A stretch of DNA of 64,000 bases, taken from the NCBI GenBank assembly GCA_019930625.1, contig CP082844.1, forward strand, positions 248,001 to 312,000. The letters run 5' to 3'. Shown piece after piece: positions 1 to 64,000 of the stretch. Below the pieces are notes generated by a model that was given only the letters and a program-made list of their open reading frames with translations, had not been told where the DNA came from and made no database searches. This DNA comes from Nocardia asteroides (GTDB taxonomy: Bacteria; Actinomycetota; Actinomycetes; Mycobacteriales; Mycobacteriaceae). Position 1 is the stretch's first letter; every line of letters starts with the position of its first letter. The translations under genes and the position numbers were made by a program.

Positions 1-66
1 CCGGGGCGGTGGTCCCTTGTGGCGCCACTGTCCCCCCGATGCCCCGAGCGTGAGGAGAGTCGGCGC

Positions 67-2538
67 ATGACACACATGGCAAGTGCAGGTGGCGATACCT
101 CGGCCGACAACGTCGGCAGCACCGGCGGGCGAACCGTCGCCCCGCGTCCCTACCGGCTCGCGGACGTACCGGGCCCGTTGGAACGCGACGAGCTGACGTC
201 GATCGATGCGTGGTGGCGGGCCGCCAACTATCTCGCGGTGGGCCAGATCTATCTGATGGCCAACCCGCTGCTGCGTGCGCCCCTGCGATCCGAGCACATC
301 AAGCCCCGGCTGCTCGGGCACTTCGGCACGGTGCCGGGCCTGAATCTGGTCTGGGCGCACGCCAATCGCGCGATCCGCGCCCGCGGCCTGAACGCCGTCT
401 TCGTCGCGGGTCCCGGGCACGGCGGTCCCGGCCCGAACGCGTGCGCCTGGCTGGAGGGCACGTACTCCGAGTTCTACAGCCACATCCCCCGGGACGCCAC
501 CGGTATGGGCGCGCTGTTCCGCCAGTTCTCCTTTCCCGGCGGGGTGCCGAGTCACTGCGCACCGGAGACACCCGGCTCCTTCCACGAGGGCGGCGAACTC
601 GGGTACTCGCTGCTGCACGCCTTCGGCGCCGCCCTGGACAACCCCGATCTCACCGTGTTCTGCGTGGTCGGCGACGGCGAGGCGGAGACGGGGCCGCTGG
701 CCACGAGCTGGCATGCGAACAAGTTCCTCAACCCGGCACGCGACGGCGCCGTGCTGCCGATTCTGGCGCTGAACGAGTACAAGATCGCCAATCCGACCAT
801 CCTGGCCCGCATCCCCGAACCGGAACTGCTCACCCTGCTGCGCGGATACGGTTACGAGCCGATCGTCGTCGCGGGCGACGACCCCGCGGCGGTCCATCAG
901 GCGATGGCCGCGGCGGTGGACACGAGCATGGAACGCATCGATCGGGTCCAGCGCGCCGCACGAGGCGGCGGCGGCGATGGGGCGCGGCCCGCATGGCCGA
1001 TGATCGTGCTGCGCACCCCCAAGGGCTGGACTTGTCCGCCGGTGGTGGACGGCGACCAGGTCGAGGGCACCTTCCGCGCGCACCAGGTCCCGTTGCCCGG
1101 CGCCCGCACCGACGCCGAACACCGCGCGGTCCTGGAGCAGTGGCTGCGCTCCTACCGCCCGGAGGACCTGTTCGACGACAGCGGCGCACCGGTGCAGGCA
1201 CTGACCGATCAGGTACCCGGCGGCGATCGGCGGATGAGCGCCAATCCGGTCGCCAACGGCGGCGCGCTGCTGCGCGACCTGCGCCTGCCGGACTGGCGTG
1301 ACTTCGGTGTCGAGGTGTCCTCGCCCGGCGCGACCCAGCACTCGGCCACCAGGGTGCTCGGCGCCTGGCTGCGGGAGGTCACCAGGAACAATCCGGACAA
1401 TTTCCTCACCTTCGCGCCGGACGAACTGGCCAGCAACCGGCTGCAGGACATCCTCGAGGTCACCGGCCGGGACTGGCAGGCCGAGATCGATGCCCGCGAC
1501 GAGAAGCTCGACCGGGCGGGCCGGGTGGTCGAGGTGCTGTCCGAACACATGTGCCAGGGGCTGCTGGAGGGGTACCTGCTGACCGGCAGGCACGGCGTGT
1601 TCACCTGCTACGAGGCGTTCATCCACATCGTGGACGCCATGTTCAACCAGCACGCCAAATGGCTCGACGCCAGTGCCGCGGTGCCGTGGCGGCGTCCGAT
1701 TCCCAGCCTGAACTACCTGCTGTCCTCGCATGTCTGGCGGCAGGACCACAACGGCTTCACCCACCAGGACCCTGGCTTCCTCGACGTGGTGTTGAACAAG
1801 AAGGCTTCCATCGTGCGGGTGTATCTGCCGCCGGACGCCAACACGCTGCTGTCCACCTACGACCACTGCCTGCGCTCCCGGCACTACGTGAACGTGGTGG
1901 TCGCGGGCAAGCAGCCCCAGGCCGACTGGCTGCCGGTGACCGAGGCCGCCGAGCACTGCGCCCGCGGAATCGGCCTCTGGCCGTGGGCCGGGCACCGGGA
2001 CGAAGTCGGCACCACACCGGATGTGGTACTCGCCTGCGCGGGCGACGTACCGACGCTGGAGACGCTCGCCGCCGCCGCGATCCTGCGCGAACGACTGCCC
2101 GACCTGCGCGTCCGGGTGGTCAACGTGGTCGACCTGATGCGGTTGCAGCCGCAGGGCGAGCATCCGCACGGGCTGACCGACAGCGAGTTCGACACGCTGT
2201 TCACCCGCGACCGACCGGTGATCTTCGCCTTCCACGGCTACCCGTGGCTGGTCCACCGGCTGACCTATCGGCGCGCCAACCACGACGGGCTCCATGTGCG
2301 CGGTTACAAGGAACGCGGCACGACGACCACGCCGTTCGACATGGTGATGCTCAACGATCTGGACCGCTACCACCTGGTGATGGACGTGATCGATCGCGTG
2401 CCGAGCCTGCGGGAGCGTGCCGCGGGGCTGCGGCAGGAGATGGTCGACGCGCGCTGGACGGCACGCGCTTGGACCAGAGAACACGGTGAGGACATCCCTG
2501 AGGTCGCGGACTGGAGCTGGCCCTACCAGCGCGCCTGA
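67..2538 (+). CDS. xfp: Phosphoketolase (xylulose-5-P/fructose-6-P)
   Basis: Thiamine-diphosphate enzyme that splits xylulose 5-phosphate (and usually fructose 6-phosphate) with inorganic phosphate to acetyl phosphate plus an aldose phosphate; cytosolic, and an alternative route to acetyl-CoA. The 823-residue length is normal for the family. Visible marks are the N-terminal GHGGPGPNA segment near residue 117, the ThDP-binding GDGEAETG motif near residue 202, and the C-terminal domain with the conserved [11 protein letters not shown] segment. I chose the ATG at 67 because GAGGAG lies about 10 bases before it; the open frame runs further upstream but without a good ribosome site. The TetR-like gene that follows on the same strand is a possible regulator, by proximity only. 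Confidence 0.96.
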
Positions 2539-2674
2539 ACCTGCGCGGGGTCACAGGTCATCGCAGCAGCTTGTCGGTGCCGCGCACCGGAGAACAGGCC
2601 CTCCCGGTTCCGCTCCGAAATCCGCGGTCCCCACGAGCGGGCCGAAGTCCGCACCTGAAAGTACGATCGACCGC

Positions 2675-3319
2675 ATGGAAGGCGGCCAGGACTCCGTGCT
2701 GCTCCCGGCACGGCACAGCGACGACATCACCGACAAGCGTCTGCTGCGCGGCGCGCGCACTCGGGCCACGGTGCTGCGGCAAGCGGTCGACATCGCCTCG
2801 CTGGAGGGATTGGACGGCCTCAGCTTCGGCAGGCTGGCCGAGGGCACCGGGTTGAGCAAGGCCGGGATCCAGACCCTCTTCCGCACCAAGGAAGCACTGC
2901 AAGTGGCCACCGTGGACTACGCGCGCGAACGGTTCGTTGCGGCGGTCGTCGAACCGGCCCGGTCCGCGCCGCGCGGCGTCGCTCGCCTGCGCGCCTTGGT
3001 CGAGCACTGGATGGTCTACGCCGAGACGCCGCTGTTCGCGGGCGGATGCTTCCGTGCCGCCAATATGGCGGGGCACGACAGCAAGCCGGGTCCGGTCCGC
3101 GATGCGCTGTTCCGCGATCAGCGGGACTGGGTGCGACTGTTGGCGCGGGAGTTGAGCTCGGCGGCGTCCGCCGGTGAGATCGCCGAGCTGGACGTCGATC
3201 TGGTCGCCTTCCAGATCGATGCGGTGCTCTGCGCGACCAATACCGCATTGCGGATCGGCGACCCGGAGGCCGCGGCCCGCGCCCGCCGCATCATCGAGGG
3301 ATTCCTCGAACCGGCCTGA
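2675..3319 (+). CDS. TetR/AcrR-family transcriptional regulator
   Basis: A 214-residue regulator. The N-terminal helix-turn-helix spans roughly residues 25-70, with the typical SFGRLAEGTGLSKAGI core followed by a TLFRTKEAL recognition-helix region. The C-terminal ligand domain is helical with a GGCFRAANMAG segment. The open frame extends 86 codons upstream into phosphoketolase, but homology starts only just after the ATG at 2675. A TACGAT hexamer lies 7 bases before this ATG, which suggests a leaderless transcript (inference). The ligand and target are unknown; neighbouring xfp and the membrane protein at 3502 are candidates. Confidence 0.85.
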   Translation: MEGGQDSVLLPARHSDDITDKRLLRGARTRATVLRQAVDIASLEGLDGLSFGRLAEGTGLSKAGIQTLFRTKEALQVATVDYARERFVAAVVEPARSAPRGVARLRALVEHWMVYAETPLFAGGCFRAANMAGHDSKPGPVRDALFRDQRDWVRLLARELSSAASAGEIAELDVDLVAFQIDAVLCATNTALRIGDPEAAARARRIIEGFLEPA

Positions 3320-3501
3320 ACAAGCGCAATACGTCCCCGGGTATAACACCAGCCGAATTGTGCGGCCCCCAGGACATTCGGAAACTTCGGACAATACCCC
3401 CAGCCGCCTTGTATCTTGCGGACAGCGCGTTCCCACGCGCTTCCGTAAGCAACTCCCCATCCGTCGCCGTTGCCGGAGGGCGCGCAGAAGGGCGGTTCCC
3501 C

Positions 3502-4251
3502 ATGAACCACACAGCCGAAGCGACCGGGTTGGAAATCCTAGGTGCGATATTGATGGTGGCCTGGATGGTCGTCATGTGGGCGGCCGTCGCCGTACTGGTC
3601 GTCGCGTTGCGTAAACCATTGCGACCATGGATGTTCCGCACCGCACTCGCCGTGATCGCGCTGGGCGTCCTCGCCCAGATCGGTCACTTCCAAGAACACG
3701 TCGCTCAGGTCGGGTACTGGATCCAGCACCCGAACGCACCAGCGTGGATGACGCCGTGGGGCACCGGCCTGGCCAACGGCTTCGGTCAGGTGAACCACAT
3801 GAAACCCGCGCTGGGCATGGAGCTGCTGCACTTGGTCGGCAACTTCCACTTCCTCGCCGGACTGGTCGGCGTCGCCCTGGTCACCCACCACGCACTGGAG
3901 AGCAAGGCACGCAAGTGGGGCCGAATGGGCGTGCTGATGCAAGGCATCCACGGACTCGAGCATCTCGCACTGACTCTGACGGTCGCGTTCGGCGCCAAGG
4001 CGATCGGCTTGTCGACCATCTTCGGCTTGCTCGACCCAGGCGCCGGCGCGTCGACCTACCGCATCTGGTGGCACTTCCTGGCCAACGTGATCGGCACGAC
4101 CATCTTCGCCATGGCGTTGTACCACCTGTGGCGGGAGCGCGCTGTGATCGAAGCACCGTTCCGCGACGCCGCGGCCGCCGAGCCGAAGCGTGCGCCCGCG
4201 GTGGCCAAGGAGCCGGTGGCTCCCGCGTACGCGGCCGTCACCGAAGCCTGA
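3502..4251 (+). CDS. Polytopic membrane protein, function unknown
   Basis: A 249-residue integral membrane protein. I see about five hydrophobic segments: near residues 9-32 (rich in Ala, Val and Trp), 38-52, 98-118, 135-152 and 195-212. Loops carry several histidines (QIGHFQEHV, NFHFLAG, THHALES, HGLEHLA) that could bind metal or heme, but no known motif is complete. The tail is Ala/Lys/Glu-rich and cytoplasmic by charge. The ATG at 3502 begins just before the first hydrophobic segment; the upstream part of the open frame has no family-like character. A strong terminator follows. I do not recognise the family. Confidence 0.75.
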   Translation: MNHTAEATGLEILGAILMVAWMVVMWAAVAVLVVALRKPLRPWMFRTALAVIALGVLAQIGHFQEHVAQVGYWIQHPNAPAWMTPWGTGLANGFGQVNHMKPALGMELLHLVGNFHFLAGLVGVALVTHHALESKARKWGRMGVLMQGIHGLEHLALTLTVAFGAKAIGLSTIFGLLDPGAGASTYRIWWHFLANVIGTTIFAMALYHLWRERAVIEAPFRDAAAAEPKRAPAVAKEPVAPAYAAVTEA

Positions 4252-4365
4252 TCGAGACCGTTCCCCGCACGCTGATCGTGGCGTGCGCACGCCGAAAGGC
4301 TTGCAGGCGTTTCGACGCCGCCATCCAGCCGTGACGGCCAGATCGCCACGGAGATCCGACAGAAG

Positions 4366-4396
4366 AGGGCGCCCGCCATACGGCGGGCGCCCTTTC
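4366..4396 (+). terminator. Rho-independent-type terminator
   Basis: Perfect 12-bp inverted repeat, AGGGCGCCCGCC at 4366-4377 against 4382-4393, with a 4-base ATAC loop, followed by TTTCGCG. It lies 115 bases past the membrane-protein stop and separates that unit from the next one. Confidence 0.8.
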
Positions 4397-4590
4397 GCGT
4401 ACCCGCCTGTCCCGGGACCCATCGAAATGCGGCCCGAGGTGGTGCGTGCCCACAGGAGCCGTCCGTACGGACGAGCACTGCCGCCGCGCCTCACTCAGCT
4501 CAAAGGTGCCGTGCCGTCATGGAGCTCTCCGACAGCCACCATTCCCACCCGTGAGAAAAGCGCTCGACAACAATCGACCCGTCGATTAAT

Positions 4591-4610
4591 GTGACGTTAT
4601 CCAACGGCAC
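4591..4610 (+). promoter_or_regulatory. Degenerate copy of the CCGYT-N4-ARCGG operator
   Basis: GTGACGTTATCCAACGGCAC. The 14-base core at 4594-4607 (ACGTT-ATCC-AACGG) differs from the consensus at one arm position. It closely matches the gdh promoter site read on its own strand (GTGCCGTTATCCAGCGG). It lies 80-100 bases upstream of the 4689 gene. The flanking -35 and -10 hexamers are weak here. Confidence 0.5.
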
Positions 4611-4629
4611 GATAGATAGGGACTCGCAC

Positions 4630-4650
4630 ATCGGACCATACCGGTCCGAT
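4630..4650. repeat. Perfect 8-bp inverted repeat in a 5' leader
   Basis: ATCGGACC-ATACC-GGTCCGAT. The arms at 4630-4637 and 4643-4650 are perfect. It lies between the palindromic site at 4591 and the ribosome site at about 4661. It could be an operator or a leader hairpin; the sequence does not decide. Confidence 0.5.
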
Positions 4651-4671
4651 CCCCGATCCCGAGGTGGCGAG

Positions 4672-4692
4672 ATGAACGGACGCGAACGATGA
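4672..4692 (+). other. Possible six-codon leader ORF
   Basis: ATG at 4672 encodes MNGRER and ends in a TGA that overlaps the ATG of the next gene (ATGA at 4689-4692). GAGG lies about 10 bases upstream, so ribosomes would load on this mini-ORF and re-initiate at 4689. It is too short to judge as a protein. Confidence 0.35.
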
Positions 4693-5063
4693 CCGGCATC
4701 ACGCCGCACCAGCGACGGACACAGACCTGGCTCGTCCGCCCGCTGATCGTGAGCGCGATAGCGGCCACGCCGGAAATCCCGGCGCCGGCCGAGGCGCTGG
4801 CCGGGCCCGACACCGTCGAGGCACCGCGCCCCGCAGACCCGGGCCGCCACGGATACGACAGGCCGGGCTCTTCCCATCCCGACGACCGGGACCGAGCCGA
4901 CCGGCACCGCCCCGCGGACGACACCTCCGCGACGGATGCCGCCCCGATCCCTATCCCGCCCACACCTTGCGCGGCAACTCCGACCACCGATGTTCGCCGC
5001 ACCGCCGCATCCCCAACCGCGCCGCCGCGCACAGCTCCAATCTCGAACGGAGACTTACGATGA
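4689..5063 (+). CDS. Small Pro/Asp/Arg-rich hypothetical protein
   Basis: A 124-residue protein with no recognised family. The N-terminus has a basic stretch (HQRRTQ) followed by a weak hydrophobic run (LIVSAIAA), so it might be exported, but this is not a convincing signal peptide. The rest is rich in Pro, Ala, Asp and Arg and is probably disordered. Its stop TGA overlaps the ATG of the following secreted-protein gene (ATGA at 5060-5063). That overlap is the main reason to accept it as a gene and implies translational coupling. Confidence 0.45.
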   Translation: MTGITPHQRRTQTWLVRPLIVSAIAATPEIPAPAEALAGPDTVEAPRPADPGRHGYDRPGSSHPDDRDRADRHRPADDTSATDAAPIPIPPTPCAATPTTDVRRTAASPTAPPRTAPISNGDLR

Positions 5064-5440
5064 CCGCCAACTCCACCCGCCACACCGCCGCCCGGCGACT
5101 GCTCACCTGTGCCGCGATCGTCGGCGCCCTCACCGCGGGCGCGGCGGGGATCGCCGGCGCCGAGTCGCACTCCGGTCCGTCGAACCCGCGCAACGGCACG
5201 GGCGACACCACCGGCTGGCACCACATCGACCCCATGGGCCAGCACCACCGGAACACCGACCGGCTGGACGCCGAGGAGGCCGACCAGGCCGTCCGCGACT
5301 ACCACCGGCGGCAGAACCAGCCCGCGCCGAGCGGCAACGTCACCGCGGGCACATCCGACAGTCCGAGCTGGTCGCGGGTGGCCCGCCCGGACGGCAGCGG
5401 CTACACCGTCTGCCGCCCGCAGGCCAGCTGGTGCCGGTAA
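5060..5440 (+). CDS. Small secreted hypothetical protein
   Basis: A 126-residue protein with a clear Sec signal peptide: basic start (RHTAARR), hydrophobic core (LLTCAAIVGALTAGAAG) and a likely cleavage after AGA near residue 33. The mature part is hydrophilic, rich in His, Asp, Gln and Pro, and ends with two cysteines in VCRPQASWC that could form a disulfide. The ATG at 5060 overlaps the stop of the upstream ORF. The open frame extends further upstream, but the signal peptide fixes this start. Function unknown. Confidence 0.65.
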   Translation: MTANSTRHTAARRLLTCAAIVGALTAGAAGIAGAESHSGPSNPRNGTGDTTGWHHIDPMGQHHRNTDRLDAEEADQAVRDYHRRQNQPAPSGNVTAGTSDSPSWSRVARPDGSGYTVCRPQASWCR

Positions 5441-5502
5441 CCGCGGAGCCGGCCCACACCCCCCGCACTCGAAATCTCCGTGACGTCCGCCTGGACTGAC
5501 CA

Positions 5503-5521
5503 TACCGCTACATAGCGGCGC
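5503..5521. promoter_or_regulatory. CCGYT-N4-ARCGG operator copy
   Basis: TACCGCTACATAGCGGCGC. The core CCGCTA-CA-TAGCGG at 5505-5518 is a perfect 14-bp palindrome, the most symmetric copy in the window. It lies 68 bases upstream of the secreted-protein gene at 5589. Read on the minus strand it precedes TATGGT, a better -10 than the CGCATT seen on the plus strand, so the direction is uncertain. Confidence 0.6.
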
Positions 5522-5539
5522 ATTACTTGATGTATCACC

Positions 5540-5566
5540 ATCCCGGAAATCCACTCCGGCCGGGAT
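5540..5566 (+). repeat. Inverted repeat in the 5' leader of the 5589 gene
   Basis: ATCCCGG at 5540-5546 pairs with CCGGGAT at 5560-5566 around a 13-base loop. It sits just before the AAAGAGAAA-rich region ahead of the start codon. It may be a leader hairpin; no U-tract follows. Confidence 0.35.
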
Positions 5567-5588
5567 AGCTCACGAAAGAGAAACACAC

Positions 5589-6128
5589 ATGATCAACTTC
5601 AGCGGGCTTCGCCGGGCGCGCAGCGACAAGCGCGGCGCCACGGCACAGACGCTCACCCTGCTGGCGGCGGCAGCGGTGGCGGCGGGCGGCCTGAGTCTCG
5701 GCGCGGGCACCGCCGAGGCTCAGGGCGCTGCCTGCCTGTGGGCCGGGGGAGCCTACGGCCAAGGCACGACGGTCGTCGCCGGCGGCTGGACCTTCGCCTG
5801 CGGGACCGACGGACACGGCACACCGTACTGGCATCGCGGACACGCGGTGCGGCAGGCGAGCACCGTGCCCAACCCCGGCGCGTACGCCCACCCCGCGGGG
5901 CTGTTCAGCCCGGGCGCACGCCAGTACGGCACCGAATACAACGACTACTGCGTCGGCAGCCAGCTCATCGAAGGCTCCGAGGACGTCTACCAGGTGGTGT
6001 CGGACGGACGCGGCGCGGTGTGGTGGAAAGCCGCCGGGCCGATCGACCAGTGGTCCTTCGATCCGGGTACCGCACCGCAGCCGTCCTGGCGCTCGGCGAG
6101 CCTGTGCTATGACGGCTCCCTGACCTGA
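5589..6128 (+). CDS. Secreted hypothetical protein with four cysteines
   Basis: A 179-residue protein with a Sec signal peptide: basic start (RRARSDKR), hydrophobic stretch (LTLLAAAAVAAGGLSLGAG) and probable cleavage after AEA near residue 44. The mature domain carries four cysteines (ACLW, FACG, DYCVG, LCYDG), which suggests two disulfides in an extracellular fold, and many Trp and Tyr. No catalytic motif is recognised. A palindromic promoter element lies 68 bases upstream and a strong hairpin follows the stop. Function unknown. Confidence 0.75.
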   Translation: MINFSGLRRARSDKRGATAQTLTLLAAAAVAAGGLSLGAGTAEAQGAACLWAGGAYGQGTTVVAGGWTFACGTDGHGTPYWHRGHAVRQASTVPNPGAYAHPAGLFSPGARQYGTEYNDYCVGSQLIEGSEDVYQVVSDGRGAVWWKAAGPIDQWSFDPGTAPQPSWRSASLCYDGSLT

Positions 6129-6147
6129 TCGCATCACCACTTTCCGC

Positions 6148-6179
6148 ACGCCCGTGACCGCCGCGATGGTCACGGGCGT
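6148..6179. terminator. Bidirectional hairpin terminator
   Basis: Perfect 12-bp arms ACGCCCGTGACC (6148-6159) and GGTCACGGGCGT (6168-6179) with an 8-base loop lie between two convergent genes. The minus-strand gene stop codon is inside the right arm. It probably ends transcription from both sides. Confidence 0.7.
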
Positions 6180-8719
6180 GTTCGCGTTCGCGCGGGCCGC
6201 CGCTCGGACTCCAGCCGGATCCGCTCCTCGAGGTGGTCGGGGACGTGCCAGCTGATGTCGGCCCTGGTGGCCGCCATCAGCTTCCTGCGCACGGACGCCA
6301 CCTGCGCGTCGACAGTCCGGATCGAACTGCCCCGGCGCGCGGCGATGGCGCTGTTGGCCCAGCCTGCCGCGGCCAGCACGGCGACCTCCCGTTCCGCGCG
6401 GGTCAACTCCTCCCAGCGCGAAGCCGTCGGCCTGGCTTGCGGACGCGCGTCCGGCAGCTGATCCATCGGCAATCTGCCGAGCAGAAACAGTTGCAGTTCG
6501 TCGCGTTCGGGACGCAGCCGGGCCCCGCGCTGGACCGCCGCCGCGTGGGCTTCGGCGCCGATGACGGCGGTGACCGCCGCCACCGCCTGGGCGGTGCCGC
6601 GGGCCACCAGTGTCACCCGGTCGGCGACGATGCCCATCGAACGGTGCAGCGTGGCGATTCCGCCCTGCAAATGGGCGATCTCGGTGGCGGCGGCTTTTGC
6701 CGCGGCGCTGTCGGTGTCCCCCGCGTCGATCCGGGCGGACAGCAGGTAGGTCAGCGCCATCATGCTGAAATGCGCCACCCAGCCCGCCGTCCAGGTGTCC
6801 CCCGTGATCAGCAGGCGCTCCAACGTGGACTGACCGAGTTTCACCGCTTCGCGGGGATCGCCGTGCCGGGACACCGCGATCATCCACGCCAGCTCCGCCC
6901 AGGAGATCGCCCAGCCCGCGTCGGAGGCGAGGGCCCGGTCCAGATGCCTGCGCGCGGCCGCCAGCGCGACGTCCGCGTCACCGAGGTTGGCGTAGGTGAG
7001 CGCCTCGAACAGTTCGCTGCGCTGTTCTCCGGCTCGGTCGCCCAAGGCGGCGAATTTCTCACGCGCTCTGGCCAGAACGTCCACCGCTCGTATGTCGAGG
7101 TGGATCAACAGCAGTTCCAGACCCCAGGTGAACTCGACCGCGGCGGGCAGGCCGACGTCGTCCGACGTCGTGTCACGCCAGCGACGCCGCAGATCCGGGT
7201 CGGACAGGCACTCCGCGGCGCATTCGTCCAGCAATTGCGCGGTGTAGGCGTGCCTGCCCTGCCAGATCGCGATCCAGCCCACCAGCGCGGTCGCATTGAT
7301 CCGCAGCTTGGTCGGCGGCGGGTCCACCTGCGCGGTGACTTCCAGGGCCTGTTCGGTCAGGCTGGTGATGGGGCGGTTGGATCCGGTGATGAACGGCACG
7401 CGCAACGCCATCAGTGTCGCGGCGGTCTCCAGTCCGACCACGGCCTCCTCCGGATCGGAGAGGCTGGTTTCTACGGCGATGAGGATGTTGTCCCATGCCG
7501 CCCGTGCCCAGGCGATCCACTCCTGTTCACCCGGGCCGTACCAGGTCGCCGGGCCCGCGGCGACGCGATCCCGGTAGTGCCGCCGATGGCGGGCGAGCAG
7601 GCGCGCCTCGTCCAGGTGATCACCGCGCACGGACAGGCGGTCCCGCACGAACACCCGGACGCTTTCCAACAGGTAGTAGCGCACGGTCGTCGCGGTGAAA
7701 TGGGCCGACAGCAGCGAGCGTTCCACCAGGCGCTCGAGCAGCCCGCCGATCTCCTCCACGGGCAGCGCGGCGTCCGCGCACACCGCCACGATCGCGTCGA
7801 GTTCGGCTCCGCCCGAAGGCGTCTCGTCGTTCTCGGCGTCGCAACCGGTGGCGAACACCGACAACCGGTCCAGCAGCAACTGTTCACGTGCGGTGCACAG
7901 CCCGTAGGACCAGGCGATCACGTCGCGCACGCTGCGGTGCCGTTCGCCGACGCCGCCCCTGGCGCCGTGCGTCCACTGGAGGCGGCGATCGTCGGTGTCA
8001 CCGGACAACTCGCGCAACACGATGGCCGGTGGCCGGTGCAGCAGCCGCGCCGCGGCCAGGCGGATGAACAGCGGGTTGTTGTCGACGTGGCCGCAGATCC
8101 GGGTGGCGATGGCGAGCTGTCCGGGGTCTTCGGAGATCGGCCGTCCGGTGCGCTCGGCTCGCCGCCGGAACAGTTCGAGAGCGTGCGGGCTGGACAGCGG
8201 TGGCACGGTCACCAGGTATTCATCGATCCAGCCGATCGGCTCGCGGCTGGTCGCGACGATGGTCAAGCCGGGGACTGCCTGCAGCAGGCTGATGATGAGC
8301 GGGCCGACCCCGCCGAGCACATGTTCGCAGTTGTCCAGGACCAGAATGGTCCGATGAGCCTCCTCCTCGGCGCCGCCCTCGGTGAAGGTCGCCACCAAGC
8401 CGTCCCAGGCGGAGCGGCCTGCGATGCCGTTCTTCGCGACCGATAGCAGCACTTCCTCGGCAACCGCGCCGGTCTCAGCGCCTGCCGCGAGCCGGGCCAG
8501 GCGGGTCCAGTAGACCGCGCGCCTCGCCGCACCGCGATACCGTCGCACGGCTTCGACCGCCAACGTCGTCTTGCCGATGCCGCCGGGCCCGACCAGGGTG
8601 ATCAGCCGGGCGCTCGGCGAGTTCAGCAGGGCGTCGATCTGCCGCAGTTCGGCGTGCCTGCCCACGAACTCAACGGGCGCGGTGGGGCCGTTGCCGCCAC
8701 CGCTGTTCACCTCCGACAT
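6170..8719 (-). CDS. NB-ARC ATPase / LuxR-type regulator (paralog 1)
   Basis: An 849-residue signal-transduction ATPase. An NB-ARC-like domain has Walker A GPGGIGKTT near residue 45, Walker B ILVLDNCEH, and an ATSREPIGW sensor segment. A helical TPR-like middle follows, then a C-terminal LuxR helix-turn-helix (AEREVAVLAAAGWANSAIA, then IRTVDAQVASVRRKL). It probably hydrolyses ATP in a ligand- or partner-controlled switch and binds DNA through the C-terminus. I chose the ATG at 8719; a GTG at 8749 is an alternative. Tandem with a close paralog transcribed in the same direction. The target is unknown. Confidence 0.85.
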   Translation of the reverse strand: MSEVNSGGGNGPTAPVEFVGRHAELRQIDALLNSPSARLITLVGPGGIGKTTLAVEAVRRYRGAARRAVYWTRLARLAAGAETGAVAEEVLLSVAKNGIAGRSAWDGLVATFTEGGAEEEAHRTILVLDNCEHVLGGVGPLIISLLQAVPGLTIVATSREPIGWIDEYLVTVPPLSSPHALELFRRRAERTGRPISEDPGQLAIATRICGHVDNNPLFIRLAAARLLHRPPAIVLRELSGDTDDRRLQWTHGARGGVGERHRSVRDVIAWSYGLCTAREQLLLDRLSVFATGCDAENDETPSGGAELDAIVAVCADAALPVEEIGGLLERLVERSLLSAHFTATTVRYYLLESVRVFVRDRLSVRGDHLDEARLLARHRRHYRDRVAAGPATWYGPGEQEWIAWARAAWDNILIAVETSLSDPEEAVVGLETAATLMALRVPFITGSNRPITSLTEQALEVTAQVDPPPTKLRINATALVGWIAIWQGRHAYTAQLLDECAAECLSDPDLRRRWRDTTSDDVGLPAAVEFTWGLELLLIHLDIRAVDVLARAREKFAALGDRAGEQRSELFEALTYANLGDADVALAAARRHLDRALASDAGWAISWAELAWMIAVSRHGDPREAVKLGQSTLERLLITGDTWTAGWVAHFSMMALTYLLSARIDAGDTDSAAAKAAATEIAHLQGGIATLHRSMGIVADRVTLVARGTAQAVAAVTAVIGAEAHAAAVQRGARLRPERDELQLFLLGRLPMDQLPDARPQARPTASRWEELTRAEREVAVLAAAGWANSAIAARRGSSIRTVDAQVASVRRKLMAATRADISWHVPDHLEERIRLESERRPARTRTRP

Positions 8720-8830
8720 GCCGACACACCTACCGATCCCGAGAAACACCGCTCGAGCAGCCTAGTGGGCGCGGCCGGACAGCAGGGTTCCGCCGTCGCG
8801 CCCACGCCCGGGCGCTGAGGAGGCAGCCGT

Positions 8831-11359
8831 CTACCGATGCCTGCTCCCCCCTTTGCGGCCGCGGCTGGGCCGCCGCTCGGACTCGTACCGGACCCGTTCG
8901 GCGAGCTCGTCGGGAATGTGGCCCGCGATCTCGGCGCGCGAGGCGATCATGAGCTTCTGCCGGATCGCGGCGACCTGCGCGTCGACGGTCCGGACGGAGC
9001 TGCGCCGACGACCGGCGATGGCGCTGTTGGGCCAGCCCGCCGCCGCGAAGACGGCGACATCCTGCTCGGCTTCCGACAGGTCGCTCCAGCGCGGGACCGG
9101 CCGCCGGGACGCGGGCCGGGACGCGGCCGGGCGGTCCGGACGGCGGGAGGCCCGCTCCGGCTCGGTGGCCGGACACCACAGCGCGTCGAGTTCGGGACGC
9201 AGCCGCGTGCGGCGTTCGGCGGAGGCGTAGGCCCGGTCGCCGAGCACCGCGCGGGCGATCTCCGCGGCTCTGCGGATCTCGGCGGCGATCAGGGGCACCC
9301 GGTCGACGGCGATGCCCATCGAACGCTGACGCGTCTTGAAGCTGCCGAGCAGATAGGCGATCTCCGTCGCGTCCTCGACGGCCGCGGTGCGATCGGCTCC
9401 CTCGGCCTGTTCGGCGACGAGGACCTGGGCCCGCGCGACGATGTGCGCCCCCACCGCCCAGCTCGCCGTCCAGGTGTCCTGCTCACCGCGGTAGCGGGTG
9501 AGGACGGCGTGGGTCGACGCCACGGCCTCGGCTGCGGATCCGTGCTTGGCCAGCGCCACCGCGCGCGCGATCTCCGCCCATGCTCTCGACAACGTCGAGC
9601 CGGAGGACATCGACCGCTCCAGGAACCGCGCGGTGTTCTCCAGCGCCTGTCGCTGGTCGCCGACGAGGGCGGAGCAGAATGCCACGAACACGTCACTGCG
9701 CTCGGCGCCGATGCGGTCGCCTTGCTCGGTGAACTTGCGCCGGGCGCGGGTGAGGACCGCGATCGCCCGCGGATCGCCACGCACCAGCATCAGCTCGAGT
9801 CCCCACATCCATTCCACCGGTGCGGGCAGGCCGAAATCCGTGTCGGTATAGCGCGGGCCCGCTCCAGGGGGGAGGCCGGCGCAGTCCGCGAGCAATCGGG
9901 GAATGTGCTCGGTGTGCCCCCGCCACAACGAGATCCAGCCGAGCAGCGCGGTGGCCAGGTCGGCGAGGCCGGAGGGACCGAGGCCGCAGGACCGGGTCGC
10001 TTCGAGTGCGCGTTCGGTCAACCGGGTGAGCGCGCCCGCGCCCGACTTGACGTACGGCACCTTCATCGAGAGCAGGACGGTGGCGGTCTCCAACGCGACT
10101 ACGGCCTCCGCCGGGTCGGCCAAGCCCGATTCGATGCCGAGCACGATGTCGTTCCAGGCCGATCGCGCCCACGCCAGCCAGGCCTGATCCTGCGGGCCGA
10201 GCCAGATGGCCTGTCCGGCGACCACCTTGTCCCGGAAGTACCGGCGGTGCCGCGCGGCGAGGCGATCGAATTCACCGCGGTCACGGCGGCGCAGCCGGTC
10301 GCGGGCGAACACGCGGACACTCTCGACCAGGTACCAGCTGACCGTGGTCGCGGTGAGATGCGCCGACAGCAGCGACTGTTCGGTCAGGCGCTCCAGCAGG
10401 TGTTCGATCGAACGCACGGGCAGGGTGTCGTCGGCGCACACCGCGATCGCGGCGTCGAGCTCGATGCCGCCGCGCAGCGACTCGTCGTCGGTCTCGTACC
10501 CGGCGGCGAAGACCGACAGCCGCTCCAGCAGCAACTGCTCGGACGGGCTGCACAATGCGAAGGACCAGGCGACCACGTCGTAGACGCCGCGGTGACGCTC
10601 CTCGGCGCCCGCCTTCGCCCCGTGGGTCCAGCGCAGGCGTTTGTCGTCCGCGTCCCCGGTGAGTTCGCGCAGCACCCGGACCGGCGGCTGGTGCCGCAGG
10701 CGCGCCGCGGCCAGCCGGATGAACAGCGGGTTGTGGTCGACTCGGCGGCAGATCCGCGCGGCGACGGCCATCTGCTCGCGCTCGTCCGGGATCGCCCGTC
10801 CGATGAGTTCGGCGCGCTGCCGGAACAATTCGAGCGACTGCCGCGGCGAGAGCGGGGGCACGGCCACGATGTACTCGTCGGCCCAGCCGATCGGTTCCCG
10901 GCTGGTGGCCAGGATCGTCAGCCCGGGTGCGGCCTCCAGCAACTCGGCGATCATCGCCGCGACCGCACCGAGCAGATGTTCACAGTTGTCCAGCACCAGG
11001 ACCGCGCCCTCGGCGGAACGGTCACCGCTGGCGAGGGTGCGCACCAGGGCGGCGCGTGTCGGTGGCGAACTCGGGTCGGTGCGCACCGCCGACTGCATCA
11101 CGTCCTGCGCGGTGGCGGAGCTGTCGGCCTCCAGCCCGGCCAGCCGCGCCCAGTACACCGGCCTGTGCCTGCCGCGCGCGCCGTGGCGCAGTACTTCCGC
11201 GGCTAATCGCGTCTTTCCGATCCCGCCGGGGCCGACCAGGGTGATCAGCCGGGCGTCGCCGTCCAGCAGCGCGCCCAGCCGGTCCAATTCCGTTTCGCGG
11301 CCGACGAATTCACTGGTGGATGCAGGCAGCACGTCGCCACGTGCCTGAACCAGGGGCAT
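8831..11359 (-). CDS. NB-ARC ATPase / LuxR-type regulator (paralog 2)
   Basis: An 842-residue paralog of the downstream gene with the same architecture: Walker A GPGGIGKTR near residue 45, Walker B VLVLDNCEH, an ATSREPIGWADEYIV segment, a TPR-like middle, and a C-terminal LuxR helix-turn-helix (AEQDVAVFAAAGWPNSAIA, VRTVDAQVAAIRQKL). An Arg/Pro-rich linker precedes the DNA-binding domain. The ATG at 11359 is clear. The two copies lie 111 bases apart and probably arose by duplication. Cognate promoters are not identifiable from the window. Confidence 0.85.
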   Translation of the reverse strand: MPLVQARGDVLPASTSEFVGRETELDRLGALLDGDARLITLVGPGGIGKTRLAAEVLRHGARGRHRPVYWARLAGLEADSSATAQDVMQSAVRTDPSSPPTRAALVRTLASGDRSAEGAVLVLDNCEHLLGAVAAMIAELLEAAPGLTILATSREPIGWADEYIVAVPPLSPRQSLELFRQRAELIGRAIPDEREQMAVAARICRRVDHNPLFIRLAAARLRHQPPVRVLRELTGDADDKRLRWTHGAKAGAEERHRGVYDVVAWSFALCSPSEQLLLERLSVFAAGYETDDESLRGGIELDAAIAVCADDTLPVRSIEHLLERLTEQSLLSAHLTATTVSWYLVESVRVFARDRLRRRDRGEFDRLAARHRRYFRDKVVAGQAIWLGPQDQAWLAWARSAWNDIVLGIESGLADPAEAVVALETATVLLSMKVPYVKSGAGALTRLTERALEATRSCGLGPSGLADLATALLGWISLWRGHTEHIPRLLADCAGLPPGAGPRYTDTDFGLPAPVEWMWGLELMLVRGDPRAIAVLTRARRKFTEQGDRIGAERSDVFVAFCSALVGDQRQALENTARFLERSMSSGSTLSRAWAEIARAVALAKHGSAAEAVASTHAVLTRYRGEQDTWTASWAVGAHIVARAQVLVAEQAEGADRTAAVEDATEIAYLLGSFKTRQRSMGIAVDRVPLIAAEIRRAAEIARAVLGDRAYASAERRTRLRPELDALWCPATEPERASRRPDRPAASRPASRRPVPRWSDLSEAEQDVAVFAAAGWPNSAIAGRRRSSVRTVDAQVAAIRQKLMIASRAEIAGHIPDELAERVRYESERRPSRGRKGGSRHR

Positions 11360-11476
11360 AAAACGAAAGTTAGCCGACGACGCGGCAACGCGCTCGACAA
11401 TCAGAGGTTACGTCCGGACGACACCGGCGGCTTTCGCGCGCGGTGAGACCCATTTCGCACTTCCCGCGCCGGATTG

Positions 11477-12052
11477 CTACCCGGTGGGGGCCATCTGCTG
11501 GTAATGCATCTGGACCACCGCGCTGTCGAAGGTCATCACGTCGACCAGTTGCAGCCCCGACACCACCGCGGGCGTCGGGAACAGCGGGATCCCGCCGCCG
11601 AGCAGGATGGGGTGCACGAACAACCGGTACTCATCGATCAGGTCGTGCTTCATGAAGGCCGATGCCGTCTCCGCGCCGCCGAACAGGACCATGTCGTATC
11701 CCGGCTGCGCGCGTAACGCGGTGATCTCCTCGACGAGGTCGTCCCGGACCACCCTGGTGTTCCAGCCCGCGGTGGCCATGGTGCGGGAGAAGACCAGTTT
11801 GGGCGTCTGCTTCCAGCAGCGCGCGAAATCCACGTAGAACTCCGAGATCGCGGGATCCACGTCGGCGGTCGGCCAGAACGACGCCATGATCTCGTAGGTC
11901 TTGCGGCCGTAGAGGAACAGGTCGGCCGAGCGCAATTCGTCCAGAAACGACTCGCACAGTTCCTCGTCCACCACCGGCCAGTGGATTTCCTGATCCGGCC
12001 CCTCCGCGAAGCCGTCGAGCGACATCTGCATCCACAGTGTCACGCTTCCCAT
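11477..12052 (-). CDS. RibD/DHFR-fold reductase family protein
   Basis: A 191-residue protein of the RibD C-terminal/dihydrofolate-reductase fold (YyaP/YwjB-like). Visible marks are the N-terminal LWMQMSLDGF strand, the LFLYGRKTYE motif after the first helix, PKLVFSRT, and the late VLFGGAETASAF glycine segment that binds NAD(P)H in the fold. The substrate is not predictable. The start at 12052 is chosen because the LDGFA strand begins 10 residues later; the open frame extends upstream through the promoter palindrome and is not coding there. A CCGYT-N4-ARCGG site with a TATATT -10 lies about 150 bases upstream. Confidence 0.8.
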   Translation of the reverse strand: MGSVTLWMQMSLDGFAEGPDQEIHWPVVDEELCESFLDELRSADLFLYGRKTYEIMASFWPTADVDPAISEFYVDFARCWKQTPKLVFSRTMATAGWNTRVVRDDLVEEITALRAQPGYDMVLFGGAETASAFMKHDLIDEYRLFVHPILLGGGIPLFPTPAVVSGLQLVDVMTFDSAVVQMHYQQMAPTG

Positions 12053-12200
12053 GTGCCCACACCCATCCTGCTGCCCTTGTGCGACTTTCAGATTGTCGGG
12101 GAGTGCGACACTTCGGCGCATCGGTAGATCAGCCGGAGACATACTTAAGTAGTCGGCCATAGGTGGTCGGCGCACACTGGGAACGCGCGCAGACGACACC

Positions 12201-12229
12201 AATATACCGCTGAGCAACGGCACGTTACT
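12201..12229 (-). promoter_or_regulatory. Promoter with CCGYT-N4-ARCGG operator, reductase gene
   Basis: On the minus strand: AGTAAC (12229-12224), a 17-base spacer carrying CCGTT-GCTC-AGCGG, then TATATT (12206-12201). The -10 is good and the -35 is weak. Palindrome coordinates are 12207-12220. It points toward the RibD-like gene. Confidence 0.55.
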
Positions 12230-12305
12230 GCCCCGTATCGCCAACAATGGGAATCTGAAACAGAAATGCTTCTGGCCCGACGGGTGAACCGTGCCGGGTG
12301 ACCGA

Positions 12306-13040
12306 TCACCCCTCCGGCAGCGCCTCCGAAAGCTCGGTGTCCTGGTCGAGATACCTTGCGACGAGCTGGTTCACGAGTTCGGCGACGATTTCCGCAGGAA
12401 CGGACCTGGTCGCTTCCAGCCGCTGCGCCAGCTCGGCGACCTCCGCCGGGCCGCGATCGGAATCCTGGAACGACGCCAACGCGGTCCGGCGGAAGAACTC
12501 CATGTAGCGGTGGGCGATCCGATCCGCGTCGGCGCGCAGCTTCTCCAGCTCGCCGAGCACCTCCGCGGCCGGGATGCCCGCGGAGGCCATGCGATCGACA
12601 CTGTGGGCCAGACGGCGATCCGCGATCCGGTAGGTCGCCGCGTCGACGGGCTCGTACAGACCCGCCGCGACGACGCGCGCCAGGCCGTTGGGCACGTCGC
12701 GATAGCGCTCGGCTAGTTCGGTCGCCGCGATGGTGTCCCCGGCCTCGACGACGGCCGGCTCGGCCGCGCCGGGCTCGCCGACCCCGAGGATGTCCCCCAG
12801 GTCGTCACCGCGGTCCCAGGCGTTGAGCAATTCCTTGATGCCGTTGATTTTGATCCCACGGTCGAGCAGTCTGCTGATGGTCCGCACGCGATTGAGGTGG
12901 TCGGCGCCGTAGAACCCGGTACGCCCCTTCACCTGCGGGGGCGGCAGCACACCGCGTTCGTGGTAAACGCGCAGGCTGCGCACGGTCGTACCGGCCTCCC
13001 GCGCCAGCTCGTCGATCGTGTACTCCACACCCGCAGTCAT
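12306..13040 (-). CDS. MerR-family transcriptional regulator
   Basis: A 244-residue protein. The N-terminal winged helix-turn-helix (TIDELAREAGTTVRSLRVYH, residues 7-26) with the GVLPPP turn and FYGADHLNRV second helix is diagnostic of MerR. The dimerisation helix and an approximately 120-residue C-terminal helical effector domain follow. No cysteine cluster for metals is seen, so it is not a CueR/ZntR-type sensor. The ATG at 13040 has no clear ribosome site, so the message may be leaderless. The target is unknown; the flanking reductase and DUF1707 genes are candidates. Confidence 0.85.
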   Translation of the reverse strand: MTAGVEYTIDELAREAGTTVRSLRVYHERGVLPPPQVKGRTGFYGADHLNRVRTISRLLDRGIKINGIKELLNAWDRGDDLGDILGVGEPGAAEPAVVEAGDTIAATELAERYRDVPNGLARVVAAGLYEPVDAATYRIADRRLAHSVDRMASAGIPAAEVLGELEKLRADADRIAHRYMEFFRRTALASFQDSDRGPAEVAELAQRLEATRSVPAEIVAELVNQLVARYLDQDTELSEALPEG

Positions 13041-13243
13041 ACTTCAAGGAAACCACATCGCAACACGGAGCGACCGCCGGTGGCGGCCGTTGTCCGGGCG
13101 ACCGACCGGTCTCTAGCGACAAACCAGCAAACATCGTCGGCGTGGTGTGGAGCCGCCCTCGGCACACACGTCCGGCGAGGGTCCTTCCCGCCCCTGGAAA
13201 TCCGCTCCATGCCCGCTTTTTCCACTGCGCCTATCCTTCCGGC

Positions 13244-13600
13244 ATGGGTGAATCCGCGGGTCCCCCGGCCAGTCTCGCCGACCGCGAGCGCGCGATGCGT
13301 GAGCTGACCCAGCATCTGGGCGCGGGCAGACTGAGCCTGACCGAGTTCGACGACCTCAGCGCGGCCGTCGCGGCCGCGACCAGCCGAAGTCAGCTGGCCG
13401 AACTGTTCGCCGAGCTGCCGGGCAGCACACCGCCCGCGCCCGAGCCCACGCCGGTCAACCCCCTGCCCCGCCTGGTCGTTCTCGCCGGGGCGGCCGTGAT
13501 CTTCTCGGTGGTGCTCGCGGTGACCACGGGCAACTGGCTGTGGCTGCTGGTGATCCTGGTCGCGCCCGCGCTTTTCATGCTCACCGCGCGTACGTCCTGA
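13244..13600 (+). CDS. DUF1707 domain membrane protein
   Basis: A 118-residue protein. The N-terminal DUF1707 (SHOCT-like) domain covers residues 8-55, with the typical DRERAMRELTQHL...GRLSLTEFDDL pattern. A Pro-rich linker is followed by two hydrophobic segments, LVVLAGAAVIFSVVLAV and LWLLVILVAPALFML. The family is common in actinobacterial membranes and its role is unknown. The ATG at 13244 directly precedes the domain. Convergent with pknG; the two stops are only 6 bases apart. Confidence 0.8.
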   Translation: MGESAGPPASLADRERAMRELTQHLGAGRLSLTEFDDLSAAVAAATSRSQLAELFAELPGSTPPAPEPTPVNPLPRLVVLAGAAVIFSVVLAVTTGNWLWLLVILVAPALFMLTARTS

Positions 13601-13606
13601 GGCCGG

Positions 13607-16054
<2,448 letters not shown>

Positions 16055-16118
16055 TCAGACCCGCCGTGGAATCGCGGTTTCATTCTGGTCCGCCGCCTGT
16101 CGTCGCGCGCGAGTAGTG

Positions 16119-16134
16119 TTCCCGACATTGGGAA
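16119..16134. promoter_or_regulatory. TTCCCA-N4-TGGGAA palindrome upstream of pknG
   Basis: TTCCCGACATTGGGAA, one arm mismatch, located 74 bases upstream of the pknG start. It is the only copy outside the ESX region. No GACAAT hexamer follows at the fixed spacing seen elsewhere. Confidence 0.6.
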
Positions 16135-16137
16135 TAG

Positions 16138-16168
16138 ATCCGCCCCGGGCGAACAGCCCGGGGCGGAT
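16138..16168. terminator. Strong hairpin between ansP and pknG
   Basis: ATCCGCCCCGGGC (16138-16150) and GCCCGGGGCGGAT (16156-16168) form a perfect 13-bp stem with a GAACA loop just after the permease stop. There is no U-tract, as is usual for GC-rich actinobacteria. It separates the permease transcript from pknG. Confidence 0.75.
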
Positions 16169-16174
16169 ACTGCT

Positions 16175-17713
16175 TCACTCTTCGTCGGGCTTGTCGAGAA
16201 TCACCACCGGGTCACCGCCGCCCTGCGCCTGCAGCGGCCGCTCGGCCAGGACCGGGAACTGACCGGTGATGCCTTGACGGATCTGCGCGATCTGCAGCAC
16301 CCGCTTGCGGGCGAGGAACCAGCCGCCCACGAGCGCGGGAACCATGATGACGACCATCGCGATCACCGCGCCGCGCTGGACGTGGTCGTCACTGAAGGCC
16401 ATCAGCACCACCACGGCCGCCAGGAACACCAGCGTCGCGAAGCTCGTGTACGGCGCGCCGATCAGGCGGAAGGACGGCCGCTCCGCACGCCCGGTCTTGG
16501 ACCAGCGCCACAGCTGCAGCTGACAGATCACGATGGCGGCCCACGCGAAGATGGTGCCCAGCGCCGACATGTTCAGCACGATCTCGAACGCCTGCTCCGG
16601 CACCACCGCGTTCAGGCCGACGCCGATGAGCGCCACCGCACCGGTGGCGAGGATGCCGACGTAGGGCACGCCGCCGCCGGACATCCGCGCCGCGATGGTG
16701 GGCGCGCTGCCGTTCATCGACATCGAGCGCAGGATGCGGCCGGTCGAGTAGAGGCCGGCGTTCAGGCTGGAGAACGCCGCGGTCAGCACCACGAGGTTCA
16801 TCACAGATCCCGCGCCGTCCACGCCGAGCCGCGAGAAGAAGGTGACGAAGGGGCTCTCCCCGTTCTTGAAAGCGGTGTACGGCAGCAGCAACGCGAGCAG
16901 GACCAGCGAACCCACGTAGAACAGCGCGATCCGGGCGATCACCGAGTTGATCGCGCGCGGCATGATCTTCTCGGGATTCTCCGCCTCACCTGCCGCGGTG
17001 CCGACCAGTTCGACCGCCGCGTAAGCGAAGACCACACCGGTGGTGACCAGGACCAGCGGAAGCAACCCGCTGGGGAACAGCCCGCCGCTGTCTGCGATGA
17101 CACTCGGGCCGGTGACCTGGCCGTCGACCTTGAAGCGTCCCGCGAGGAACACCGTTCCGACGATCAGGAAGGTGACCAGCGCGATCACCTTGATCAGCGC
17201 GGCCCAGAACTCGAGTTCGCCGAACCACTTCACCGACACGAGGTTGATGCTCACCACGAGGGCGAGGGAGACCAGGGCGATCGCCCACTGCGGTATCGCC
17301 TCGAACGCTCCCCAGTAATGGACATAGGTCGCGATGGCGGTGATATCTACGATCCCGGTCATGCACCAGTGGAAGAAGTACATCCACCCGACAGCGAATG
17401 CCAGTTTCTCGCCGTAGAACTCGCGGGCGTAGGAGACGAACGATCCCGAGGAGGGGCGATGCAGCACCAGCTCACCGAGCGCCCGCAGGATGAAGAACAC
17501 GAACACGCCACAGACGGCGTACACGATGAACAGACCCGGGCCCGCACTGGCCAGTCGGCCACCCGCACCGAGGAACAACCCGGTACCGATCGCACCACCG
17601 ATCGCGATCATCTGCAGTTGGCGCGGGCGCAGCGATTTGTGATAGCCCGAGTCCTCGTCTTCGAGCGCGGCAGCCTGCGCGGGCGCCTCCGCGGGTGGTC
17701 GAACTGTGGTCAT
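16175..17713 (-). CDS. ansP: L-asparagine permease (APC superfamily)
   Basis: A 512-residue amino-acid transporter with about 12 membrane segments. The N-terminal [20 protein letters not shown] and the following GTGLFLGAG and [15 protein letters not shown] segments match the AnsP branch of the amino-acid transporter (AAT) family closely, better than the CycA or GabP branches; substrate preference still needs testing. It would import asparagine or related amino acids with protons. ATG at 17713 with GAAAGG upstream. The promoter at 17754-17782 carries a spacer palindrome shared with the gdh promoter. Lies between pknG and gdh, consistent with amino-acid nitrogen use. Confidence 0.88.
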
Positions 17714-17753
17714 GGCGATGGCCTTTCAGGTGACGGCGATCATAACTTCGCCC

Positions 17754-17782
17754 AATGTACCGTTATATAGCGGCACGTTCAA
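17754..17782 (-). promoter_or_regulatory. ansP promoter with operator in the spacer
   Basis: Minus strand: TTGAAC (17782-17777), 17-base spacer GTGCCGCTATATAACGG, TACATT (17759-17754). The palindrome CCGCTAT/ATAACGG (17760-17773) fills the spacer, so a bound protein would block RNA polymerase. The predicted leader is about 34 bases. A divergent role for the SPFH gene at 17923 is possible. Confidence 0.75.
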
Positions 17783-17922
17783 TAGCGATTCGCGGCTTGT
17801 AACACGCTGGACATCAAAGGCTTTGAAAAAGGGCATCCGATCAGCGTCGATCCGTGACTCGATCGTTGATCGTGCCAACGGATATCGGTACGCTAGATGC
17901 GAGAACGGATGAGGGAGCGCAG

Positions 17923-18987
17923 ATGGCTTGGTTCGAGCGGGAGTTCATCGCGGTCCCCGAGGACCGTAAGAACCAGCTGGTCTACAAGTGGCCGGATGTC
18001 AACATCCGCCGCTACACCCGTGCGATGGTCAATGCCGACGAGCTCGCGCTCTTCGTCAAAGCCGGGCGCGTGGTCGCCGCGATGGGCCCGGGGCGCCACC
18101 GCATCGATGCCGACGAACTGCCCGTGCTCGGCGCGCTCGTCGACACCGTCACCGGCGGCAACTTCTACCGCGCCGAACTGTATTTCGTCTCCACCAGAGA
18201 GTTCCCCGGGATTCGCTTCGGCGGACGGCTGGCCGACATCCTCGATCCGGTCAGCGAGCAGGTGGTGACTCTGCGCGTCTTCGGCGAGTTCGCCCTCACC
18301 GTCCGCGATCCGGCCGAACTGCTCACCGCGCTGGCGGGTACCGGCGATCTCACCGATCAGGATCGGGTGCAGAGCTGGTGCGCCGACTTGCTGTTGAAGT
18401 CCATGAAGATTGCGGTCACGCAGGGCATCTCACGTGGCGACTGGCAGGTGCTCGGCCTCTCGGCGCAGTTGCAGCCGATCGAGCACGCCGTGCTGCGCCA
18501 GACCAATACCGCGCTCTACGACTACGGGCTGCGCGTGCCTCGGATGGGCAACTTCGACATCAGTCTGGCGCCGGAAGACGCCGACCGGCTCAAGCGCCTG
18601 GCCAAGGACGTCAAGTACATCGGTCTCACCGGTGACTTCCAGCGTTACGCCGCGGGCGAGCTCGCACTCGGCGCGAGCCAAGGCTTCGCACACGGCCACC
18701 ACCACGGCGCCGAAGGCGGATTCCTCGGCGCGGCATTGAGTTTGAACGCCATCGGCCATCATGTCGGCAACCCCTCCCCCGCGCCGCAATTGCCGGCCGC
18801 GGCGCCGCAGACGAGCGGGACATCCTGCGCCACCTGCCAGTCCGCGAATCCGGCGGGTGCGAAGTTCTGTATGAACTGCGGAACGCGTCTGGCACCGCAG
18901 CCGCGACACTGCCCGAACTGCGGCGCGGAATCGAGCCCGAACGCCAAGTTCTGCGGCGCCTGCGGAACGCCGATGCCCGGAGGCTGA
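17923..18987 (+). CDS. SPFH-domain protein with zinc ribbons (YdjI-like)
   Basis: A 354-residue protein. Residues about 20-270 form an SPFH/prohibitin-like domain of the 'virion core protein'/YdjI type (FYRAELYFVSTREFPG, VTLRVFGEFALTVRDP). A flexible His/Ala/Pro segment follows, then two C-terminal zinc ribbons (CATCQSANPAGAKFCMNCG; CPNCGAESSPNAKFCGACG). Proteins of this type are linked to membrane microdomains and envelope stress, but the role is not settled. The ATG at 17923 has GGGAG about 10 bases before it; the open frame extends upstream without domain character. Convergent with gdh. Confidence 0.82.
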   Translation: MAWFEREFIAVPEDRKNQLVYKWPDVNIRRYTRAMVNADELALFVKAGRVVAAMGPGRHRIDADELPVLGALVDTVTGGNFYRAELYFVSTREFPGIRFGGRLADILDPVSEQVVTLRVFGEFALTVRDPAELLTALAGTGDLTDQDRVQSWCADLLLKSMKIAVTQGISRGDWQVLGLSAQLQPIEHAVLRQTNTALYDYGLRVPRMGNFDISLAPEDADRLKRLAKDVKYIGLTGDFQRYAAGELALGASQGFAHGHHHGAEGGFLGAALSLNAIGHHVGNPSPAPQLPAAAPQTSGTSCATCQSANPAGAKFCMNCGTRLAPQPRHCPNCGAESSPNAKFCGACGTPMPGG

Positions 18988-19015
18988 CGCCGAGCGCGCC
19001 TGCCTCCGGGCATCG
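18971..19015. terminator. Bidirectional terminator between convergent genes
   Basis: CGATGCCCGGAGGC (18971-18984) and GCCTCCGGGCATCG (19002-19015) are perfect 14-bp arms. The SPFH-gene stop codon is in the loop, and the gdh stop lies 10 bases beyond. Confidence 0.75.
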
Positions 19016-19024
19016 TGCGGTCGA

Positions 19025-22000
19025 TCAGCCCGCGACCGTCGGTGCGACGGCCGTCGACTCACCGCCGCTCACCATGCCGCGGACCTGCCGCGCCGCCACC
19101 GAGAGCGCGGCGAGATCCTGCGTTTCGGCGGCGAAGATCTGCGCCAGCGACGCACCCGCGCGGGCCAGCCGCGACCGGTTGGTCGACTCCCAGTAGGCGA
19201 TCTTCTCGGCGGTGCTGTCCTGCGGTTCGGTCGCGGTCAGCACATCGAGGGTCAGCGACCGCAGCGAATCGTAGAGATCCTCGCGGACCGCCAGCCGCGC
19301 CAGCGCCCGCCAGCGACCGCCGCGCTCCAGCTTGCCCACCGCGGTGAGCAGGCGTTCGATCTGGAAGTGCTCGTTGAGCGCGTAGTACAGCACCGCGACC
19401 TCCGCGGGATCGCGCTCGGCGATCTCGGCCAGGTCCAGCACGTCCAGCAGCGGGAAGCGGTGGATCAAACCGAACACCTCTTCGGCCAGCTCTCGCGGCG
19501 CACCCCGGGAGATCGACCGCCGGGAGCGTTCGGCGAGATCGTCGGTGAGATAGCCGGTCAGCCACGCGGGCACTTGCCCCGACAGCGCACGCACGCCGTC
19601 GCGGTACCTGGCGATGTCCGCGCCGATCGCGATCGGCTGCGGCCGGTTGGACAGCAGCCAGCGCGATGCCCGGTCCAAGGTGCGCTTGGTCTCCAATTCC
19701 AGCTCGTTGCGCGCCGCCGTGGACATGGGCGTCTGCCTGATCGACTCCCAGAGCGCGTGCAGATCGAAGATCTCCACCGCGGCCTTGTACGCGCGCACCG
19801 CGTCGTCGGTGGTCGCCCCGGCCTCTTCCGCGAGGCGGAACGCATAGGTGATCCCGCCGTAGTCGACCATCTCGTTGACCACGACGGTGGCCACGATCTC
19901 CCGCCGCAGCGGGTGCCTGCCGATAGCCGACGCGAACCGCTCCCGCAGCGGAGCGGGGAAGTAGGCGGGCAGCACCGACGCGAACGCCGCGCTGTCGAGC
20001 AGGTCGCCCGCCAGCAGGTCGGACTTGAGCGACAGCTTCACGTGCGCCATCAGATTGGCCAGCTCGGGCGAGGTGAGCCCGGTCCCTTCGGCGGCGCGCC
20101 GGGCCAGCTCCGCCTCGGTCGGCAGCGCCTCCAGCTCGCGGTCCAGACCGCGACGCTGTTCCAGGTCGTTGATCATCCTGGCGTGCACGCCGGACATGCC
20201 CGCCGCGTCGGCGCGCGACATCCCCAGCCGGAAATTCTGCGAGATGTTGTCGCGCATGACGAGCTCGGCGACTTCGTCGGTCATCGAGGCCAGCAGCGGA
20301 TTGCGCTCGGCGACGGCGAGTTCACCGCTGGAGACGACGGCGTCGAGCAGGATCTTGATGTTGACCTCGTGGTCGGAGCAGTCCACGCCCGCCGAGTTGT
20401 CCAGCGCGTCGGTGTTCATCCGCCCGCCGGCCCGGCAGAACTCGATGCGGCCCAACGCCGTCGCGCCGAGATTGCCGCCCTCGCCGACCACCTTGACCCG
20501 CAGCTGGTCGGCGTTCACCCGGACCGCGTCGTTGGACTTGTCGCCCACTTCGGCGTTGGTCTCGGTACTCGCCTTGATGTAGGTGCCGATACCGCCGTTC
20601 CACAGCAGGTCGACCGGGGCAAGCAGGATCGCTTTGATCATCTCCGGCGGGGAGAGGGTGGTCACGTTCGCGGGCAGGTCGAGTGCCGCGCGTACCTCCG
20701 GCGTCACCGGGATGGCTTTGGCGGAGCGGTCGTAGACGCCGCCACCCGGGCTGATCAGGGAGGTGTCGTAGTCGGCCCACGACGACCGCGGCAACGCGAA
20801 CATCCGCTGCCGCTCCCGGAACGAACGCGCCGCATCAGGATCCGGATCCAGGAAAATGTGGCGATGGTCGAACGCGGCCACCAAACGAATGTGCTCCGAC
20901 AACAACATACCGTTACCGAACACATCACCACTCATGTCACCCACACCCACCACAGCGAAATCCTGCGACTGCGTATCGAGCTCCATCTCACGGAAATGCC
21001 GCTTGACACTCTCCCAAGCACCCTTGGCCGTGATACCCATCGCCTTGTGGTCATAACCCGCCGACCCACCCGAGGCGAACGCATCACCCAGCCAGAACCC
21101 ATAACTCTGCGCCACATCATTGGCGATATCGGAGAACGACGCGGTGCCCTTGTCCGCCGCGACCACGAGATAGGTGTCATCCCCGTCGCGGCGCACCACC
21201 TGTGCGGGCGGAAGCACTTCGCCGGTCGCGCGGTCGACGTTGTCGGTGATGTCCAGCAAGCCGGAGATGAACGTGCGGTAGCAGGCCACGCCTTCGGCCA
21301 TGAATGCCTGCCGGTCCGCCACCGGGTCACCGGTAGCCGCGGGCGGCTGCTTCACCACGAAACCGCCCTTCGCGCCGACCGGCACGATCACCGCGTTCTT
21401 CACCGCCTGAGCCTTCACCAAACCCAGGATCTCGGTACGGAAATCCTCCAACCGGTCCGACCACCGCAACCCACCACGCGCCACCGAGCCGAAGCGCAGA
21501 TGCACGCCCTCCACCCGCGGCGAGTACACGAAGATCTCGAACTGCGGCCGCGGCTTGGGCAACTCGGCGATCGCATGCGGGTTCAGCTTGACCGACAGAT
21601 AGTCCAGCGCAGCGCCCGTCTCGTCGCGCCGGTAGTAGTTGGTGCGCAGGGTCGCCTCGATCAAGCCGAACAGGGCGCGCAGGATACGGTCGATATCCAA
21701 GCTGACGACCGCGTCGATCTCGGCCTGCACCCGCTCGGCGATCTCCGCGGCCCGGTCGGCGGCCTCCGCGCCGACGCCGTCCGGATCGAAGTACGCGGCG
21801 AACAGGTCGGTCAACGACCGCGCCGTCGCCGGATGATTGAGCAGGACGCGCGTGATGTTGCCGAAGGTGTAGGCGAAGCCGGCCTGCTGCAGGTATTTCG
21901 CGTAGGCCCGCAGCAGGGCCACCTGCCGCCAGTGCAGGCCGGCGCGCAGCACCAGTTCGTTCAGACCGTCGACTTCGGCACGGCCGAACCACATCGCGGT

Positions 22001-23968
22001 GACGGCCTCCGGAAAACGCCGCCGCACACTGGTTTCCGGCAGCGACGCGGCGTCCACGGAGTGACCGAGCTGGGCGAGCGGCTCACTGTCGAGCGCGTCG
22101 CGCAGCGGCGCGGCGGTCACGCGCAGACCGAAGTCGTAGATCCAGCGGTCGGGCCGGTCCGCCAGCGCGATGCGATAGGGCCGCTCGTCGACGACCTCCA
22201 CACCGAGGCTGTGCAGAACCGGCAGCACCCGGCTCAGCGAGACGCCCTCGCCCGCGACGTAGAGCGTGAAACGCCAATCAGCCGAAGCGGAATCGCCTTG
22301 GCGATAGAAATCGGTGTCGATCGTCCCGTCGGCCAACCGCTCCAGGCGCCGCAGATCGGTGAGCGCCTGCGCGGGCTCGCGCTCCTGCTGGTAGCTCGCC
22401 GGGAAGGCCGCCGCGTAGTCGCCGACCAGCGCCTGCGGCAGGTCGGACACGCCCGCGGCCTCGGCGACCAGGCGGTCGCTCCAGGTCCACGTCGTGGCCA
22501 GCAGCAGCTCCTGGATCCGCTCGCGATTGTCTTCGGAGATGTCGGCGGGCTCGGCTCCCGGCTTGCGGTGCACCGTGAAGTAGACAACGGCCAGCTCCGA
22601 TTCGGTGGCCCGCGCCGAATACGCGATCTGCTCGGCATCGAACTGCTCGCGCAGGATGTCGCCCATGCGCACGCGGATCTCGGTGGAGTAGCGGTCTCGC
22701 GGCATGTAGACCAGGCAGTAGATGGTGTCGCTGCGCGAATCGCGGCGGATGAACAACCGCACCTGCCGCCGCAGACCCAGATTCATGACGGCGGAGACGG
22801 TTTCGAACAGCCTGCGCGCGTCGCTGGAGAACAGCTCTACCCGCGGGAACGACTGCATCATCTCCAGCATGGCCTGCCCGGAGTACGAATTGAGGCCGAA
22901 GCCCGCCCATTCGATGACCTGCAGCACGCGCCGGGAGATGACCGGGATGTCGAGGATGTTCTCGTGTAAGCCCGCCACGGTGAAGGTGCCCACGAAGACG
23001 TGCTCGCCCTTGACCATCTTGACCGTGTCGCCCCAGGCCGCACGGCCGCTCGGATCGCTCGCCCCGTAGTCGGCCACGCTGATGAAGTACAGGTCCCGAG
23101 AGCCGGGCAGCAGCGAGTCCACCGAGCCGTTGGCCATGCGCAGGACCGTGCGCTTCGCGCCGACCACGGGCACGCTGATATCGGCGGCGGCGCCGTTGCC
23201 GAGGACCCCGAGCCCGGTGCCCGGCAGCTGCCAGGGCACGAAGTCGGCGTTCGCGCTCGGCGCGGAGCGGCGGAAGTGGTAGTAGCCGTAGCCGAGCGTG
23301 GTGAAGTGCCCGTCCGACAGCCAGCGCAGCAGCCCGGCGGTCTGCGGGATCTCCGCGTCCCCGGCCCACTGCGCGGCCTGATCGAGCTGGTCGGCGACGT
23401 TGGTGAGCACCTCGACCATGGTCGGCGTGTCGACGGCCACTCGGCGCAGGTCGGCCAGCAGCGGCGGCAACGCTTGTTCGATCCGGTCCACCAGTTCGTC
23501 GGACAGACCCGCGCCGAGCTGTACGTGAATCCACGACTCGCGCAGGGGCTTTCCCTCGGCGGCTCCGGCAGTCTCGGCCACGCCGTCGCGGGGCGCGATG
23601 GACAGCACCCGTCCGTCGGCGTCGCGCGTGACGTCGAACACCGGATGCACGACTTCGGTCACCGTCGCGCCGAGGCGGCGCAGCGCGGCGGTAACGGAGT
23701 CGACCAGCAACGGCATGTCGTCGTTGACGATCTGAATCGCGGCGCCGAGCCCCGCGCTGTCGTCCGGCCGGTAGACCCGGGTGGTCGCCGAGCCGGGCGC
23801 GCGGGTGGCCGCCAGCTCCAGATGCTGCCGGAAGATCCGTTCGGCCCGATCCGTGATCGCCGACGCCGAGGATCCGGGCTGGATCCACCGGAAGTAAGCC
23901 GCCTCCAGATCGGTCGGATCATCGCGGAACCGCTTCGGTGAAATCGTCTGCTGGGTGGTTGCCACCAT
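19025..23968 (-). CDS. gdh: NAD-specific glutamate dehydrogenase, large type
   Basis: A 1,647-residue enzyme that oxidises glutamate to 2-oxoglutarate and ammonium with NAD. The size and the catalytic GAKGGF lysine region near residue 865 identify the large (about 180 kDa) class. A long N-terminal regulatory region precedes the catalytic core, which includes SVARGGLRWSDR, GVGDMSGDVFGNGML and LWNGGIGTYIK; a helical C-terminal region follows. In mycobacteria this enzyme is inhibited by unphosphorylated GarA, the substrate of PknG. I chose the ATG at 23968 with GGGAAGG upstream; the 27 extra codons of the open frame would read through the promoter. The promoter carries the same spacer palindrome as ansP. 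Confidence 0.93.
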   Translation of the reverse strand: MVATTQQTISPKRFRDDPTDLEAAYFRWIQPGSSASAITDRAERIFRQHLELAATRAPGSATTRVYRPDDSAGLGAAIQIVNDDMPLLVDSVTAALRRLGATVTEVVHPVFDVTRDADGRVLSIAPRDGVAETAGAAEGKPLRESWIHVQLGAGLSDELVDRIEQALPPLLADLRRVAVDTPTMVEVLTNVADQLDQAAQWAGDAEIPQTAGLLRWLSDGHFTTLGYGYYHFRRSAPSANADFVPWQLPGTGLGVLGNGAAADISVPVVGAKRTVLRMANGSVDSLLPGSRDLYFISVADYGASDPSGRAAWGDTVKMVKGEHVFVGTFTVAGLHENILDIPVISRRVLQVIEWAGFGLNSYSGQAMLEMMQSFPRVELFSSDARRLFETVSAVMNLGLRRQVRLFIRRDSRSDTIYCLVYMPRDRYSTEIRVRMGDILREQFDAEQIAYSARATESELAVVYFTVHRKPGAEPADISEDNRERIQELLLATTWTWSDRLVAEAAGVSDLPQALVGDYAAAFPASYQQEREPAQALTDLRRLERLADGTIDTDFYRQGDSASADWRFTLYVAGEGVSLSRVLPVLHSLGVEVVDERPYRIALADRPDRWIYDFGLRVTAAPLRDALDSEPLAQLGHSVDAASLPETSVRRRFPEAVTAMWFGRAEVDGLNELVLRAGLHWRQVALLRAYAKYLQQAGFAYTFGNITRVLLNHPATARSLTDLFAAYFDPDGVGAEAADRAAEIAERVQAEIDAVVSLDIDRILRALFGLIEATLRTNYYRRDETGAALDYLSVKLNPHAIAELPKPRPQFEIFVYSPRVEGVHLRFGSVARGGLRWSDRLEDFRTEILGLVKAQAVKNAVIVPVGAKGGFVVKQPPAATGDPVADRQAFMAEGVACYRTFISGLLDITDNVDRATGEVLPPAQVVRRDGDDTYLVVAADKGTASFSDIANDVAQSYGFWLGDAFASGGSAGYDHKAMGITAKGAWESVKRHFREMELDTQSQDFAVVGVGDMSGDVFGNGMLLSEHIRLVAAFDHRHIFLDPDPDAARSFRERQRMFALPRSSWADYDTSLISPGGGVYDRSAKAIPVTPEVRAALDLPANVTTLSPPEMIKAILLAPVDLLWNGGIGTYIKASTETNAEVGDKSNDAVRVNADQLRVKVVGEGGNLGATALGRIEFCRAGGRMNTDALDNSAGVDCSDHEVNIKILLDAVVSSGELAVAERNPLLASMTDEVAELVMRDNISQNFRLGMSRADAAGMSGVHARMINDLEQRRGLDRELEALPTEAELARRAAEGTGLTSPELANLMAHVKLSLKSDLLAGDLLDSAAFASVLPAYFPAPLRERFASAIGRHPLRREIVATVVVNEMVDYGGITYAFRLAEEAGATTDDAVRAYKAAVEIFDLHALWESIRQTPMSTAARNELELETKRTLDRASRWLLSNRPQPIAIGADIARYRDGVRALSGQVPAWLTGYLTDDLAERSRRSISRGAPRELAEEVFGLIHRFPLLDVLDLAEIAERDPAEVAVLYYALNEHFQIERLLTAVGKLERGGRWRALARLAVREDLYDSLRSLTLDVLTATEPQDSTAEKIAYWESTNRSRLARAGASLAQIFAAETQDLAALSVAARQVRGMVSGGESTAVAPTVAG

Positions 23969-24020
23969 CGATCCGTTGCCTTCCCGAGAACTGCGCTCGT
24001 ACGTGTTTCGTACTTCACAT

Positions 24021-24049
24021 AACGTACCGCTGGATAACGGCACAATCAA
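24021..24049 (-). promoter_or_regulatory. gdh promoter with operator in the spacer
   Basis: Minus strand: TTGATT (24049-24044), 17-base spacer GTGCCGTTATCCAGCGG, TACGTT (24026-24021). The 14-base palindrome CCGTT-ATCC-AGCGG lies at 24027-24040. This is the same architecture as the ansP promoter. The start codon is about 50 bases further on. Confidence 0.75.
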
Positions 24050-24139
24050 CAGTGTAACAATAATTCGCTGCGGCCGACATCGGTTGCGTGCGTCCGGATC
24101 AGGGATTTTCTGCGGTCCGGCGGCGTCGGCGCTGCTATG

Positions 24140-24820
24140 TCAGCGGACCAGTCCCGCCCGGGACAGGAAGGTCTGCGCGGCCGTCCGACTGGCGAAGTTG
24201 CTCGTCTCCAACCGCAGACCGGTTCGGGTATCGGCGTACCAGACGGTTGCCGAGGGACCGATCGCTGCGTAGACGGGACCGTCGACCAGGGCGGAGCCGC
24301 CCGCGGCGCGCCATCGAGAAACGCTGTCCGCCAGGCGATCCTGTGGTAACAGCTCGGCGTAGAAGGTCATCTCCCGGCCGCCGGCTATACCGCCGAAAAG
24401 CATCGGGTCGGTGGCGCTGATGACGCATTTCTCCCGCTGCCCGCCCTCATCCAGCGGCTGACAGGTTGCCGCCGTTCGAAGCGAACCCGGCATTGAACGG
24501 GCCGGCGCGGTTCCCCCGATGCTCGACGGCAGCGACAGCGAACAGGAGCGGACGGCCAGGACCGCGGCCACGACCATCAGCAGCAGGACAGCGCCGACCG
24601 CCTGCCACTGCCAGCGCGGATACGCCTTGCCCACAATGCTTTTCGCCTCGCCGCCGACTTTCTCGACGACTTCGGCGACCTGGGCGGGCAGCTTCTCCCC
24701 CACGGATTTCACCGCGTCCACGGCCGCGCGCAGCGGCGCTCCGCAGTGCCCGCAGCGGGAATCCGCGCCGGTGTTGCGGTGCGAGCAGTACTGGCAGACC
24801 AGTTCGGGCAGCGTGGACAC
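24140..24820 (-). CDS. Zinc-ribbon, single-span membrane protein
   Basis: A 226-residue protein. An N-terminal zinc ribbon (CQYCSHRNTGADSRCGHCG, residues 9-27), an amphipathic helical stretch, one membrane segment (AVGAVLLLMVVAAVLAV near residue 80) and an extracytoplasmic domain of about 120 residues with two cysteines. GTG start; the upstream gene stops one base earlier (TGA-G-GTG), so translation is coupled. It is the last gene of the eccE operon. No family name is recognised, but its position implies a role with the ESX apparatus. Confidence 0.72.
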   Translation of the reverse strand: MSTLPELVCQYCSHRNTGADSRCGHCGAPLRAAVDAVKSVGEKLPAQVAEVVEKVGGEAKSIVGKAYPRWQWQAVGAVLLLMVVAAVLAVRSCSLSLPSSIGGTAPARSMPGSLRTAATCQPLDEGGQREKCVISATDPMLFGGIAGGREMTFYAELLPQDRLADSVSRWRAAGGSALVDGPVYAAIGPSATVWYADTRTGLRLETSNFASRTAAQTFLSRAGLVR

Positions 24821-24821
24821 C

Positions 24822-25868
24822 TCAGCGCCCCGTGATGACGATCGAGGCGATGGCGGTGGTGTTGACCGAGGGATCGCCTTTGGATTCCAGCACCGTGAGC
24901 ACGATCTTCGAGGCGCTCACCGCGGGCTCCATCTTGGTCACCACCAGAGTGCGTTGATCGAGGGTCGGCTGCGTGTAGACGGTCTTGGTGCCGTCGTCGA
25001 ACTGGTAGGAGACCCGGCTGACGGTACGGTACTTCGCCCATTGATCGGTACCGTCCGCGCTGATGTGATCCCAGCCGGGCACGATGCCGATCGAGTCGAT
25101 CTGATACGTCTTGCCCAGGTCGATGGTTATGACCTGACCGTCCACCTTGTAGGCGCGCACGCACGACCACGCCTTGCCCGTCTGCCCTCCGAAAGCGTCC
25201 ATCGCCGACGTGCTGCCGGGCGGGCACTTCGAGTCCGCGGACTTCGGCTGGATGATCGAGCTCGCAGGCGGCGCGGCCGAGGTCGCGGGCGCCGCGGAGG
25301 TCGGCGGCGGCGTGACGACCAGCAGCTGATCCTGCGCCGTCTTCTCCTGGCCGCCGGTGGTGACCAGAAGCAGTACCAGCAGCACGGCGACCACCGCGCC
25401 GACGATCAGGGCGACCCTGGGTTTGCGCAGCTGGACGAGCGCGTCCTTGGCGATCTGCTGTGCGGGTGCGAGCCGGTTGGCCTGCGGAGTCGCCGGACGC
25501 TCCGGCTCCGGCTCCGGCTCGGACGCGGTCGAACGCGCGGCGACCGAGGAGTAGTCGCTTCCCAAACCCACCGGGGGTGCGGTGTCCTGCGCCTGCCCGT
25601 TCAGCAGCGCGAGGATCCGTTCGCTCGCCCTCGGACCGTCACCGGTGCGCCGCCGCGGCGCGACCTCCTGGGGCTCCGAGTCGAGATCGGGCAACCCGAT
25701 CGACGCGGCGCCGAACCCCGCGCTGTCGCCGAACCCCGCGCTGTCATCGAATTCCGGACCACCGGAGGACGAGGCCGCGGAAGGCCCGAGCGAAGGATCG
25801 GACAGCAGCGCGTCGAGGACCGCACCTCGATGACGGAGAAAGACATCTCCCGGGTCCTCGGCGGGCAT
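24822..25868 (-). CDS. Membrane-anchored discoidin-like protein in the ESX operon
   Basis: A 348-residue protein. The acidic/Ser-rich cytoplasmic N-terminus has a short direct repeat (DSAGFG twice). One membrane segment (VALIVGAVVAVLLVLLLV near residue 140) and a Pro/Ala-rich linker follow. The outer domain of about 140 residues has the F5/8 type C (discoidin) pattern of a ligand-binding beta-sandwich (IDLGKTYQIDSIGIVPGW, VSRVSYQFDDG, ASKIVLTVLES). It could bind wall glycans or a secretion partner; this is inference. Immediately precedes the zinc-ribbon membrane protein in the operon. Confidence 0.7.
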   Translation of the reverse strand: MPAEDPGDVFLRHRGAVLDALLSDPSLGPSAASSSGGPEFDDSAGFGDSAGFGAASIGLPDLDSEPQEVAPRRRTGDGPRASERILALLNGQAQDTAPPVGLGSDYSSVAARSTASEPEPEPERPATPQANRLAPAQQIAKDALVQLRKPRVALIVGAVVAVLLVLLLVTTGGQEKTAQDQLLVVTPPPTSAAPATSAAPPASSIIQPKSADSKCPPGSTSAMDAFGGQTGKAWSCVRAYKVDGQVITIDLGKTYQIDSIGIVPGWDHISADGTDQWAKYRTVSRVSYQFDDGTKTVYTQPTLDQRTLVVTKMEPAVSASKIVLTVLESKGDPSVNTTAIASIVITGR

Positions 25869-25945
25869 GGTCGGATGGTATCCGGCCCGAGCCGCCCACC
25901 GGCGCCGACGCTATTCCCGCTGGAGAGAACAGCCGACCCGTCGGA

Positions 25946-26302
25946 TCAGCGCTTCTTCTCCTCGGTCACGAAGTACTCCGGCGGCACGTCGAACACCCGT
26001 GCCAGCGCGATCACCAGGTCCAGCCGCGGGATCGCGTCCCCGTGGATCAGCCGGTACAGGCCCGACTGCGACACCGGCACGTCCGGGTAGGCCAATTCCA
26101 GATGCTGCGCCAGCGAATAGAGCGTCAACGACCGCGTCGATCCGTCCTCGGTCGAGACGACTGATTCCGCGATCAGCTCCGACAACCGGCTCGAGAAGAT
26201 CGCCGCGGCCGCCTGTCTCGGGGTCAGCGCGTCCCCGGCGTCCTGATGAGGGAGATCGCCGCCATCGGAATGGGGGGTGTCCGCAACCACGGTGATAGAC
26301 AT
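25946..26302 (-). CDS. EspR-like helix-turn-helix regulator
   Basis: A 118-residue protein. Residues about 30-115 resemble the N-terminal helix-turn-helix domain of EspR, the ESX-1 regulator of M. tuberculosis: FSSRLSELIAES, then VSQSGLYRLIHGDAIPRLDL as the turn and recognition helix, then LARVFDVPPEYF, which matches the EspR ANFFRIKAAYF segment in layout. It lacks the longer EspR C-terminal dimerisation helices. ATG at 26302 with GGGAG upstream, 16 bases after the eccE stop, so it is in the ecc operon. A possible binder of the TTCCC palindromes in this window; untested. Confidence 0.7.
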   Translation of the reverse strand: MSITVVADTPHSDGGDLPHQDAGDALTPRQAAAAIFSSRLSELIAESVVSTEDGSTRSLTLYSLAQHLELAYPDVPVSQSGLYRLIHGDAIPRLDLVIALARVFDVPPEYFVTEEKKR

Positions 26303-26318
26303 TAACCGACCACTCCCA

Positions 26319-28040
26319 TCAGCTCACGCGACGGCCACCGGGTTGCGGAGGTGCAACCACGGATCCCGATGCCCCCGCACCATGCGGAGGCGGCCCGTCG
26401 ACGGTATCGAAATATCGTGTCTCGCCTCTCGGCTCGATGAGGTCAACCCGCACCGTGCGCATCGGAATGCTCACGTCCACTGCGGTCGCGCTGACCTGGT
26501 TGATCGCGAGATCGACCGCACGCCTGCGCGGACCGCCGGGCTCGCTGATGGTGACCGTGGTGTGCGCGCTCGACGCGCGCGGCGGTAGGTGGTCGAAGAC
26601 CGCGATGGTGGCCGGAGTCTCCGCCTCCGCACTGTGGTCACCCGTTTGCCCGGCACCGGGAGGGGCCAAGCGCATGGAGCGCGGGTCGCCGACCGCGGTC
26701 ACCAGCTGGCGCCAGTTGTCCGGTCGCGCCGAGTGGATCTCCACGTCCGCGCCGACCACCATGGCCCGGAGGATGATCTGCTGGGCGACCGGCAGGACGG
26801 CCTGCACGTCGATGGTGCGCCTGCGGGGGTTGTACCGGGCCGGGTCGAACAGCGGCAGGGCCAGGGTGTGGCGTGGCTGGCCGCTGATCGCGCCGAGGAT
26901 CTGGCCGTTCGGGCCGATCGCGATAGCCAGTTCGGCCACGAGATCCTCGGGCGCGATGTCGGCGCCGGACTCGAAGCCGCGCAAGGCGCGGACGGAGGCG
27001 CCGGTGGGCAACGAGGCCAGCAAGGCCGTGGACTGGTCGCCACCCAGTAGTCGCAGATACTCCGGAGGTTCTGTGGTCACGGCCGGACCGATGAACCGGA
27101 CCAGCGCGCGCGGACCGCTCGTGTCGGCGGTCAGGCTCACCACGAGGGTGGTTCGGCCGCGGTTCCAGGTCCAGCAGTCGCCCAGGCCCACCCCGCCCAG
27201 TTGGCTCCAGTCGATCAGGAAGCTGGTCACACACCGGCCGGGCACCGACGACTCCAGGTTGCTCCAGGTTTCCCGGAGATCGGAGAGCTCGACCCCGGCG
27301 TGCAGCAGCCGCGTGGCGTCTCGTAGCGCGTCCGCGGGCAGGGCGTGGGCGGCGATGCCGCGTTCACGCAGGCGCCCCGCGATCCGATGGGTGGCGCTGG
27401 CCAGTGCTTTGGGAGCGACCACCGAGCACGGGCCGCGCTTGCTCAGCGCCGCCAGGTTGCGTTCCTGGTCGAGCCGGACCACCAGCCAGGTCAGCCGGTC
27501 CCCGACCACCGGGTGGGAGCCGATCAGCTGGTCGTAGAGCATGCTGTAGCTACCGGTGGAACGGACCCGCTGACCGGTAGTGACGATGTCGATGTCGACC
27601 GAGATGCCGAACTGGTCCAGCATCGGCAGCAGCAGATCGACCGGAATGGTGTCCTCGGTGTAGAGCGTTCGCTCGCCGATGACCGTGGGCAGGTCCAGAT
27701 TGGGCGCGAGCTGGATCATCGCGATCAGCGTGGTGCCCGCCTCGTTGACGCCGCACACGCCCGCGGCGACCTGCACATCCCGGATTTCGGCGCGCTGTGC
27801 CCGTTCACGCGCCCGCGCGGTGCGGCCGCTTCGGTAGCCAGCCCAGTCGAGCAGCCAGCGCGCGCCGGTGCGTCCGTTCACCCGGACGGTCACCGTTGTC
27901 AGCAGGACCGTGACCACCACCGCGCTCACCCACCACGGCGTCTTGGCAGACAGGCCGACCAGCAGCGGGCTGCCGACGACGACGAAGGCGGCGAACGGAC
28001 CACGCTCGACGCCGGCGACCCGAACGCTCGGAAAGCTCAC
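26319..28040 (-). CDS. eccE: ESX core component EccE
   Basis: A 573-residue membrane protein of the ESX translocon periphery. Two N-terminal membrane segments (FAAFVVVGSPLLVGL and WWVSAVVVTVLLTTVTV, residues about 15-50) are followed by a large cytosolic domain. EccE stabilises the EccB-C-D complex in known ESX systems. The GTG at 28040 overlaps the mycP stop (GTGA). The open frame continues 329 codons upstream antisense-free of any EccE character, so the overlap decides the start. The C-terminus is Pro/Gly-rich. Confidence 0.87.
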   Translation of the reverse strand: MSFPSVRVAGVERGPFAAFVVVGSPLLVGLSAKTPWWVSAVVVTVLLTTVTVRVNGRTGARWLLDWAGYRSGRTARARERAQRAEIRDVQVAAGVCGVNEAGTTLIAMIQLAPNLDLPTVIGERTLYTEDTIPVDLLLPMLDQFGISVDIDIVTTGQRVRSTGSYSMLYDQLIGSHPVVGDRLTWLVVRLDQERNLAALSKRGPCSVVAPKALASATHRIAGRLRERGIAAHALPADALRDATRLLHAGVELSDLRETWSNLESSVPGRCVTSFLIDWSQLGGVGLGDCWTWNRGRTTLVVSLTADTSGPRALVRFIGPAVTTEPPEYLRLLGGDQSTALLASLPTGASVRALRGFESGADIAPEDLVAELAIAIGPNGQILGAISGQPRHTLALPLFDPARYNPRRRTIDVQAVLPVAQQIILRAMVVGADVEIHSARPDNWRQLVTAVGDPRSMRLAPPGAGQTGDHSAEAETPATIAVFDHLPPRASSAHTTVTISEPGGPRRRAVDLAINQVSATAVDVSIPMRTVRVDLIEPRGETRYFDTVDGPPPHGAGASGSVVAPPQPGGRRVS

Positions 28041-29395
28041 CGGCGCCTCCGCTTCACGGAGTTCAGGTGGCTGCCGGCCAACCCGAGCAGCACGGCCGCC
28101 AGGATGACGACGGTCGCGGTGACGGCGGGCCGTAGATCCTTCGGACGCGGCGGAGCCGGAATGGGCAGCGCCGCGGACTGGAACAGGCCCGCGGGTTGCT
28201 GCGGCGGCGTGCGGTAGCTCAGGGCGGCGAGCGGGTCGATCACGCCCGCGCCGACCGCGTTGTCGATGCCGCGCGCCGGAGCGTGCGCGCTGGCTTGGAG
28301 GCGGGCGGCGATCTCCCGCGGGGTTTCGTTGGGGAAACGCGACCGCAGCAAAGCGGCCACCCCGCTGACGTAGGCCGCGGCGAACGACGCGCCACCGACG
28401 GGCACGAGCTTGTCCGGTTCGCCGACACCGTTGATCAATCCACCGCCGCCGGGGCCGAGCGATTCGATGCCGGTCCCCGGGGCGGCGACCGAAACCCACG
28501 GTCCGGTGAGCGAATCCTGCATGGGTGCGCCGGTAGCTGTGGTGAATCCCACGGTGAGCACGTCGGCGCCGAACCAACCGGGCGTCGAGATGGTCTTCAC
28601 GTCGCGCCAATTGCGCGGGTCGGCAGGGCGAGTGGGGTCGACGTCCGGATTCTGCGCGCAGTTCGCGGCGCCCGCGCTGTTGCCCGCGCCCGCGACGATA
28701 AGCGCGCCACGGGCATGGACGGCATAGCCGATGGCGGCCGAGAGCATGGACTGGTCCACCTGCGCGTCCACTGGCATGCAGATAGGCAGCGACACTGTGA
28801 TCACGCCCGCGCCTTGGTTCGCGGCACGCGTGATCGCTCTGGCCAGCGTCCGGATTTCGATGGCCATCCGCTGGCTCTGATCGGAACTCGGTCGTTCGGG
28901 GATGAACGCGCCGGAACGAGTGCGAATGGAGATGATCCGCGAGTCCGGGGCCACACCGGCGAATCCGTCGGTGGGATCGGATGTCGCGCCGATGATTCCG
29001 GCGACCAGCGTGCCGTGCGCGTCGCAATCGGACAGTCCGTCGCCGCCGGCCGCCAGGTAGTCCCCACCGCCGACCAGGTTGGGCAAGCGCGGGTGGGGCT
29101 GCACTCCCGTGTCGATGACGGCGACGGTCACGCCGGCGCCCCGGCTCAGTGCCCTGGCGCGGCGCAGATCCAGCGCCAGTTCCGGTGGTGGAGTGCGGGT
29201 GAGGTCGCTGTCGGGCAAGACGCCCGCGGCCAGGCAGCCTTTATCCTGCTTCATCGGCTGTTCGGGCCCCGGCGGGTCGTCGGCGGGCGGCGAGCCCACT
29301 ATCACTTGGGGCGGTTCGAGCGCTACGGCGGGAGCGGCGGTGACGGCGAGCATCACCCCGGCGAGAACGGCCACAGCGGCGCTGCCGACCTTCAT
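28037..29395 (-). CDS. mycP: Mycosin, subtilisin-like ESX protease
   Basis: A 452-residue membrane-anchored serine protease. A signal peptide (VGSAAVAVLAGVMLAVTAAPAVA) is followed by a subtilase domain with the catalytic Asp in VAVIDTGV, His in CDAHGTLVAGI and Ser in GGASFAAAYVSG, plus the oxyanion region AGAGNSAG. A Pro-rich linker and one C-terminal membrane helix (TATVVILAAVLLGLAG) anchor it facing the periplasm. Mycosins are needed for ESX stability and trim some substrates. ATG at 29395 overlaps the eccD stop by one base (TGATG); the stop overlaps eccE. Confidence 0.94.
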   Translation of the reverse strand: MKVGSAAVAVLAGVMLAVTAAPAVALEPPQVIVGSPPADDPPGPEQPMKQDKGCLAAGVLPDSDLTRTPPPELALDLRRARALSRGAGVTVAVIDTGVQPHPRLPNLVGGGDYLAAGGDGLSDCDAHGTLVAGIIGATSDPTDGFAGVAPDSRIISIRTRSGAFIPERPSSDQSQRMAIEIRTLARAITRAANQGAGVITVSLPICMPVDAQVDQSMLSAAIGYAVHARGALIVAGAGNSAGAANCAQNPDVDPTRPADPRNWRDVKTISTPGWFGADVLTVGFTTATGAPMQDSLTGPWVSVAAPGTGIESLGPGGGGLINGVGEPDKLVPVGGASFAAAYVSGVAALLRSRFPNETPREIAARLQASAHAPARGIDNAVGAGVIDPLAALSYRTPPQQPAGLFQSAALPIPAPPRPKDLRPAVTATVVILAAVLLGLAGSHLNSVKRRRR

Positions 29396-30918
29396 CAGAT
29401 TCCTCGCATCGCGGTGTAGACGCCCATGATCCAGAACGCGATCACCGGCACCACCAGGATGAGTGCGTATTCCACCAGGTCGATGACGCGCCGGGTCACC
29501 GGAGACAGCCGTTTGCCCGGCAACCGGAGTGCCGCGAGACAAGCCGCGCACGCCGCCAAGGCCACCACCAGTCCGACCACAAGACGTGCGACCGGCGTCT
29601 CGTAGGCGCCGACCAGAACGAAACCGACGCCGCACACCGTGACCGCGGACCCCGAGATCAGCGCGATCGCCTGGACGCGATCCGGGTGCCAGCGCGCACG
29701 CATCGCCAGCAGTCCACCGAGTGCGGCGGCCATGACGATCTCGCGGATGCCACCGGGGCTGACCGCGGCACAGATCACCGCGGAGACCGCGAGCACGGTG
29801 GAGATCGCGGCGATCAGGCCGCGCAGGCTGGTCACCGCGAGCCGGGCGCGGCTTTCGATACCCGCCTCGGTGGCAAGACGCTGCTGCTCGCCGACCGCGG
29901 TGTGCTCGTCCCCCTCACGCACCGTCTCCGCGTCGAAAATGTCGGTCAACGTGTTCGGCGAGACCTCGGTGCCCGGATCGGGCAGATCCGGTGGCCGGAT
30001 GCGGGCGATGACCACGGCCAAGCGCGGCGCCATTGTCAGCAGCACGATCCCGACGAACGCCACACCGCCCGCGACCTGCCCGACCGAAAGATTCGCGTAG
30101 GTCAGCGGCAAGGCGGCGACGGTCAGCACGATGCCGAGCACGGTCACCGCCATCAAAGTCGCGATGCCCACTCCGCTCAACCGCATCATGGTGGCGGCGG
30201 CCACCGCGGCCACCACGGCTCCGGCCGCCAGGTTGGCCGCGGCGAACGGGCCGGGCTGGCCGTAGGCGGGCGGCACCAGCATCGCACCGCCCGCGAACAG
30301 CAGGGGCGTCGCCGCCAGCGTCAAGCCGAGGGAGAGCTTCGCCGGAGCGTCACGGCGGCGGGCCAGCGCGGCCGCGGCCCAGCACAAGCCGCCGAGCAGC
30401 AGGGCAGGCAAACCGCACCACAAGGCCGAACCTGTCATGGTCCACGACCAGGACAGCATGGCGGCCACCGCCGAGGCGCCGATACCGAGCGTGGCCAGCC
30501 CGACGATCGCGGCGGTGTTCGCGTCGAATTCGGCGAATTCGCGCTCGTTGATCAGCGCCAGGGCGTCGGTGATGTCCTCGACCACCGGCGTGAACACCTC
30601 CGCCGACTCGACCACCGACAGCATCAGCACGGTGCCGTCGGTGACGTCGTGGTCGTCCAGGCTGCGCCAGCGCGGAATCGGCGGCTCGCCGGGCCGCGCC
30701 AGGCTCCACTGGCCCTGCGGCGGGGTGAAGTCGACGCTCTCGTCGTCGATGGCCGAGGCCAGCACGACCAGCAGGTCGTCGATGAAGGTCTCGATGGTGA
30801 ACTTGGTAGGCACCACCACGTCGACCTGATAGGTGGAGACCATCACGGCGATCCGGGCCCGTGCGACCTCCGCTGACGGCTGCGTCCCGGCAGGCGCGGG
30901 CGCGACGGCGGTGCTCAT
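29395..30918 (-). CDS. eccD: ESX core membrane channel component EccD
   Basis: A 507-residue protein. The N-terminal ubiquitin-like domain (residues about 20-115; IAVMVSTYQVDVVVPTKFTI) is followed by about 11 membrane helices. EccD dimers form the barrel-like membrane part of the ESX translocon. ATG at 30918; the upstream espI-like stop is 34 bases away. The order eccD-mycP-eccE with overlapping ends is that of the ESX-3 type. Confidence 0.93.
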   Translation of the reverse strand: MSTAVAPAPAGTQPSAEVARARIAVMVSTYQVDVVVPTKFTIETFIDDLLVVLASAIDDESVDFTPPQGQWSLARPGEPPIPRWRSLDDHDVTDGTVLMLSVVESAEVFTPVVEDITDALALINEREFAEFDANTAAIVGLATLGIGASAVAAMLSWSWTMTGSALWCGLPALLLGGLCWAAAALARRRDAPAKLSLGLTLAATPLLFAGGAMLVPPAYGQPGPFAAANLAAGAVVAAVAAATMMRLSGVGIATLMAVTVLGIVLTVAALPLTYANLSVGQVAGGVAFVGIVLLTMAPRLAVVIARIRPPDLPDPGTEVSPNTLTDIFDAETVREGDEHTAVGEQQRLATEAGIESRARLAVTSLRGLIAAISTVLAVSAVICAAVSPGGIREIVMAAALGGLLAMRARWHPDRVQAIALISGSAVTVCGVGFVLVGAYETPVARLVVGLVVALAACAACLAALRLPGKRLSPVTRRVIDLVEYALILVVPVIAFWIMGVYTAMRGI

Positions 30919-30952
30919 GCCTCCGCCTCGATCGCTCGCTCACTACGCTCGC

Positions 30953-32530
30953 TCATCGCCACCCTCCGCGGTCCCCGGAGTTGTCGGCGCCGCCGGAGAG
31001 GTATCCAGGGAATCCATCGGCCAGCCACGCGGCCAGCTCCTCGAACGCGAGCACGGTCTCCTTCTCCAGCAGCCGGAGGTCGATTTCGCCGCCTTCGGCC
31101 AGATGCGCGTCATAGGGCAGTACGCAGGTGGGGCGCTGCGCGGTCTCGAACAGCTTCTCGATCGCGTCCACGTCGACGGTCGGCTTCAGCGGCTGGTGGT
31201 GCACGATGCCGACGATCGACTTGGCGATCAAGTGTTGCAGGCCATGAGAACTCAGCCAGTTCAGGGTGGCCACCGCGCCGGTCACACCGCCCACCGTCGC
31301 CGGGGTGACGACCACGACGGCGTCGCTGGTCTGCAGCACCGTCGACGTCACCGAATCCAGCACACCGGTCCCGCAGTCCACCACCAGCAGGTTGAAGTGC
31401 TTGCGTAGCACCTCCACGGCGGTGCTGTACTCGCGGCCGGACAGCGCCTCGGTGGCCTCGGTCGACCAGGGCGAGGCGATCACGGCCAGGTCGGAGGAGT
31501 TGATCGAGGTGAACGACTGCACCGCGGAGAACGCGTCGAGGTTCTGCGACTGCGCCAGATCGCGCAGGGTCAGGCCGTAAGGGTGCCTGCAGGTGCGGGT
31601 CGACAAGTCGCCGAAGTCCGGGTTCGCGTCGATCGCGACCACCCGGTCCGGGCGCAGGCCCGCGAAGGTCGACCCGAGCGTCGCCGCGGTGGTGGTGCGG
31701 CCGACGCCGCCCTTCACACTGATCACCGCGATCTGATAGGTGGTGGTGAGCTGGCGTCGGATTCGCATCTTGCGGTCCTCGGCGCGCTGCTCGGCAGGCG
31801 AAAGCCCGAGATTGAAGCCGACTTTGTTGAGGGCACCGCGCATGCCGGTGCTGGAGCGCAGTTGCGCCCGCTTCGCGGCGGAGATGTCGGCGAGCAGGTC
31901 GATCGAGCTGAGCGCGGCGGGCAGCACCTCGATCCGCGGCGTCGGTTCATAGGCCGAGTGGTCGACGCGCTCGGGAACCCAGGGCGTCGCGGATCCGGAC
32001 TGCCATTCGTCATTCGCGGATGCGGCATCGGTCCGCGCGATCGCCTGTGACACCCGGGCGGCCGCCTGCTCGGCGCGGTATTGCTCGGCGGACTGCTCAT
32101 GTGCCGAATAATTTTGCGCCGCTTGCGGTGTGGCAGGCGGCGCTACGGAGTAGTCCGGCGGAGGCGTGCCCGCCGACGGCGGGGGCACATTCGACTGCGG
32201 AGGCGTGCTCGGCTGCGGAGGCGTGCTCGGCCGCGCCATCTGCGCATTCGCCTGCCGCGGCGGCACGCTGGCACTTGGTGGCGGCGTCACCGCGCCCTGC
32301 TGCGGGGAATGAGACTCGGATCCCCCAGTGGACGCCAGCGGCTCACGCGGCGGGCCGATCACGGGGTCGACGTGGGAGAACGCTTCGGCGTCCTGTCGGG
32401 TCTCGGGGGCGGGGCCCGGCGCGACAGCCGCGTCGGTCAGCTCGTTCGTCGGTGCGAAGTACGCGTCGTAACCGCCGCGAGCGCGCGCGGATTCGGCCGA
32501 ATGACCGTTGATGCTCGGTGCTCGGTTCAT
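30953..32530 (-). CDS. EspI-like protein: Pro-rich N-terminus plus MinD-like ATPase
   Basis: A 525-residue protein. Residues about 1-200 are disordered and Pro/Gln/Ser-rich; residues about 260-510 form a MinD/ParA-like P-loop domain with deviant Walker A VKGGVGRTTTAAT, then AIDANPDFGDLS and LLVVDCGTG. EspI in M. tuberculosis has the same layout and modulates ESX-1 according to ATP state. I chose ATG at 32530 with GGAGAGG about 10 bases upstream. It sits between espG and eccD, the position of espI next to eccD in ESX-1. Confidence 0.82.
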   Translation of the reverse strand: MNRAPSINGHSAESARARGGYDAYFAPTNELTDAAVAPGPAPETRQDAEAFSHVDPVIGPPREPLASTGGSESHSPQQGAVTPPPSASVPPRQANAQMARPSTPPQPSTPPQSNVPPPSAGTPPPDYSVAPPATPQAAQNYSAHEQSAEQYRAEQAAARVSQAIARTDAASANDEWQSGSATPWVPERVDHSAYEPTPRIEVLPAALSSIDLLADISAAKRAQLRSSTGMRGALNKVGFNLGLSPAEQRAEDRKMRIRRQLTTTYQIAVISVKGGVGRTTTAATLGSTFAGLRPDRVVAIDANPDFGDLSTRTCRHPYGLTLRDLAQSQNLDAFSAVQSFTSINSSDLAVIASPWSTEATEALSGREYSTAVEVLRKHFNLLVVDCGTGVLDSVTSTVLQTSDAVVVVTPATVGGVTGAVATLNWLSSHGLQHLIAKSIVGIVHHQPLKPTVDVDAIEKLFETAQRPTCVLPYDAHLAEGGEIDLRLLEKETVLAFEELAAWLADGFPGYLSGGADNSGDRGGWR

Positions 32531-32564
32531 TTCCGTCGTCCTCTCCACAACCACGGTCCGACGT

Positions 32565-33458
32565 TCAGTTCATTCTGCTGGTGTCGAACCAACTTCGGCC
32601 GGGCAGCAGGTCGATGAGCCCCCCGATGCCCGACCGCAAGGCCGCATCGTCGCCGGGGGCATATCTGGCCCACTTCCGTCCGTCCATCGCAACGCTCGGA
32701 GTCACGATGATCCGCCCTGACAGGGTATCCACCACGTGCACGGCGAATTCGGGCTTCGGCGAGCTGCCGTCGTGGTGCTCGATGATCACCACTTCCGCCC
32801 GTCGGACCACCTCGTCCAGCACCCGGCTCAACACGGCGGCGGCATGCGGTTCCGCACCGAGTTCCACCAGGGCACGACGGCGTTCGTCCTGGTCGTCGGG
32901 TATCTCACCGAATTGCTCCACCGTCGCGGTGACCGGCTCGAACCGCAGCACCGGCGCCGACCCGAGCGCGGTTGCTACGGCGGCCGACAACATATCGAGC
33001 TGGCGGTCCTGCTGGAACACCGACTGGATGACTACATGATCGTCGGAACGCACCGCGAGCACATGGGTCTCGCCCGCGCGCACCAGCGACATTCGCAGCA
33101 TACCCTTCGGTTCGCCATCCAAGCCGGTGTCCAGGATTCGGACAGCCATTTCCACGTCCGCTCGGTAGAGACACATGAGCCAATGCTCGACGGCCGGGTG
33201 CACGCGACCGTCCTCGAGCACGCCCACTTCGGTGAGCTGCGCGGCGACTACGGAATGCACCCGATCCCGATCCTCGATGCGGTAGATATTCGGCAGGAGC
33301 GCCAATACGGGCGGATAGGAGTCGATGCCGACCAGATGCTGTAATAGCAGGGCGGCATCGACATTCAGGTCGATTGCGACTGGATCGTCTTCCACACCTT
33401 CCCCGAATGCATTGTGGTCATTTGTCTCGACTGGATATTCGACCTCGACGCGCGTCAC
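32565..33458 (-). CDS. espG: ESX chaperone EspG
   Basis: A 297-residue cytosolic protein of the EspG family, which binds the tip of PE-PPE heterodimers and delivers them to their own ESX system. Family character is seen in the N-terminal beta-rich segment (DLNVDAALLLQHLVGID), the middle (VHPAVEHWLMCLYRADVEMAVRI) and the C-terminus (GRIIVTPSVAMDGRKWARY). GTG start overlapping the PPE stop (GTGA), so it is co-translated with its likely client. The EspG assignment rests on pattern and position. Confidence 0.82.
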   Translation of the reverse strand: MTRVEVEYPVETNDHNAFGEGVEDDPVAIDLNVDAALLLQHLVGIDSYPPVLALLPNIYRIEDRDRVHSVVAAQLTEVGVLEDGRVHPAVEHWLMCLYRADVEMAVRILDTGLDGEPKGMLRMSLVRAGETHVLAVRSDDHVVIQSVFQQDRQLDMLSAAVATALGSAPVLRFEPVTATVEQFGEIPDDQDERRRALVELGAEPHAAAVLSRVLDEVVRRAEVVIIEHHDGSSPKPEFAVHVVDTLSGRIIVTPSVAMDGRKWARYAPGDDAALRSGIGGLIDLLPGRSWFDTSRMN

Positions 33459-34792
33459 CGGGGACGTTCCGCGGACGCGAGCACCGCTTCGTCTTCGTCT
33501 CGTTCGATGACGCCGACCGCGTGTGCCTCTTCGGGCGTCGGGTCGTCCCGGCCGTCACTGTCCACGTACTCGATGACCCCGATGACGGGGGGTTGCTCGA
33601 GTACCGGAACATCCTGAGGTTCGCCCGGTACGAAGACCTTCGAGGGCTTCGTCTCATCATCGCGACGTCGTCGCATTCGCGCCTTGGGCGCGACCGCACC
33701 GCGTGACGGCCCCGTCCGGCCCATCGGTCCGGACGCCGATTGTTGCGGCAAGGCGCCGAATGCCCTTCCGCTTCCTGGATTCCAGTTGGTGGGCATCCGG
33801 AATCCGGTCGAAGCGCCCGGCATAGCTCCCAGGCCGCCACGGGCCATATTGAGCGCGACGAGACTCCCGGCTCCACCACTCAAGGCGGCCAACGTCGGCG
33901 AATTCTGCGACGTGCCATAGAGCCAGGACTCGCCGGCTCCATCGCCCGTTCCCGAATCGCCGGACAACGCATTGGGATCCAACTGCTCGGAATTGGTGGC
34001 GGGGTTCGTCGTGTCCGCGGGTTGTGTCGTATCGGTTGGTTGTGTCGTATCGGTTGGTTGTGTCGTATCCGATGGTTGTGTCGTATCCGATGGCTGTGTC
34101 GAATCGGTGGGTGTCTTATCACCGCCCGATTCGGAGCCCTTATCGAGTCCAGTCGACCCTTCGTCCGTGGAGGTTTTAGTAAGACCGGAATCGGTGTGAT
34201 CGGGCGGGTTGTCGAAAGACGCGTAATCCGTCTGCGGGCCCGGCCCTGGGCCGCCAGTAACAATGGGCGGCGCCTCGATCGGTGGCGGTATTGCGGCTAG
34301 CGTGGGCACCAACGCCCCAGCGTAAGCAGCCATTATCCCGAGGGCGGCCCCTCGGAGCGCGAGCAACTCGGCCTCGGCTTCCAGGAGCGCCGCGCCGCTC
34401 AGCGGACCGAAGCCGCCGCCGAGCGCGATGCCCTCCTGCAACCGGACCTGAGCGGTCTTGGCGGCGACCGCCGCCATTGCGGCCTTCGCCGCGGTGGCGA
34501 TATCAGCCGCTCGGTCCAGCAACTCGCCTGTGGCCTCGGCCACCGCGGCTTGCTCACGCAACCATACCGAATGTTTACGGAACGCCGCCTGCGCCTGGTC
34601 GGAGGTAAGCGCTTGGAACGTCCCGCCCATCTGCAGCATTGAGCTGTCGGTGCTGGCCGCGGCAGTGTTCAAGTGCGCGGCCATAGCCTGATAAGCCTTC
34701 GCGGTCAACCGCGTCGTGGTGACCCCATCGCCGGCGAGCAGCGGGGCGATAATCGCCTCCGGCCCCAACGCGCCGAGTACGACAGCAAGCAT
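33455..34792 (-). CDS. PPE-like ESX substrate
   Basis: A 445-residue protein. Residues about 1-170 form a helical PPE-like domain; the usual WxG turn is FQALTS here (Trp replaced by Phe). A Thr/Asp/Pro linker contains five DTTQP-type hexapeptides coded by 18-bp repeats. The C-terminal tail holds VFVPGEPQDVPVLEQ and IGVIEYVD, followed by a second similar copy (VGVIERDEDEAV). The tail motif recurs in the broken ORF at 36.2-36.5 kb. The stop overlaps espG and a PE-like gene lies 30 bases upstream, the classic PE-PPE-EspG trio. Probably exported as a pair with the PE-like protein. Confidence 0.78.
   Translation of the reverse strand: MLAVVLGALGPEAIIAPLLAGDGVTTTRLTAKAYQAMAAHLNTAAASTDSSMLQMGGTFQALTSDQAQAAFRKHSVWLREQAAVAEATGELLDRAADIATAAKAAMAAVAAKTAQVRLQEGIALGGGFGPLSGAALLEAEAELLALRGAALGIMAAYAGALVPTLAAIPPPIEAPPIVTGGPGPGPQTDYASFDNPPDHTDSGLTKTSTDEGSTGLDKGSESGGDKTPTDSTQPSDTTQPSDTTQPTDTTQPTDTTQPADTTNPATNSEQLDPNALSGDSGTGDGAGESWLYGTSQNSPTLAALSGGAGSLVALNMARGGLGAMPGASTGFRMPTNWNPGSGRAFGALPQQSASGPMGRTGPSRGAVAPKARMRRRRDDETKPSKVFVPGEPQDVPVLEQPPVIGVIEYVDSDGRDDPTPEEAHAVGVIERDEDEAVLASAERPR
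34020..34109 (-). repeat. Five 18-bp tandem repeats in the PPE-like gene
   Basis: Unit on the plus strand is GGTTGTGTCGTATCGGTT, at 34020, 34038, 34056, 34074 and 34092; the third and fourth units end CCGAT and the fifth is diverged. In frame they encode DTTQPT/DTTQPS. Copy number is expected to vary between strains. Confidence 0.9.
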
Positions 34793-34822
34793 GTCATCAG
34801 CTTTCGCTCGGGCTGTCCGCGC

Positions 34823-35134
34823 CTAGAATGCCGCTGCTCTGCTGAGCACCTGGCCACCGCCGGCCGCGTCACCGGCAGCGAAGGCGACCCCGACCTCCGG
34901 TAGGGCGACCGCACCTTCGCTCCTCACAAAGACCCCCTTTGCCGTGGCAGGGAAGAACAACCCCGCTTGCTTAGCGCACGCGGCGGGAATGAGTGCGCTC
35001 ACGTCATCGAGACCCGGCGGGGCCGGGACAGCGACGGGAGCGGCAGCACCGAGCATCAACAGCAAGTCCTCCGCGCTGACGCCGAGTTGGGAAGCGATAA
35101 CCGGGAGATGATCCGGATCAACTGCGAGATGCAT
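34823..35134 (-). CDS. PE-like ESX protein
   Basis: A 103-residue helical protein with a PE-type layout: helix, short turn, Ala-rich stretch (GAAAPVAVPAPPGLDDVSAL) and a second long helix. The literal Pro-Glu motif is absent, so the assignment rests on size, composition and position before the PPE-like gene. ATG at 35134 with TAGGAGAC 7 bases upstream. First gene of the run PE-PPE-espG-espI-eccD-mycP-eccE; its own promoter would lie in the 425-base gap upstream. Confidence 0.68.
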   Translation of the reverse strand: MHLAVDPDHLPVIASQLGVSAEDLLLMLGAAAPVAVPAPPGLDDVSALIPAACAKQAGLFFPATAKGVFVRSEGAVALPEVGVAFAAGDAAGGGQVLSRAAAF

Positions 35135-35559
35135 GGAAGTCTCCTAACAACTGGTACACACTCTTGACGAGTAGTACGTCGACATCGAGCGGTGCAATCA
35201 GAACGTTAAGCTATTCCCAGCAGTGGTGATATGGGACGAAACCCGCAGTCATTACATCGGCCGTGTTGCCGCCGCCTGCAGAGATCCGCTGGAGGCGTTG
35301 CGAATGAGGCGAACGTCACGTGACACGAGCTCTCGGCGTTGGCCGCAAACGCGTACCGGAGGACATCCCGGACATCCGATCGCCCTCGACGAAGTCGATG
35401 TGAGCGAACTCGTCGAGGGCGACAGCGGATATTGATCAGTCTCGGCTGGACCACTCGGCAGCAACCGAGCACCGTGACCACGTTCGATCGACCGTCACCG
35501 GACCGGCCCGCTCGGGCGGGATCACGGGCCTACCGGGGGGACGACGAACCACGGAGCGG
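35135..35559. other. Gap between esxA-like and PE-like genes
   Basis: 425 bases with no convincing gene. A perfect 10-bp stem with 17-base loop (CCCTCGACGA 35383-35392, TCGTCGAGGG 35410-35419) may end the esx transcript on the minus strand. A promoter for the PE operon is expected toward the left end but no strong hexamers are visible. Short ORFs here look incidental. Confidence 0.5.
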
Positions 35560-35856
35560 CTAGAGGATCTGAGAGAACCGCATGGCCTGGCCCTGATCCA
35601 CAACGCGGAACTGGCCGTCGATGCCCGACACTTGTTTGGTCGCCGCCTTGAGCTGCACCAGCGCGGCGTTGTACTCGTCGATCAACTTGTGAATGGCATT
35701 CTGCAGTTCGCCGTTCGAGCTACCTGCGTCACCTCGAAAGTTCTGCTCCAGCAACCTGGCCAGCGTGTTCCGCTCACCCGCGTCGACCGACATGTCGGTG
35801 AGCACTTTGTCGGTGCGGACCACCAGACCCTCGACGGCATCGTAATCATTCTTCAT
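35560..35856 (-). CDS. WXG100-family protein (EsxA-like), Trp missing
   Basis: A 98-residue helical-hairpin protein, the size of ESAT-6. The central turn reads NFRGDAGSS, so the Trp of WXG is Phe. The C-terminal export-type signal YxxxD/E appears as FRVVD, with Phe for Tyr. Directly follows the EsxB-like gene (43-base gap), the standard arrangement of partner genes. Probably forms a heterodimer with it and is exported by the neighbouring ESX core. Confidence 0.8.
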   Translation of the reverse strand: MKNDYDAVEGLVVRTDKVLTDMSVDAGERNTLARLLEQNFRGDAGSSNGELQNAIHKLIDEYNAALVQLKAATKQVSGIDGQFRVVDQGQAMRFSQIL

Positions 35857-35899
35857 TATCCGAGACCTTTCCCGATTGTTTTCTGGTGCAGATCAGGCA

Positions 35900-36208
35900 T
35901 CAGAAATTGAGGTTGTATTTGTTGACCTGCGCCGCGTTCTCTTGGTCCTGGCTGTCGAAGGTCGCGCCGGCGATATTCAGAGCGTCGACGATTTCCATGA
36001 ACTTCTTGTGCAGCTGCCCCCCCTTGTCGAGGGCACCCTGCATCGCCTGCTGGATCGCAGTTCCGGTCGCGCCTTCGACAGCGGGCGCATATTCCATCTT
36101 GATGCCCTCGAGAATACCCATGTGGTTCTTGAAGGTGTCGGCGTGCATGAAGAACTTCTTGGCGACATTGTCGATGTCTGCTCGGTCGCCGGTGAAGCCA
36201 ATGGGCAT
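35900..36208 (-). CDS. WXG100-family protein (EsxB-like), Trp missing
   Basis: A 102-residue helical-hairpin protein aligning with CFP-10 around the turn: VEGATGTAIQQA here against the CFP-10 pattern WRGAAGTAAQAA, so Trp is Val. The C-terminal signal reads FDSQD where YxxxD is usual. ATG at 36208 preceded by AGGATAGGA. Lies just after eccC and a broken ORF. It should present the secretion signal to the third ATPase domain of EccC, if the Phe substitution is tolerated. Confidence 0.8.
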   Translation of the reverse strand: MPIGFTGDRADIDNVAKKFFMHADTFKNHMGILEGIKMEYAPAVEGATGTAIQQAMQGALDKGGQLHKKFMEIVDALNIAGATFDSQDQENAAQVNKYNLNF

Positions 36209-36232
36209 ATCTGTTCCTATCCTAGACGGCGT

Positions 36233-36516
36233 TTACCTTGCCTCGGACGGATTCGCCGAGGACGTTGACGGGGCGTGCGTGTCTCGCGATCGTCGATATC
36301 CGGCTCGGCCATCGACGTCCTCGACCACACCGATTGCAGCGAGTTTCTCCAGTACCGGCACCTCCTGGGTTACTCCGGGAACGTACAGCGCCGCCGGACA
36401 GAGGATTTCCAGTTGTTCCGGTAGCGTCTCGCGTGCGTGGCGATGGCGCCATCCGCCTGGGCTCGGTCACCGCGCCGCACATCCGGCGGCGCGATGCCTT
36501 GATCCGGGAGTGCCAT
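36233..36516 (-). pseudogene. Frameshifted small ORF sharing the PPE tail motif
   Basis: On the minus strand an ATG at 36516 (GGAG 8 bases before) opens MALPDQGIAPPDVRRG, but this frame ends at 36370. A second frame, open from 36466 to the TAA at 36233, reads ALYVPGVTQEVPVLEKL then IGVVEDVD, clearly related to VFVPGEPQDVPVLEQ and IGVIEYVD at the end of the PPE-like protein. A single -1 shift near 36425-36470 would join them into a protein of about 95 residues. It is either a decayed gene, a programmed shift or a sequence error. It sits between a TTCCC palindrome and esxB. Confidence 0.6.
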
Positions 36517-36583
36517 GGTGAGACTCCAATCGAGCGTGACTACCAGCTCGGATCGAGCGGCTGCTAAGAAAAACGGTAATTCA

Positions 36584-36599
36584 TTCCCAACCTTGGGAT
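36584..36599 (-). promoter_or_regulatory. TTCCCA-N4-TGGGAA palindrome ahead of the esx operon
   Basis: TTCCCAACCTTGGGAT, within a wider near-palindrome running from ATTCAT to ATGAAT. It lies 12 bases past the eccC stop. On the minus strand TACCGT follows four bases after the GGGAAT arm, at the same spacing as GACAAT at other sites. The first ATG is 68 bases downstream. Confidence 0.65.
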
Positions 36600-36610
36600 G
36601 AATGCTGAGG

Positions 36611-39600
36611 TCAGATCTGCTGGGGCACCCAGGCCACCTGGACAAGATCCCGGCGAGAACTCATCGGCTCCACGTAGATTCCCCGGCCCGGCGGCTGCTT
36701 GGTGGGTCGCACGTCGCCGACCAGGATCCCGTCGAGCTTCGAGCCGTCCATGATGAGACCCGAGGAATTGAGATTCTTCATCTGGCCGATCACGTTGTCG
36801 TACAACGCCGTGTCCGCTTGCGCGATGTTGCGCGCCGCGATGACGTGCAAGCCGGTATCCCGACCGTCGACAATGATCTCCTTCAACGGTTCCAGCGGAT
36901 TCAGCGCGCCACGCTGCGCCACCATGTGGTAATCGTCGATCACGACGAAGACCTCGGGTCCGGTCCACCAGGACCGCTCCGCGAGCTGCCGGGTGGTCAC
37001 GTTCTCCGGTGGTCGCCGCGAGCGCATCTTCTCCACCAGGGCAGGCAGCGCATCGCGTACATCGCGCTCGTTGGTCACATGTCCGATAAGCATCTCCGGC
37101 GGCACCGTCTCCAGATGCCTGCGCCGGTAGTCGATCAGCAGTACGCGCGCCTGTGAGGGGTCGTACTGATGCTGGATGGACGCCAGCAGGGCAGCCAACA
37201 TGGTGGACTTCCCGGATCCGGTCGAGCCGAGCACGATGAAATGCGTCGACACACTGAAATCGATTGTCGCGGGCCGCAAATCGGATTCCCGGAGACCGAA
37301 CGGCACGACGAGACGCTGCGCGAGCGTCTGCGGCACCGGCCATCCCGCGCGCACCTCGTCGAGGCCCACCTGCGGCGGCAGCAGTTTCACCTGCGGCGCG
37401 CGACGGCCAGGGTAGCGCTGTGCGACCTCGGCGGACGCCGCGGCGAGACCCTCCGCGGCCGATTCCGCCTCGCCCGCGCCGTCGATGCGCGGCAACGCCG
37501 TGAGCATGTGCAGGCCATCGGTCGAGATGCATCGGCCCGGCCGATTGGCGGGGATCGCCGCGACCACATTGCGGTGGGCGTTGAAAGTCGTATCGGCCAA
37601 ATCTCCCAGACGCATCTCGAGGCGTGTCTGCATCAGGTCCTTGATCGCGGGGCGGATGGCGATCCAGCGTGAACTGCTCACCACCAAGTGAATGCCGTAG
37701 TTCAGGCCCTGCAGCGCGATCGATTCCATGATCGGGGTGTACTCGTCGTAGTACGGGCCGTTCATACCGAACCCGACGTCCCACCCGTCGATCACCAAGA
37801 AGACATCGCCGTAGGGATCGCGGTCCAGCCACGGTGCGGTGCCGCCCCCATCGCGCATCGTACGGAACTTCCGGATGCTATCGATGCCGAACTCGGTGAA
37901 CATCGACTGCCTGCTCTCGAGCAGGCTGGTCACCAACGCGATCGTGCGCCGGATTCGGTCGCCGTCGCGGGCCGCGGCGACCGATCCCACGTGCGGCAGG
38001 TTCGCCAATATCGACAACCCGCCACCGGAGAAGTCCAGACAGTAGAACTGCACCTGTTCCGGCGTGTGGGTCAGCGCCGCGGACAGGATGAACGACTGCA
38101 GCGCCGTGGATTTGCCGGACTGCGTGCCGCCGACGATGGCCATATGTCCACCGCCGCCGGACATGTCCACCGACCAGACGTCCTGACGCTGTTGGCGCGG
38201 CTTGTCCACCAGAGCCAACGGCATCTGCAACGCGCCCTGGGGAACCGCGCGGATCATCCGCTCCAGGGTGGGCGGCGTGGTCAGCGGTGGGAGCCACATC
38301 TTATGAGCGGGGTTCCCGTGCCGGGCCAGTTGCTGCAACACCGCTTCCATCACGGTGATCGACTCACCGTCGGCGACCTCGGCCGCCTCTTGGACGACCA
38401 CCGGCTCGACCACCGCGGGCCGGGTGTCGACGATGTGGCCCGCGGTGAAACGCTGCGGCGGCCGGTAACCGCCACCGGGCCGGCGCGCACGCTGCGCGGA
38501 GGCCGCGGACACCTGCGCAGGCGGCGAGTACTTCTCGCCCACATACGCGGCCTGGAACCGCTGGAGGTCACCGGAACCGACCCGCAGGTAACCCGAACCC
38601 GGCTTCTTCGGCAGGTGGTAGGCGTCCGCGGTGCCGATCGCATCGCGTGAGTCACTGGTCTGGTTGGTGCGCAACGCGATTCGATAGGAGAGGTGCGCTT
38701 CCAGCTCGCCCATTCGGTTGGCGGGCACCTTCTGCGACGACAGCAGCAGGTGAATTCGCAGTGATCGACCCAGTCGGCCGATGGCCACGAAGAGTTTCGA
38801 GAAGTTCGGGTATTGCTCGAGCAGTTCGGCGAACTCGTCCAGGATGATCAGCAGGGTGGGCAGCGGTCGCAGATCCGCGCCCTGTTCCCTGGCGCGCTCG
38901 TAATCGGCGACGCTGGCGAAATTGCCCGCGTCGCGCAGGATTCGTTGCCGCCGCGCCATTTCACCGTTGATGACGTCTTCCATACGGGTGACGAGGTCGG
39001 CTTCTTCCTCCATATTCGTCACGACGGCCGTCACGTGTGACAGCCGGTCGAAGCCGAGGAAGGTCGCGCCACCCTTGAAGTCGACGAGCAGCAGGTTCAG
39101 CACATCCGGTGAATGCGTCGCGACCGCCGAAAGCACCAGGGTTCGCAAGAATTCCGACTTGCCGGATCCGGTGGCGCCGATGCACATTCCGTGCGGACCC
39201 ATGCCTTCTTCGGCCGATTCCTTGATATCGAGATAGACGACACTGCCGGCCGGATCATGACCGAACGGGATGTTCAGGCGCGCCCGATCCTCGTCGCGGC
39301 GGCGGATCCACGCTTGCTCGACGCGGATCGCGCCGGGATCGGCGATGCCGACCATTTCCTCCCACGATGTGCCACCGCTGGCTTGCTCGGCGGCCACCGC
39401 CTCCACCACCGTGGACAAGCGATACGGTGAAAGGCTGCGTGCCATCGCCGTCATCGCTGCCGCGGACAGCGAGTCGGCGACACCGACGCGCCGCAACCCG
39501 CGCGGACTCACCTCGTTCAGCGACCGGTCCTCGCTCACCGTGAAACGCAGCGCACGCGGAAGATTCTGCTCGGTGGCGCCCAGCCTCAACCATGTGCAGC

Positions 39601-40618
39601 CGTCGATGCCGGAGATGTCGCGGTCGGTCGCAGGCCCGCCGACGTCGACGATCAGCAGATAATGCGTGCGATCCAGGGTGGGCTGCGAATTCGCCGAGAA
39701 CGGACCGCGATTGAGCCCGGCGAGCACTTTGGTGCGCAACTCGGCGACGGTGCGGTAGACCATCCGGCTCGGGCCTATCGCATCGGTGTCGCTCGGATGC
39801 TGGGCGTGTGGCAGCCATTTCAGCCAGGACCATTCCGGCGCGTCCGGGTCGGACAGCACCGCCGCGACCGCCACCTGGTCCGGGCCGTGCAGCACCGCGA
39901 CCTCGGCGATCATCGCGCGAATCAGCCCGGCCACCAACTGCTCGTCACCATCGATACCGACCTGCGGCGCCGACAGCAGATTTATCGCGACCGGCATACC
40001 GCCGACCGTCGAATATGCCTTGGCGAACCTGGTCAGTTCGACGACACCGACCGGGTCGAGATCGGCCGTGGGCGCCGCTTCCGGGACGATGACGCGCACT
40101 TGATTGGCGATGCGTCCACGGCCGATTCGCACGCGCAGGAACTGCGGACTCGCGACCTGCACCTCCCACATCCGCTTGCCGCCGATGAGTCTGGCGATCT
40201 CATCGGGGCCGGGATGGGTGTAGCGCAGGAACGCGTACAGCTCGGCTTCTGCCCCGTGCACCGTCTTGCGGTTGTCGGTGATGCTACGCAAGTAGTCTTT
40301 GCGTTCCTCGTTGAGGCTGGCGGCGCCGCCGGAGCCGTTGCCAGCGAAGGCGCCGCCCATCATGCCGAACATCGACACCATCATCATGGCGGGGAACATC
40401 AGCATCATCGGATTCATTGCTCCGCCGCCGCGGAACATCATGACCATCATTCCGGCCATGGCCGCCACCATGACCACGGGCATGATCATTCGCAGCCGCG
40501 ACGGTGGAACCGGTTTGGGCAGCTCGGTGGGTGGCTGCAACCGCAACTCGGTCACGGCGGGAGCTTTGGGACCGCGCACCATCCGCGCGGGTCGCACGAA
40601 GCGACGAGTGCTGGTCAC
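36611..40618 (-). CDS. eccC: ESX ATPase EccC
   Basis: A 1,335-residue single-chain FtsK/SpoIIIE-type ATPase, the motor and substrate receptor of ESX. Two N-terminal membrane segments rich in Met (IMPVVMVAAMAGMMVMMF, then MNPMMLMFPAMMMVSMFGMM) are followed by three ATPase domains with Walker A motifs GATGSGKS, GGTQSGKS and GSTGSGKS. The unsplit chain resembles EccC of ESX-3 and ESX-5 rather than EccCa/Cb of ESX-1. The GTG at 40618 overlaps the eccB stop (TAGTG), which decides the start. C-terminal domain three binds EsxB-type signals in known systems. Confidence 0.95.
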   Translation of the reverse strand: MTSTRRFVRPARMVRGPKAPAVTELRLQPPTELPKPVPPSRLRMIMPVVMVAAMAGMMVMMFRGGGAMNPMMLMFPAMMMVSMFGMMGGAFAGNGSGGAASLNEERKDYLRSITDNRKTVHGAEAELYAFLRYTHPGPDEIARLIGGKRMWEVQVASPQFLRVRIGRGRIANQVRVIVPEAAPTADLDPVGVVELTRFAKAYSTVGGMPVAINLLSAPQVGIDGDEQLVAGLIRAMIAEVAVLHGPDQVAVAAVLSDPDAPEWSWLKWLPHAQHPSDTDAIGPSRMVYRTVAELRTKVLAGLNRGPFSANSQPTLDRTHYLLIVDVGGPATDRDISGIDGCTWLRLGATEQNLPRALRFTVSEDRSLNEVSPRGLRRVGVADSLSAAAMTAMARSLSPYRLSTVVEAVAAEQASGGTSWEEMVGIADPGAIRVEQAWIRRRDEDRARLNIPFGHDPAGSVVYLDIKESAEEGMGPHGMCIGATGSGKSEFLRTLVLSAVATHSPDVLNLLLVDFKGGATFLGFDRLSHVTAVVTNMEEEADLVTRMEDVINGEMARRQRILRDAGNFASVADYERAREQGADLRPLPTLLIILDEFAELLEQYPNFSKLFVAIGRLGRSLRIHLLLSSQKVPANRMGELEAHLSYRIALRTNQTSDSRDAIGTADAYHLPKKPGSGYLRVGSGDLQRFQAAYVGEKYSPPAQVSAASAQRARRPGGGYRPPQRFTAGHIVDTRPAVVEPVVVQEAAEVADGESITVMEAVLQQLARHGNPAHKMWLPPLTTPPTLERMIRAVPQGALQMPLALVDKPRQQRQDVWSVDMSGGGGHMAIVGGTQSGKSTALQSFILSAALTHTPEQVQFYCLDFSGGGLSILANLPHVGSVAAARDGDRIRRTIALVTSLLESRQSMFTEFGIDSIRKFRTMRDGGGTAPWLDRDPYGDVFLVIDGWDVGFGMNGPYYDEYTPIMESIALQGLNYGIHLVVSSSRWIAIRPAIKDLMQTRLEMRLGDLADTTFNAHRNVVAAIPANRPGRCISTDGLHMLTALPRIDGAGEAESAAEGLAAASAEVAQRYPGRRAPQVKLLPPQVGLDEVRAGWPVPQTLAQRLVVPFGLRESDLRPATIDFSVSTHFIVLGSTGSGKSTMLAALLASIQHQYDPSQARVLLIDYRRRHLETVPPEMLIGHVTNERDVRDALPALVEKMRSRRPPENVTTRQLAERSWWTGPEVFVVIDDYHMVAQRGALNPLEPLKEIIVDGRDTGLHVIAARNIAQADTALYDNVIGQMKNLNSSGLIMDGSKLDGILVGDVRPTKQPPGRGIYVEPMSSRRDLVQVAWVPQQI

Positions 40619-42168
40619 TACGAACCACCGAGCCCGGCGACGATCTTGTTGTTCGGGATACCGTCGTGCTGGATGCGAGCGTCCTTCTGGGAAAGAGGGG
40701 GGCCGACCGCGAACAGGGCGATGATGCTCCACGGCGCGGGGACCGGCGCCCGCAGCCCCAGCGCGGTCAAGGTGGGATCGCCGGTGCCACCGCTCGGATC
40801 GGTGACCACGCCGTAGCGGACGCCGCTGTCGGAAACCCAGTAGAGCGATTCCCGCAGCGGCGAGCCCGGTTCGCTGCCGGTGACCTGTACGAAACGGCCG
40901 GTGTCCCGGGGCAGATAGGCCGCATCGGCGGTCGTGCCGCGCGAGGCGGCCGAGGTCACCAGATCCACCGCACGGTTCTGCTCCTCCTGCTTGAGCGGCA
41001 ACTGCCTGCCCACCAGCAGCTCGGTGGTCGCGTTCGGATCATTCCCGGACCGCGACCAATGCAAGCAGGTCACGCCGGATCGTTCGGGTTCGACCAGCCG
41101 AATAGGCCGGGTCGGGTAACTCGCGGTGCCCGGCCACTGTCCTGGGCGGAGATTCGCAGCGATCACGTCGGGTCCGACAGTCCGGGTGGATACCGCGCCT
41201 TGGGAGTCCGCATTGCGAACCATCGCCGCCAACACGGCGCTGATCCGCACCAGCCCCGACTGTGAGACGAGATAGTACGAAACCCCTTGGTCCGGCGTCG
41301 ACACGGTGAGTACCGACCCGACCGGCGTGGTGAATCCGTTGTTGAGGGTGATCGACTCGCCCTTACCGGGTACGTCGGGTACTCGCAGGGGCGGTGCCTC
41401 GGGGATCGCGTTGACCAATCCCTTCGACGCCGCCATCACCGGGGCGGTCGAGTCGATGCCGAGCGCCATGGCCACCGCGGTGCTGGCGAGGTCGATGGAG
41501 GCGCGCACCACGCCCTTCTCGGCGTCGCCGTAGACCAGCCAGGTCGTGGTGTCGTCGCGCAGCAGTCGGGCCTCGTTATCGACCAATAGGCGGATGGCCT
41601 CACCGTCGACGGTGAGTGGGCCGCCGATCGCGGTCGTCCGCACAGCGGAGCGGCTCACGGTCGGCAGACCGGTCGCCGGGTTGACCGGCGCCGCCGCACC
41701 GGTCCTCGCCGTGTCGCACACCGTCCACGACGAATCCCTCTCGTCGGTGTCGGCGATATTGCCGGGCGCTCCTGGAATGCCGACCCATGGTCCGCGCGGA
41801 TACTTCGACAGCTCGTCCCGGGAAACCTGCACCGGCTTATCGGGGGACCCTACGATCAGCCGAGCCGAGGTGAGATTCAGCGCGGGGAACAGCCGGTTGT
41901 TCAGACGCACGAACAAAGCACCGGTGTCCTTCTCCGCCACGATCTTCGAGTCCCCGACCTTCTTGGCCGGTTTGAAGAATGCCAGCACGGCGGCGCCCGC
42001 GATGATCACGCATGCCAGCGCGATGCCGATCGCGAGCGCGGTGGACCGACCGCGCTGCGGGTCATCGATCATCGACGCGTCTCGACGGACGAGCGCGTGC
42101 TCGATCCGGCGCAGCAGAAATCGCCAGCCAGAGATCTGGTGTTTGGTCACAACCCGGAAGCGCGCCAC
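40618..42168 (-). CDS. eccB: ESX core component EccB
   Basis: A 516-residue protein with a short cytosolic N-terminus carrying the family signature KHQISGWRFLLRRIEHA and VRRDASMIDDP, one membrane helix (ALAIGIALACVIIAGAAVLAFF near residue 55) and a large periplasmic domain with two cysteines (TVCDTA; VTCLHW) that pair in known EccB. GTG start at 42168 with GGAAGGA about 12 bases upstream. Overlaps eccC by one base. Confidence 0.95.
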   Translation of the reverse strand: MARFRVVTKHQISGWRFLLRRIEHALVRRDASMIDDPQRGRSTALAIGIALACVIIAGAAVLAFFKPAKKVGDSKIVAEKDTGALFVRLNNRLFPALNLTSARLIVGSPDKPVQVSRDELSKYPRGPWVGIPGAPGNIADTDERDSSWTVCDTARTGAAAPVNPATGLPTVSRSAVRTTAIGGPLTVDGEAIRLLVDNEARLLRDDTTTWLVYGDAEKGVVRASIDLASTAVAMALGIDSTAPVMAASKGLVNAIPEAPPLRVPDVPGKGESITLNNGFTTPVGSVLTVSTPDQGVSYYLVSQSGLVRISAVLAAMVRNADSQGAVSTRTVGPDVIAANLRPGQWPGTASYPTRPIRLVEPERSGVTCLHWSRSGNDPNATTELLVGRQLPLKQEEQNRAVDLVTSAASRGTTADAAYLPRDTGRFVQVTGSEPGSPLRESLYWVSDSGVRYGVVTDPSGGTGDPTLTALGLRAPVPAPWSIIALFAVGPPLSQKDARIQHDGIPNNKIVAGLGGS

Positions 42169-42272
42169 CGACTATCGTTCCTTCCGCCGCCCTGCTGCCA
42201 CAGCGCGACCACCGGTCACATCGTGGCTACGACCTTCATTCCAGCATCGGGAATACTGGATCAGCGGACGCC

Positions 42273-44033
42273 TCACACCCGCGTGCTCGGCGCCAGACCC
42301 TCCAGTGCCGCGGTGACGTCGAACGCGTCGATCGTCATGAGTTCCTCATCGGTCATCGCGGCGATGTCGACGTTTTCCCTGGTGAAGCGGTAGTCACGCT
42401 CGGCTTCGGCGGCCTCGACCACGTTGCGGACGAAGCGGCCGTTGCCTGCCAGGTCGATCAGCCGACGACCGTTCTTGGTCTGTCCCGCCAATTCCTCACA
42501 CCGCAGCCGCAGCACCTCGCGCGCCTGCTCGGACAGTATCGAATCCTTCTTCTGCGCGATGTGCTCGGCGATCTGCACCAGTTCATCGGCGTCGTAGCTG
42601 GCGAAACGGATGCGCTTGGTGAAACGGGAGGCCAGACCGTCGTTGGACGCGAGGAACCGGTCGATCTGGTCCTCGTATCCGGCGATGATCACGACGAGCT
42701 TGTCGCGGTCGTTCTCCATCCGGGCCAGCAGCGTGTCGACCGCTTCCTTGCCGAACGCGTCCCCGCCGGAAAGGCCTTCCTGGATCAGCGTGTACGCCTC
42801 GTCGATGAACAGCACACCGCCGAGCGCCGAGTCGATCAGCGCGTTGGTCTTGGGCGCCGTGTGACCCAGATGGGTGCCGACCATGTCATTGCGGGATACC
42901 TCGATGACGTCGGCGTTCTCGACGACGCCCAGGCCGGCGAAGATCTTGGCGATCACGCGAGCGATGGTCGTCTTACCCGTGCCGGGAGGACCGGAGAAAA
43001 TCAGGTGCTGCGATTTCGAATCCACGGCGAGGCCGCGCTTGGCGCGAACCTGGTCCATCAGCACACCGGACTTGAGCCGGTCGACCTGCTCTTTGACCGA
43101 ATCCATGCCGATCTGCGCCTGCAGCAGATCCGAAGCCTCCGTAAGGAGACTCTCACGTTCGGCGCGGGCCGCGTTGGCGGCCGCTTCGCGGGGGTCGTCA
43201 CCCGTCTTCGGGTCCCACTTGTTCGTCCGGGAGGCGATGAGTTCGGCGGTGGCGACCTCGAACCGGTAGGACTTGTCCCGGACGGCGCGCTGCCATTCCT
43301 CGCGCTCGGGCCACAGCGCCGATCCTTGCAGTCCGTTGAGGATCTTGTCGGCGGCGTCGTGATCGCCGTTGTGCCGCATCAGCATGCCGAGCAGGAAGTG
43401 GGCATCGGCCCAGATGTAGGACAGATTGCCCGACGAGCTGTCCTCCACGATCCGCTGCGCGCGTGGCATGGCCTCACCGAAGCGCCCGAGGTGCGCCAGC
43501 GACTGGGCGGCCATCAGCTCGGCGGCGATATCCAGCAGGCCGTCTTCCAGCACCGGCCGCGCCGTGCGCGCGGCGAGCACCTCCGGCCACTGCTTCGTCC
43601 GGAAGAACAGCGACATGCGCACGAAATCCGCGACATCGTCGCTGGGGACCTCATCGAGAATCGCCGCCGCTTCCTGCCATTCACCGCCTTCGGCATACGA
43701 GCAAGCCTGCGCAATCGCGATCTGGTCGCGATCGGCCATCGCGACACGCAGCCCGTACATGCCGATTTCGACCTGGCACCACAGGGCGCGGTCTACCAGA
43801 CCCGCTCGCTGCTGGTCGCGATAGAGGTTGTGCACCGACCGATAGGCACCGTAGATCACCTCAGAGGTGACCTCCCCCGCCATAGCGCGCCCGAGCCAGG
43901 CATCGCACATGTCCGGGTCGAGGTCGGTGGCGGCCCGAAACGCCGCCGCCGCGTGCTGTTCGTTGCGCACGCCACCGGCGACCAACCCAAGATTCTGAAC
44001 ACCCGTGTAGAACGCGTCCTCGGCCGCTGACAC
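42273..44033 (-). CDS. eccA: ESX AAA+ ATPase EccA
   Basis: A 586-residue cytosolic protein. N-terminal TPR-like helices (residues about 1-270) precede a CbxX/CfxQ-type AAA+ domain with Walker A GPPGTGKTT, Walker B VLFIDEAYTL and the DGLASRFTKRI arginine region. EccA is found in ESX types 1, 2, 3 and 5 but not 4, so this locus is not ESX-4. It is thought to release EspG or recycle substrates. GTG start at 44033 with GGAAGGGAAG upstream. A TTCCC palindrome lies 73 bases before the start. Confidence 0.95.
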   Translation of the reverse strand: MSAAEDAFYTGVQNLGLVAGGVRNEQHAAAAFRAATDLDPDMCDAWLGRAMAGEVTSEVIYGAYRSVHNLYRDQQRAGLVDRALWCQVEIGMYGLRVAMADRDQIAIAQACSYAEGGEWQEAAAILDEVPSDDVADFVRMSLFFRTKQWPEVLAARTARPVLEDGLLDIAAELMAAQSLAHLGRFGEAMPRAQRIVEDSSSGNLSYIWADAHFLLGMLMRHNGDHDAADKILNGLQGSALWPEREEWQRAVRDKSYRFEVATAELIASRTNKWDPKTGDDPREAAANAARAERESLLTEASDLLQAQIGMDSVKEQVDRLKSGVLMDQVRAKRGLAVDSKSQHLIFSGPPGTGKTTIARVIAKIFAGLGVVENADVIEVSRNDMVGTHLGHTAPKTNALIDSALGGVLFIDEAYTLIQEGLSGGDAFGKEAVDTLLARMENDRDKLVVIIAGYEDQIDRFLASNDGLASRFTKRIRFASYDADELVQIAEHIAQKKDSILSEQAREVLRLRCEELAGQTKNGRRLIDLAGNGRFVRNVVEAAEAERDYRFTRENVDIAAMTDEELMTIDAFDVTAALEGLAPSTRV

Positions 44034-44104
44034 TCGGACTTCCCTTCCGCCGAACTAGCCTGCTCGAACGATAGATTCCGGTGGTCACGCTCAGGACTCG
44101 ACGC

Positions 44105-44122
44105 CTTCCCAACTATGGGAAG
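44105..44122. promoter_or_regulatory. TTCCCA-N4-TGGGAA palindrome upstream of eccA
   Basis: CTTCCCAACTATGGGAAG: 7-base arms are perfect around ACTA, the best copy in the window. Located 73-89 bases upstream of the eccA start. No GACAAT hexamer at the four-base spacing. Confidence 0.7.
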
Positions 44123-44171
44123 TGGCCCCGGCGGCGGCGCACCCCAGTTCCGGCCCATCGACATGCCAATT

Positions 44172-44200
44172 TTGAACGTGCCGTCAGTTAACGGTATGTT
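44172..44200 (+). promoter_or_regulatory. Plus-strand promoter with CCGYT-N4-ARCGG in the spacer
   Basis: TTGAAC (44172-44177), 17-base spacer GTGCCGTCAGTTAACGG, TATGTT (44195-44200). The palindrome is CCGTC-AGTT-AACGG at 44181-44194. It points away from eccA, toward the candidate small RNA. Architecture is identical to the ansP and gdh promoters. Confidence 0.65.
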
Positions 44201-44340
44201 TACTTCGGGGTCGGCGATCATCCCCCTGCAGACGACCCTTCGGCGGCGGCTGGCCAGCCGCGATCCGGTTCCTCCAGCCGCCGCACAAGCAGGTCACCGA
44301 ACCTTCCGAAAATTTCTTGCCGCTATTTAGGTGCACACTA

Positions 44341-44369
44341 TTGAACGTTCCGACAGAAGAGGGTACTGT
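44341..44369 (+). promoter_or_regulatory. Sigma70-like promoter of the candidate small RNA
   Basis: TTGAAC (44341-44346), 17-base spacer, TACTGT (44364-44369). The spacer starts GTTCCG, like the spacer-palindrome promoters, but is not symmetric. Predicted start is near 44376. Confidence 0.65.
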
Positions 44370-44375
44370 CTGAAC

Positions 44376-44565
44376 ACAGATCGCCGGTCCCTCATCCCGA
44401 CGATCTGAACCCAAAGCAGCGGCCGGTGGCACCGGCAGGTCACCGGCCGTTGTGGGGGTAGGAGACCCGAGGTGTACAGAAACCTCCGGGTTGCCGACTA
44501 CGTTTACCACTCTCACGGACTTCGACTTCGAGACCCGTTCCCGCCGCTGGGAACGGGTCTTTTTC
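44376..44565 (+). ncRNA. Candidate structured small RNA
   Basis: About 190 bases bounded by a good promoter and a textbook terminator, with no convincing ORF: frames starting with GTG at 44452 and 44472 run through the terminator. Stems visible: AGATCG 44378-44383 with CGATCT 44401-44406; an 11-bp stem around CGGCCGGTG 44420-44428 and CACCGGCCG 44441-44449; ACCCGAGGT paired with ACCTCCGGGT near 44466-44494 with a small bulge; and the terminator. I do not recognise a known RNA class (6C and c-di-AMP riboswitch features are absent). A leader of a lost gene is an alternative. Confidence 0.5.
44531..44565 (+). terminator. Intrinsic terminator with U-tract
   Basis: AGACCCGTTCCC (44531-44542) and GGGAACGGGTCT (44549-44560) form a perfect 12-bp stem with a 6-base loop, followed by TTTT. 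The best classical terminator in the window; active for plus-strand transcripts. Confidence 0.88.
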
Positions 44566-44572
44566 GCGTGCC

Positions 44573-46240
44573 CTACCGGGCGGTGGATCGCGCCTCCCCA
44601 GCCTGGGGACCGAGTGAGTTCATGCGATCGGAAGGCGGGGCCGTGACCGTCGAAGGCGCAGGCTGCGCGTGACCCGGACCGGCGTTCTCTGCGCTGCCCG
44701 TTTCGGTGTCCTTCTCCCGTATCGCGGGCAGCGGGGGCCGATCGACGACGGGAGCGTGCACCACGGCGGGAACCTCGCGGGCGCGGCGCGCTGCGGCCCA
44801 TGGCGTGACCGCGGGCCGACGCCCTTTCCGAGCGACCTTCCCCGGACGTTCGGCTCTGAGCGGCAGGGCATTCGAGGTAGCCGACTGCTCCCCGGTGCGC
44901 CTCCAAGGGGTGGTCGCAGCCCCTGTGCTCTGCTGCGGGATGGGCGCGGCGCCCAGTGGTCCGCCCTGAATCGAGCCCTCGACCGCCGGGTACCCCGCGA
45001 GCGAGGCGGATTCGGCTGCCGAGCCGGGCCGGTGGATCCCCGTCTCATGCGCCGACCTCACCGAATCGTCGACTCCCGCACGAGGGGCCGCCACTGTTCC
45101 GCTGTCGGAAGCGGCGACCGCGGACACCGAATGCGGAGTCCCGGTTCCCGGCGGTCGTCCCGCCGCATCCGCAGCCGGGCTGTTCGGAATCCCACCCGAC
45201 ACCGGCGCGTTTCGCGCGGCGTCCGTGATCGAGTTGCGGTGCTCCGCCGCCGCCCGCGGAGCCGACGAGTCCATGGCGCCGTTCCGTGCACCCGGATCGC
45301 CCGCGACGCCAGCAGCCTTCTCCCCCGCGCCGGCCGCGTTCGCGGCAACCGGGACGCGCGCGTCGTGGGGGTTGTCGGCGGAGTCGCTCGGCCGGACCGG
45401 AGGGTTCGGATCGACCCGTGACTCGAAGTGATCACGCGGGCGCAACGCGGCTTCGCCGACGGGTGCGGTGGGACCGACAGGCGGCTTCGCGTCCGGCACA
45501 GCCGAGTACTCGGTGGGGTCGATTCGCGATCGCGTGGTGAAGTCGAGTGTCGACACGTTTTCGGCGAACGTCGCCGCGTGCTGCAAGATGTCGTCGGCGT
45601 GGTCGTCGAGCACCTTGGCGAAGTGCTGCACCGCGTCGGGCTCCATGTGCAACGGCGGGGGCCGGCCCGAGGACGGGACATCGAGCGCATCGCGAGTGGC
45701 GTCGTAGACGACGCCTTTGACCATGTCTTCGATGGCCTGCTCGAGCGGTTCGATCGCCTTGCCGATGACCTCGGCGATGATGTAGCCGATCAGGTACTGC
45801 GACATCTCCTCGCACAGCCTGCGCGCCGCGGCGGCCACCAAGGGCGCGGAAGGCGCGAGCGGTGGTGTCAGCAGGATCGAGGTATAGGCCGCGGCCAGCG
45901 CGGCGAGTTCGGCCAGCACGACGACCTTCACCACAGTGATGACCGTCGCCGCCGCGTCGAGTGCCTGCCCGACGATCTCGCACGCACTGTCGAGTTGCCG
46001 CATGTGGGTGGCGCTCATGCCCGCCCAGGTAGCGAGCAGCTGCTGATACGACTCGCCCGAATAGAAGTCGCCCATCTGATTGATCACGCCGGTAGCCGAG
46101 GCGTGTGTTTCCTGCACCTGTTCGGCGAAGGATCGGACGTACTCGGCAAGGGCGCGCACATCGTCTTCGTTGATGTCCGGGTAGGGGACGCCGCATAGGT
46201 TCAGGAAGAACGCGACCTCGCTGGGAAGGTCTATGGCCAC
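44573..46240 (-). CDS. WXG100_2/CpnT-N-like ESX protein with disordered tail
   Basis: A 555-residue protein. Residues about 1-170 match the helical N-terminal domain shared by CpnT-like and polymorphic-toxin type VII substrates (LPSEVAFFLNLCGVPYPDIN, SFAEQVQETHASATGVI, a hydrophobic TVVKVVVLAELAALAAAY helix). The rest is a long Pro/Ala/Arg-rich tail with no toxin or enzyme domain. GTG start at 46240, 27 bases after the NlpC/P60 gene, so the two are co-transcribed. Probably exported or a scaffold for export; exact role unknown. Confidence 0.65.
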   Translation of the reverse strand: MAIDLPSEVAFFLNLCGVPYPDINEDDVRALAEYVRSFAEQVQETHASATGVINQMGDFYSGESYQQLLATWAGMSATHMRQLDSACEIVGQALDAAATVITVVKVVVLAELAALAAAYTSILLTPPLAPSAPLVAAAARRLCEEMSQYLIGYIIAEVIGKAIEPLEQAIEDMVKGVVYDATRDALDVPSSGRPPPLHMEPDAVQHFAKVLDDHADDILQHAATFAENVSTLDFTTRSRIDPTEYSAVPDAKPPVGPTAPVGEAALRPRDHFESRVDPNPPVRPSDSADNPHDARVPVAANAAGAGEKAAGVAGDPGARNGAMDSSAPRAAAEHRNSITDAARNAPVSGGIPNSPAADAAGRPPGTGTPHSVSAVAASDSGTVAAPRAGVDDSVRSAHETGIHRPGSAAESASLAGYPAVEGSIQGGPLGAAPIPQQSTGAATTPWRRTGEQSATSNALPLRAERPGKVARKGRRPAVTPWAAARRAREVPAVVHAPVVDRPPLPAIREKDTETGSAENAGPGHAQPAPSTVTAPPSDRMNSLGPQAGEARSTAR

Positions 46241-46267
46241 GCCGTGTTCCTCCCCATGGTCACCCTG

Positions 46268-47221
46268 TCACAGCACTCGCACGACGACGGAGTTGCTGTC
46301 CATGCGTGACCACTTCACCACCGAGCCGGTGTACGGCGCCTCTATGACCATGCCGTTGCCTGCGGCGAGCTGCACGTGCTCCGGTCCTCTGGTGCTGAAG
46401 GATGAGCCAGGAAACACCAGGTCTCCAGCACGTACGTCGTCCGGGTGCACCCGAACCCCGCTGTAGATCTGCTCGTATGTAGTGCGGGGCAGCACCACTT
46501 CACCGTTACTGGCCTGGGCGATCGCGTACTGTGTCAGGCCCGAGCAGTCGAAGCCGCCGCCACTCGGGCCACCAGCGCCGCCGCCGCCCCAGACATAGTC
46601 CGTGCCTAGCCATTTGCTGGCGGCCAGCACCGCGTTCCCGCCCTTCGTCCCGTCCGAGCGCACCATGCCGTCGCGGCGCAGCCGAGAAGCGGACCTGGAC
46701 CTAGCCCTGGACCTGGTACGCCGCCGCCTGCGCGGCACGCCGCCGTGCCTGGCCTGCCGGGTCGGCGGCGTCGCGGGCGGCATGATCTGCGAGGCTTGCT
46801 GCCGCGCGGCTGCGACGTCGGCATCGACCTGCTTCGTGGCATTGGAGATGGTGGTCTGCGCGGCAGCGAGCAGTGCGGGACCGCTGAATCGGGTATCGCC
46901 CACCGAGGCGATCGCCTGCATGCGGGCCTGGAAGTCCGCGATGTGGTTGGTCAGGCGGCCACGGCCGTTGACCGTTCCGTCGCCGGACTCGCCCACGGCT
47001 TTGCTGACGATGCTGTCCTTGCCCGCATGCGATTCCGCGATCGACAGCTGCATCCCCTGCGCCTCGCCGTATCGTAACGCCACCGCCCCGGAATGAGCAC
47101 GCATGTCAGCGGCGATCGCCTGGGTCACGCTCGCCGCCTGGCCGGCGGGCTGACCGTCGCCATATAGGGCGACCAGCGATCGAAGTACTCCGTCCAGGTC
47201 GTCAGTCAGTGCAGGTGCCAT
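46268..47221 (-). CDS. NlpC/P60 peptidoglycan hydrolase, ESX-type N-terminus
   Basis: A 317-residue protein. The N-terminal 150 residues are helical without a Sec signal and resemble small ESX-substrate domains. An Arg-rich linker follows (about residues 160-185). The C-terminal NlpC/P60 domain has the catalytic Cys in FDCSGLTQYA and His in PEHVQLAAG. It should cut peptide stems of peptidoglycan. The lack of a Sec signal and the location suggest export by the adjacent type VII system. ATG at 47221; divergent from the 47398 gene across a region with two TTCCC palindromes. Confidence 0.82.
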   Translation of the reverse strand: MAPALTDDLDGVLRSLVALYGDGQPAGQAASVTQAIAADMRAHSGAVALRYGEAQGMQLSIAESHAGKDSIVSKAVGESGDGTVNGRGRLTNHIADFQARMQAIASVGDTRFSGPALLAAAQTTISNATKQVDADVAAARQQASQIMPPATPPTRQARHGGVPRRRRRTRSRARSRSASRLRRDGMVRSDGTKGGNAVLAASKWLGTDYVWGGGGAGGPSGGGFDCSGLTQYAIAQASNGEVVLPRTTYEQIYSGVRVHPDDVRAGDLVFPGSSFSTRGPEHVQLAAGNGMVIEAPYTGSVVKWSRMDSNSVVVRVL

Positions 47222-47301
47222 TCGACCGACTCGCCATCGCTCATCACCGACCGCCTCTCACACTTTTCAGCTATTGTGTCGTCTCCACCGGATCGGTCGT
47301 A

Positions 47302-47317
47302 TTCCCATTCATGGGTG
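47302..47317. promoter_or_regulatory. TTCCCA-N4-TGGG palindrome, left copy
   Basis: TTCCCATTCATGGGTG; CCCAT-TC-ATGGG is a perfect inner repeat. It lies 81 bases upstream of the NlpC/P60 gene in the divergent region. The outer bases of the right arm deviate. Confidence 0.5.
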
Positions 47318-47337
47318 GGTAATCGAACTATGGACTA

Positions 47338-47365
47338 CTTCCCAAGTTTGAGAAGCCGGGACAAT
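47338..47365 (+). promoter_or_regulatory. TTCCCA palindrome plus GACAAT, right copy
   Basis: CTTCCCAAGTTTGAGAAG (47338-47355) is followed by four bases and GACAAT (47360-47365), pointing to the 47398 gene. Same spacing as at 50.9 and 59.3 kb. One mismatch in the right arm. Confidence 0.65.
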
Positions 47366-47397
47366 GGGTGTGACTTCTGAGAGGCGGTGGCGACGGT

Positions 47398-48498
47398 ATG
47401 GCACCAATTGCGGCGGATACCACAGCGAAGAAGGCGTCGGTGCTGGCGTCCACCCCCCTGGCCAGTGCGGCTGCCGAAGCCAAGCATTTCTGGTTGGTCG
47501 ACTTGCATTGCCCACCCGGTGCCTCGGAAGGGTTGCGTGCCTTCATCGCATTGGCGGACACCGCCATTCAGACCGCGGTAGATCTGCTCGGCCGCGGCAT
47601 GACGACTCCCCCGCCGAAAGTCGACGACCTGCTCAAGCCCGCGATCTACGAAACTCTCGGTAAAGGCGAGGCGGACGACGAATACCGCAAGACCATCGAC
47701 AAAGTCGAGGCCAGGCAGCTGAAGCTGTTGCAGATGGACGATCAGGTCGTCAAGACCTCCGTCACGGTAGCCGCCGAACAAGTTCAGGCCCTGCGCTCCA
47801 TCAAAACCATCGTGACCGAACTCAACGCCAAGCTGAAGGCGGCGGGCACCGCCAAACTCAAGCCCGCGCAGGAGCTTCCCCTGCTCAAGGCGGTCGCCGC
47901 CGCCGTGGAAGCGGTCTACGACAAGGTCACCGCGATCGCCGACCTCAACGAGGACATGGCTAACGGCGGTGGAAAGAACAACTCCGGTGGCGGCCAGGCC
48001 GGCGGGGGTGGCGGCGCGACCGGCGGTGGCGGTGGAGGCGGCGATATAGCGAGTAGCTTGGCCTCCCTGCTTCCGATGCTCGCGATGCTGCCGATGGCGG
48101 CGATGCCGCTGGTCCAGCAGATACCGGAAATGATGCAGAAAGCCGAAGAGGACAAGGCCAAGAAGGCCGAGGAGAACCGGAACAACGGCGCTCCCGGACA
48201 ACCTGGCCAGACTCCGCCGGCCAACCAGAACGCAGCCACCGTGCCGCCCCCGGGGAATCCGAATGCTCAACCGGCCGCCCCGCAGCCCGGCGACCCCAAT
48301 GCGGCTCCGGCTGCGAATACCGCGCCGCCCGGCGAGCAAAACGCGGCTCCCGCAGTTGCCTCGGTGCCCGGTGTGATCCCGGCTCGGCGGACCAGAGACG
48401 GCTCGCCGACCGATCGGCCGGGTCGAGGAGATGCCCCGCAGGATGCAGCCGTCGATGACGAAGTGGACCAAGAGGCAGGTCAAGTCATCGAGGCGTAG
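47398..48498 (+). CDS. ESX-associated EspA-like protein, function unknown
   Basis: A 366-residue protein, one of only two plus-strand genes in the ESX region. Residues about 1-185 are helical and hydrophilic (EYRKTIDKVEARQLKLLQMD). A Gly-rich stretch of about 25 residues follows, then a Met/Leu hydrophobic segment (LLPMLAMLPMAAMPLVQQIP) like those of EspA-type proteins, then a Pro/Asn/Ala-rich tail. No enzyme motif. ATG at 47398 with GAGAGGCGG upstream and a palindrome-GACAAT promoter 33 bases before it. Probably an ESX substrate or partner. Confidence 0.65.
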   Translation: MAPIAADTTAKKASVLASTPLASAAAEAKHFWLVDLHCPPGASEGLRAFIALADTAIQTAVDLLGRGMTTPPPKVDDLLKPAIYETLGKGEADDEYRKTIDKVEARQLKLLQMDDQVVKTSVTVAAEQVQALRSIKTIVTELNAKLKAAGTAKLKPAQELPLLKAVAAAVEAVYDKVTAIADLNEDMANGGGKNNSGGGQAGGGGGATGGGGGGGDIASSLASLLPMLAMLPMAAMPLVQQIPEMMQKAEEDKAKKAEENRNNGAPGQPGQTPPANQNAATVPPPGNPNAQPAAPQPGDPNAAPAANTAPPGEQNAAPAVASVPGVIPARRTRDGSPTDRPGRGDAPQDAAVDDEVDQEAGQVIEA

Positions 48499-48986
48499 CC
48501 GTATCGAACGGCTGAGCGGACGGCCCGCAGGGGCGTTAGCACGTTACGCGAAGTCTGCGCCGAGTCAGTGCGCTCCGGAAGGTGTACTCCTGACGTTGCC
48601 TCGGGCGCGCAGCCCGAGATGGACTGAACCTGAACGGTCGGGCAGATCGTGCGGGTCGCCCCGGGCGACTCGATGTCGGTCTCGCAGCGATCACCAGCGC
48701 AGACCGTTCCGGTCCGCTGTGCCTGGCCGATGCTGTTGACCAGTTGTCATAGCTCATGCCGTACCGTCGGATTCCGCTATCCGGCGGCGGCTACCGTAAC
48801 AGGATCGGCTATCTTCCCCCAAGCCTCTCGTGCGAACACCGGCCACGATTCCGGTTGAAGCTGCGAACACACGGAATCGCGCCGCTAGGGCCGTCCTACC
48901 GGAATCGCGTGCGATCCAGGTCGCGGCACCGAAGGAACCACCGTGCCGTGACCCGGATCGCCGGATCTCTTACCTTCGAGTCACCT
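48499..48986. other. 488-base gap without a recognisable gene
   Basis: Lies between convergent ESX genes. Several short ORFs exist on both strands but none has a ribosome site, domain or codon bias that stands out. CGGAATCGCG occurs twice near 48870-48910. No terminator or palindrome family member is seen. It may hold gene debris. Confidence 0.4.
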
Positions 48987-50900
48987 TCACGACCGCTCCG
49001 GCGGCGCCACCGACGGAGGTGATGTCGTCGGCGCGACCACGATACCGGGCGGCGGCCCGCCTGCGACGTCGGGCGCGGTGACCGAGGGAACCGTCGGCCG
49101 CGTGACGCGCTCGGGCTGCACGGCGGTGGACACGGGTGCCGGTGTCGAGACGAACTGCGGATGCTGCGTGATCTGTTCGTGCGCGTAGACGGCGTCACGC
49201 AGCGTCTGCCTGCTCGGTTCGTTCGCCAGCAGCAGCAACAGCTCGTTGCAACGGCGCTCGAAGACCATGCTGCGCAACGGGGAAACGCCGGCGTCGAGCC
49301 GCAGCTGCCCGATCTCCACCCGGCCCACGTCGACCCGCTGCCCGAGCATCGAAGCCGCCAGCAGATCGTCGGCGTCGCGCAGTTCGTCCCACAGTTCGCG
49401 TGGCACTGTCTTCCCGGATTGCAGTTCGGCGAGAATCCGTTCGCGAACCCGGCGCGACGTGGCCGCTTCCGCGGGTACCGATCCGGAGCGTCCGACTTGC
49501 CCGTGGGCATCCGCGGCGAGTTCCACACAGCGGGAGACCACCTGCGCGTCGGGTACCGACGAGACATGTTCCAGTCCCGCGATAGAACCGGTCAGACCGA
49601 GGCGGTCGGCGGTGTCCGGGGTGAACTCGCGCAGGTCGACGTCGTAGGAGGGGCCGACGAGCCCTTCCATCGCCGCCTCACCGAAGCGGGAACGCAGGCC
49701 GGGATCGATCGGTCCGGACGACACGAGGGCCGACAATTGCGCGTTCGCCTTCGCACCCCATGCCAAGCCGAATTCCGCCAATACCCGAGCCGGGTCCGTG
49801 ACGCCCTCCCACGGCGATCCGCTGCCGTCGTCGGCTGTGAGCAATTCGTCCCAGTTCCACGGGGTAGAGACCTCACGAGGCAGGAACAATCCGGCGGGCA
49901 GCCAGCCACGGCCTTCGTTCGAGGTGATGAAAATGCCAGTGCCCCCCGGACCACGCATCACCGATACCGCCCAGGCCATGCCCACCGGAGAATCCACTGC
50001 GGCGAGCACGCTGCCGAGCAGCGTCCTGGCGAGTACCAGATCGTCGTTCACCTGGTTGCCCACCATGTACGACGGCTCGGCCTCCTTGTCCTTCGCCGAG
50101 GCGACAGCGGCGGCGAAGGGACTCGAGACCGGTACGGGCATGGGGGGCAGGTCCGACCGGCCCGTGGCACCGCTGGGCGGCTGTGTCGAACCACGGTCCT
50201 CCGCGCCGGAATTGAGCGGCCCCACCCCAGCGGGCGGCATGCCTCCTGTCGTCGGCGACGTCACGCTGGTGCTGGACGGTCCACCCGGTGTCGTCCCGGT
50301 CGCGTTCGGTGTGCCGTTGGTGCTGACAGATTCCGTCGGCATGGCAGTCGCGCCGGGCACACCCGTACCCGACGGTGACGCCCCATTCGGCCCGCCGGGC
50401 GAGGTACCGAGCGGGTTGTTCTGAGTGCCATCGGGTCCGACGGAAGTGGGACCGGCCGAAGTGGGACCGGCCGAGATGGGCGCATCGGACGGCCCACCGG
50501 GCACGGTGGTAGACGGCGACGTCGGCCCGCTCGAACCCAGCGGATCGGTCGAGCTTCCGACCGGCGCCGTCAGGGACGGTTGATCGGTGACGCCGCCCAC
50601 CTGTCGGATGTGCGAGGCGAAATCCTCGTCGGACTGCTCATAAGCGTCCGCGGACGCACGCAACGAGTCACGAGTGCGCTCGTGCTCGCTGGCCAGCGCC
50701 TCGCCCGCACGCTGCCGGGCGTCGTAGTACCGCTCCAGCGCTTCGTAGACCGGATAGGCGATCTTGCCGTAGGTGGGCAGGAAGTTGGCGAGCCAGTCCG
50801 CGGGCGGTTTGGCCCATTCCCGCGTGTCACGCGCGACCCGGTCGTGTTGGTCGGCCAGCTGACGCAAAACCGCAGGGTCGATTTCCATGCTGTTCGGCAT
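48987..50900 (-). CDS. Large ESX-locus protein, EspC-like N-terminus (paralog A)
   Basis: A 637-residue protein. Residues 1-95 form a helical hairpin like small ESX substrates (DPAVLRQLADQHDRVARDTR, then YEALERYYDARQRAGEAL). A Ser/Thr/Pro/Gly-rich linker spans about 100-255. The C-terminal 330 residues are a folded domain shared with the upstream gene: LVLARTLLGSVLAA, FITSNEGRGWLPAGLFLP, WEGVTDPARVLAEFGLAWG, ELWDELRDADDLLAASML and MVFERRCNELLLLL. This may correspond to DUF5631/5632 of the mycobacterial ESX-2 locus protein Rv3899c, but I cannot verify it. It has its own promoter palindrome 47 bases upstream. Confidence 0.68.
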   Translation of the reverse strand: MPNSMEIDPAVLRQLADQHDRVARDTREWAKPPADWLANFLPTYGKIAYPVYEALERYYDARQRAGEALASEHERTRDSLRASADAYEQSDEDFASHIRQVGGVTDQPSLTAPVGSSTDPLGSSGPTSPSTTVPGGPSDAPISAGPTSAGPTSVGPDGTQNNPLGTSPGGPNGASPSGTGVPGATAMPTESVSTNGTPNATGTTPGGPSSTSVTSPTTGGMPPAGVGPLNSGAEDRGSTQPPSGATGRSDLPPMPVPVSSPFAAAVASAKDKEAEPSYMVGNQVNDDLVLARTLLGSVLAAVDSPVGMAWAVSVMRGPGGTGIFITSNEGRGWLPAGLFLPREVSTPWNWDELLTADDGSGSPWEGVTDPARVLAEFGLAWGAKANAQLSALVSSGPIDPGLRSRFGEAAMEGLVGPSYDVDLREFTPDTADRLGLTGSIAGLEHVSSVPDAQVVSRCVELAADAHGQVGRSGSVPAEAATSRRVRERILAELQSGKTVPRELWDELRDADDLLAASMLGQRVDVGRVEIGQLRLDAGVSPLRSMVFERRCNELLLLLANEPSRQTLRDAVYAHEQITQHPQFVSTPAPVSTAVQPERVTRPTVPSVTAPDVAGGPPPGIVVAPTTSPPSVAPPERS

Positions 50901-50935
50901 GCTCGATCAGATCCTTTCCCACCACACGTTCCCCT

Positions 50936-50963
50936 ATTGTCGATCCTTCCCAGACATGGGGAG
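50936..50963 (-). promoter_or_regulatory. TTCCCA palindrome plus GACAAT promoter
   Basis: On the plus strand TTCCCAGACATGGGGA (50947-50962). On the minus strand the palindrome is followed by four bases and GACAAT (50941-50936), placing the transcript start about 25 bases before the ATG at 50900. Confidence 0.7.
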
Positions 50964-51048
50964 CCGATTGTCGTGACCGACGCGCCGAGGGGCACCACGT
51001 CTTTCCCCTCATTGGTTTCGACGTATCGAGGCGATGGCTCAGACCTGC

Positions 51049-53577
51049 TCAGCGGCTCGGCCCCGCCGTGATGGTCGGGCGGCGAGCCGGACCGCCGGTG
51101 GGAGCGGGAGCCGGAGCGATGAACGACGGGTGGCCCACGACCTGGGCGTGCGCATACATCGCGTCGCGCAAACTCTGGCGTGTCGCGGCCTCCTCCAGCA
51201 GCAACACCAGTTCGTCGCACCGCCGCTCGAACACCATGGCGCGCAGTGCGCTCATCTCCGATGCGAAGCGTCCGTCGGATTGTTCGGCGCGCAACTCCCC
51301 CAGCGCGACTCTGGACACATCGGCGCGCCGCGACAGCATCGTCGCCGTGAGCAGGTCGTCGGCGTCCCGGAGTTCTTCCCACCACTCCTGCGGCACCTCG
51401 CGTCGCTGCCGCAGCGCGGTGAGGATCCGCTCGCGGACAGCGGGCGCACCCAGCGCGGCCGGAGAGCCGAGACCGGCCTTGTGCACGCGAACGTGCGCAT
51501 CCGACGCCAAGTCCCAGCGGCGCCCGGCGATTTCCGCTTCCGGTGTCGTCACGGCCCGCTGCACCAGCGCCGGGGCCCCCACCAGTTCGAGACGGTCGAC
51601 CAGACTCGGCCTCGGAGCGCTGAAGTCCATCGCCGACGAGGCGGTCACTTCACCCTCGATCGGCACTTCGCCCAACTGCCGCCGCAACTCGGCGTCGATT
51701 TCTCCCGACGCGACGACGGCGGTCAACCGAGCGCCGGACTTACGTCCCCACGCGATCGCGAACTCCGCCAGCACGCGCGCGGGGTCGGCCACACCCTCCC
51801 ATGCCTGTCCTTCGGAAACCTCCCATACCCAGGGAGTCGAAAGCTCGCGCGGCAGGTACAGCCCGGCGGGCAGCCAGCCGCGGCCCTCGTTCGAGGTGAC
51901 GAACGCGCTGATACCGCTTTGATGGCGCATCACCGAAACCGCCCAGCCGAGGCCGAGCACCGCGTCGCCCCCTGCCGCCAGGACGCCGCTCAGCAGCGTG
52001 CGTGCCAGCACCAGGTCGCCGTCCACCCGCTCACCCAGTACGAATGCCGGGGCCGCTGCCGACGTCATGGCGGCGCCGACCACAGCGCGGATCGAATCGT
52101 CGCTGCCGTCGGTCTCATCCCGGTCGGCATTCGCGCGCTGCTCGGTCCGTTCCGGCGGAGGCGCCTTGACAGCGCCGCCCGAACCTGGGGGCGGACCGGC
52201 GGTGCCCACCGTGATCTTGGGCGCGACGGCCGGTCCGCGTGCTTCGCTCGGGGGCGTCGCCTGCTTGGCCTGCACTTGCGGCGCACCTGGACCCGCCTGT
52301 GCCGCCGGAGCGGAGACCGCCGGCCCCGGCGGATTGACCGATGCCGCCGGTGCCGATGGCGCGAGGTGCGGAGGCGCTACGAGGGGTGGCGGAAGGACGT
52401 ATGGCATCGGCGGTGACGCACTTTGGTCGGACACGGTCACCGAGGAAGCGGCGTACCGCTCCGGCCCGGCTGCCTCGGGCGCTTCCGTTGCCGACGCGGT
52501 CGTGGATCGGTCGTCGGAGCCGGGTTCCGAGCCATCGATCGAGGCATCCGGATCCCTTCGATCCGGGTCGCTGCCCTCCGAAGCCGACTCATCCTGCTGG
52601 TCGCCGTCGGTCTGGACATCCCGATCGGCGGCTACGGGCTCGGTGTCCGTGACCTGCGTACGAGGCGTTCCGGCCGCGGACGGCAGGCCCGTGCCGTCGT
52701 CGGACACCGCGCCGGGCACGGGGCTCACGGGGACAGGCGTTGTCCCACCAGGCGGGTATTGCGTGGGCTCGGAACTTGTCGGTGAAGGCGGACCGGCCGA
52801 AGGTTCATCGGCAGGAAGGGAATTCGGCTGCTCCCTGAGTTCGTCACCGGGCAGGAGCGGGTCGACCGGATCGGCGGCAGGCTCGTCGGCGACGACCTTC
52901 GGCAACAGCGGGACCGGAGAAACGTCCTTCGGTCGATTCGTCCCTTGCGGTCCGTCATCACGCGGAGCACCGGAGTGGTCTCCGGCCTGCCGGTGCTCTG
53001 GATAGTCGTCGGTGTCTCCTTCGTTGCCGGGCGCCCAAGGTCCCGGCTGTCCCAGCGCGTCGGCGATCAAGCCGAGACTGGGCAGGCCCTGCGGGTTGAT
53101 CGAGCCGAGCGCTGCCCGGACGACATCCTCCACGTCGTCCCTGGCGGCGGCGATCATGCCGGGAATTCGGCTGCGAATGGCCTGGGCGTCGGATTCGTCG
53201 TCCTCCGCGGCGGCCGCGCGTTTGGTCTGGTTGATCCTCGACGTGGTTTCGTCCACGATGTCCAGGATCTTGTTGCGGGTCCGGTACACCAGGTCCGAGA
53301 AATCCCGGAAGGTGTCCGCGGCGGCCTCCAAGGCGTCCGCGAACGACTGCGGGTTCATTCTCTGCCGCAGCATGTCGTCCTTGACCGGTTGCAGACCGGC
53401 ACTGGAGCGGACCCGCTCGTCGAACTCGCGGCGTTTGCTGTCGGCGTCGAGCAAGTCCAACGCCCCCGCACCGTCCCGCGCGAGACGTTCCAGCGCATTC
53501 CAGTCCCCCGGCGAGATCACCGGCCAGTTGTCGCCGACGATCGCGTCCCAGTACGGACTGCTGCGCTCCGGTTCCAT
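51049..53577 (-). CDS. Large ESX-locus protein (paralog B)
   Basis: An 842-residue protein. The N-terminal 190 residues are helical (NWPVISPGDWNALERLA, NPQSFADALEAAADTFRDF). A long acidic Pro-rich region spans about 200-520. The C-terminal 320 residues are the folded domain shared with the downstream gene: LVLARTLLSGVLAAGG, FVTSNEGRGWLPAGLYLP, WEGVADPARVLAEFAIAWG and EWWEELRDADDLLTATML. No catalytic motif is recognised. ATG at 53577, 7 bases after the upstream stop; the open frame upstream overlaps that gene and is not used. Confidence 0.68.
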   Translation of the reverse strand: MEPERSSPYWDAIVGDNWPVISPGDWNALERLARDGAGALDLLDADSKRREFDERVRSSAGLQPVKDDMLRQRMNPQSFADALEAAADTFRDFSDLVYRTRNKILDIVDETTSRINQTKRAAAAEDDESDAQAIRSRIPGMIAAARDDVEDVVRAALGSINPQGLPSLGLIADALGQPGPWAPGNEGDTDDYPEHRQAGDHSGAPRDDGPQGTNRPKDVSPVPLLPKVVADEPAADPVDPLLPGDELREQPNSLPADEPSAGPPSPTSSEPTQYPPGGTTPVPVSPVPGAVSDDGTGLPSAAGTPRTQVTDTEPVAADRDVQTDGDQQDESASEGSDPDRRDPDASIDGSEPGSDDRSTTASATEAPEAAGPERYAASSVTVSDQSASPPMPYVLPPPLVAPPHLAPSAPAASVNPPGPAVSAPAAQAGPGAPQVQAKQATPPSEARGPAVAPKITVGTAGPPPGSGGAVKAPPPERTEQRANADRDETDGSDDSIRAVVGAAMTSAAAPAFVLGERVDGDLVLARTLLSGVLAAGGDAVLGLGWAVSVMRHQSGISAFVTSNEGRGWLPAGLYLPRELSTPWVWEVSEGQAWEGVADPARVLAEFAIAWGRKSGARLTAVVASGEIDAELRRQLGEVPIEGEVTASSAMDFSAPRPSLVDRLELVGAPALVQRAVTTPEAEIAGRRWDLASDAHVRVHKAGLGSPAALGAPAVRERILTALRQRREVPQEWWEELRDADDLLTATMLSRRADVSRVALGELRAEQSDGRFASEMSALRAMVFERRCDELVLLLEEAATRQSLRDAMYAHAQVVGHPSFIAPAPAPTGGPARRPTITAGPSR

Positions 53578-53584
53578 CAGCGAA

Positions 53585-53905
53585 TCAGATGGATCGGGTC
53601 CGACGACGCACCTCGGCCGCACCTGCGCGATCGGCGTCGCCATGGGTGTAGGACACCTGGGCGGTGACCTGAGTCGCCGCGTCCACGCGGCGTCCGTTTG
53701 CCCGTTCCGCGCGCTTGAACATGGCCCGCATCCGGTGCGTGAGCGCCACGAGTTGCCGATCGATCTCCGATTCGGGCCGTCGGGGCGCGACGAAGCCATC
53801 GCTGATCGTCGCGACTTGGCCGCCCACCGTGGTGATCGCGGTTCGGAACTTGCGCGCGGCGGCGACCACCTCGTCCGGGTCGTCGGTATCGAATTTGTCG
53901 GTCAT
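53585..53905 (-). CDS. Small ESX-operon protein
   Basis: A 106-residue helical protein (DEVVAAARKFRTAITTVGGQ, then DRQLVALTHRMRAMFKRAER) with the size and amphipathic pattern of EspC-type proteins, but no WXG turn and no YxxxD signal. ATG at 53905; the next gene starts 7 bases after its stop. Probably a partner of the large protein that follows. Confidence 0.6.
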   Translation of the reverse strand: MTDKFDTDDPDEVVAAARKFRTAITTVGGQVATISDGFVAPRRPESEIDRQLVALTHRMRAMFKRAERANGRRVDAATQVTAQVSYTHGDADRAGAAEVRRRTRSI

Positions 53906-53942
53906 GTCGCTGTCCTATCTCGCCGGCTACGGCGGTCTGCGC

Positions 53943-54317
53943 TCAGGTATCGCGCCGGAACTCGGCCTCCTCCATGGCGCGGTACGACGCCTCGGTCGGA
54001 AGGTCGAACGAGTCGATCGTGTAGGAACGGGTGCCCTTGTACTCCATCTCGGCCCGCAGGCCGACGCGCGACTTCGCATGCGCCAGTCGCGCGAGCTTGA
54101 CAATCTGGGACGCCAACCAGTCGTCGCCGTTGTCACGAGCGTCGTCGGTGATGTACAGGCCGATGATCTCCCCGTCCCGGTCGCATCCGACGCCGACGCT
54201 GTGGTCGGGGTTGAACACCTCGTAGGTCAGGTTCCGCCAGTCCGGTGTGTCGGCTTCCCGCTCATCGTCATCGTCGATGTCGAAGTCGTCCATCTGAAAA
54301 GGATGCATGTCGGTCAT
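53943..54317 (-). CDS. Small acidic ESX-operon protein
   Basis: A 124-residue cytosolic protein with an acidic N-terminus (MDDFDIDDDDEREADTPDW) and a mixed alpha/beta body (VGVGCDRDGEIIGLYITD, LASQIVKLARLAHAKSRVGL). ATG at 54317 overlaps the upstream stop (ATGA). The open frame extends far upstream in the shadow of that gene and is not used. I do not recognise the family; a chaperone-like role is a guess from size and charge. Confidence 0.65.
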   Translation of the reverse strand: MTDMHPFQMDDFDIDDDDEREADTPDWRNLTYEVFNPDHSVGVGCDRDGEIIGLYITDDARDNGDDWLASQIVKLARLAHAKSRVGLRAEMEYKGTRSYTIDSFDLPTEASYRAMEEAEFRRDT

Positions 54318-55039
54318 CGGCTGCTCTCCGAGAATCGTTCGCCGGACTGGGGATCGAGAGAATGGTCGGAATCGTCGGCCGCCGAATCCAGGCGTGCCGC
54401 GAGCACGGACCAGGCGGCGTCCTCGATGCGCATGATCTGGCGCATCTGCCAGAACCGGGCACCGAGATACATCTCGCCGGTACCGTCCGCGGCGACGTCG
54501 AGATGATCGGGACCGTCCGTGGTCGCGTTCAAGGTCACCGCCGTGACCGGCGGGCGCGTGTCGTCTACGTTGACCAGGGTCGCACCGCCGCCCGGGATGA
54601 AACTCTGCCGCAGCCGGGCGCTGGTGCCGATCGCGACGTCGGCGCTGTTGGTAGTAATTGTGATCTCGGGATTCAGCAGCAGTTGCAGCACCCAGGACCT
54701 GGCCACCTGCGCGGGATGGTCGGCGTTGATCGCGATCGTCAGGGTGGCCGCCAGATCGATCACGAGCACCGCATCCGTGGACGTGACACCGACGACCACC
54801 AGCCGTCTGGCGGTGCCGACCGGGTAGGGCAGATCGTCGGCGGCCAGCGACACAACGTCCGCCCCGACACCACCTCCGGTCGCCGGGTGGGCGGAGACGG
54901 TTCCGGTGGCGACATCGATGGTGTAGGCGACGATCGTCTCCGAGATACCGTCCGTTACCCCGGCCAGACGTACCAGCCCTTCGTCGTGCAGCCACCGCAC
55001 CGTGTCCGCGACGGTGACCTCCGGGGCGGGCTCGGTCAT
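54314..55039 (-). CDS. ESX-operon protein, function unknown
   Basis: A 241-residue soluble protein, beta-rich by pattern (RRLVVVGVTSTDAVLVIDLA, LTIAINADHPAQVARSWVLQ). It has no signal peptide, membrane segment or known motif. Both ends overlap neighbours (ATGA with the YbaB-like gene upstream and with the acidic protein downstream), so the three are co-translated. Confidence 0.65.
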   Translation of the reverse strand: MTEPAPEVTVADTVRWLHDEGLVRLAGVTDGISETIVAYTIDVATGTVSAHPATGGGVGADVVSLAADDLPYPVGTARRLVVVGVTSTDAVLVIDLAATLTIAINADHPAQVARSWVLQLLLNPEITITTNSADVAIGTSARLRQSFIPGGGATLVNVDDTRPPVTAVTLNATTDGPDHLDVAADGTGEMYLGARFWQMRQIMRIEDAAWSVLAARLDSAADDSDHSLDPQSGERFSESSR

Positions 55040-55374
55040 CCGGGCTGCCCCGAAACAGTGGCAACCGGCTCGGTTTCGTCGACGGGGACCTCCATGACGC
55101 TTTGGTACTGCCGCGCGGCGTCCGCGGTGCTCTCCCGGATGGCGGCCATGATCTCGGCCACCAGTTCCGGGCTGCTGAGCCGCGCGACGGTGCCCGGCGC
55201 CAGGTAGAGATCGGTCAGCCTGCCCATCGCGTCGACCTCCGGGATGACCGCGCCGCTCGGCGAGGGCCTGCGGGCGCGAATGTTATCGATCTTTTCCCGC
55301 ATCTCGGCGATCCGGTGCCGCAGATCGCGGGCGGCGTCCAAGGCTGCCTGCACGTCCGGGTGGATGGAACTCAC
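55036..55374 (-). CDS. YbaB/EbfC-like protein
   Basis: A 112-residue protein with the YbaB-type layout: N-terminal helix (AALDAARDLRHRIAEMREKI), beta hairpin (GAVIPEVDAMGRLTDLYLAP) and a C-terminal helix (SSPELVAEIMAAIRESTADA). Classical YbaB binds DNA, but copies inside ESX loci probably have other roles. GTG start at 55374; the stop overlaps the next start. Confidence 0.75.
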   Translation of the reverse strand: MSSIHPDVQAALDAARDLRHRIAEMREKIDNIRARRPSPSGAVIPEVDAMGRLTDLYLAPGTVARLSSPELVAEIMAAIRESTADAARQYQSVMEVPVDETEPVATVSGQPG

Positions 55375-55396
55375 GACTCCACCTCGCTGCGCTCAC

Positions 55397-56866
55397 TCAT
55401 GCGTTACCTCCGGGTTGAGAAGGGGTCTGGTTGCTCGGCGCGGGCGTCGGCGGAGTCACGGTCGGGGCTATGGTCGGCCGTTCACCGATCACCGCTTCGG
55501 TGTGCGGTGTGTCGTCCACGTACATCAAGCGGTCGGGATGCCACGCCACGACACGATTGCGGTCGTTGTTGCCACCGGCTCCGTTGCCCATGCCCGGCGC
55601 CATCGGCATGTACGGCATCATCGGTGCACCGCCGCGGGCGGCGGCGGCATTGGCGCCCGACGACGCGGCGAGGGGTTCGATCACCGAGGTGCGCGGCATG
55701 CCCGAACCCAGGCTGGCCGCCGCGGCCACCGGCAAGGCGCTGGCCTGGATGGTTGCGGCCTCGACATCCGGGATGCCGGCGCCGGGGCTGCCTGCGGGCA
55801 TCCCACTCGGGCTGCCCGCGCCGAGTCCGCTCGGGATGCCCAGGTTGTCGTAGCCGTATTCGTCGAGGCCGTAGTCGTCGTAGGCCTGCGACGTATCCTG
55901 CTGCCCGAGCTGGCTCAACGGCATTCCGGCCGAGGCCATAGCGCTCATCAGGGCCGGCAGCATCTGGGTCAGCGCGCTGGTGTCACCGCTGCCGTTGCCC
56001 TTACCAGCGGCTTCAGCGGCGCCCTCGCCAGCACCGACCTTCGAGCCGACCTCGGTCGAATAGCCGGTGATCGTCTCCGCCGAGCGAGCGTTCTGTTCGT
56101 TGAACTTCGCCAGAGCGGCCTGGATGCCGAGTTCGTTCTTGGAGCGCATCGCCTTTATGAGCTCCTTGCGCGCGGCGATGATCTCCTCCGGTGTCGGGTG
56201 TTTCGCTTTGGCCGTCCGGAATGCGTTGCTGTAGGTGTCGATTCCGTCGGCCAGCAGCCCGATACCGGTGCCGAGCTGGTCCAGCCACCCGCGGCGCTGG
56301 CCGAGTTCGGCGGCCGCCGCGGCGCCGACCGGTTCCCAATGCTGCATCGCCTTGGCCGCGGAGTCCACACCATCGACGGCCGCAAGGTGGGGGCCGAGGG
56401 CGAACTTGCGCAGCGCGTCCGCGAAACCCTTCGCCGCACCGGGCCCAGGTCCGGAGTGCAGCTGCTGGGCGAAGGTCAACGGGTCGACGGCGCCGCCCGC
56501 GACGGGAAACCGCATCGCAGGCGGCCGCCGCTGCCCCAGTTCCTGTACTTCGCCCACCGGATTGGCGACGAGTTCGCCACCGCTGCCGTTGATCTCCCGG
56601 GCTCCACGGTCGTCGGCGGCAGTGTAGTCGGCGGCCGCCGCGCCGATGTTGAACGCGGTGCGCTGGACATCGGTGAGCACACCGGCCAATCCGTTGAGCA
56701 ACGACGCGGCCTGCGCATTGAGCTGGGGCACCGCGGCGGCCGAAATCGGATCAGCCCCCGCGGGCACGACCCATCCGCCGGGCAGCGCCATCCCGGTATC
56801 GCGCGCCACCGCAGCGAGTTTCGACGCCGCAGCGACGAGTTCCTGCGGATCCACATTCAGCGCCAT
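55397..56866 (-). CDS. EspB-like ESX-secreted protein
   Basis: A 489-residue protein. Residues about 1-290 match the PE-PPE-like fold of EspB: an N-terminal helix pair ending in DYTAADD, which fits the YxxxD export signal; a HWEP turn at the place of EspB NWEG; and HPTPEEI against EspB HPTYEDI. The C-terminal half is Gly/Pro/Met-rich and ends near TEAVIGER, against EspB TEAVIGNR. EspB of M. tuberculosis is secreted by ESX-1 and forms rings. ATG at 56866 with the strong site GGAGAGGAGGT. The homology is read by eye; the family call is likely but not proven. Confidence 0.72.
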   Translation of the reverse strand: MALNVDPQELVAAASKLAAVARDTGMALPGGWVVPAGADPISAAAVPQLNAQAASLLNGLAGVLTDVQRTAFNIGAAAADYTAADDRGAREINGSGGELVANPVGEVQELGQRRPPAMRFPVAGGAVDPLTFAQQLHSGPGPGAAKGFADALRKFALGPHLAAVDGVDSAAKAMQHWEPVGAAAAAELGQRRGWLDQLGTGIGLLADGIDTYSNAFRTAKAKHPTPEEIIAARKELIKAMRSKNELGIQAALAKFNEQNARSAETITGYSTEVGSKVGAGEGAAEAAGKGNGSGDTSALTQMLPALMSAMASAGMPLSQLGQQDTSQAYDDYGLDEYGYDNLGIPSGLGAGSPSGMPAGSPGAGIPDVEAATIQASALPVAAAASLGSGMPRTSVIEPLAASSGANAAAARGGAPMMPYMPMAPGMGNGAGGNNDRNRVVAWHPDRLMYVDDTPHTEAVIGERPTIAPTVTPPTPAPSNQTPSQPGGNA

Positions 56867-56912
56867 CGCGACCTCCTCTCCTCATCTGCCGCCTCTCGCA
56901 CTTCTCGCGCGA

Positions 56913-58523
56913 TCAGCCCGCCGCGACAACCGGCATTGCCGCGTTCGCGGGCTGATCGGCCGCGCCCGGCGTCACGGGGGGCGCGCCCTTGTCCGCCGGC
57001 GCGGTCAGCTCGATGCCCTTCGGGTGTACGAACCCGGAGAACTGACCGAATTCCCCGCCACTGTCGGACATCTCCGGTGTGAACGGTTTCAGCTCGCCGT
57101 TGATGACGGCCTCCAGCGTGCCACCCTCCTCGGAACCGAACACCACGAGGATCGCGGTGCCCTTGTCCCACGTGGCGACGTCGCCGGTCATCAGCTGGTA
57201 GGGATCGACGCGATCGCCGATCTGCTTCTTGTCCGACCACTTCGCCGGTGTCTTCTCGTAGGCCTTCTGGGCGTCGGTGCCGCTGGCGTTGCCGAACGCC
57301 GCGTCGAGCGCTTGCGCGACCATAGCGGACACCTTTTGCGTGCGACCGTCGGGGAAGGTGTAGATCACGCTGCCGTCCGCCTCCGGTGTCCGGCCGGGCG
57401 CCACCGCGGGTTGTGTGGAAGGCGCTGTGCCGGCGGGTGCTCCGCTGTGCTGGGTCGCCGGAGCCGTTGTGGCGGGCTGCACGGTGGCGGGCTGTGCCGT
57501 AACCGGCGCGGTGACCGGCGGCGGAGGCACCGGAGCGAGTTCGTCGTCGAAGCGGTGCGGATCCAGTTCGGCCCGCCGATTGTTCAAGTCCTGGTCGGCC
57601 ATGTTCCGCATCATCGCCTGCTGCATCATCATCGGCAGCATCGAACTCATCATGTCCATGCCCGAGCCCATCGGCGACGTGGCCGGGGTCGACGGCGGGA
57701 TAGGCGTCGTGGGTGTCGCGCCAGGGATGTTACCGATGCCGTCGACCCCACCGGGCGTGTTCACGCCGGGAAGGTCCGTACCGGGGTCACCCAAGTCGGG
57801 TGGCGTCAAACCGGAGTTGTCCGGATTATCCAAACCGTCCAAGCCATCCAGGCCGGGCGGGAGGAGACTGTCCGTGCTCGGGGGATTCGGAGGCTGCTGT
57901 ATGCCGGGCGTCCACGTGTCGATAGGCGGCGGATTCAACGCCGGATTCTTCTGCGCTGCCTCCAGATCCTTGATCTGCTTCTTCAGGTCTTCGATCATTT
58001 TGGTCTGGTCGTCGATTGTTCCCGCAACCCCGCGCTGACCTTCACTTACCTTGTCTACCTCGGTAGCCGCGCTGCTGCCCGCGTCGGCAACCCAGTTCCA
58101 GATGTAGTCATCGATACGTATTCCCTGAGGTGGGACGGTCGGCGCCAACGCAACGATTTTTGTATCGATCACCGAATTGATTGCTACCTGCCCGCGATTG
58201 GACCACTTCTTGGACTCTCGCACCGAGGTCACCAGATTACTGCTGGAAGTGTGGAGCGTGGTCCACGCATTCCGGAGTTTCACCGCGACTATTGCATAGT
58301 CCTGAAAACTCCCGATTGCGCCACTCGGGGCGACCTGCGGCACCTGCGGTGCGGCAGGGGGATCTTCCGTGGCATTCTTGCCGAAACTCTTGTAAATATC
58401 ATCGAAGTTGTTCCACAGATCCTTGAAGATGGACTCGGTGAATTCAGAATAAACAAGTTCACGAGGATAGTTGCCGTTCGCGATCGCCTGCCGATCGGGC
58501 ATCAGCATTGGGTGCATCTCCAC
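56913..58523 (-). CDS. ESX-locus protein with EspA-like Met-rich segment
   Basis: A 536-residue protein. The N-terminal 190 residues are helical with a coiled-coil stretch (DDQTKMIEDLKKQIKDLEAA). A Pro/Asp-rich linker, a Met-rich segment (MMSSMLPMMMQQAMMRNM) and a Thr/Pro linker follow. The C-terminal domain of about 130 residues is small and folded (SVIYTFPDGRTQKVSAMVAQ). GTG at 58523 with GAGGAG upstream; an ATG two codons later is possible. No known enzyme motif. Probably exported. Confidence 0.65.
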   Translation of the reverse strand: MEMHPMLMPDRQAIANGNYPRELVYSEFTESIFKDLWNNFDDIYKSFGKNATEDPPAAPQVPQVAPSGAIGSFQDYAIVAVKLRNAWTTLHTSSSNLVTSVRESKKWSNRGQVAINSVIDTKIVALAPTVPPQGIRIDDYIWNWVADAGSSAATEVDKVSEGQRGVAGTIDDQTKMIEDLKKQIKDLEAAQKNPALNPPPIDTWTPGIQQPPNPPSTDSLLPPGLDGLDGLDNPDNSGLTPPDLGDPGTDLPGVNTPGGVDGIGNIPGATPTTPIPPSTPATSPMGSGMDMMSSMLPMMMQQAMMRNMADQDLNNRRAELDPHRFDDELAPVPPPPVTAPVTAQPATVQPATTAPATQHSGAPAGTAPSTQPAVAPGRTPEADGSVIYTFPDGRTQKVSAMVAQALDAAFGNASGTDAQKAYEKTPAKWSDKKQIGDRVDPYQLMTGDVATWDKGTAILVVFGSEEGGTLEAVINGELKPFTPEMSDSGGEFGQFSGFVHPKGIELTAPADKGAPPVTPGAADQPANAAMPVVAAG

Positions 58524-58534
58524 AGAACTGCTCC

Positions 58535-59080
58535 TCAGCGGGTGAACTGCGTCAATTCATTCAAAACCTTGGTTGGAAGCGTGCCCACCCCCCCAACGAT
58601 CCCCGTCATCGGCGCAGGAGGCACAGCCTTATGCTGCCCGCCCGCAATGCCGGCGCCCACGCTCGCCCCGCCCAACCAACCGCGGGCCGCATTCAGCGAC
58701 GCACCTCTCGCATTCCATGCATCTCCAAAGGCCATGCGATTTGCCGGGTTACGAATACTCGGATTCACCGCTCCCGAAAGCGCCCGCCGCGCCAGATTCT
58801 GCCCACCCATCGTCGCGAATCCGCCGCGGATGGCGCCACCGATACCGCCTCCCAGCAAGGCAAAGGCGCCGGTTTGAGCGCCATTGGTCACCGCTTCACC
58901 GAAGCTGCCGCCCTCGGCCCCGGTTATGGCCGCTTCCGTTAGTCCCGCGAACAAGGCAGCGCCCGCCGCAGTCCCGACGCCAGGAAGGAGCACCGACCCG
59001 ACCGCGCCACCAACAAAGGTGGCGCCGGTGGTCAACGCGAACTTTCCGACATCTCCCCATGAGATACCGAAGAAGCTCAT
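58535..59080 (-). CDS. Glycine-zipper membrane-active protein
   Basis: A 181-residue protein with Gly-rich hydrophobic stretches (TTGATFVGGAVGSVLLPGVG, AAGAALFAGLTEAAI, GAFALLGGGIGGAIRGG) typical of glycine-zipper segments that insert into membranes or pack helices. No signal peptide. Excellent ribosome site GGGAGGTGAT before the ATG at 59080, in which the stop of the small upstream ORF is embedded. Near the head of the ESX accessory operon. Confidence 0.65.
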   Translation of the reverse strand: MSFFGISWGDVGKFALTTGATFVGGAVGSVLLPGVGTAAGAALFAGLTEAAITGAEGGSFGEAVTNGAQTGAFALLGGGIGGAIRGGFATMGGQNLARRALSGAVNPSIRNPANRMAFGDAWNARGASLNAARGWLGGASVGAGIAGGQHKAVPPAPMTGIVGGVGTLPTKVLNELTQFTR

Positions 59081-59084
59081 GAGA

Positions 59085-59282
59085 TCACCTCCCGGTTGCT
59101 AGAGCGAGCGCCGGTCCCCGGCCGACCGGCCGGCCAGACGCCTGGTCGTCGGTTACCCCCATTGCGGCCGGCACCAACCGGTGGGCCGAAGGCGCGCAAG
59201 GTTCGAGCCTCACCACGGCTGAGTCCGCCTCTCGATCGAACTCATCGCCGAACGGGAGCGACGCATGCCAACGACCGACCAT
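59085..59282 (-). CDS. Possible 65-residue leader gene
   Basis: ATG at 59282 with AAGTAGG upstream, about 27 bases after the GACAAT promoter. The stop TGA lies inside the ribosome site of the next gene with a 4-base gap, so coupling is likely. The product has no recognised domain. It would be the first gene of the accessory operon, but could be a non-coding leader. Confidence 0.4.
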   Translation of the reverse strand: MVGRWHASLPFGDEFDREADSAVVRLEPCAPSAHRLVPAAMGVTDDQASGRPVGRGPALALATGR

Positions 59283-59308
59283 GAGTGAGACCTACTTTCG
59301 ACGTCTTC

Positions 59309-59336
59309 ATTGTCGAGGCTTCCCAACTACGGGAAG
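59309..59336 (-). promoter_or_regulatory. TTCCCA palindrome plus GACAAT, accessory operon promoter
   Basis: CTTCCCAACTACGGGAAG (59319-59336); on the minus strand, four bases later comes GACAAT (59314-59309). It drives the operon from 59.3 down to 51.0 kb. It may also act on the divergent CHAP gene at 59526. Confidence 0.72.
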
Positions 59337-59525
59337 CACGGCGTTGGCAGAACCGGGGAGGCTGGTCCCAATCCCTTTACACTGACAGGCGCGAATCGAC
59401 CAGGCTGCCTATCAGTTGACAGCAACCAAGAGGATGGGTCGGATGCACCTCTGCCACCTGTGGGTGGAACCTCCGGTTCGGGCGTGGTTCCACCTGCCGA
59501 TGGCACCGACGACCGGGGGAAGGTC

Positions 59526-61076
59526 ATGACCTCTGCTGAAATCTGGCCTCCCGAGGTCGAGGTAGAAGCGAAAGAGCCGGGCACGGCTGAAGCTCAGCGG
59601 CCCGCGCCGGTGACGCCGTGGTCGAGCCGACCGGATCAGCGACGGCCACAGCCGGCTACCGCCATACCGGGACAACCAGGCGGTCCGCCTGTGCCGGGCC
59701 AATCGGGTGCTCCGGCGCCCGGTTCCTCCAATGGCGCCGGGCAGCCGGGCCAATCCGGATCGCCAGGTCCTTCTCAGTCGGTTCCGGTTCAGCCGGGTGT
59801 GGCTCCTCCGGTTGCTGGTCAGCCTCAATCTGCTCCTGCTCCTGGTCCGGGTGTTCCGGGTCAGTCGCTGCCGGGTCCGGGTGATGTGGTGCCGGGTGGT
59901 GTGGTGGCGCCGGGGGTGGGGCAGGCGCCGCCGGTGGGTGCGGGTGGTGAGGGTGGGCCGGAGCCGGGGCCGTTGGTGGATCCGGCGTTGGTGGCGGGTG
60001 TGTTGCCGATGGCGGGGATGATGGCGATGGGGATGTTGCCGTTGATCGCGTCGGCGTTGTCGGGGTTGGGTAGTGGTGGTGGGAGTGGTGGGGGTGGGGC
60101 TGCGCCGGTGGCGGCGAACGCGGGAGTTGACGGGTCGGGTGTGGCCGGTGGTGGGTTGTCGCCGGAGGCGGTGCGGGCGTTGGAGGTGTTGAAGCAGTTG
60201 GAGGGGGTGTATGGGGAGGGGGATCCGTCGGATCCGCGGGTGCGGGAGTTGCAGCAGCAGTTGGGGATTTCGCCGGGTGGTGGGAGTGGTGAGACGGCGC
60301 GGGCGGTGCGGGCGAAGCGGTTGTTTCAGCGGAATGCGGCGAAGGCGTTCAATAATGTGGATAACCAGTTGGTGTCGTATATGCGGGGGTTGGCGGGGTC
60401 GAACAAGGTCGATAAGAAGGCGATCGTGGGGTTGGTGCGTGAGGTGAATGTGGCGTTGGCGGAGTTGGGGCCGCAGGCGTATACGAAGGCTGGGCAGCAG
60501 AAAGTGCATCAGATTTTGACTGCTGCGTTGCGGAAGGCGCATGCGATCGTGTCGGGTGGGCAGGCGAAGTCGGATGATATTGCCGGTGCGATCAATCGGT
60601 TGACCAAGCAGTATCTGTACAACATCGCGGGTAGGAATTACACACCACCCAAAACCGGCACCCCCGCGGCGTCCTCGGCCGTGCAGCGGGCGATCCAGAT
60701 CGCCGCCGGCGAACTCGGCGTCAGCGAGTACGCCGAGGATCGCGTGAACCGGCCGTACAACATCAACGACGCATGGTGTGCCTCTTTCGCCACCTGGGCC
60801 TGGAGGCAAGCGGGTATCAACGTGCCTTGGTCCAACAAGAATCATGTGCGAAGCATCTGGTCCGATGCGCAACGTATGGGCCTCGCCGGCAGCTCATCCA
60901 GCGCGCGACCCGGTGACCTCGTGATTCTCAACGGCGGCGGTCACATCGGCATGGTGGTGGCGCGTAATGGCAACACCATCACCACCATCGAGGGCAACTC
61001 CAGTGATGCGGTACGCCGGCGAACCTACAACCTCGGCGCCAGCGGCATGGTCGGCGTCGTCCACCCACCAGGCTGA
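59526..61076 (+). CDS. CHAP-domain peptidoglycan hydrolase, ESX-type
   Basis: A 516-residue protein. Pro/Gly/Gln-rich N-terminus (about 1-155), Met/Leu hydrophobic segment (VLPMAGMMAMGMLPLIASAL), helical central domain (about 210-370) and a C-terminal CHAP-type cysteine peptidase/amidase with Cys in NDAWCASFATWAW and His in GGGHIGMVV. No Sec signal, so type VII export is likely. ATG at 59526 with GGGGGAAGG upstream; the frame is open further upstream through the promoter. Codons from about 59,790 to 60,640 are strikingly TTG/GGG/GCG-rich, unlike both flanks. Confidence 0.82.
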   Translation: MTSAEIWPPEVEVEAKEPGTAEAQRPAPVTPWSSRPDQRRPQPATAIPGQPGGPPVPGQSGAPAPGSSNGAGQPGQSGSPGPSQSVPVQPGVAPPVAGQPQSAPAPGPGVPGQSLPGPGDVVPGGVVAPGVGQAPPVGAGGEGGPEPGPLVDPALVAGVLPMAGMMAMGMLPLIASALSGLGSGGGSGGGGAAPVAANAGVDGSGVAGGGLSPEAVRALEVLKQLEGVYGEGDPSDPRVRELQQQLGISPGGGSGETARAVRAKRLFQRNAAKAFNNVDNQLVSYMRGLAGSNKVDKKAIVGLVREVNVALAELGPQAYTKAGQQKVHQILTAALRKAHAIVSGGQAKSDDIAGAINRLTKQYLYNIAGRNYTPPKTGTPAASSAVQRAIQIAAGELGVSEYAEDRVNRPYNINDAWCASFATWAWRQAGINVPWSNKNHVRSIWSDAQRMGLAGSSSSARPGDLVILNGGGHIGMVVARNGNTITTIEGNSSDAVRRRTYNLGASGMVGVVHPPG

Positions 61077-61171
61077 CTCACCCGCGCCGGCCTTCAGTCG
61101 AGCGGCCGAGATTTCCGCGCCGCCCACCGAGTCCAGCGGCCGCCGACGGTCACTACTGGGATGACGCGGGA

Positions 61172-62056
61172 TCAGACACCTCTCGCGCGATGATCTTCAT
61201 ACACGGAGAACTCCGCCAAGAGTTTCTCATCCGGAGCGAGTTCCGAGCGCCGATCGGAACCCAGCCGACGCTCGACGGCGAAAGCCAACGCCTGCGCCAC
61301 CGAGGTGAGCGCAGTCAGGGAAGGCAGATCCGACAGCCCGCCTGTCTCGGCATAGAAGGTCAGATCGGCGATACGCGCCAGCGGCGAAGACGGCCCATCC
61401 GTGAAAGCGATGGTGGTCGCGCCACGTCCGCGGGCCCATTCCACCGCCTGCACCGTGTCGCGCGCGTACCGGTGAATGGATACCGCGACCAGGGTGTCGC
61501 CCGCACCGATGTCGCCCAATTCATCGACGAAAAGGCCTGCGGCGGCCTTGATTTGCCTGACCCCCGGCCGGATCGCTCGCAACAGATAGGCCACCTGATA
61601 GGCCACCGACAGCGAGACACGCAAGCCCACCACATGCACCGTCTCGGCTGAAATCACCGCGTGTACCGCCCGCTCCCAGTCGTCCCGATCGATCCGGTCG
61701 AACGCACGTGCCACATTGGCGGTGTCGTGTTCTAACACGGTGCTGAGGAACTGGTCACGTGAGGTCGGTTCGGCGGCGCGCTCACGATGCACGTTCGCTT
61801 CGGCGGCGAGCTGCCTGCGGCAGAGCCGGACCAGGTCCGGGTATCCCGACAGACCGAGCATGGTCGCGAACCGCACCAGCGACGACCGATGCACCCCGGC
61901 CAACTGCGCGCTCTCGCCGATGCTGCGAAAAGCGGTGCCCTCCGGGTCGTCGAGCACCAGCCGGGCGATCCGCTGCTGCCCCTCGGCGAGATCAGGAAAT
62001 CGCTGTTGCAACAGCCCACGCAATTCCCGGTAACTGCTGGGTGCCTCGCTGGCCAC
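61172..62056 (-). CDS. MurR/RpiR-family transcriptional regulator
   Basis: A 294-residue protein. The N-terminal helix-turn-helix of RpiR type (FPDLAEGQQRIARLVLDDP, SIGESAQLAGVHRSSLVRFA) precedes a C-terminal SIS sugar-phosphate-binding domain (TVHVVGLRVSLSVAYQVAYL, GDTLVAVSIHRYARDTVQA, GATTIAFTDG). It probably senses a phosphosugar or amino-sugar. GTG at 62056 is chosen because GGTAGGG precedes it and homology starts after it; an ATG at 62164 is the alternative. Not clearly linked to the ESX genes. Confidence 0.82.
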   Translation of the reverse strand: MASEAPSSYRELRGLLQQRFPDLAEGQQRIARLVLDDPEGTAFRSIGESAQLAGVHRSSLVRFATMLGLSGYPDLVRLCRRQLAAEANVHRERAAEPTSRDQFLSTVLEHDTANVARAFDRIDRDDWERAVHAVISAETVHVVGLRVSLSVAYQVAYLLRAIRPGVRQIKAAAGLFVDELGDIGAGDTLVAVSIHRYARDTVQAVEWARGRGATTIAFTDGPSSPLARIADLTFYAETGGLSDLPSLTALTSVAQALAFAVERRLGSDRRSELAPDEKLLAEFSVYEDHRARGV

Positions 62057-62174
62057 GTGTGCCCTACCGGAAAGCCACGTGGGCGCTCTGCCGATCCATT
62101 CGTTCGATATTGCCCGCGACGGCTTCGTCCACACCACCGATCGGCGAATATTGTCAGTCTGCACACACCTGCAC

Positions 62175-64000
62175 CTAGGGATCCCATGGGTCCGGCCCCG
62201 CGTCCGGGTCGAAACTGTCGAGGTTGGATATCCTCCTGGTCGACCGCATCAGCAGCCGCCGGTTGGCCTCGCTCTGGTCGTTGAAATAGTTCTGTGCGGC
62301 GTCCTGATGCTGCAGCGCCAGTTGTCGCCCGATGTGCTGGCGCACGTCTCGCCCGGCGGCGCGCCAATCGTCGGGTGTGATCGTTCCGAGTCGCTGTTCA
62401 TCGTCTACTGCCGCCATCACCCGCTGCACGAACGGATGATTGTCGGGTACCGCGTTCATCGGCGCGATAGAGTGGCGCACGAAGTTGTCGGCCGCCACCA
62501 CCGCCTGCGCCGCGAACGCGGGATGCGCTGGGATGCCTACGTGGCTCTCCACGGCACGGGCCGCGGCGACGGCTTTCTGCAACGGCGCGAAGCCGAACGG
62601 ATTCTGCGACATACTGGCCTTCTGCACCGCCGCCGCACGCTGGGCGTCGACCACCTGCTGATCAGTGGCGTTCATCGCGCGCAGTATCGGCGCGATCATC
62701 GAGTCCGGCACCTTGCTGTCGCCGAGCCCGTCGAGTACATTCGCGACCCCGAGGGCGGAGTTGATTCCGCCGTCCACGCCCTGCAACCGTCCAGCGGCTT
62801 TGAAGCGCCAGTTCGCCCGAGCGGCATTGTTGTACTCGTGCATCTGCCGCAGCATCGGGGAGGTGACGAAACTGTCGAGTTCCTTCCGCTTCTTCCGGCG
62901 GGAGAGCGGGCTCAACGGGTTCGGGGTGGCCGCAAGCAGCCAGGCGGTCATCGGCGACATGTTGATCGTGTTCAGCGCGGACATCCCGGCGACCAACCCG
63001 CGACCGCGCATCGCGCCTGCGGCCTGCGCACCACCCATGCCGAGTGCCGTTGCCGCCCCTCCTCCGCCGCCGGGCGGCGGTCCTTGGACAGCCGAGGCAA
63101 ATCGGTTCGCCACCCAATCGTTTCCGCTGCTCAGGCTCAGATCGAGTTTGCGAAGCTGGGAGATCCCGATGATCTCGACGGCGCCCGCGACGATGATCAC
63201 TGCCATGACCTGCCCACGGGCCTGCTGGAAGAGGTTGCCGAGGAACAGGACATAAATGCCGAGAAAGATGGTGTAGGCGGCCATGCGCGCGGCGGCGATG
63301 AATCCATCCACGATATTGCGGACCAGAAACGTCTGCGTCGGCCCGTACACGAAGCCACCCGCGGCGAATCCGAAGATCGTCATGAAACAGTGGTAGATCG
63401 CGTCCATCGCCGCCTTCATGACCCTGATGCCGAGATACGCCGCGAACAGCAGCAGGATGCCGCCGCACAGCAGCAGCAGTAACCCGGTGGCCACCTGGCC
63501 CATGCTCGGATTACTGGCCTTGGCGTAGGCGGCCGCGTCACCGCAGCTCTTCAGGCCGTTGCGCACGCGGTCGTCGTCACCGGACCGGACGCCCGCCGAC
63601 CACGCGGCGCTGCACGACGGGTTCTCATCCAGGACATGCCCGAAGTTCCACACCTGCAGCGGACGCCGCGCGAAATCGTCGGCCAGCGTCTCCTGCATCG
63701 TCGGGAGCAACTGGGACGGGTTCGGGCTTTCGTTGCCGTGCAATCCCGCGGCCACCGCGATGCCCAGATCACGGCCCTGCGCCAGCAGGCCGTGCGAGGA
63801 CAGCACCTCCGAAAGCGGCTCGGCTAGGAAAACCGGGCCGAGCACCGCGACCGTCACCATCGTCACGACCTGCACCGCGGCCTTGGCGTGGTATCCGCGC
63901 ACGATGAACCAGCCGACGAAGAACGCGCCGATGGCCGCCGCGGTCACCAGCACGACCGGCGTCGCGATCTGGCCGGTCAGAGCGTCGCCTACCCCCCGCA
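62175..64000 (-). CDS. Polytopic membrane protein, 5' end beyond window
   Basis: At least 608 codons, open to the right window edge with no stop, so the start lies outside. Membrane segments are seen at the N-terminal side (ITPVVL-type run, then IGAFFVGWFIV, VVTMVTVAVLGPVFLAEPL), in the middle (GLLLLLCGGILLLFAAYLGI, FMTIFGFAAGGFVYG) and later (AYTIFLGIYVLFLGNLF, MAVIIVAGAVEIIGI). A Gly-rich linker and about 250 soluble helical residues follow. The layout recalls VirB6/TrbL-like channel subunits, but no motif proves it. Its own neighbours are outside the window. Confidence 0.6.
   Translation of the reverse strand, partial: RGVGDALTGQIATPVVLVTAAAIGAFFVGWFIVRGYHAKAAVQVVTMVTVAVLGPVFLAEPLSEVLSSHGLLAQGRDLGIAVAAGLHGNESPNPSQLLPTMQETLADDFARRPLQVWNFGHVLDENPSCSAAWSAGVRSGDDDRVRNGLKSCGDAAAYAKASNPSMGQVATGLLLLLCGGILLLFAAYLGIRVMKAAMDAIYHCFMTIFGFAAGGFVYGPTQTFLVRNIVDGFIAAARMAAYTIFLGIYVLFLGNLFQQARGQVMAVIIVAGAVEIIGISQLRKLDLSLSSGNDWVANRFASAVQGPPPGGGGGAATALGMGGAQAAGAMRGRGLVAGMSALNTINMSPMTAWLLAATPNPLSPLSRRKKRKELDSFVTSPMLRQMHEYNNAARANWRFKAAGRLQGVDGGINSALGVANVLDGLGDSKVPDSMIAPILRAMNATDQQVVDAQRAAAVQKASMSQNPFGFAPLQKAVAAARAVESHVGIPAHPAFAAQAVVAADNFVRHSIAPMNAVPDNHPFVQRVMAAVDDEQRLGTITPDDWRAAGRDVRQHIGRQLALQHQDAAQNYFNDQSEANRRLLMRSTRRISNLDSFDPDAGPDPWDP

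Follow-up and report, generated by a model that had tools for sequence, protein, structure and literature searches.

The palindrome TTCCCA-N4-TGGGAA, which recurs before genes of a type VII secretion (ESX) locus in Nocardia asteroides, is likely (with a probability of about 0.7) to be the operator of a single regulon encompassing an ESX-1AN system, its substrates, a pknG paralog and a TcpC/VirB4-like operon, with a dimer of a small XRE protein as the putative binder. A first-pass annotation had reported seven copies of this palindrome before ESX genes and pknG and had proposed that one regulator acts on them. All seven copies are present (one exact and the others with one or two mismatches), and they belong to one site family that is mostly intergenic and is common to ESX genes and pknG. 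The proposal that a single regulator serves both the ESX genes and pknG has good support and can be widened to include a type IV-like operon.

Gene content of the locus

The window (the whole stretch of DNA that was analysed, 64,000 bases, 248,001-312,000 of the main contig; coordinates are those of the window unless the main contig is named) contains the following genes on the reverse strand, identified by Pfam matches: eccA (42273..44033), eccB (40618..42168), eccC (fused FtsK/SpoIIIE; 36611..40732) and a stretch encoding PPE, EspG, ParA-like (EspI-type), EccD, mycosin and EccE proteins (26319..34792). An NlpC/P60 protein (46268..47221) and an EspC-domain protein (48987..50900) are encoded on the same strand. 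Other Pfam matches in the window are to NAD-glutamate dehydrogenase, amino acid permease, SPFH, WXG100-like and PE/PPE-EspB proteins. An esx-like pair (35560..36208, reverse strand) has no Pfam match; this pair and a PE-like gene were assigned by size, position and relatives only. The PE-like gene, at the 35214 site, starts the gene run PE/PPE-espG-ParA-eccD-mycP-eccE-xre. The last gene of this run, xre (25946..26302, reverse strand), begins 16 bases after eccE and encodes a 117-aa HTH_3 protein, the candidate binder. The ESX-1AN gene content (eccA-E, mycP, espG, espI-type ParA, PE/PPE and esx) is thus present in operonic order, and the locus is an ESX-1AN-type type VII system. Named Nocardia of the N. 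abscessus/asiatica group have an eccA 97-99% identical to the one here.

Two further units accompany the ESX genes. The pknG paralog, pknG2 (13607..16045, reverse strand), encodes the PknG rubredoxin, kinase and TPR domains (Pfam). It adjoins the genes for NAD-glutamate dehydrogenase, amino acid permease and SPFH (13607-24049), an order that is kept on the plasmid of Nocardia sp. NBC_01327 described below; mycobacterial PknG controls glutamate metabolism. Beyond the window, a type IV-like operon (main contig 312700-323549) encodes TcpC, VirB4-like, lysozyme/DUF4226 and SLT proteins, with the TcpC/VirB8-like and VirB4-like assignments resting on PF12642 and PF12846, respectively. No relaxase was seen among the scanned proteins, which are part of those of the module, and PLSDB types the NBC_01327 plasmid as non-mobilizable.

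Copies and specificity of the palindrome

The exact copy in the window (44106..44121, reverse strand) lies upstream of eccA, with TATCGT 32 bases on. Copies with one mismatch are found on the reverse strand upstream of pknG2 (16119..16134; CAGAAT, a -10-like hexamer, 31 bases on), between eccC and the esx-like pair (36584..36599; TACCGT after five bases), upstream of the EspC-domain gene (50947..50962; GACAAT after five bases) and upstream of the genes at 58.5-59.3 kb (59320..59335; GACAAT after five bases), and on the forward strand upstream of p47398 (47339..47354; GACAAT after five bases). The distance from the palindrome to GACAAT had been given as four bases; the count is five. The copy upstream of the nlpC-type gene (47302..47317, reverse strand; CACAAT 23 bases on) has two mismatches. 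A weak copy upstream of the PE-like gene (35214..35229, reverse strand; two mismatches, TAACGT after five bases), which is additional to the seven, belongs to the operator set too.

Several other matches were considered. A copy at 4542 (one mismatch) may be part of the operator set; it is located approximately 500 bases ahead of a gene encoding a 126-aa protein, and an exact copy occupies the equivalent position in one relative (L114). Weaker copies around MerR1/DUF1707 (12238-13200) recur in relatives. The one-mismatch copy at 44538-44553 was rejected as an operator: it forms the stem of an intrinsic terminator (a hairpin rich in GC with T's behind it) and stands after a WXG100-like gene. Copies with one or two mismatches near this place recur in close relatives. 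Matches at 25914 and 42238 were also rejected, as they have three mismatches and no -10 at the usual spacing; relatives carry good copies of the palindrome at the corresponding promoters.

The palindrome is strongly enriched in and around the locus. In the 64-kb window there are 13 matches with at most two mismatches, compared to 1.12 expected from shuffles. The whole genome (7.42 Mb) has two exact copies, the one at 44106 and one located 11.6 kb past the window, ahead of tcpC. With up to one mismatch the genome has 25 places, compared to one for a reversed-pattern control, and nine of these 25 fall within 252,542-323,588 of the main contig, 1% of the genome, around the ESX locus. Outside the locus there are 16 places with one mismatch, of which 14 were inspected; nine of these 14 are in predicted coding sequence, and the sole likely member, at 1,980,093, precedes an unlinked WXG100-like gene, with GACAAT 32 bases on. 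Judging from this arrangement, the WXG100-like gene is probably a distant member of the regulon.

A similar picture is obtained from relatives. Exact copies occur in 16/24 Nocardia genomes and in 0/16 genomes from other families of the same order. Across 78 eccA loci taken from named records, matches to the pattern number 72 (exact), 221 (one mismatch) and 77 (two mismatches), and those to the control pattern 0, 0 and 12. The motif is not equally common in coding DNA or random gaps: in the 75 of these loci that are of the same type, 301/369 copies are intergenic though only approximately 11% of the DNA is noncoding (the coding share of 89% comes from a purpose-made GC3-based gene predictor, the source of all gene calls). 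Although these 75 loci are from related species, 217 different 16-mers are represented among the 301 intergenic sites. Gap length is strict, with 293 copies having N4 and no more than 10 for every other gap from 0 to 8. Conservation of CCC and GGG reaches 97-99%, N4 is almost unconstrained and the flanks vary. The site family has the form TTCCC(A/g)-N4-(T/c)GGGAA.

The reading of these palindromes as terminators, RNA hairpins or chance matches is refuted for the site set. One copy, at 44538, is indeed a terminator, but the freely varying N4 and flanks, the strict gap, the fixed distance to a -10 and the rarity of the control pattern leave this explanation with practically no weight.

Conservation promoter by promoter

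Conservation in orthologous promoters, on which the first-pass annotation had staked its proposal, was found at each of three promoters. Upstream of eccA, the palindrome is present in 75/75 same-type loci, 63-82 bases ahead of the start. The palindrome is absent before eccA in three Nocardia loci of another ESX type (L096-L098), whose eccA has 46% identity and which have no xre in the stretch examined. Upstream of the ESX-linked pknG, it is present in 29/30 loci (the best 30 of the matches), and the thirtieth ends at a contig edge. Upstream of tcpC, it is present in 24/24 loci, in one with two mismatches. Two of these 24 (L115 and L122) were fetched for holding a site and one (L003) is the genome studied here; the other 21 (L269-L288 and L235) were unselected, L269-L288 being 20 of the 37 genomes that carry the VirB4-like gene.

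The site is a property of the locus-resident pknG. Fifteen pknG copies outside the locus (seven orthologs from genomes without a strong xre, four second copies and four of other type) have no match with up to three mismatches in the approximately 900 bases (824 for L220) before the matched region; two of them (L219 and L238) have one three-mismatch match each farther out, near -900. The second pknG of the genome studied here, 57% identical to pknG2, has no palindrome. The link between type VII secretion and PknG that had been suggested therefore holds for the shared site, but the PknG concerned is a paralog resident in the locus.

Promoter geometry

Two arrangements of the palindrome and the -10 can be distinguished. 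In class A the palindrome is followed by five bases and then by GACAAT or TANCGT; members are the promoters of the EspC-domain gene, p47398, the PE-like gene and the esx pair and that at the 59.3-kb site. ACAAT occupies this position in 76/259 oriented contexts, by far its commonest place. In class C, which comprises eccA, tcpC and pknG, a -10-like hexamer is located approximately 31-33 bases downstream of the palindrome. For eccA, TANNNT is found at 31-34 in 71/75 loci and at 22-23 in the other four, an offset of approximately one helix turn; in these four loci the eccA start codon is also approximately 10 bases nearer (63-65 bases). Hits at 21-23 or 31-33 number 76 over 79 eccA sites, compared to a shuffle mean of 3.2 and maximum of 10. 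The tcpC promoters have 24 -10-like hits at 30-32 in 24 contexts, and the pknG promoters have a CAGAAT/CACAAT-type hexamer at 30-33 (21 hits over 29 loci). No conserved -35 was found in the class A contexts and none is visible in class C.

From the usual spacing of start sites, the palindrome would be centred at approximately -25.5 in class A and -52 in class C. The position at the -35/spacer region that had been assigned to all of these sites thus fits one promoter class, but not eccA, pknG and tcpC, where the palindrome is upstream of the -35 region.

Candidate regulator

The xre product matches Pfam PF01381 (HTH_3; 27.0 bits, cutoff 23). Its predicted structure is a five-helix repressor-like HTH fold, as in CI, EspR and C proteins, and the protein ends at residue 117, just past its last helix (107-110). 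Residues 77-84 (SQSGLYRL), in the region of the recognition helix, are invariant in 37 aligned sequences. No sensor domain is seen. There are 111 homologs in 5.8 billion proteins; the names shown are Nocardia and one Mycobacteriaceae-labelled metagenome bin, and the annotations are unspecific (such as HTH, transcriptional regulator or hypothetical).

The presence of xre follows that of the sites. Among 59 Nocardia genomes, the 38 with a strong xre have 12-34 sites with up to one mismatch, and the 21 others have 1-10. Because approximately eight such places are expected by chance per genome (an estimate from base composition), the counts of 1-10 can be regarded as background. In the set of 24 Nocardia genomes, all 16 with exact copies have a strong xre and all eight without copies lack one. 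One of the 21 others (G012) has a weak xre match (45% identity, E-value: 2.9e-7). The 38 genomes with a strong xre comprise all 37 that have this eccA type and one more (G058), which lacks this eccA type, has a stop in its xre frame and has the lowest site count of the group (12). The region concerned in G058 (8125000-8136000) has no eccA of this type or VirB4-like gene and keeps the stop-containing xre, a MerR gene and a few palindromes; it is likely a remnant of the ESX locus. On the strength of this co-occurrence and of its fold, XRE is likely to be the protein that binds the palindrome.

The HTH genes found in the locus, among the subset of proteins scanned, are xre, an RpiR gene (61172-62161) and one MerR gene at each end (MerR1, 12306-13037; MerR2, main contig 326767). 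RpiR was rejected as the binder, being present in only 10/59 genomes and with at least 80% identity in three. A flanking MerR-family regulator bound to the palindrome in the -35/-10 spacer would suit the geometry of class A, and MerR1 itself has two-mismatch sites upstream in 11/11 loci (L159-L169). This explanation is nevertheless very unlikely: there is no conserved -35 upstream of the palindrome, the sites at eccA, pknG and tcpC are not within the spacer and 10/10 MerR1 promoters outside the locus have no site. MerR1 was rejected because in seven genomes without a strong xre (compared part 87-90% identical) neither it nor the adjacent pknG has an upstream site. MerR2, which usually accompanies the locus, was rejected more weakly, as 12 copies (L299-L308, L003 and L235) have no upstream site with zero or one mismatch. 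A regulator encoded outside the locus is somewhat easier to entertain, since the co-occurrence of xre and sites is confounded with the locus itself, but it too is improbable. The NBC_01327 plasmid, with the locus and xre, holds 5/5 exact and 22/32 of the sites with up to one mismatch in that genome (G011), and genomes without a strong xre have only 1-10 sites.

Proposed model for regulation by XRE

The proposed model, with XRE as the regulator, is as follows. A dimer of the 117-aa XRE would bind the palindrome, and its action, less certainly, would depend on site position, as with lambda CI or the C proteins of restriction-modification systems. At sites over the -35/spacer region (the esx and PE/PPE runs preceding xre, and the substrate genes), bound XRE would block RNA polymerase. 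Because xre ends the gene run that starts at the PE/esx promoters with sites, XRE may control its own gene from there, and the block at these promoters would limit XRE synthesis. At sites approximately 31-33 bases ahead of the -10 (eccA, pknG2 and tcpC, with no visible -35), bound XRE may instead help to recruit polymerase.

The sign of regulation at each class of site is proposed here from position, and a rival model, in which XRE is a plain repressor at every site, including the upstream ones, and acts as a global off-switch, is a serious contender with slightly less than an even chance of being correct. The Kor proteins of IncP plasmids are such a switch. It would suit a small HTH protein in which no sensor domain is seen, the class of promoters where the palindrome covers the -35/spacer and a plasmid regulon of many sites: the 293-kb NBC_01327 plasmid has 44 sites with up to two mismatches, compared to four for the control, and one of its sites is 30 bases ahead of repA. 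The eccA, tcpC and pknG sites, however, end approximately 44 bases ahead of the expected start, and a repressor needs neither the conserved distance to the -10 nor the shift of about one helix turn in 4/75 eccA loci. Dual, position-dependent action is ranked first, narrowly ahead of pure repression.

Plasmid form of the locus

The 37 genomes with this eccA type, and no others, have the VirB4-like gene at 77% identity or more; a 36% relative is present in one further genome (G022). In Nocardia sp. NBC_01327 the locus is located on a circular plasmid of 292,805 bases (contig C2 of G011; NZ_CP108384), which is colinear for tcpC, VirB4-like, ESX, xre, discoidin, glutamate dehydrogenase, SPFH, permease, PknG-like and MerR genes and has a close pair of exact palindromes at 221,746 and 223,598. 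Both xre and the VirB4-like gene are also present in another Nocardia plasmid record, NBC_00511. Mycobacterial plasmids encode XRE homologs at 33-42% identity, in two cases adjoining eccA. In the homolog on the M. avium plasmid p1-JPH1 (L309 19899-20654), the HTH unit is tandemly duplicated in one protein.

A more speculative possibility, which is doubtful in its full form, is that the locus descends from an ESX conjugative plasmid whose type VII machine, type IV-like machine and private PknG are held under one switch, a dual-acting XRE, in many Nocardia chromosomes. If so, the two secretion systems would form one working DNA- or protein-transfer machine.

Comparison with known systems

With these results an ESX locus outside Mycobacterium gains a defined operator, a target list and a candidate regulator, and shared regulation links its type VII genes with both a type IV-like operon and a PknG paralog of its own. 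ESX-1AN was named in N. brasiliensis and N. cyriacigeorgica by Newton-Foot 2016 (PMC4791881), with a plasmid origin proposed, and as far as the accessible text of that account goes it shares its ESX gene content with the present locus; an operator, a regulator or a type IV-like operon is not named in that text. That the module also exists as a plasmid is relevant to the proposal that ESX systems originated on plasmids. Among the matches listed from the open-access literature, there is no report of a TTCCCA motif or ESX regulator in Nocardia and no title on a Nocardia PknG paralog.

Mycobacterial plasmids with T4SS-like and ESX genes have the same combination of systems, but the stretches read show no enrichment of the palindrome: three such plasmids (L309-L312, 147 kb) have three two-mismatch hits, compared to three for controls, and no other convincing recurrent palindrome was found in these stretches. 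EspR of M. tuberculosis, according to the available part of its description (PMC3315491), is regarded as a nucleoid-associated protein; it carries a dimer domain at its C-terminus and recognises TTTGC[TC][GA] at hundreds of sites. XRE, in contrast, has no C-terminal dimerisation domain after its HTH, and the site associated with it is a strict palindrome of 16 bp.

The KorA/KorB regulon of IncP plasmids resembles the present system in that a single operator recurs before many transcription units of a plasmid-type module; the likeness is one of organization, and the locus is chromosomal in this genome. The C proteins and lambda CI offer a parallel for position-dependent action by a small HTH protein, but XRE would exert it outside a restriction-modification system or phage and on many target operons.
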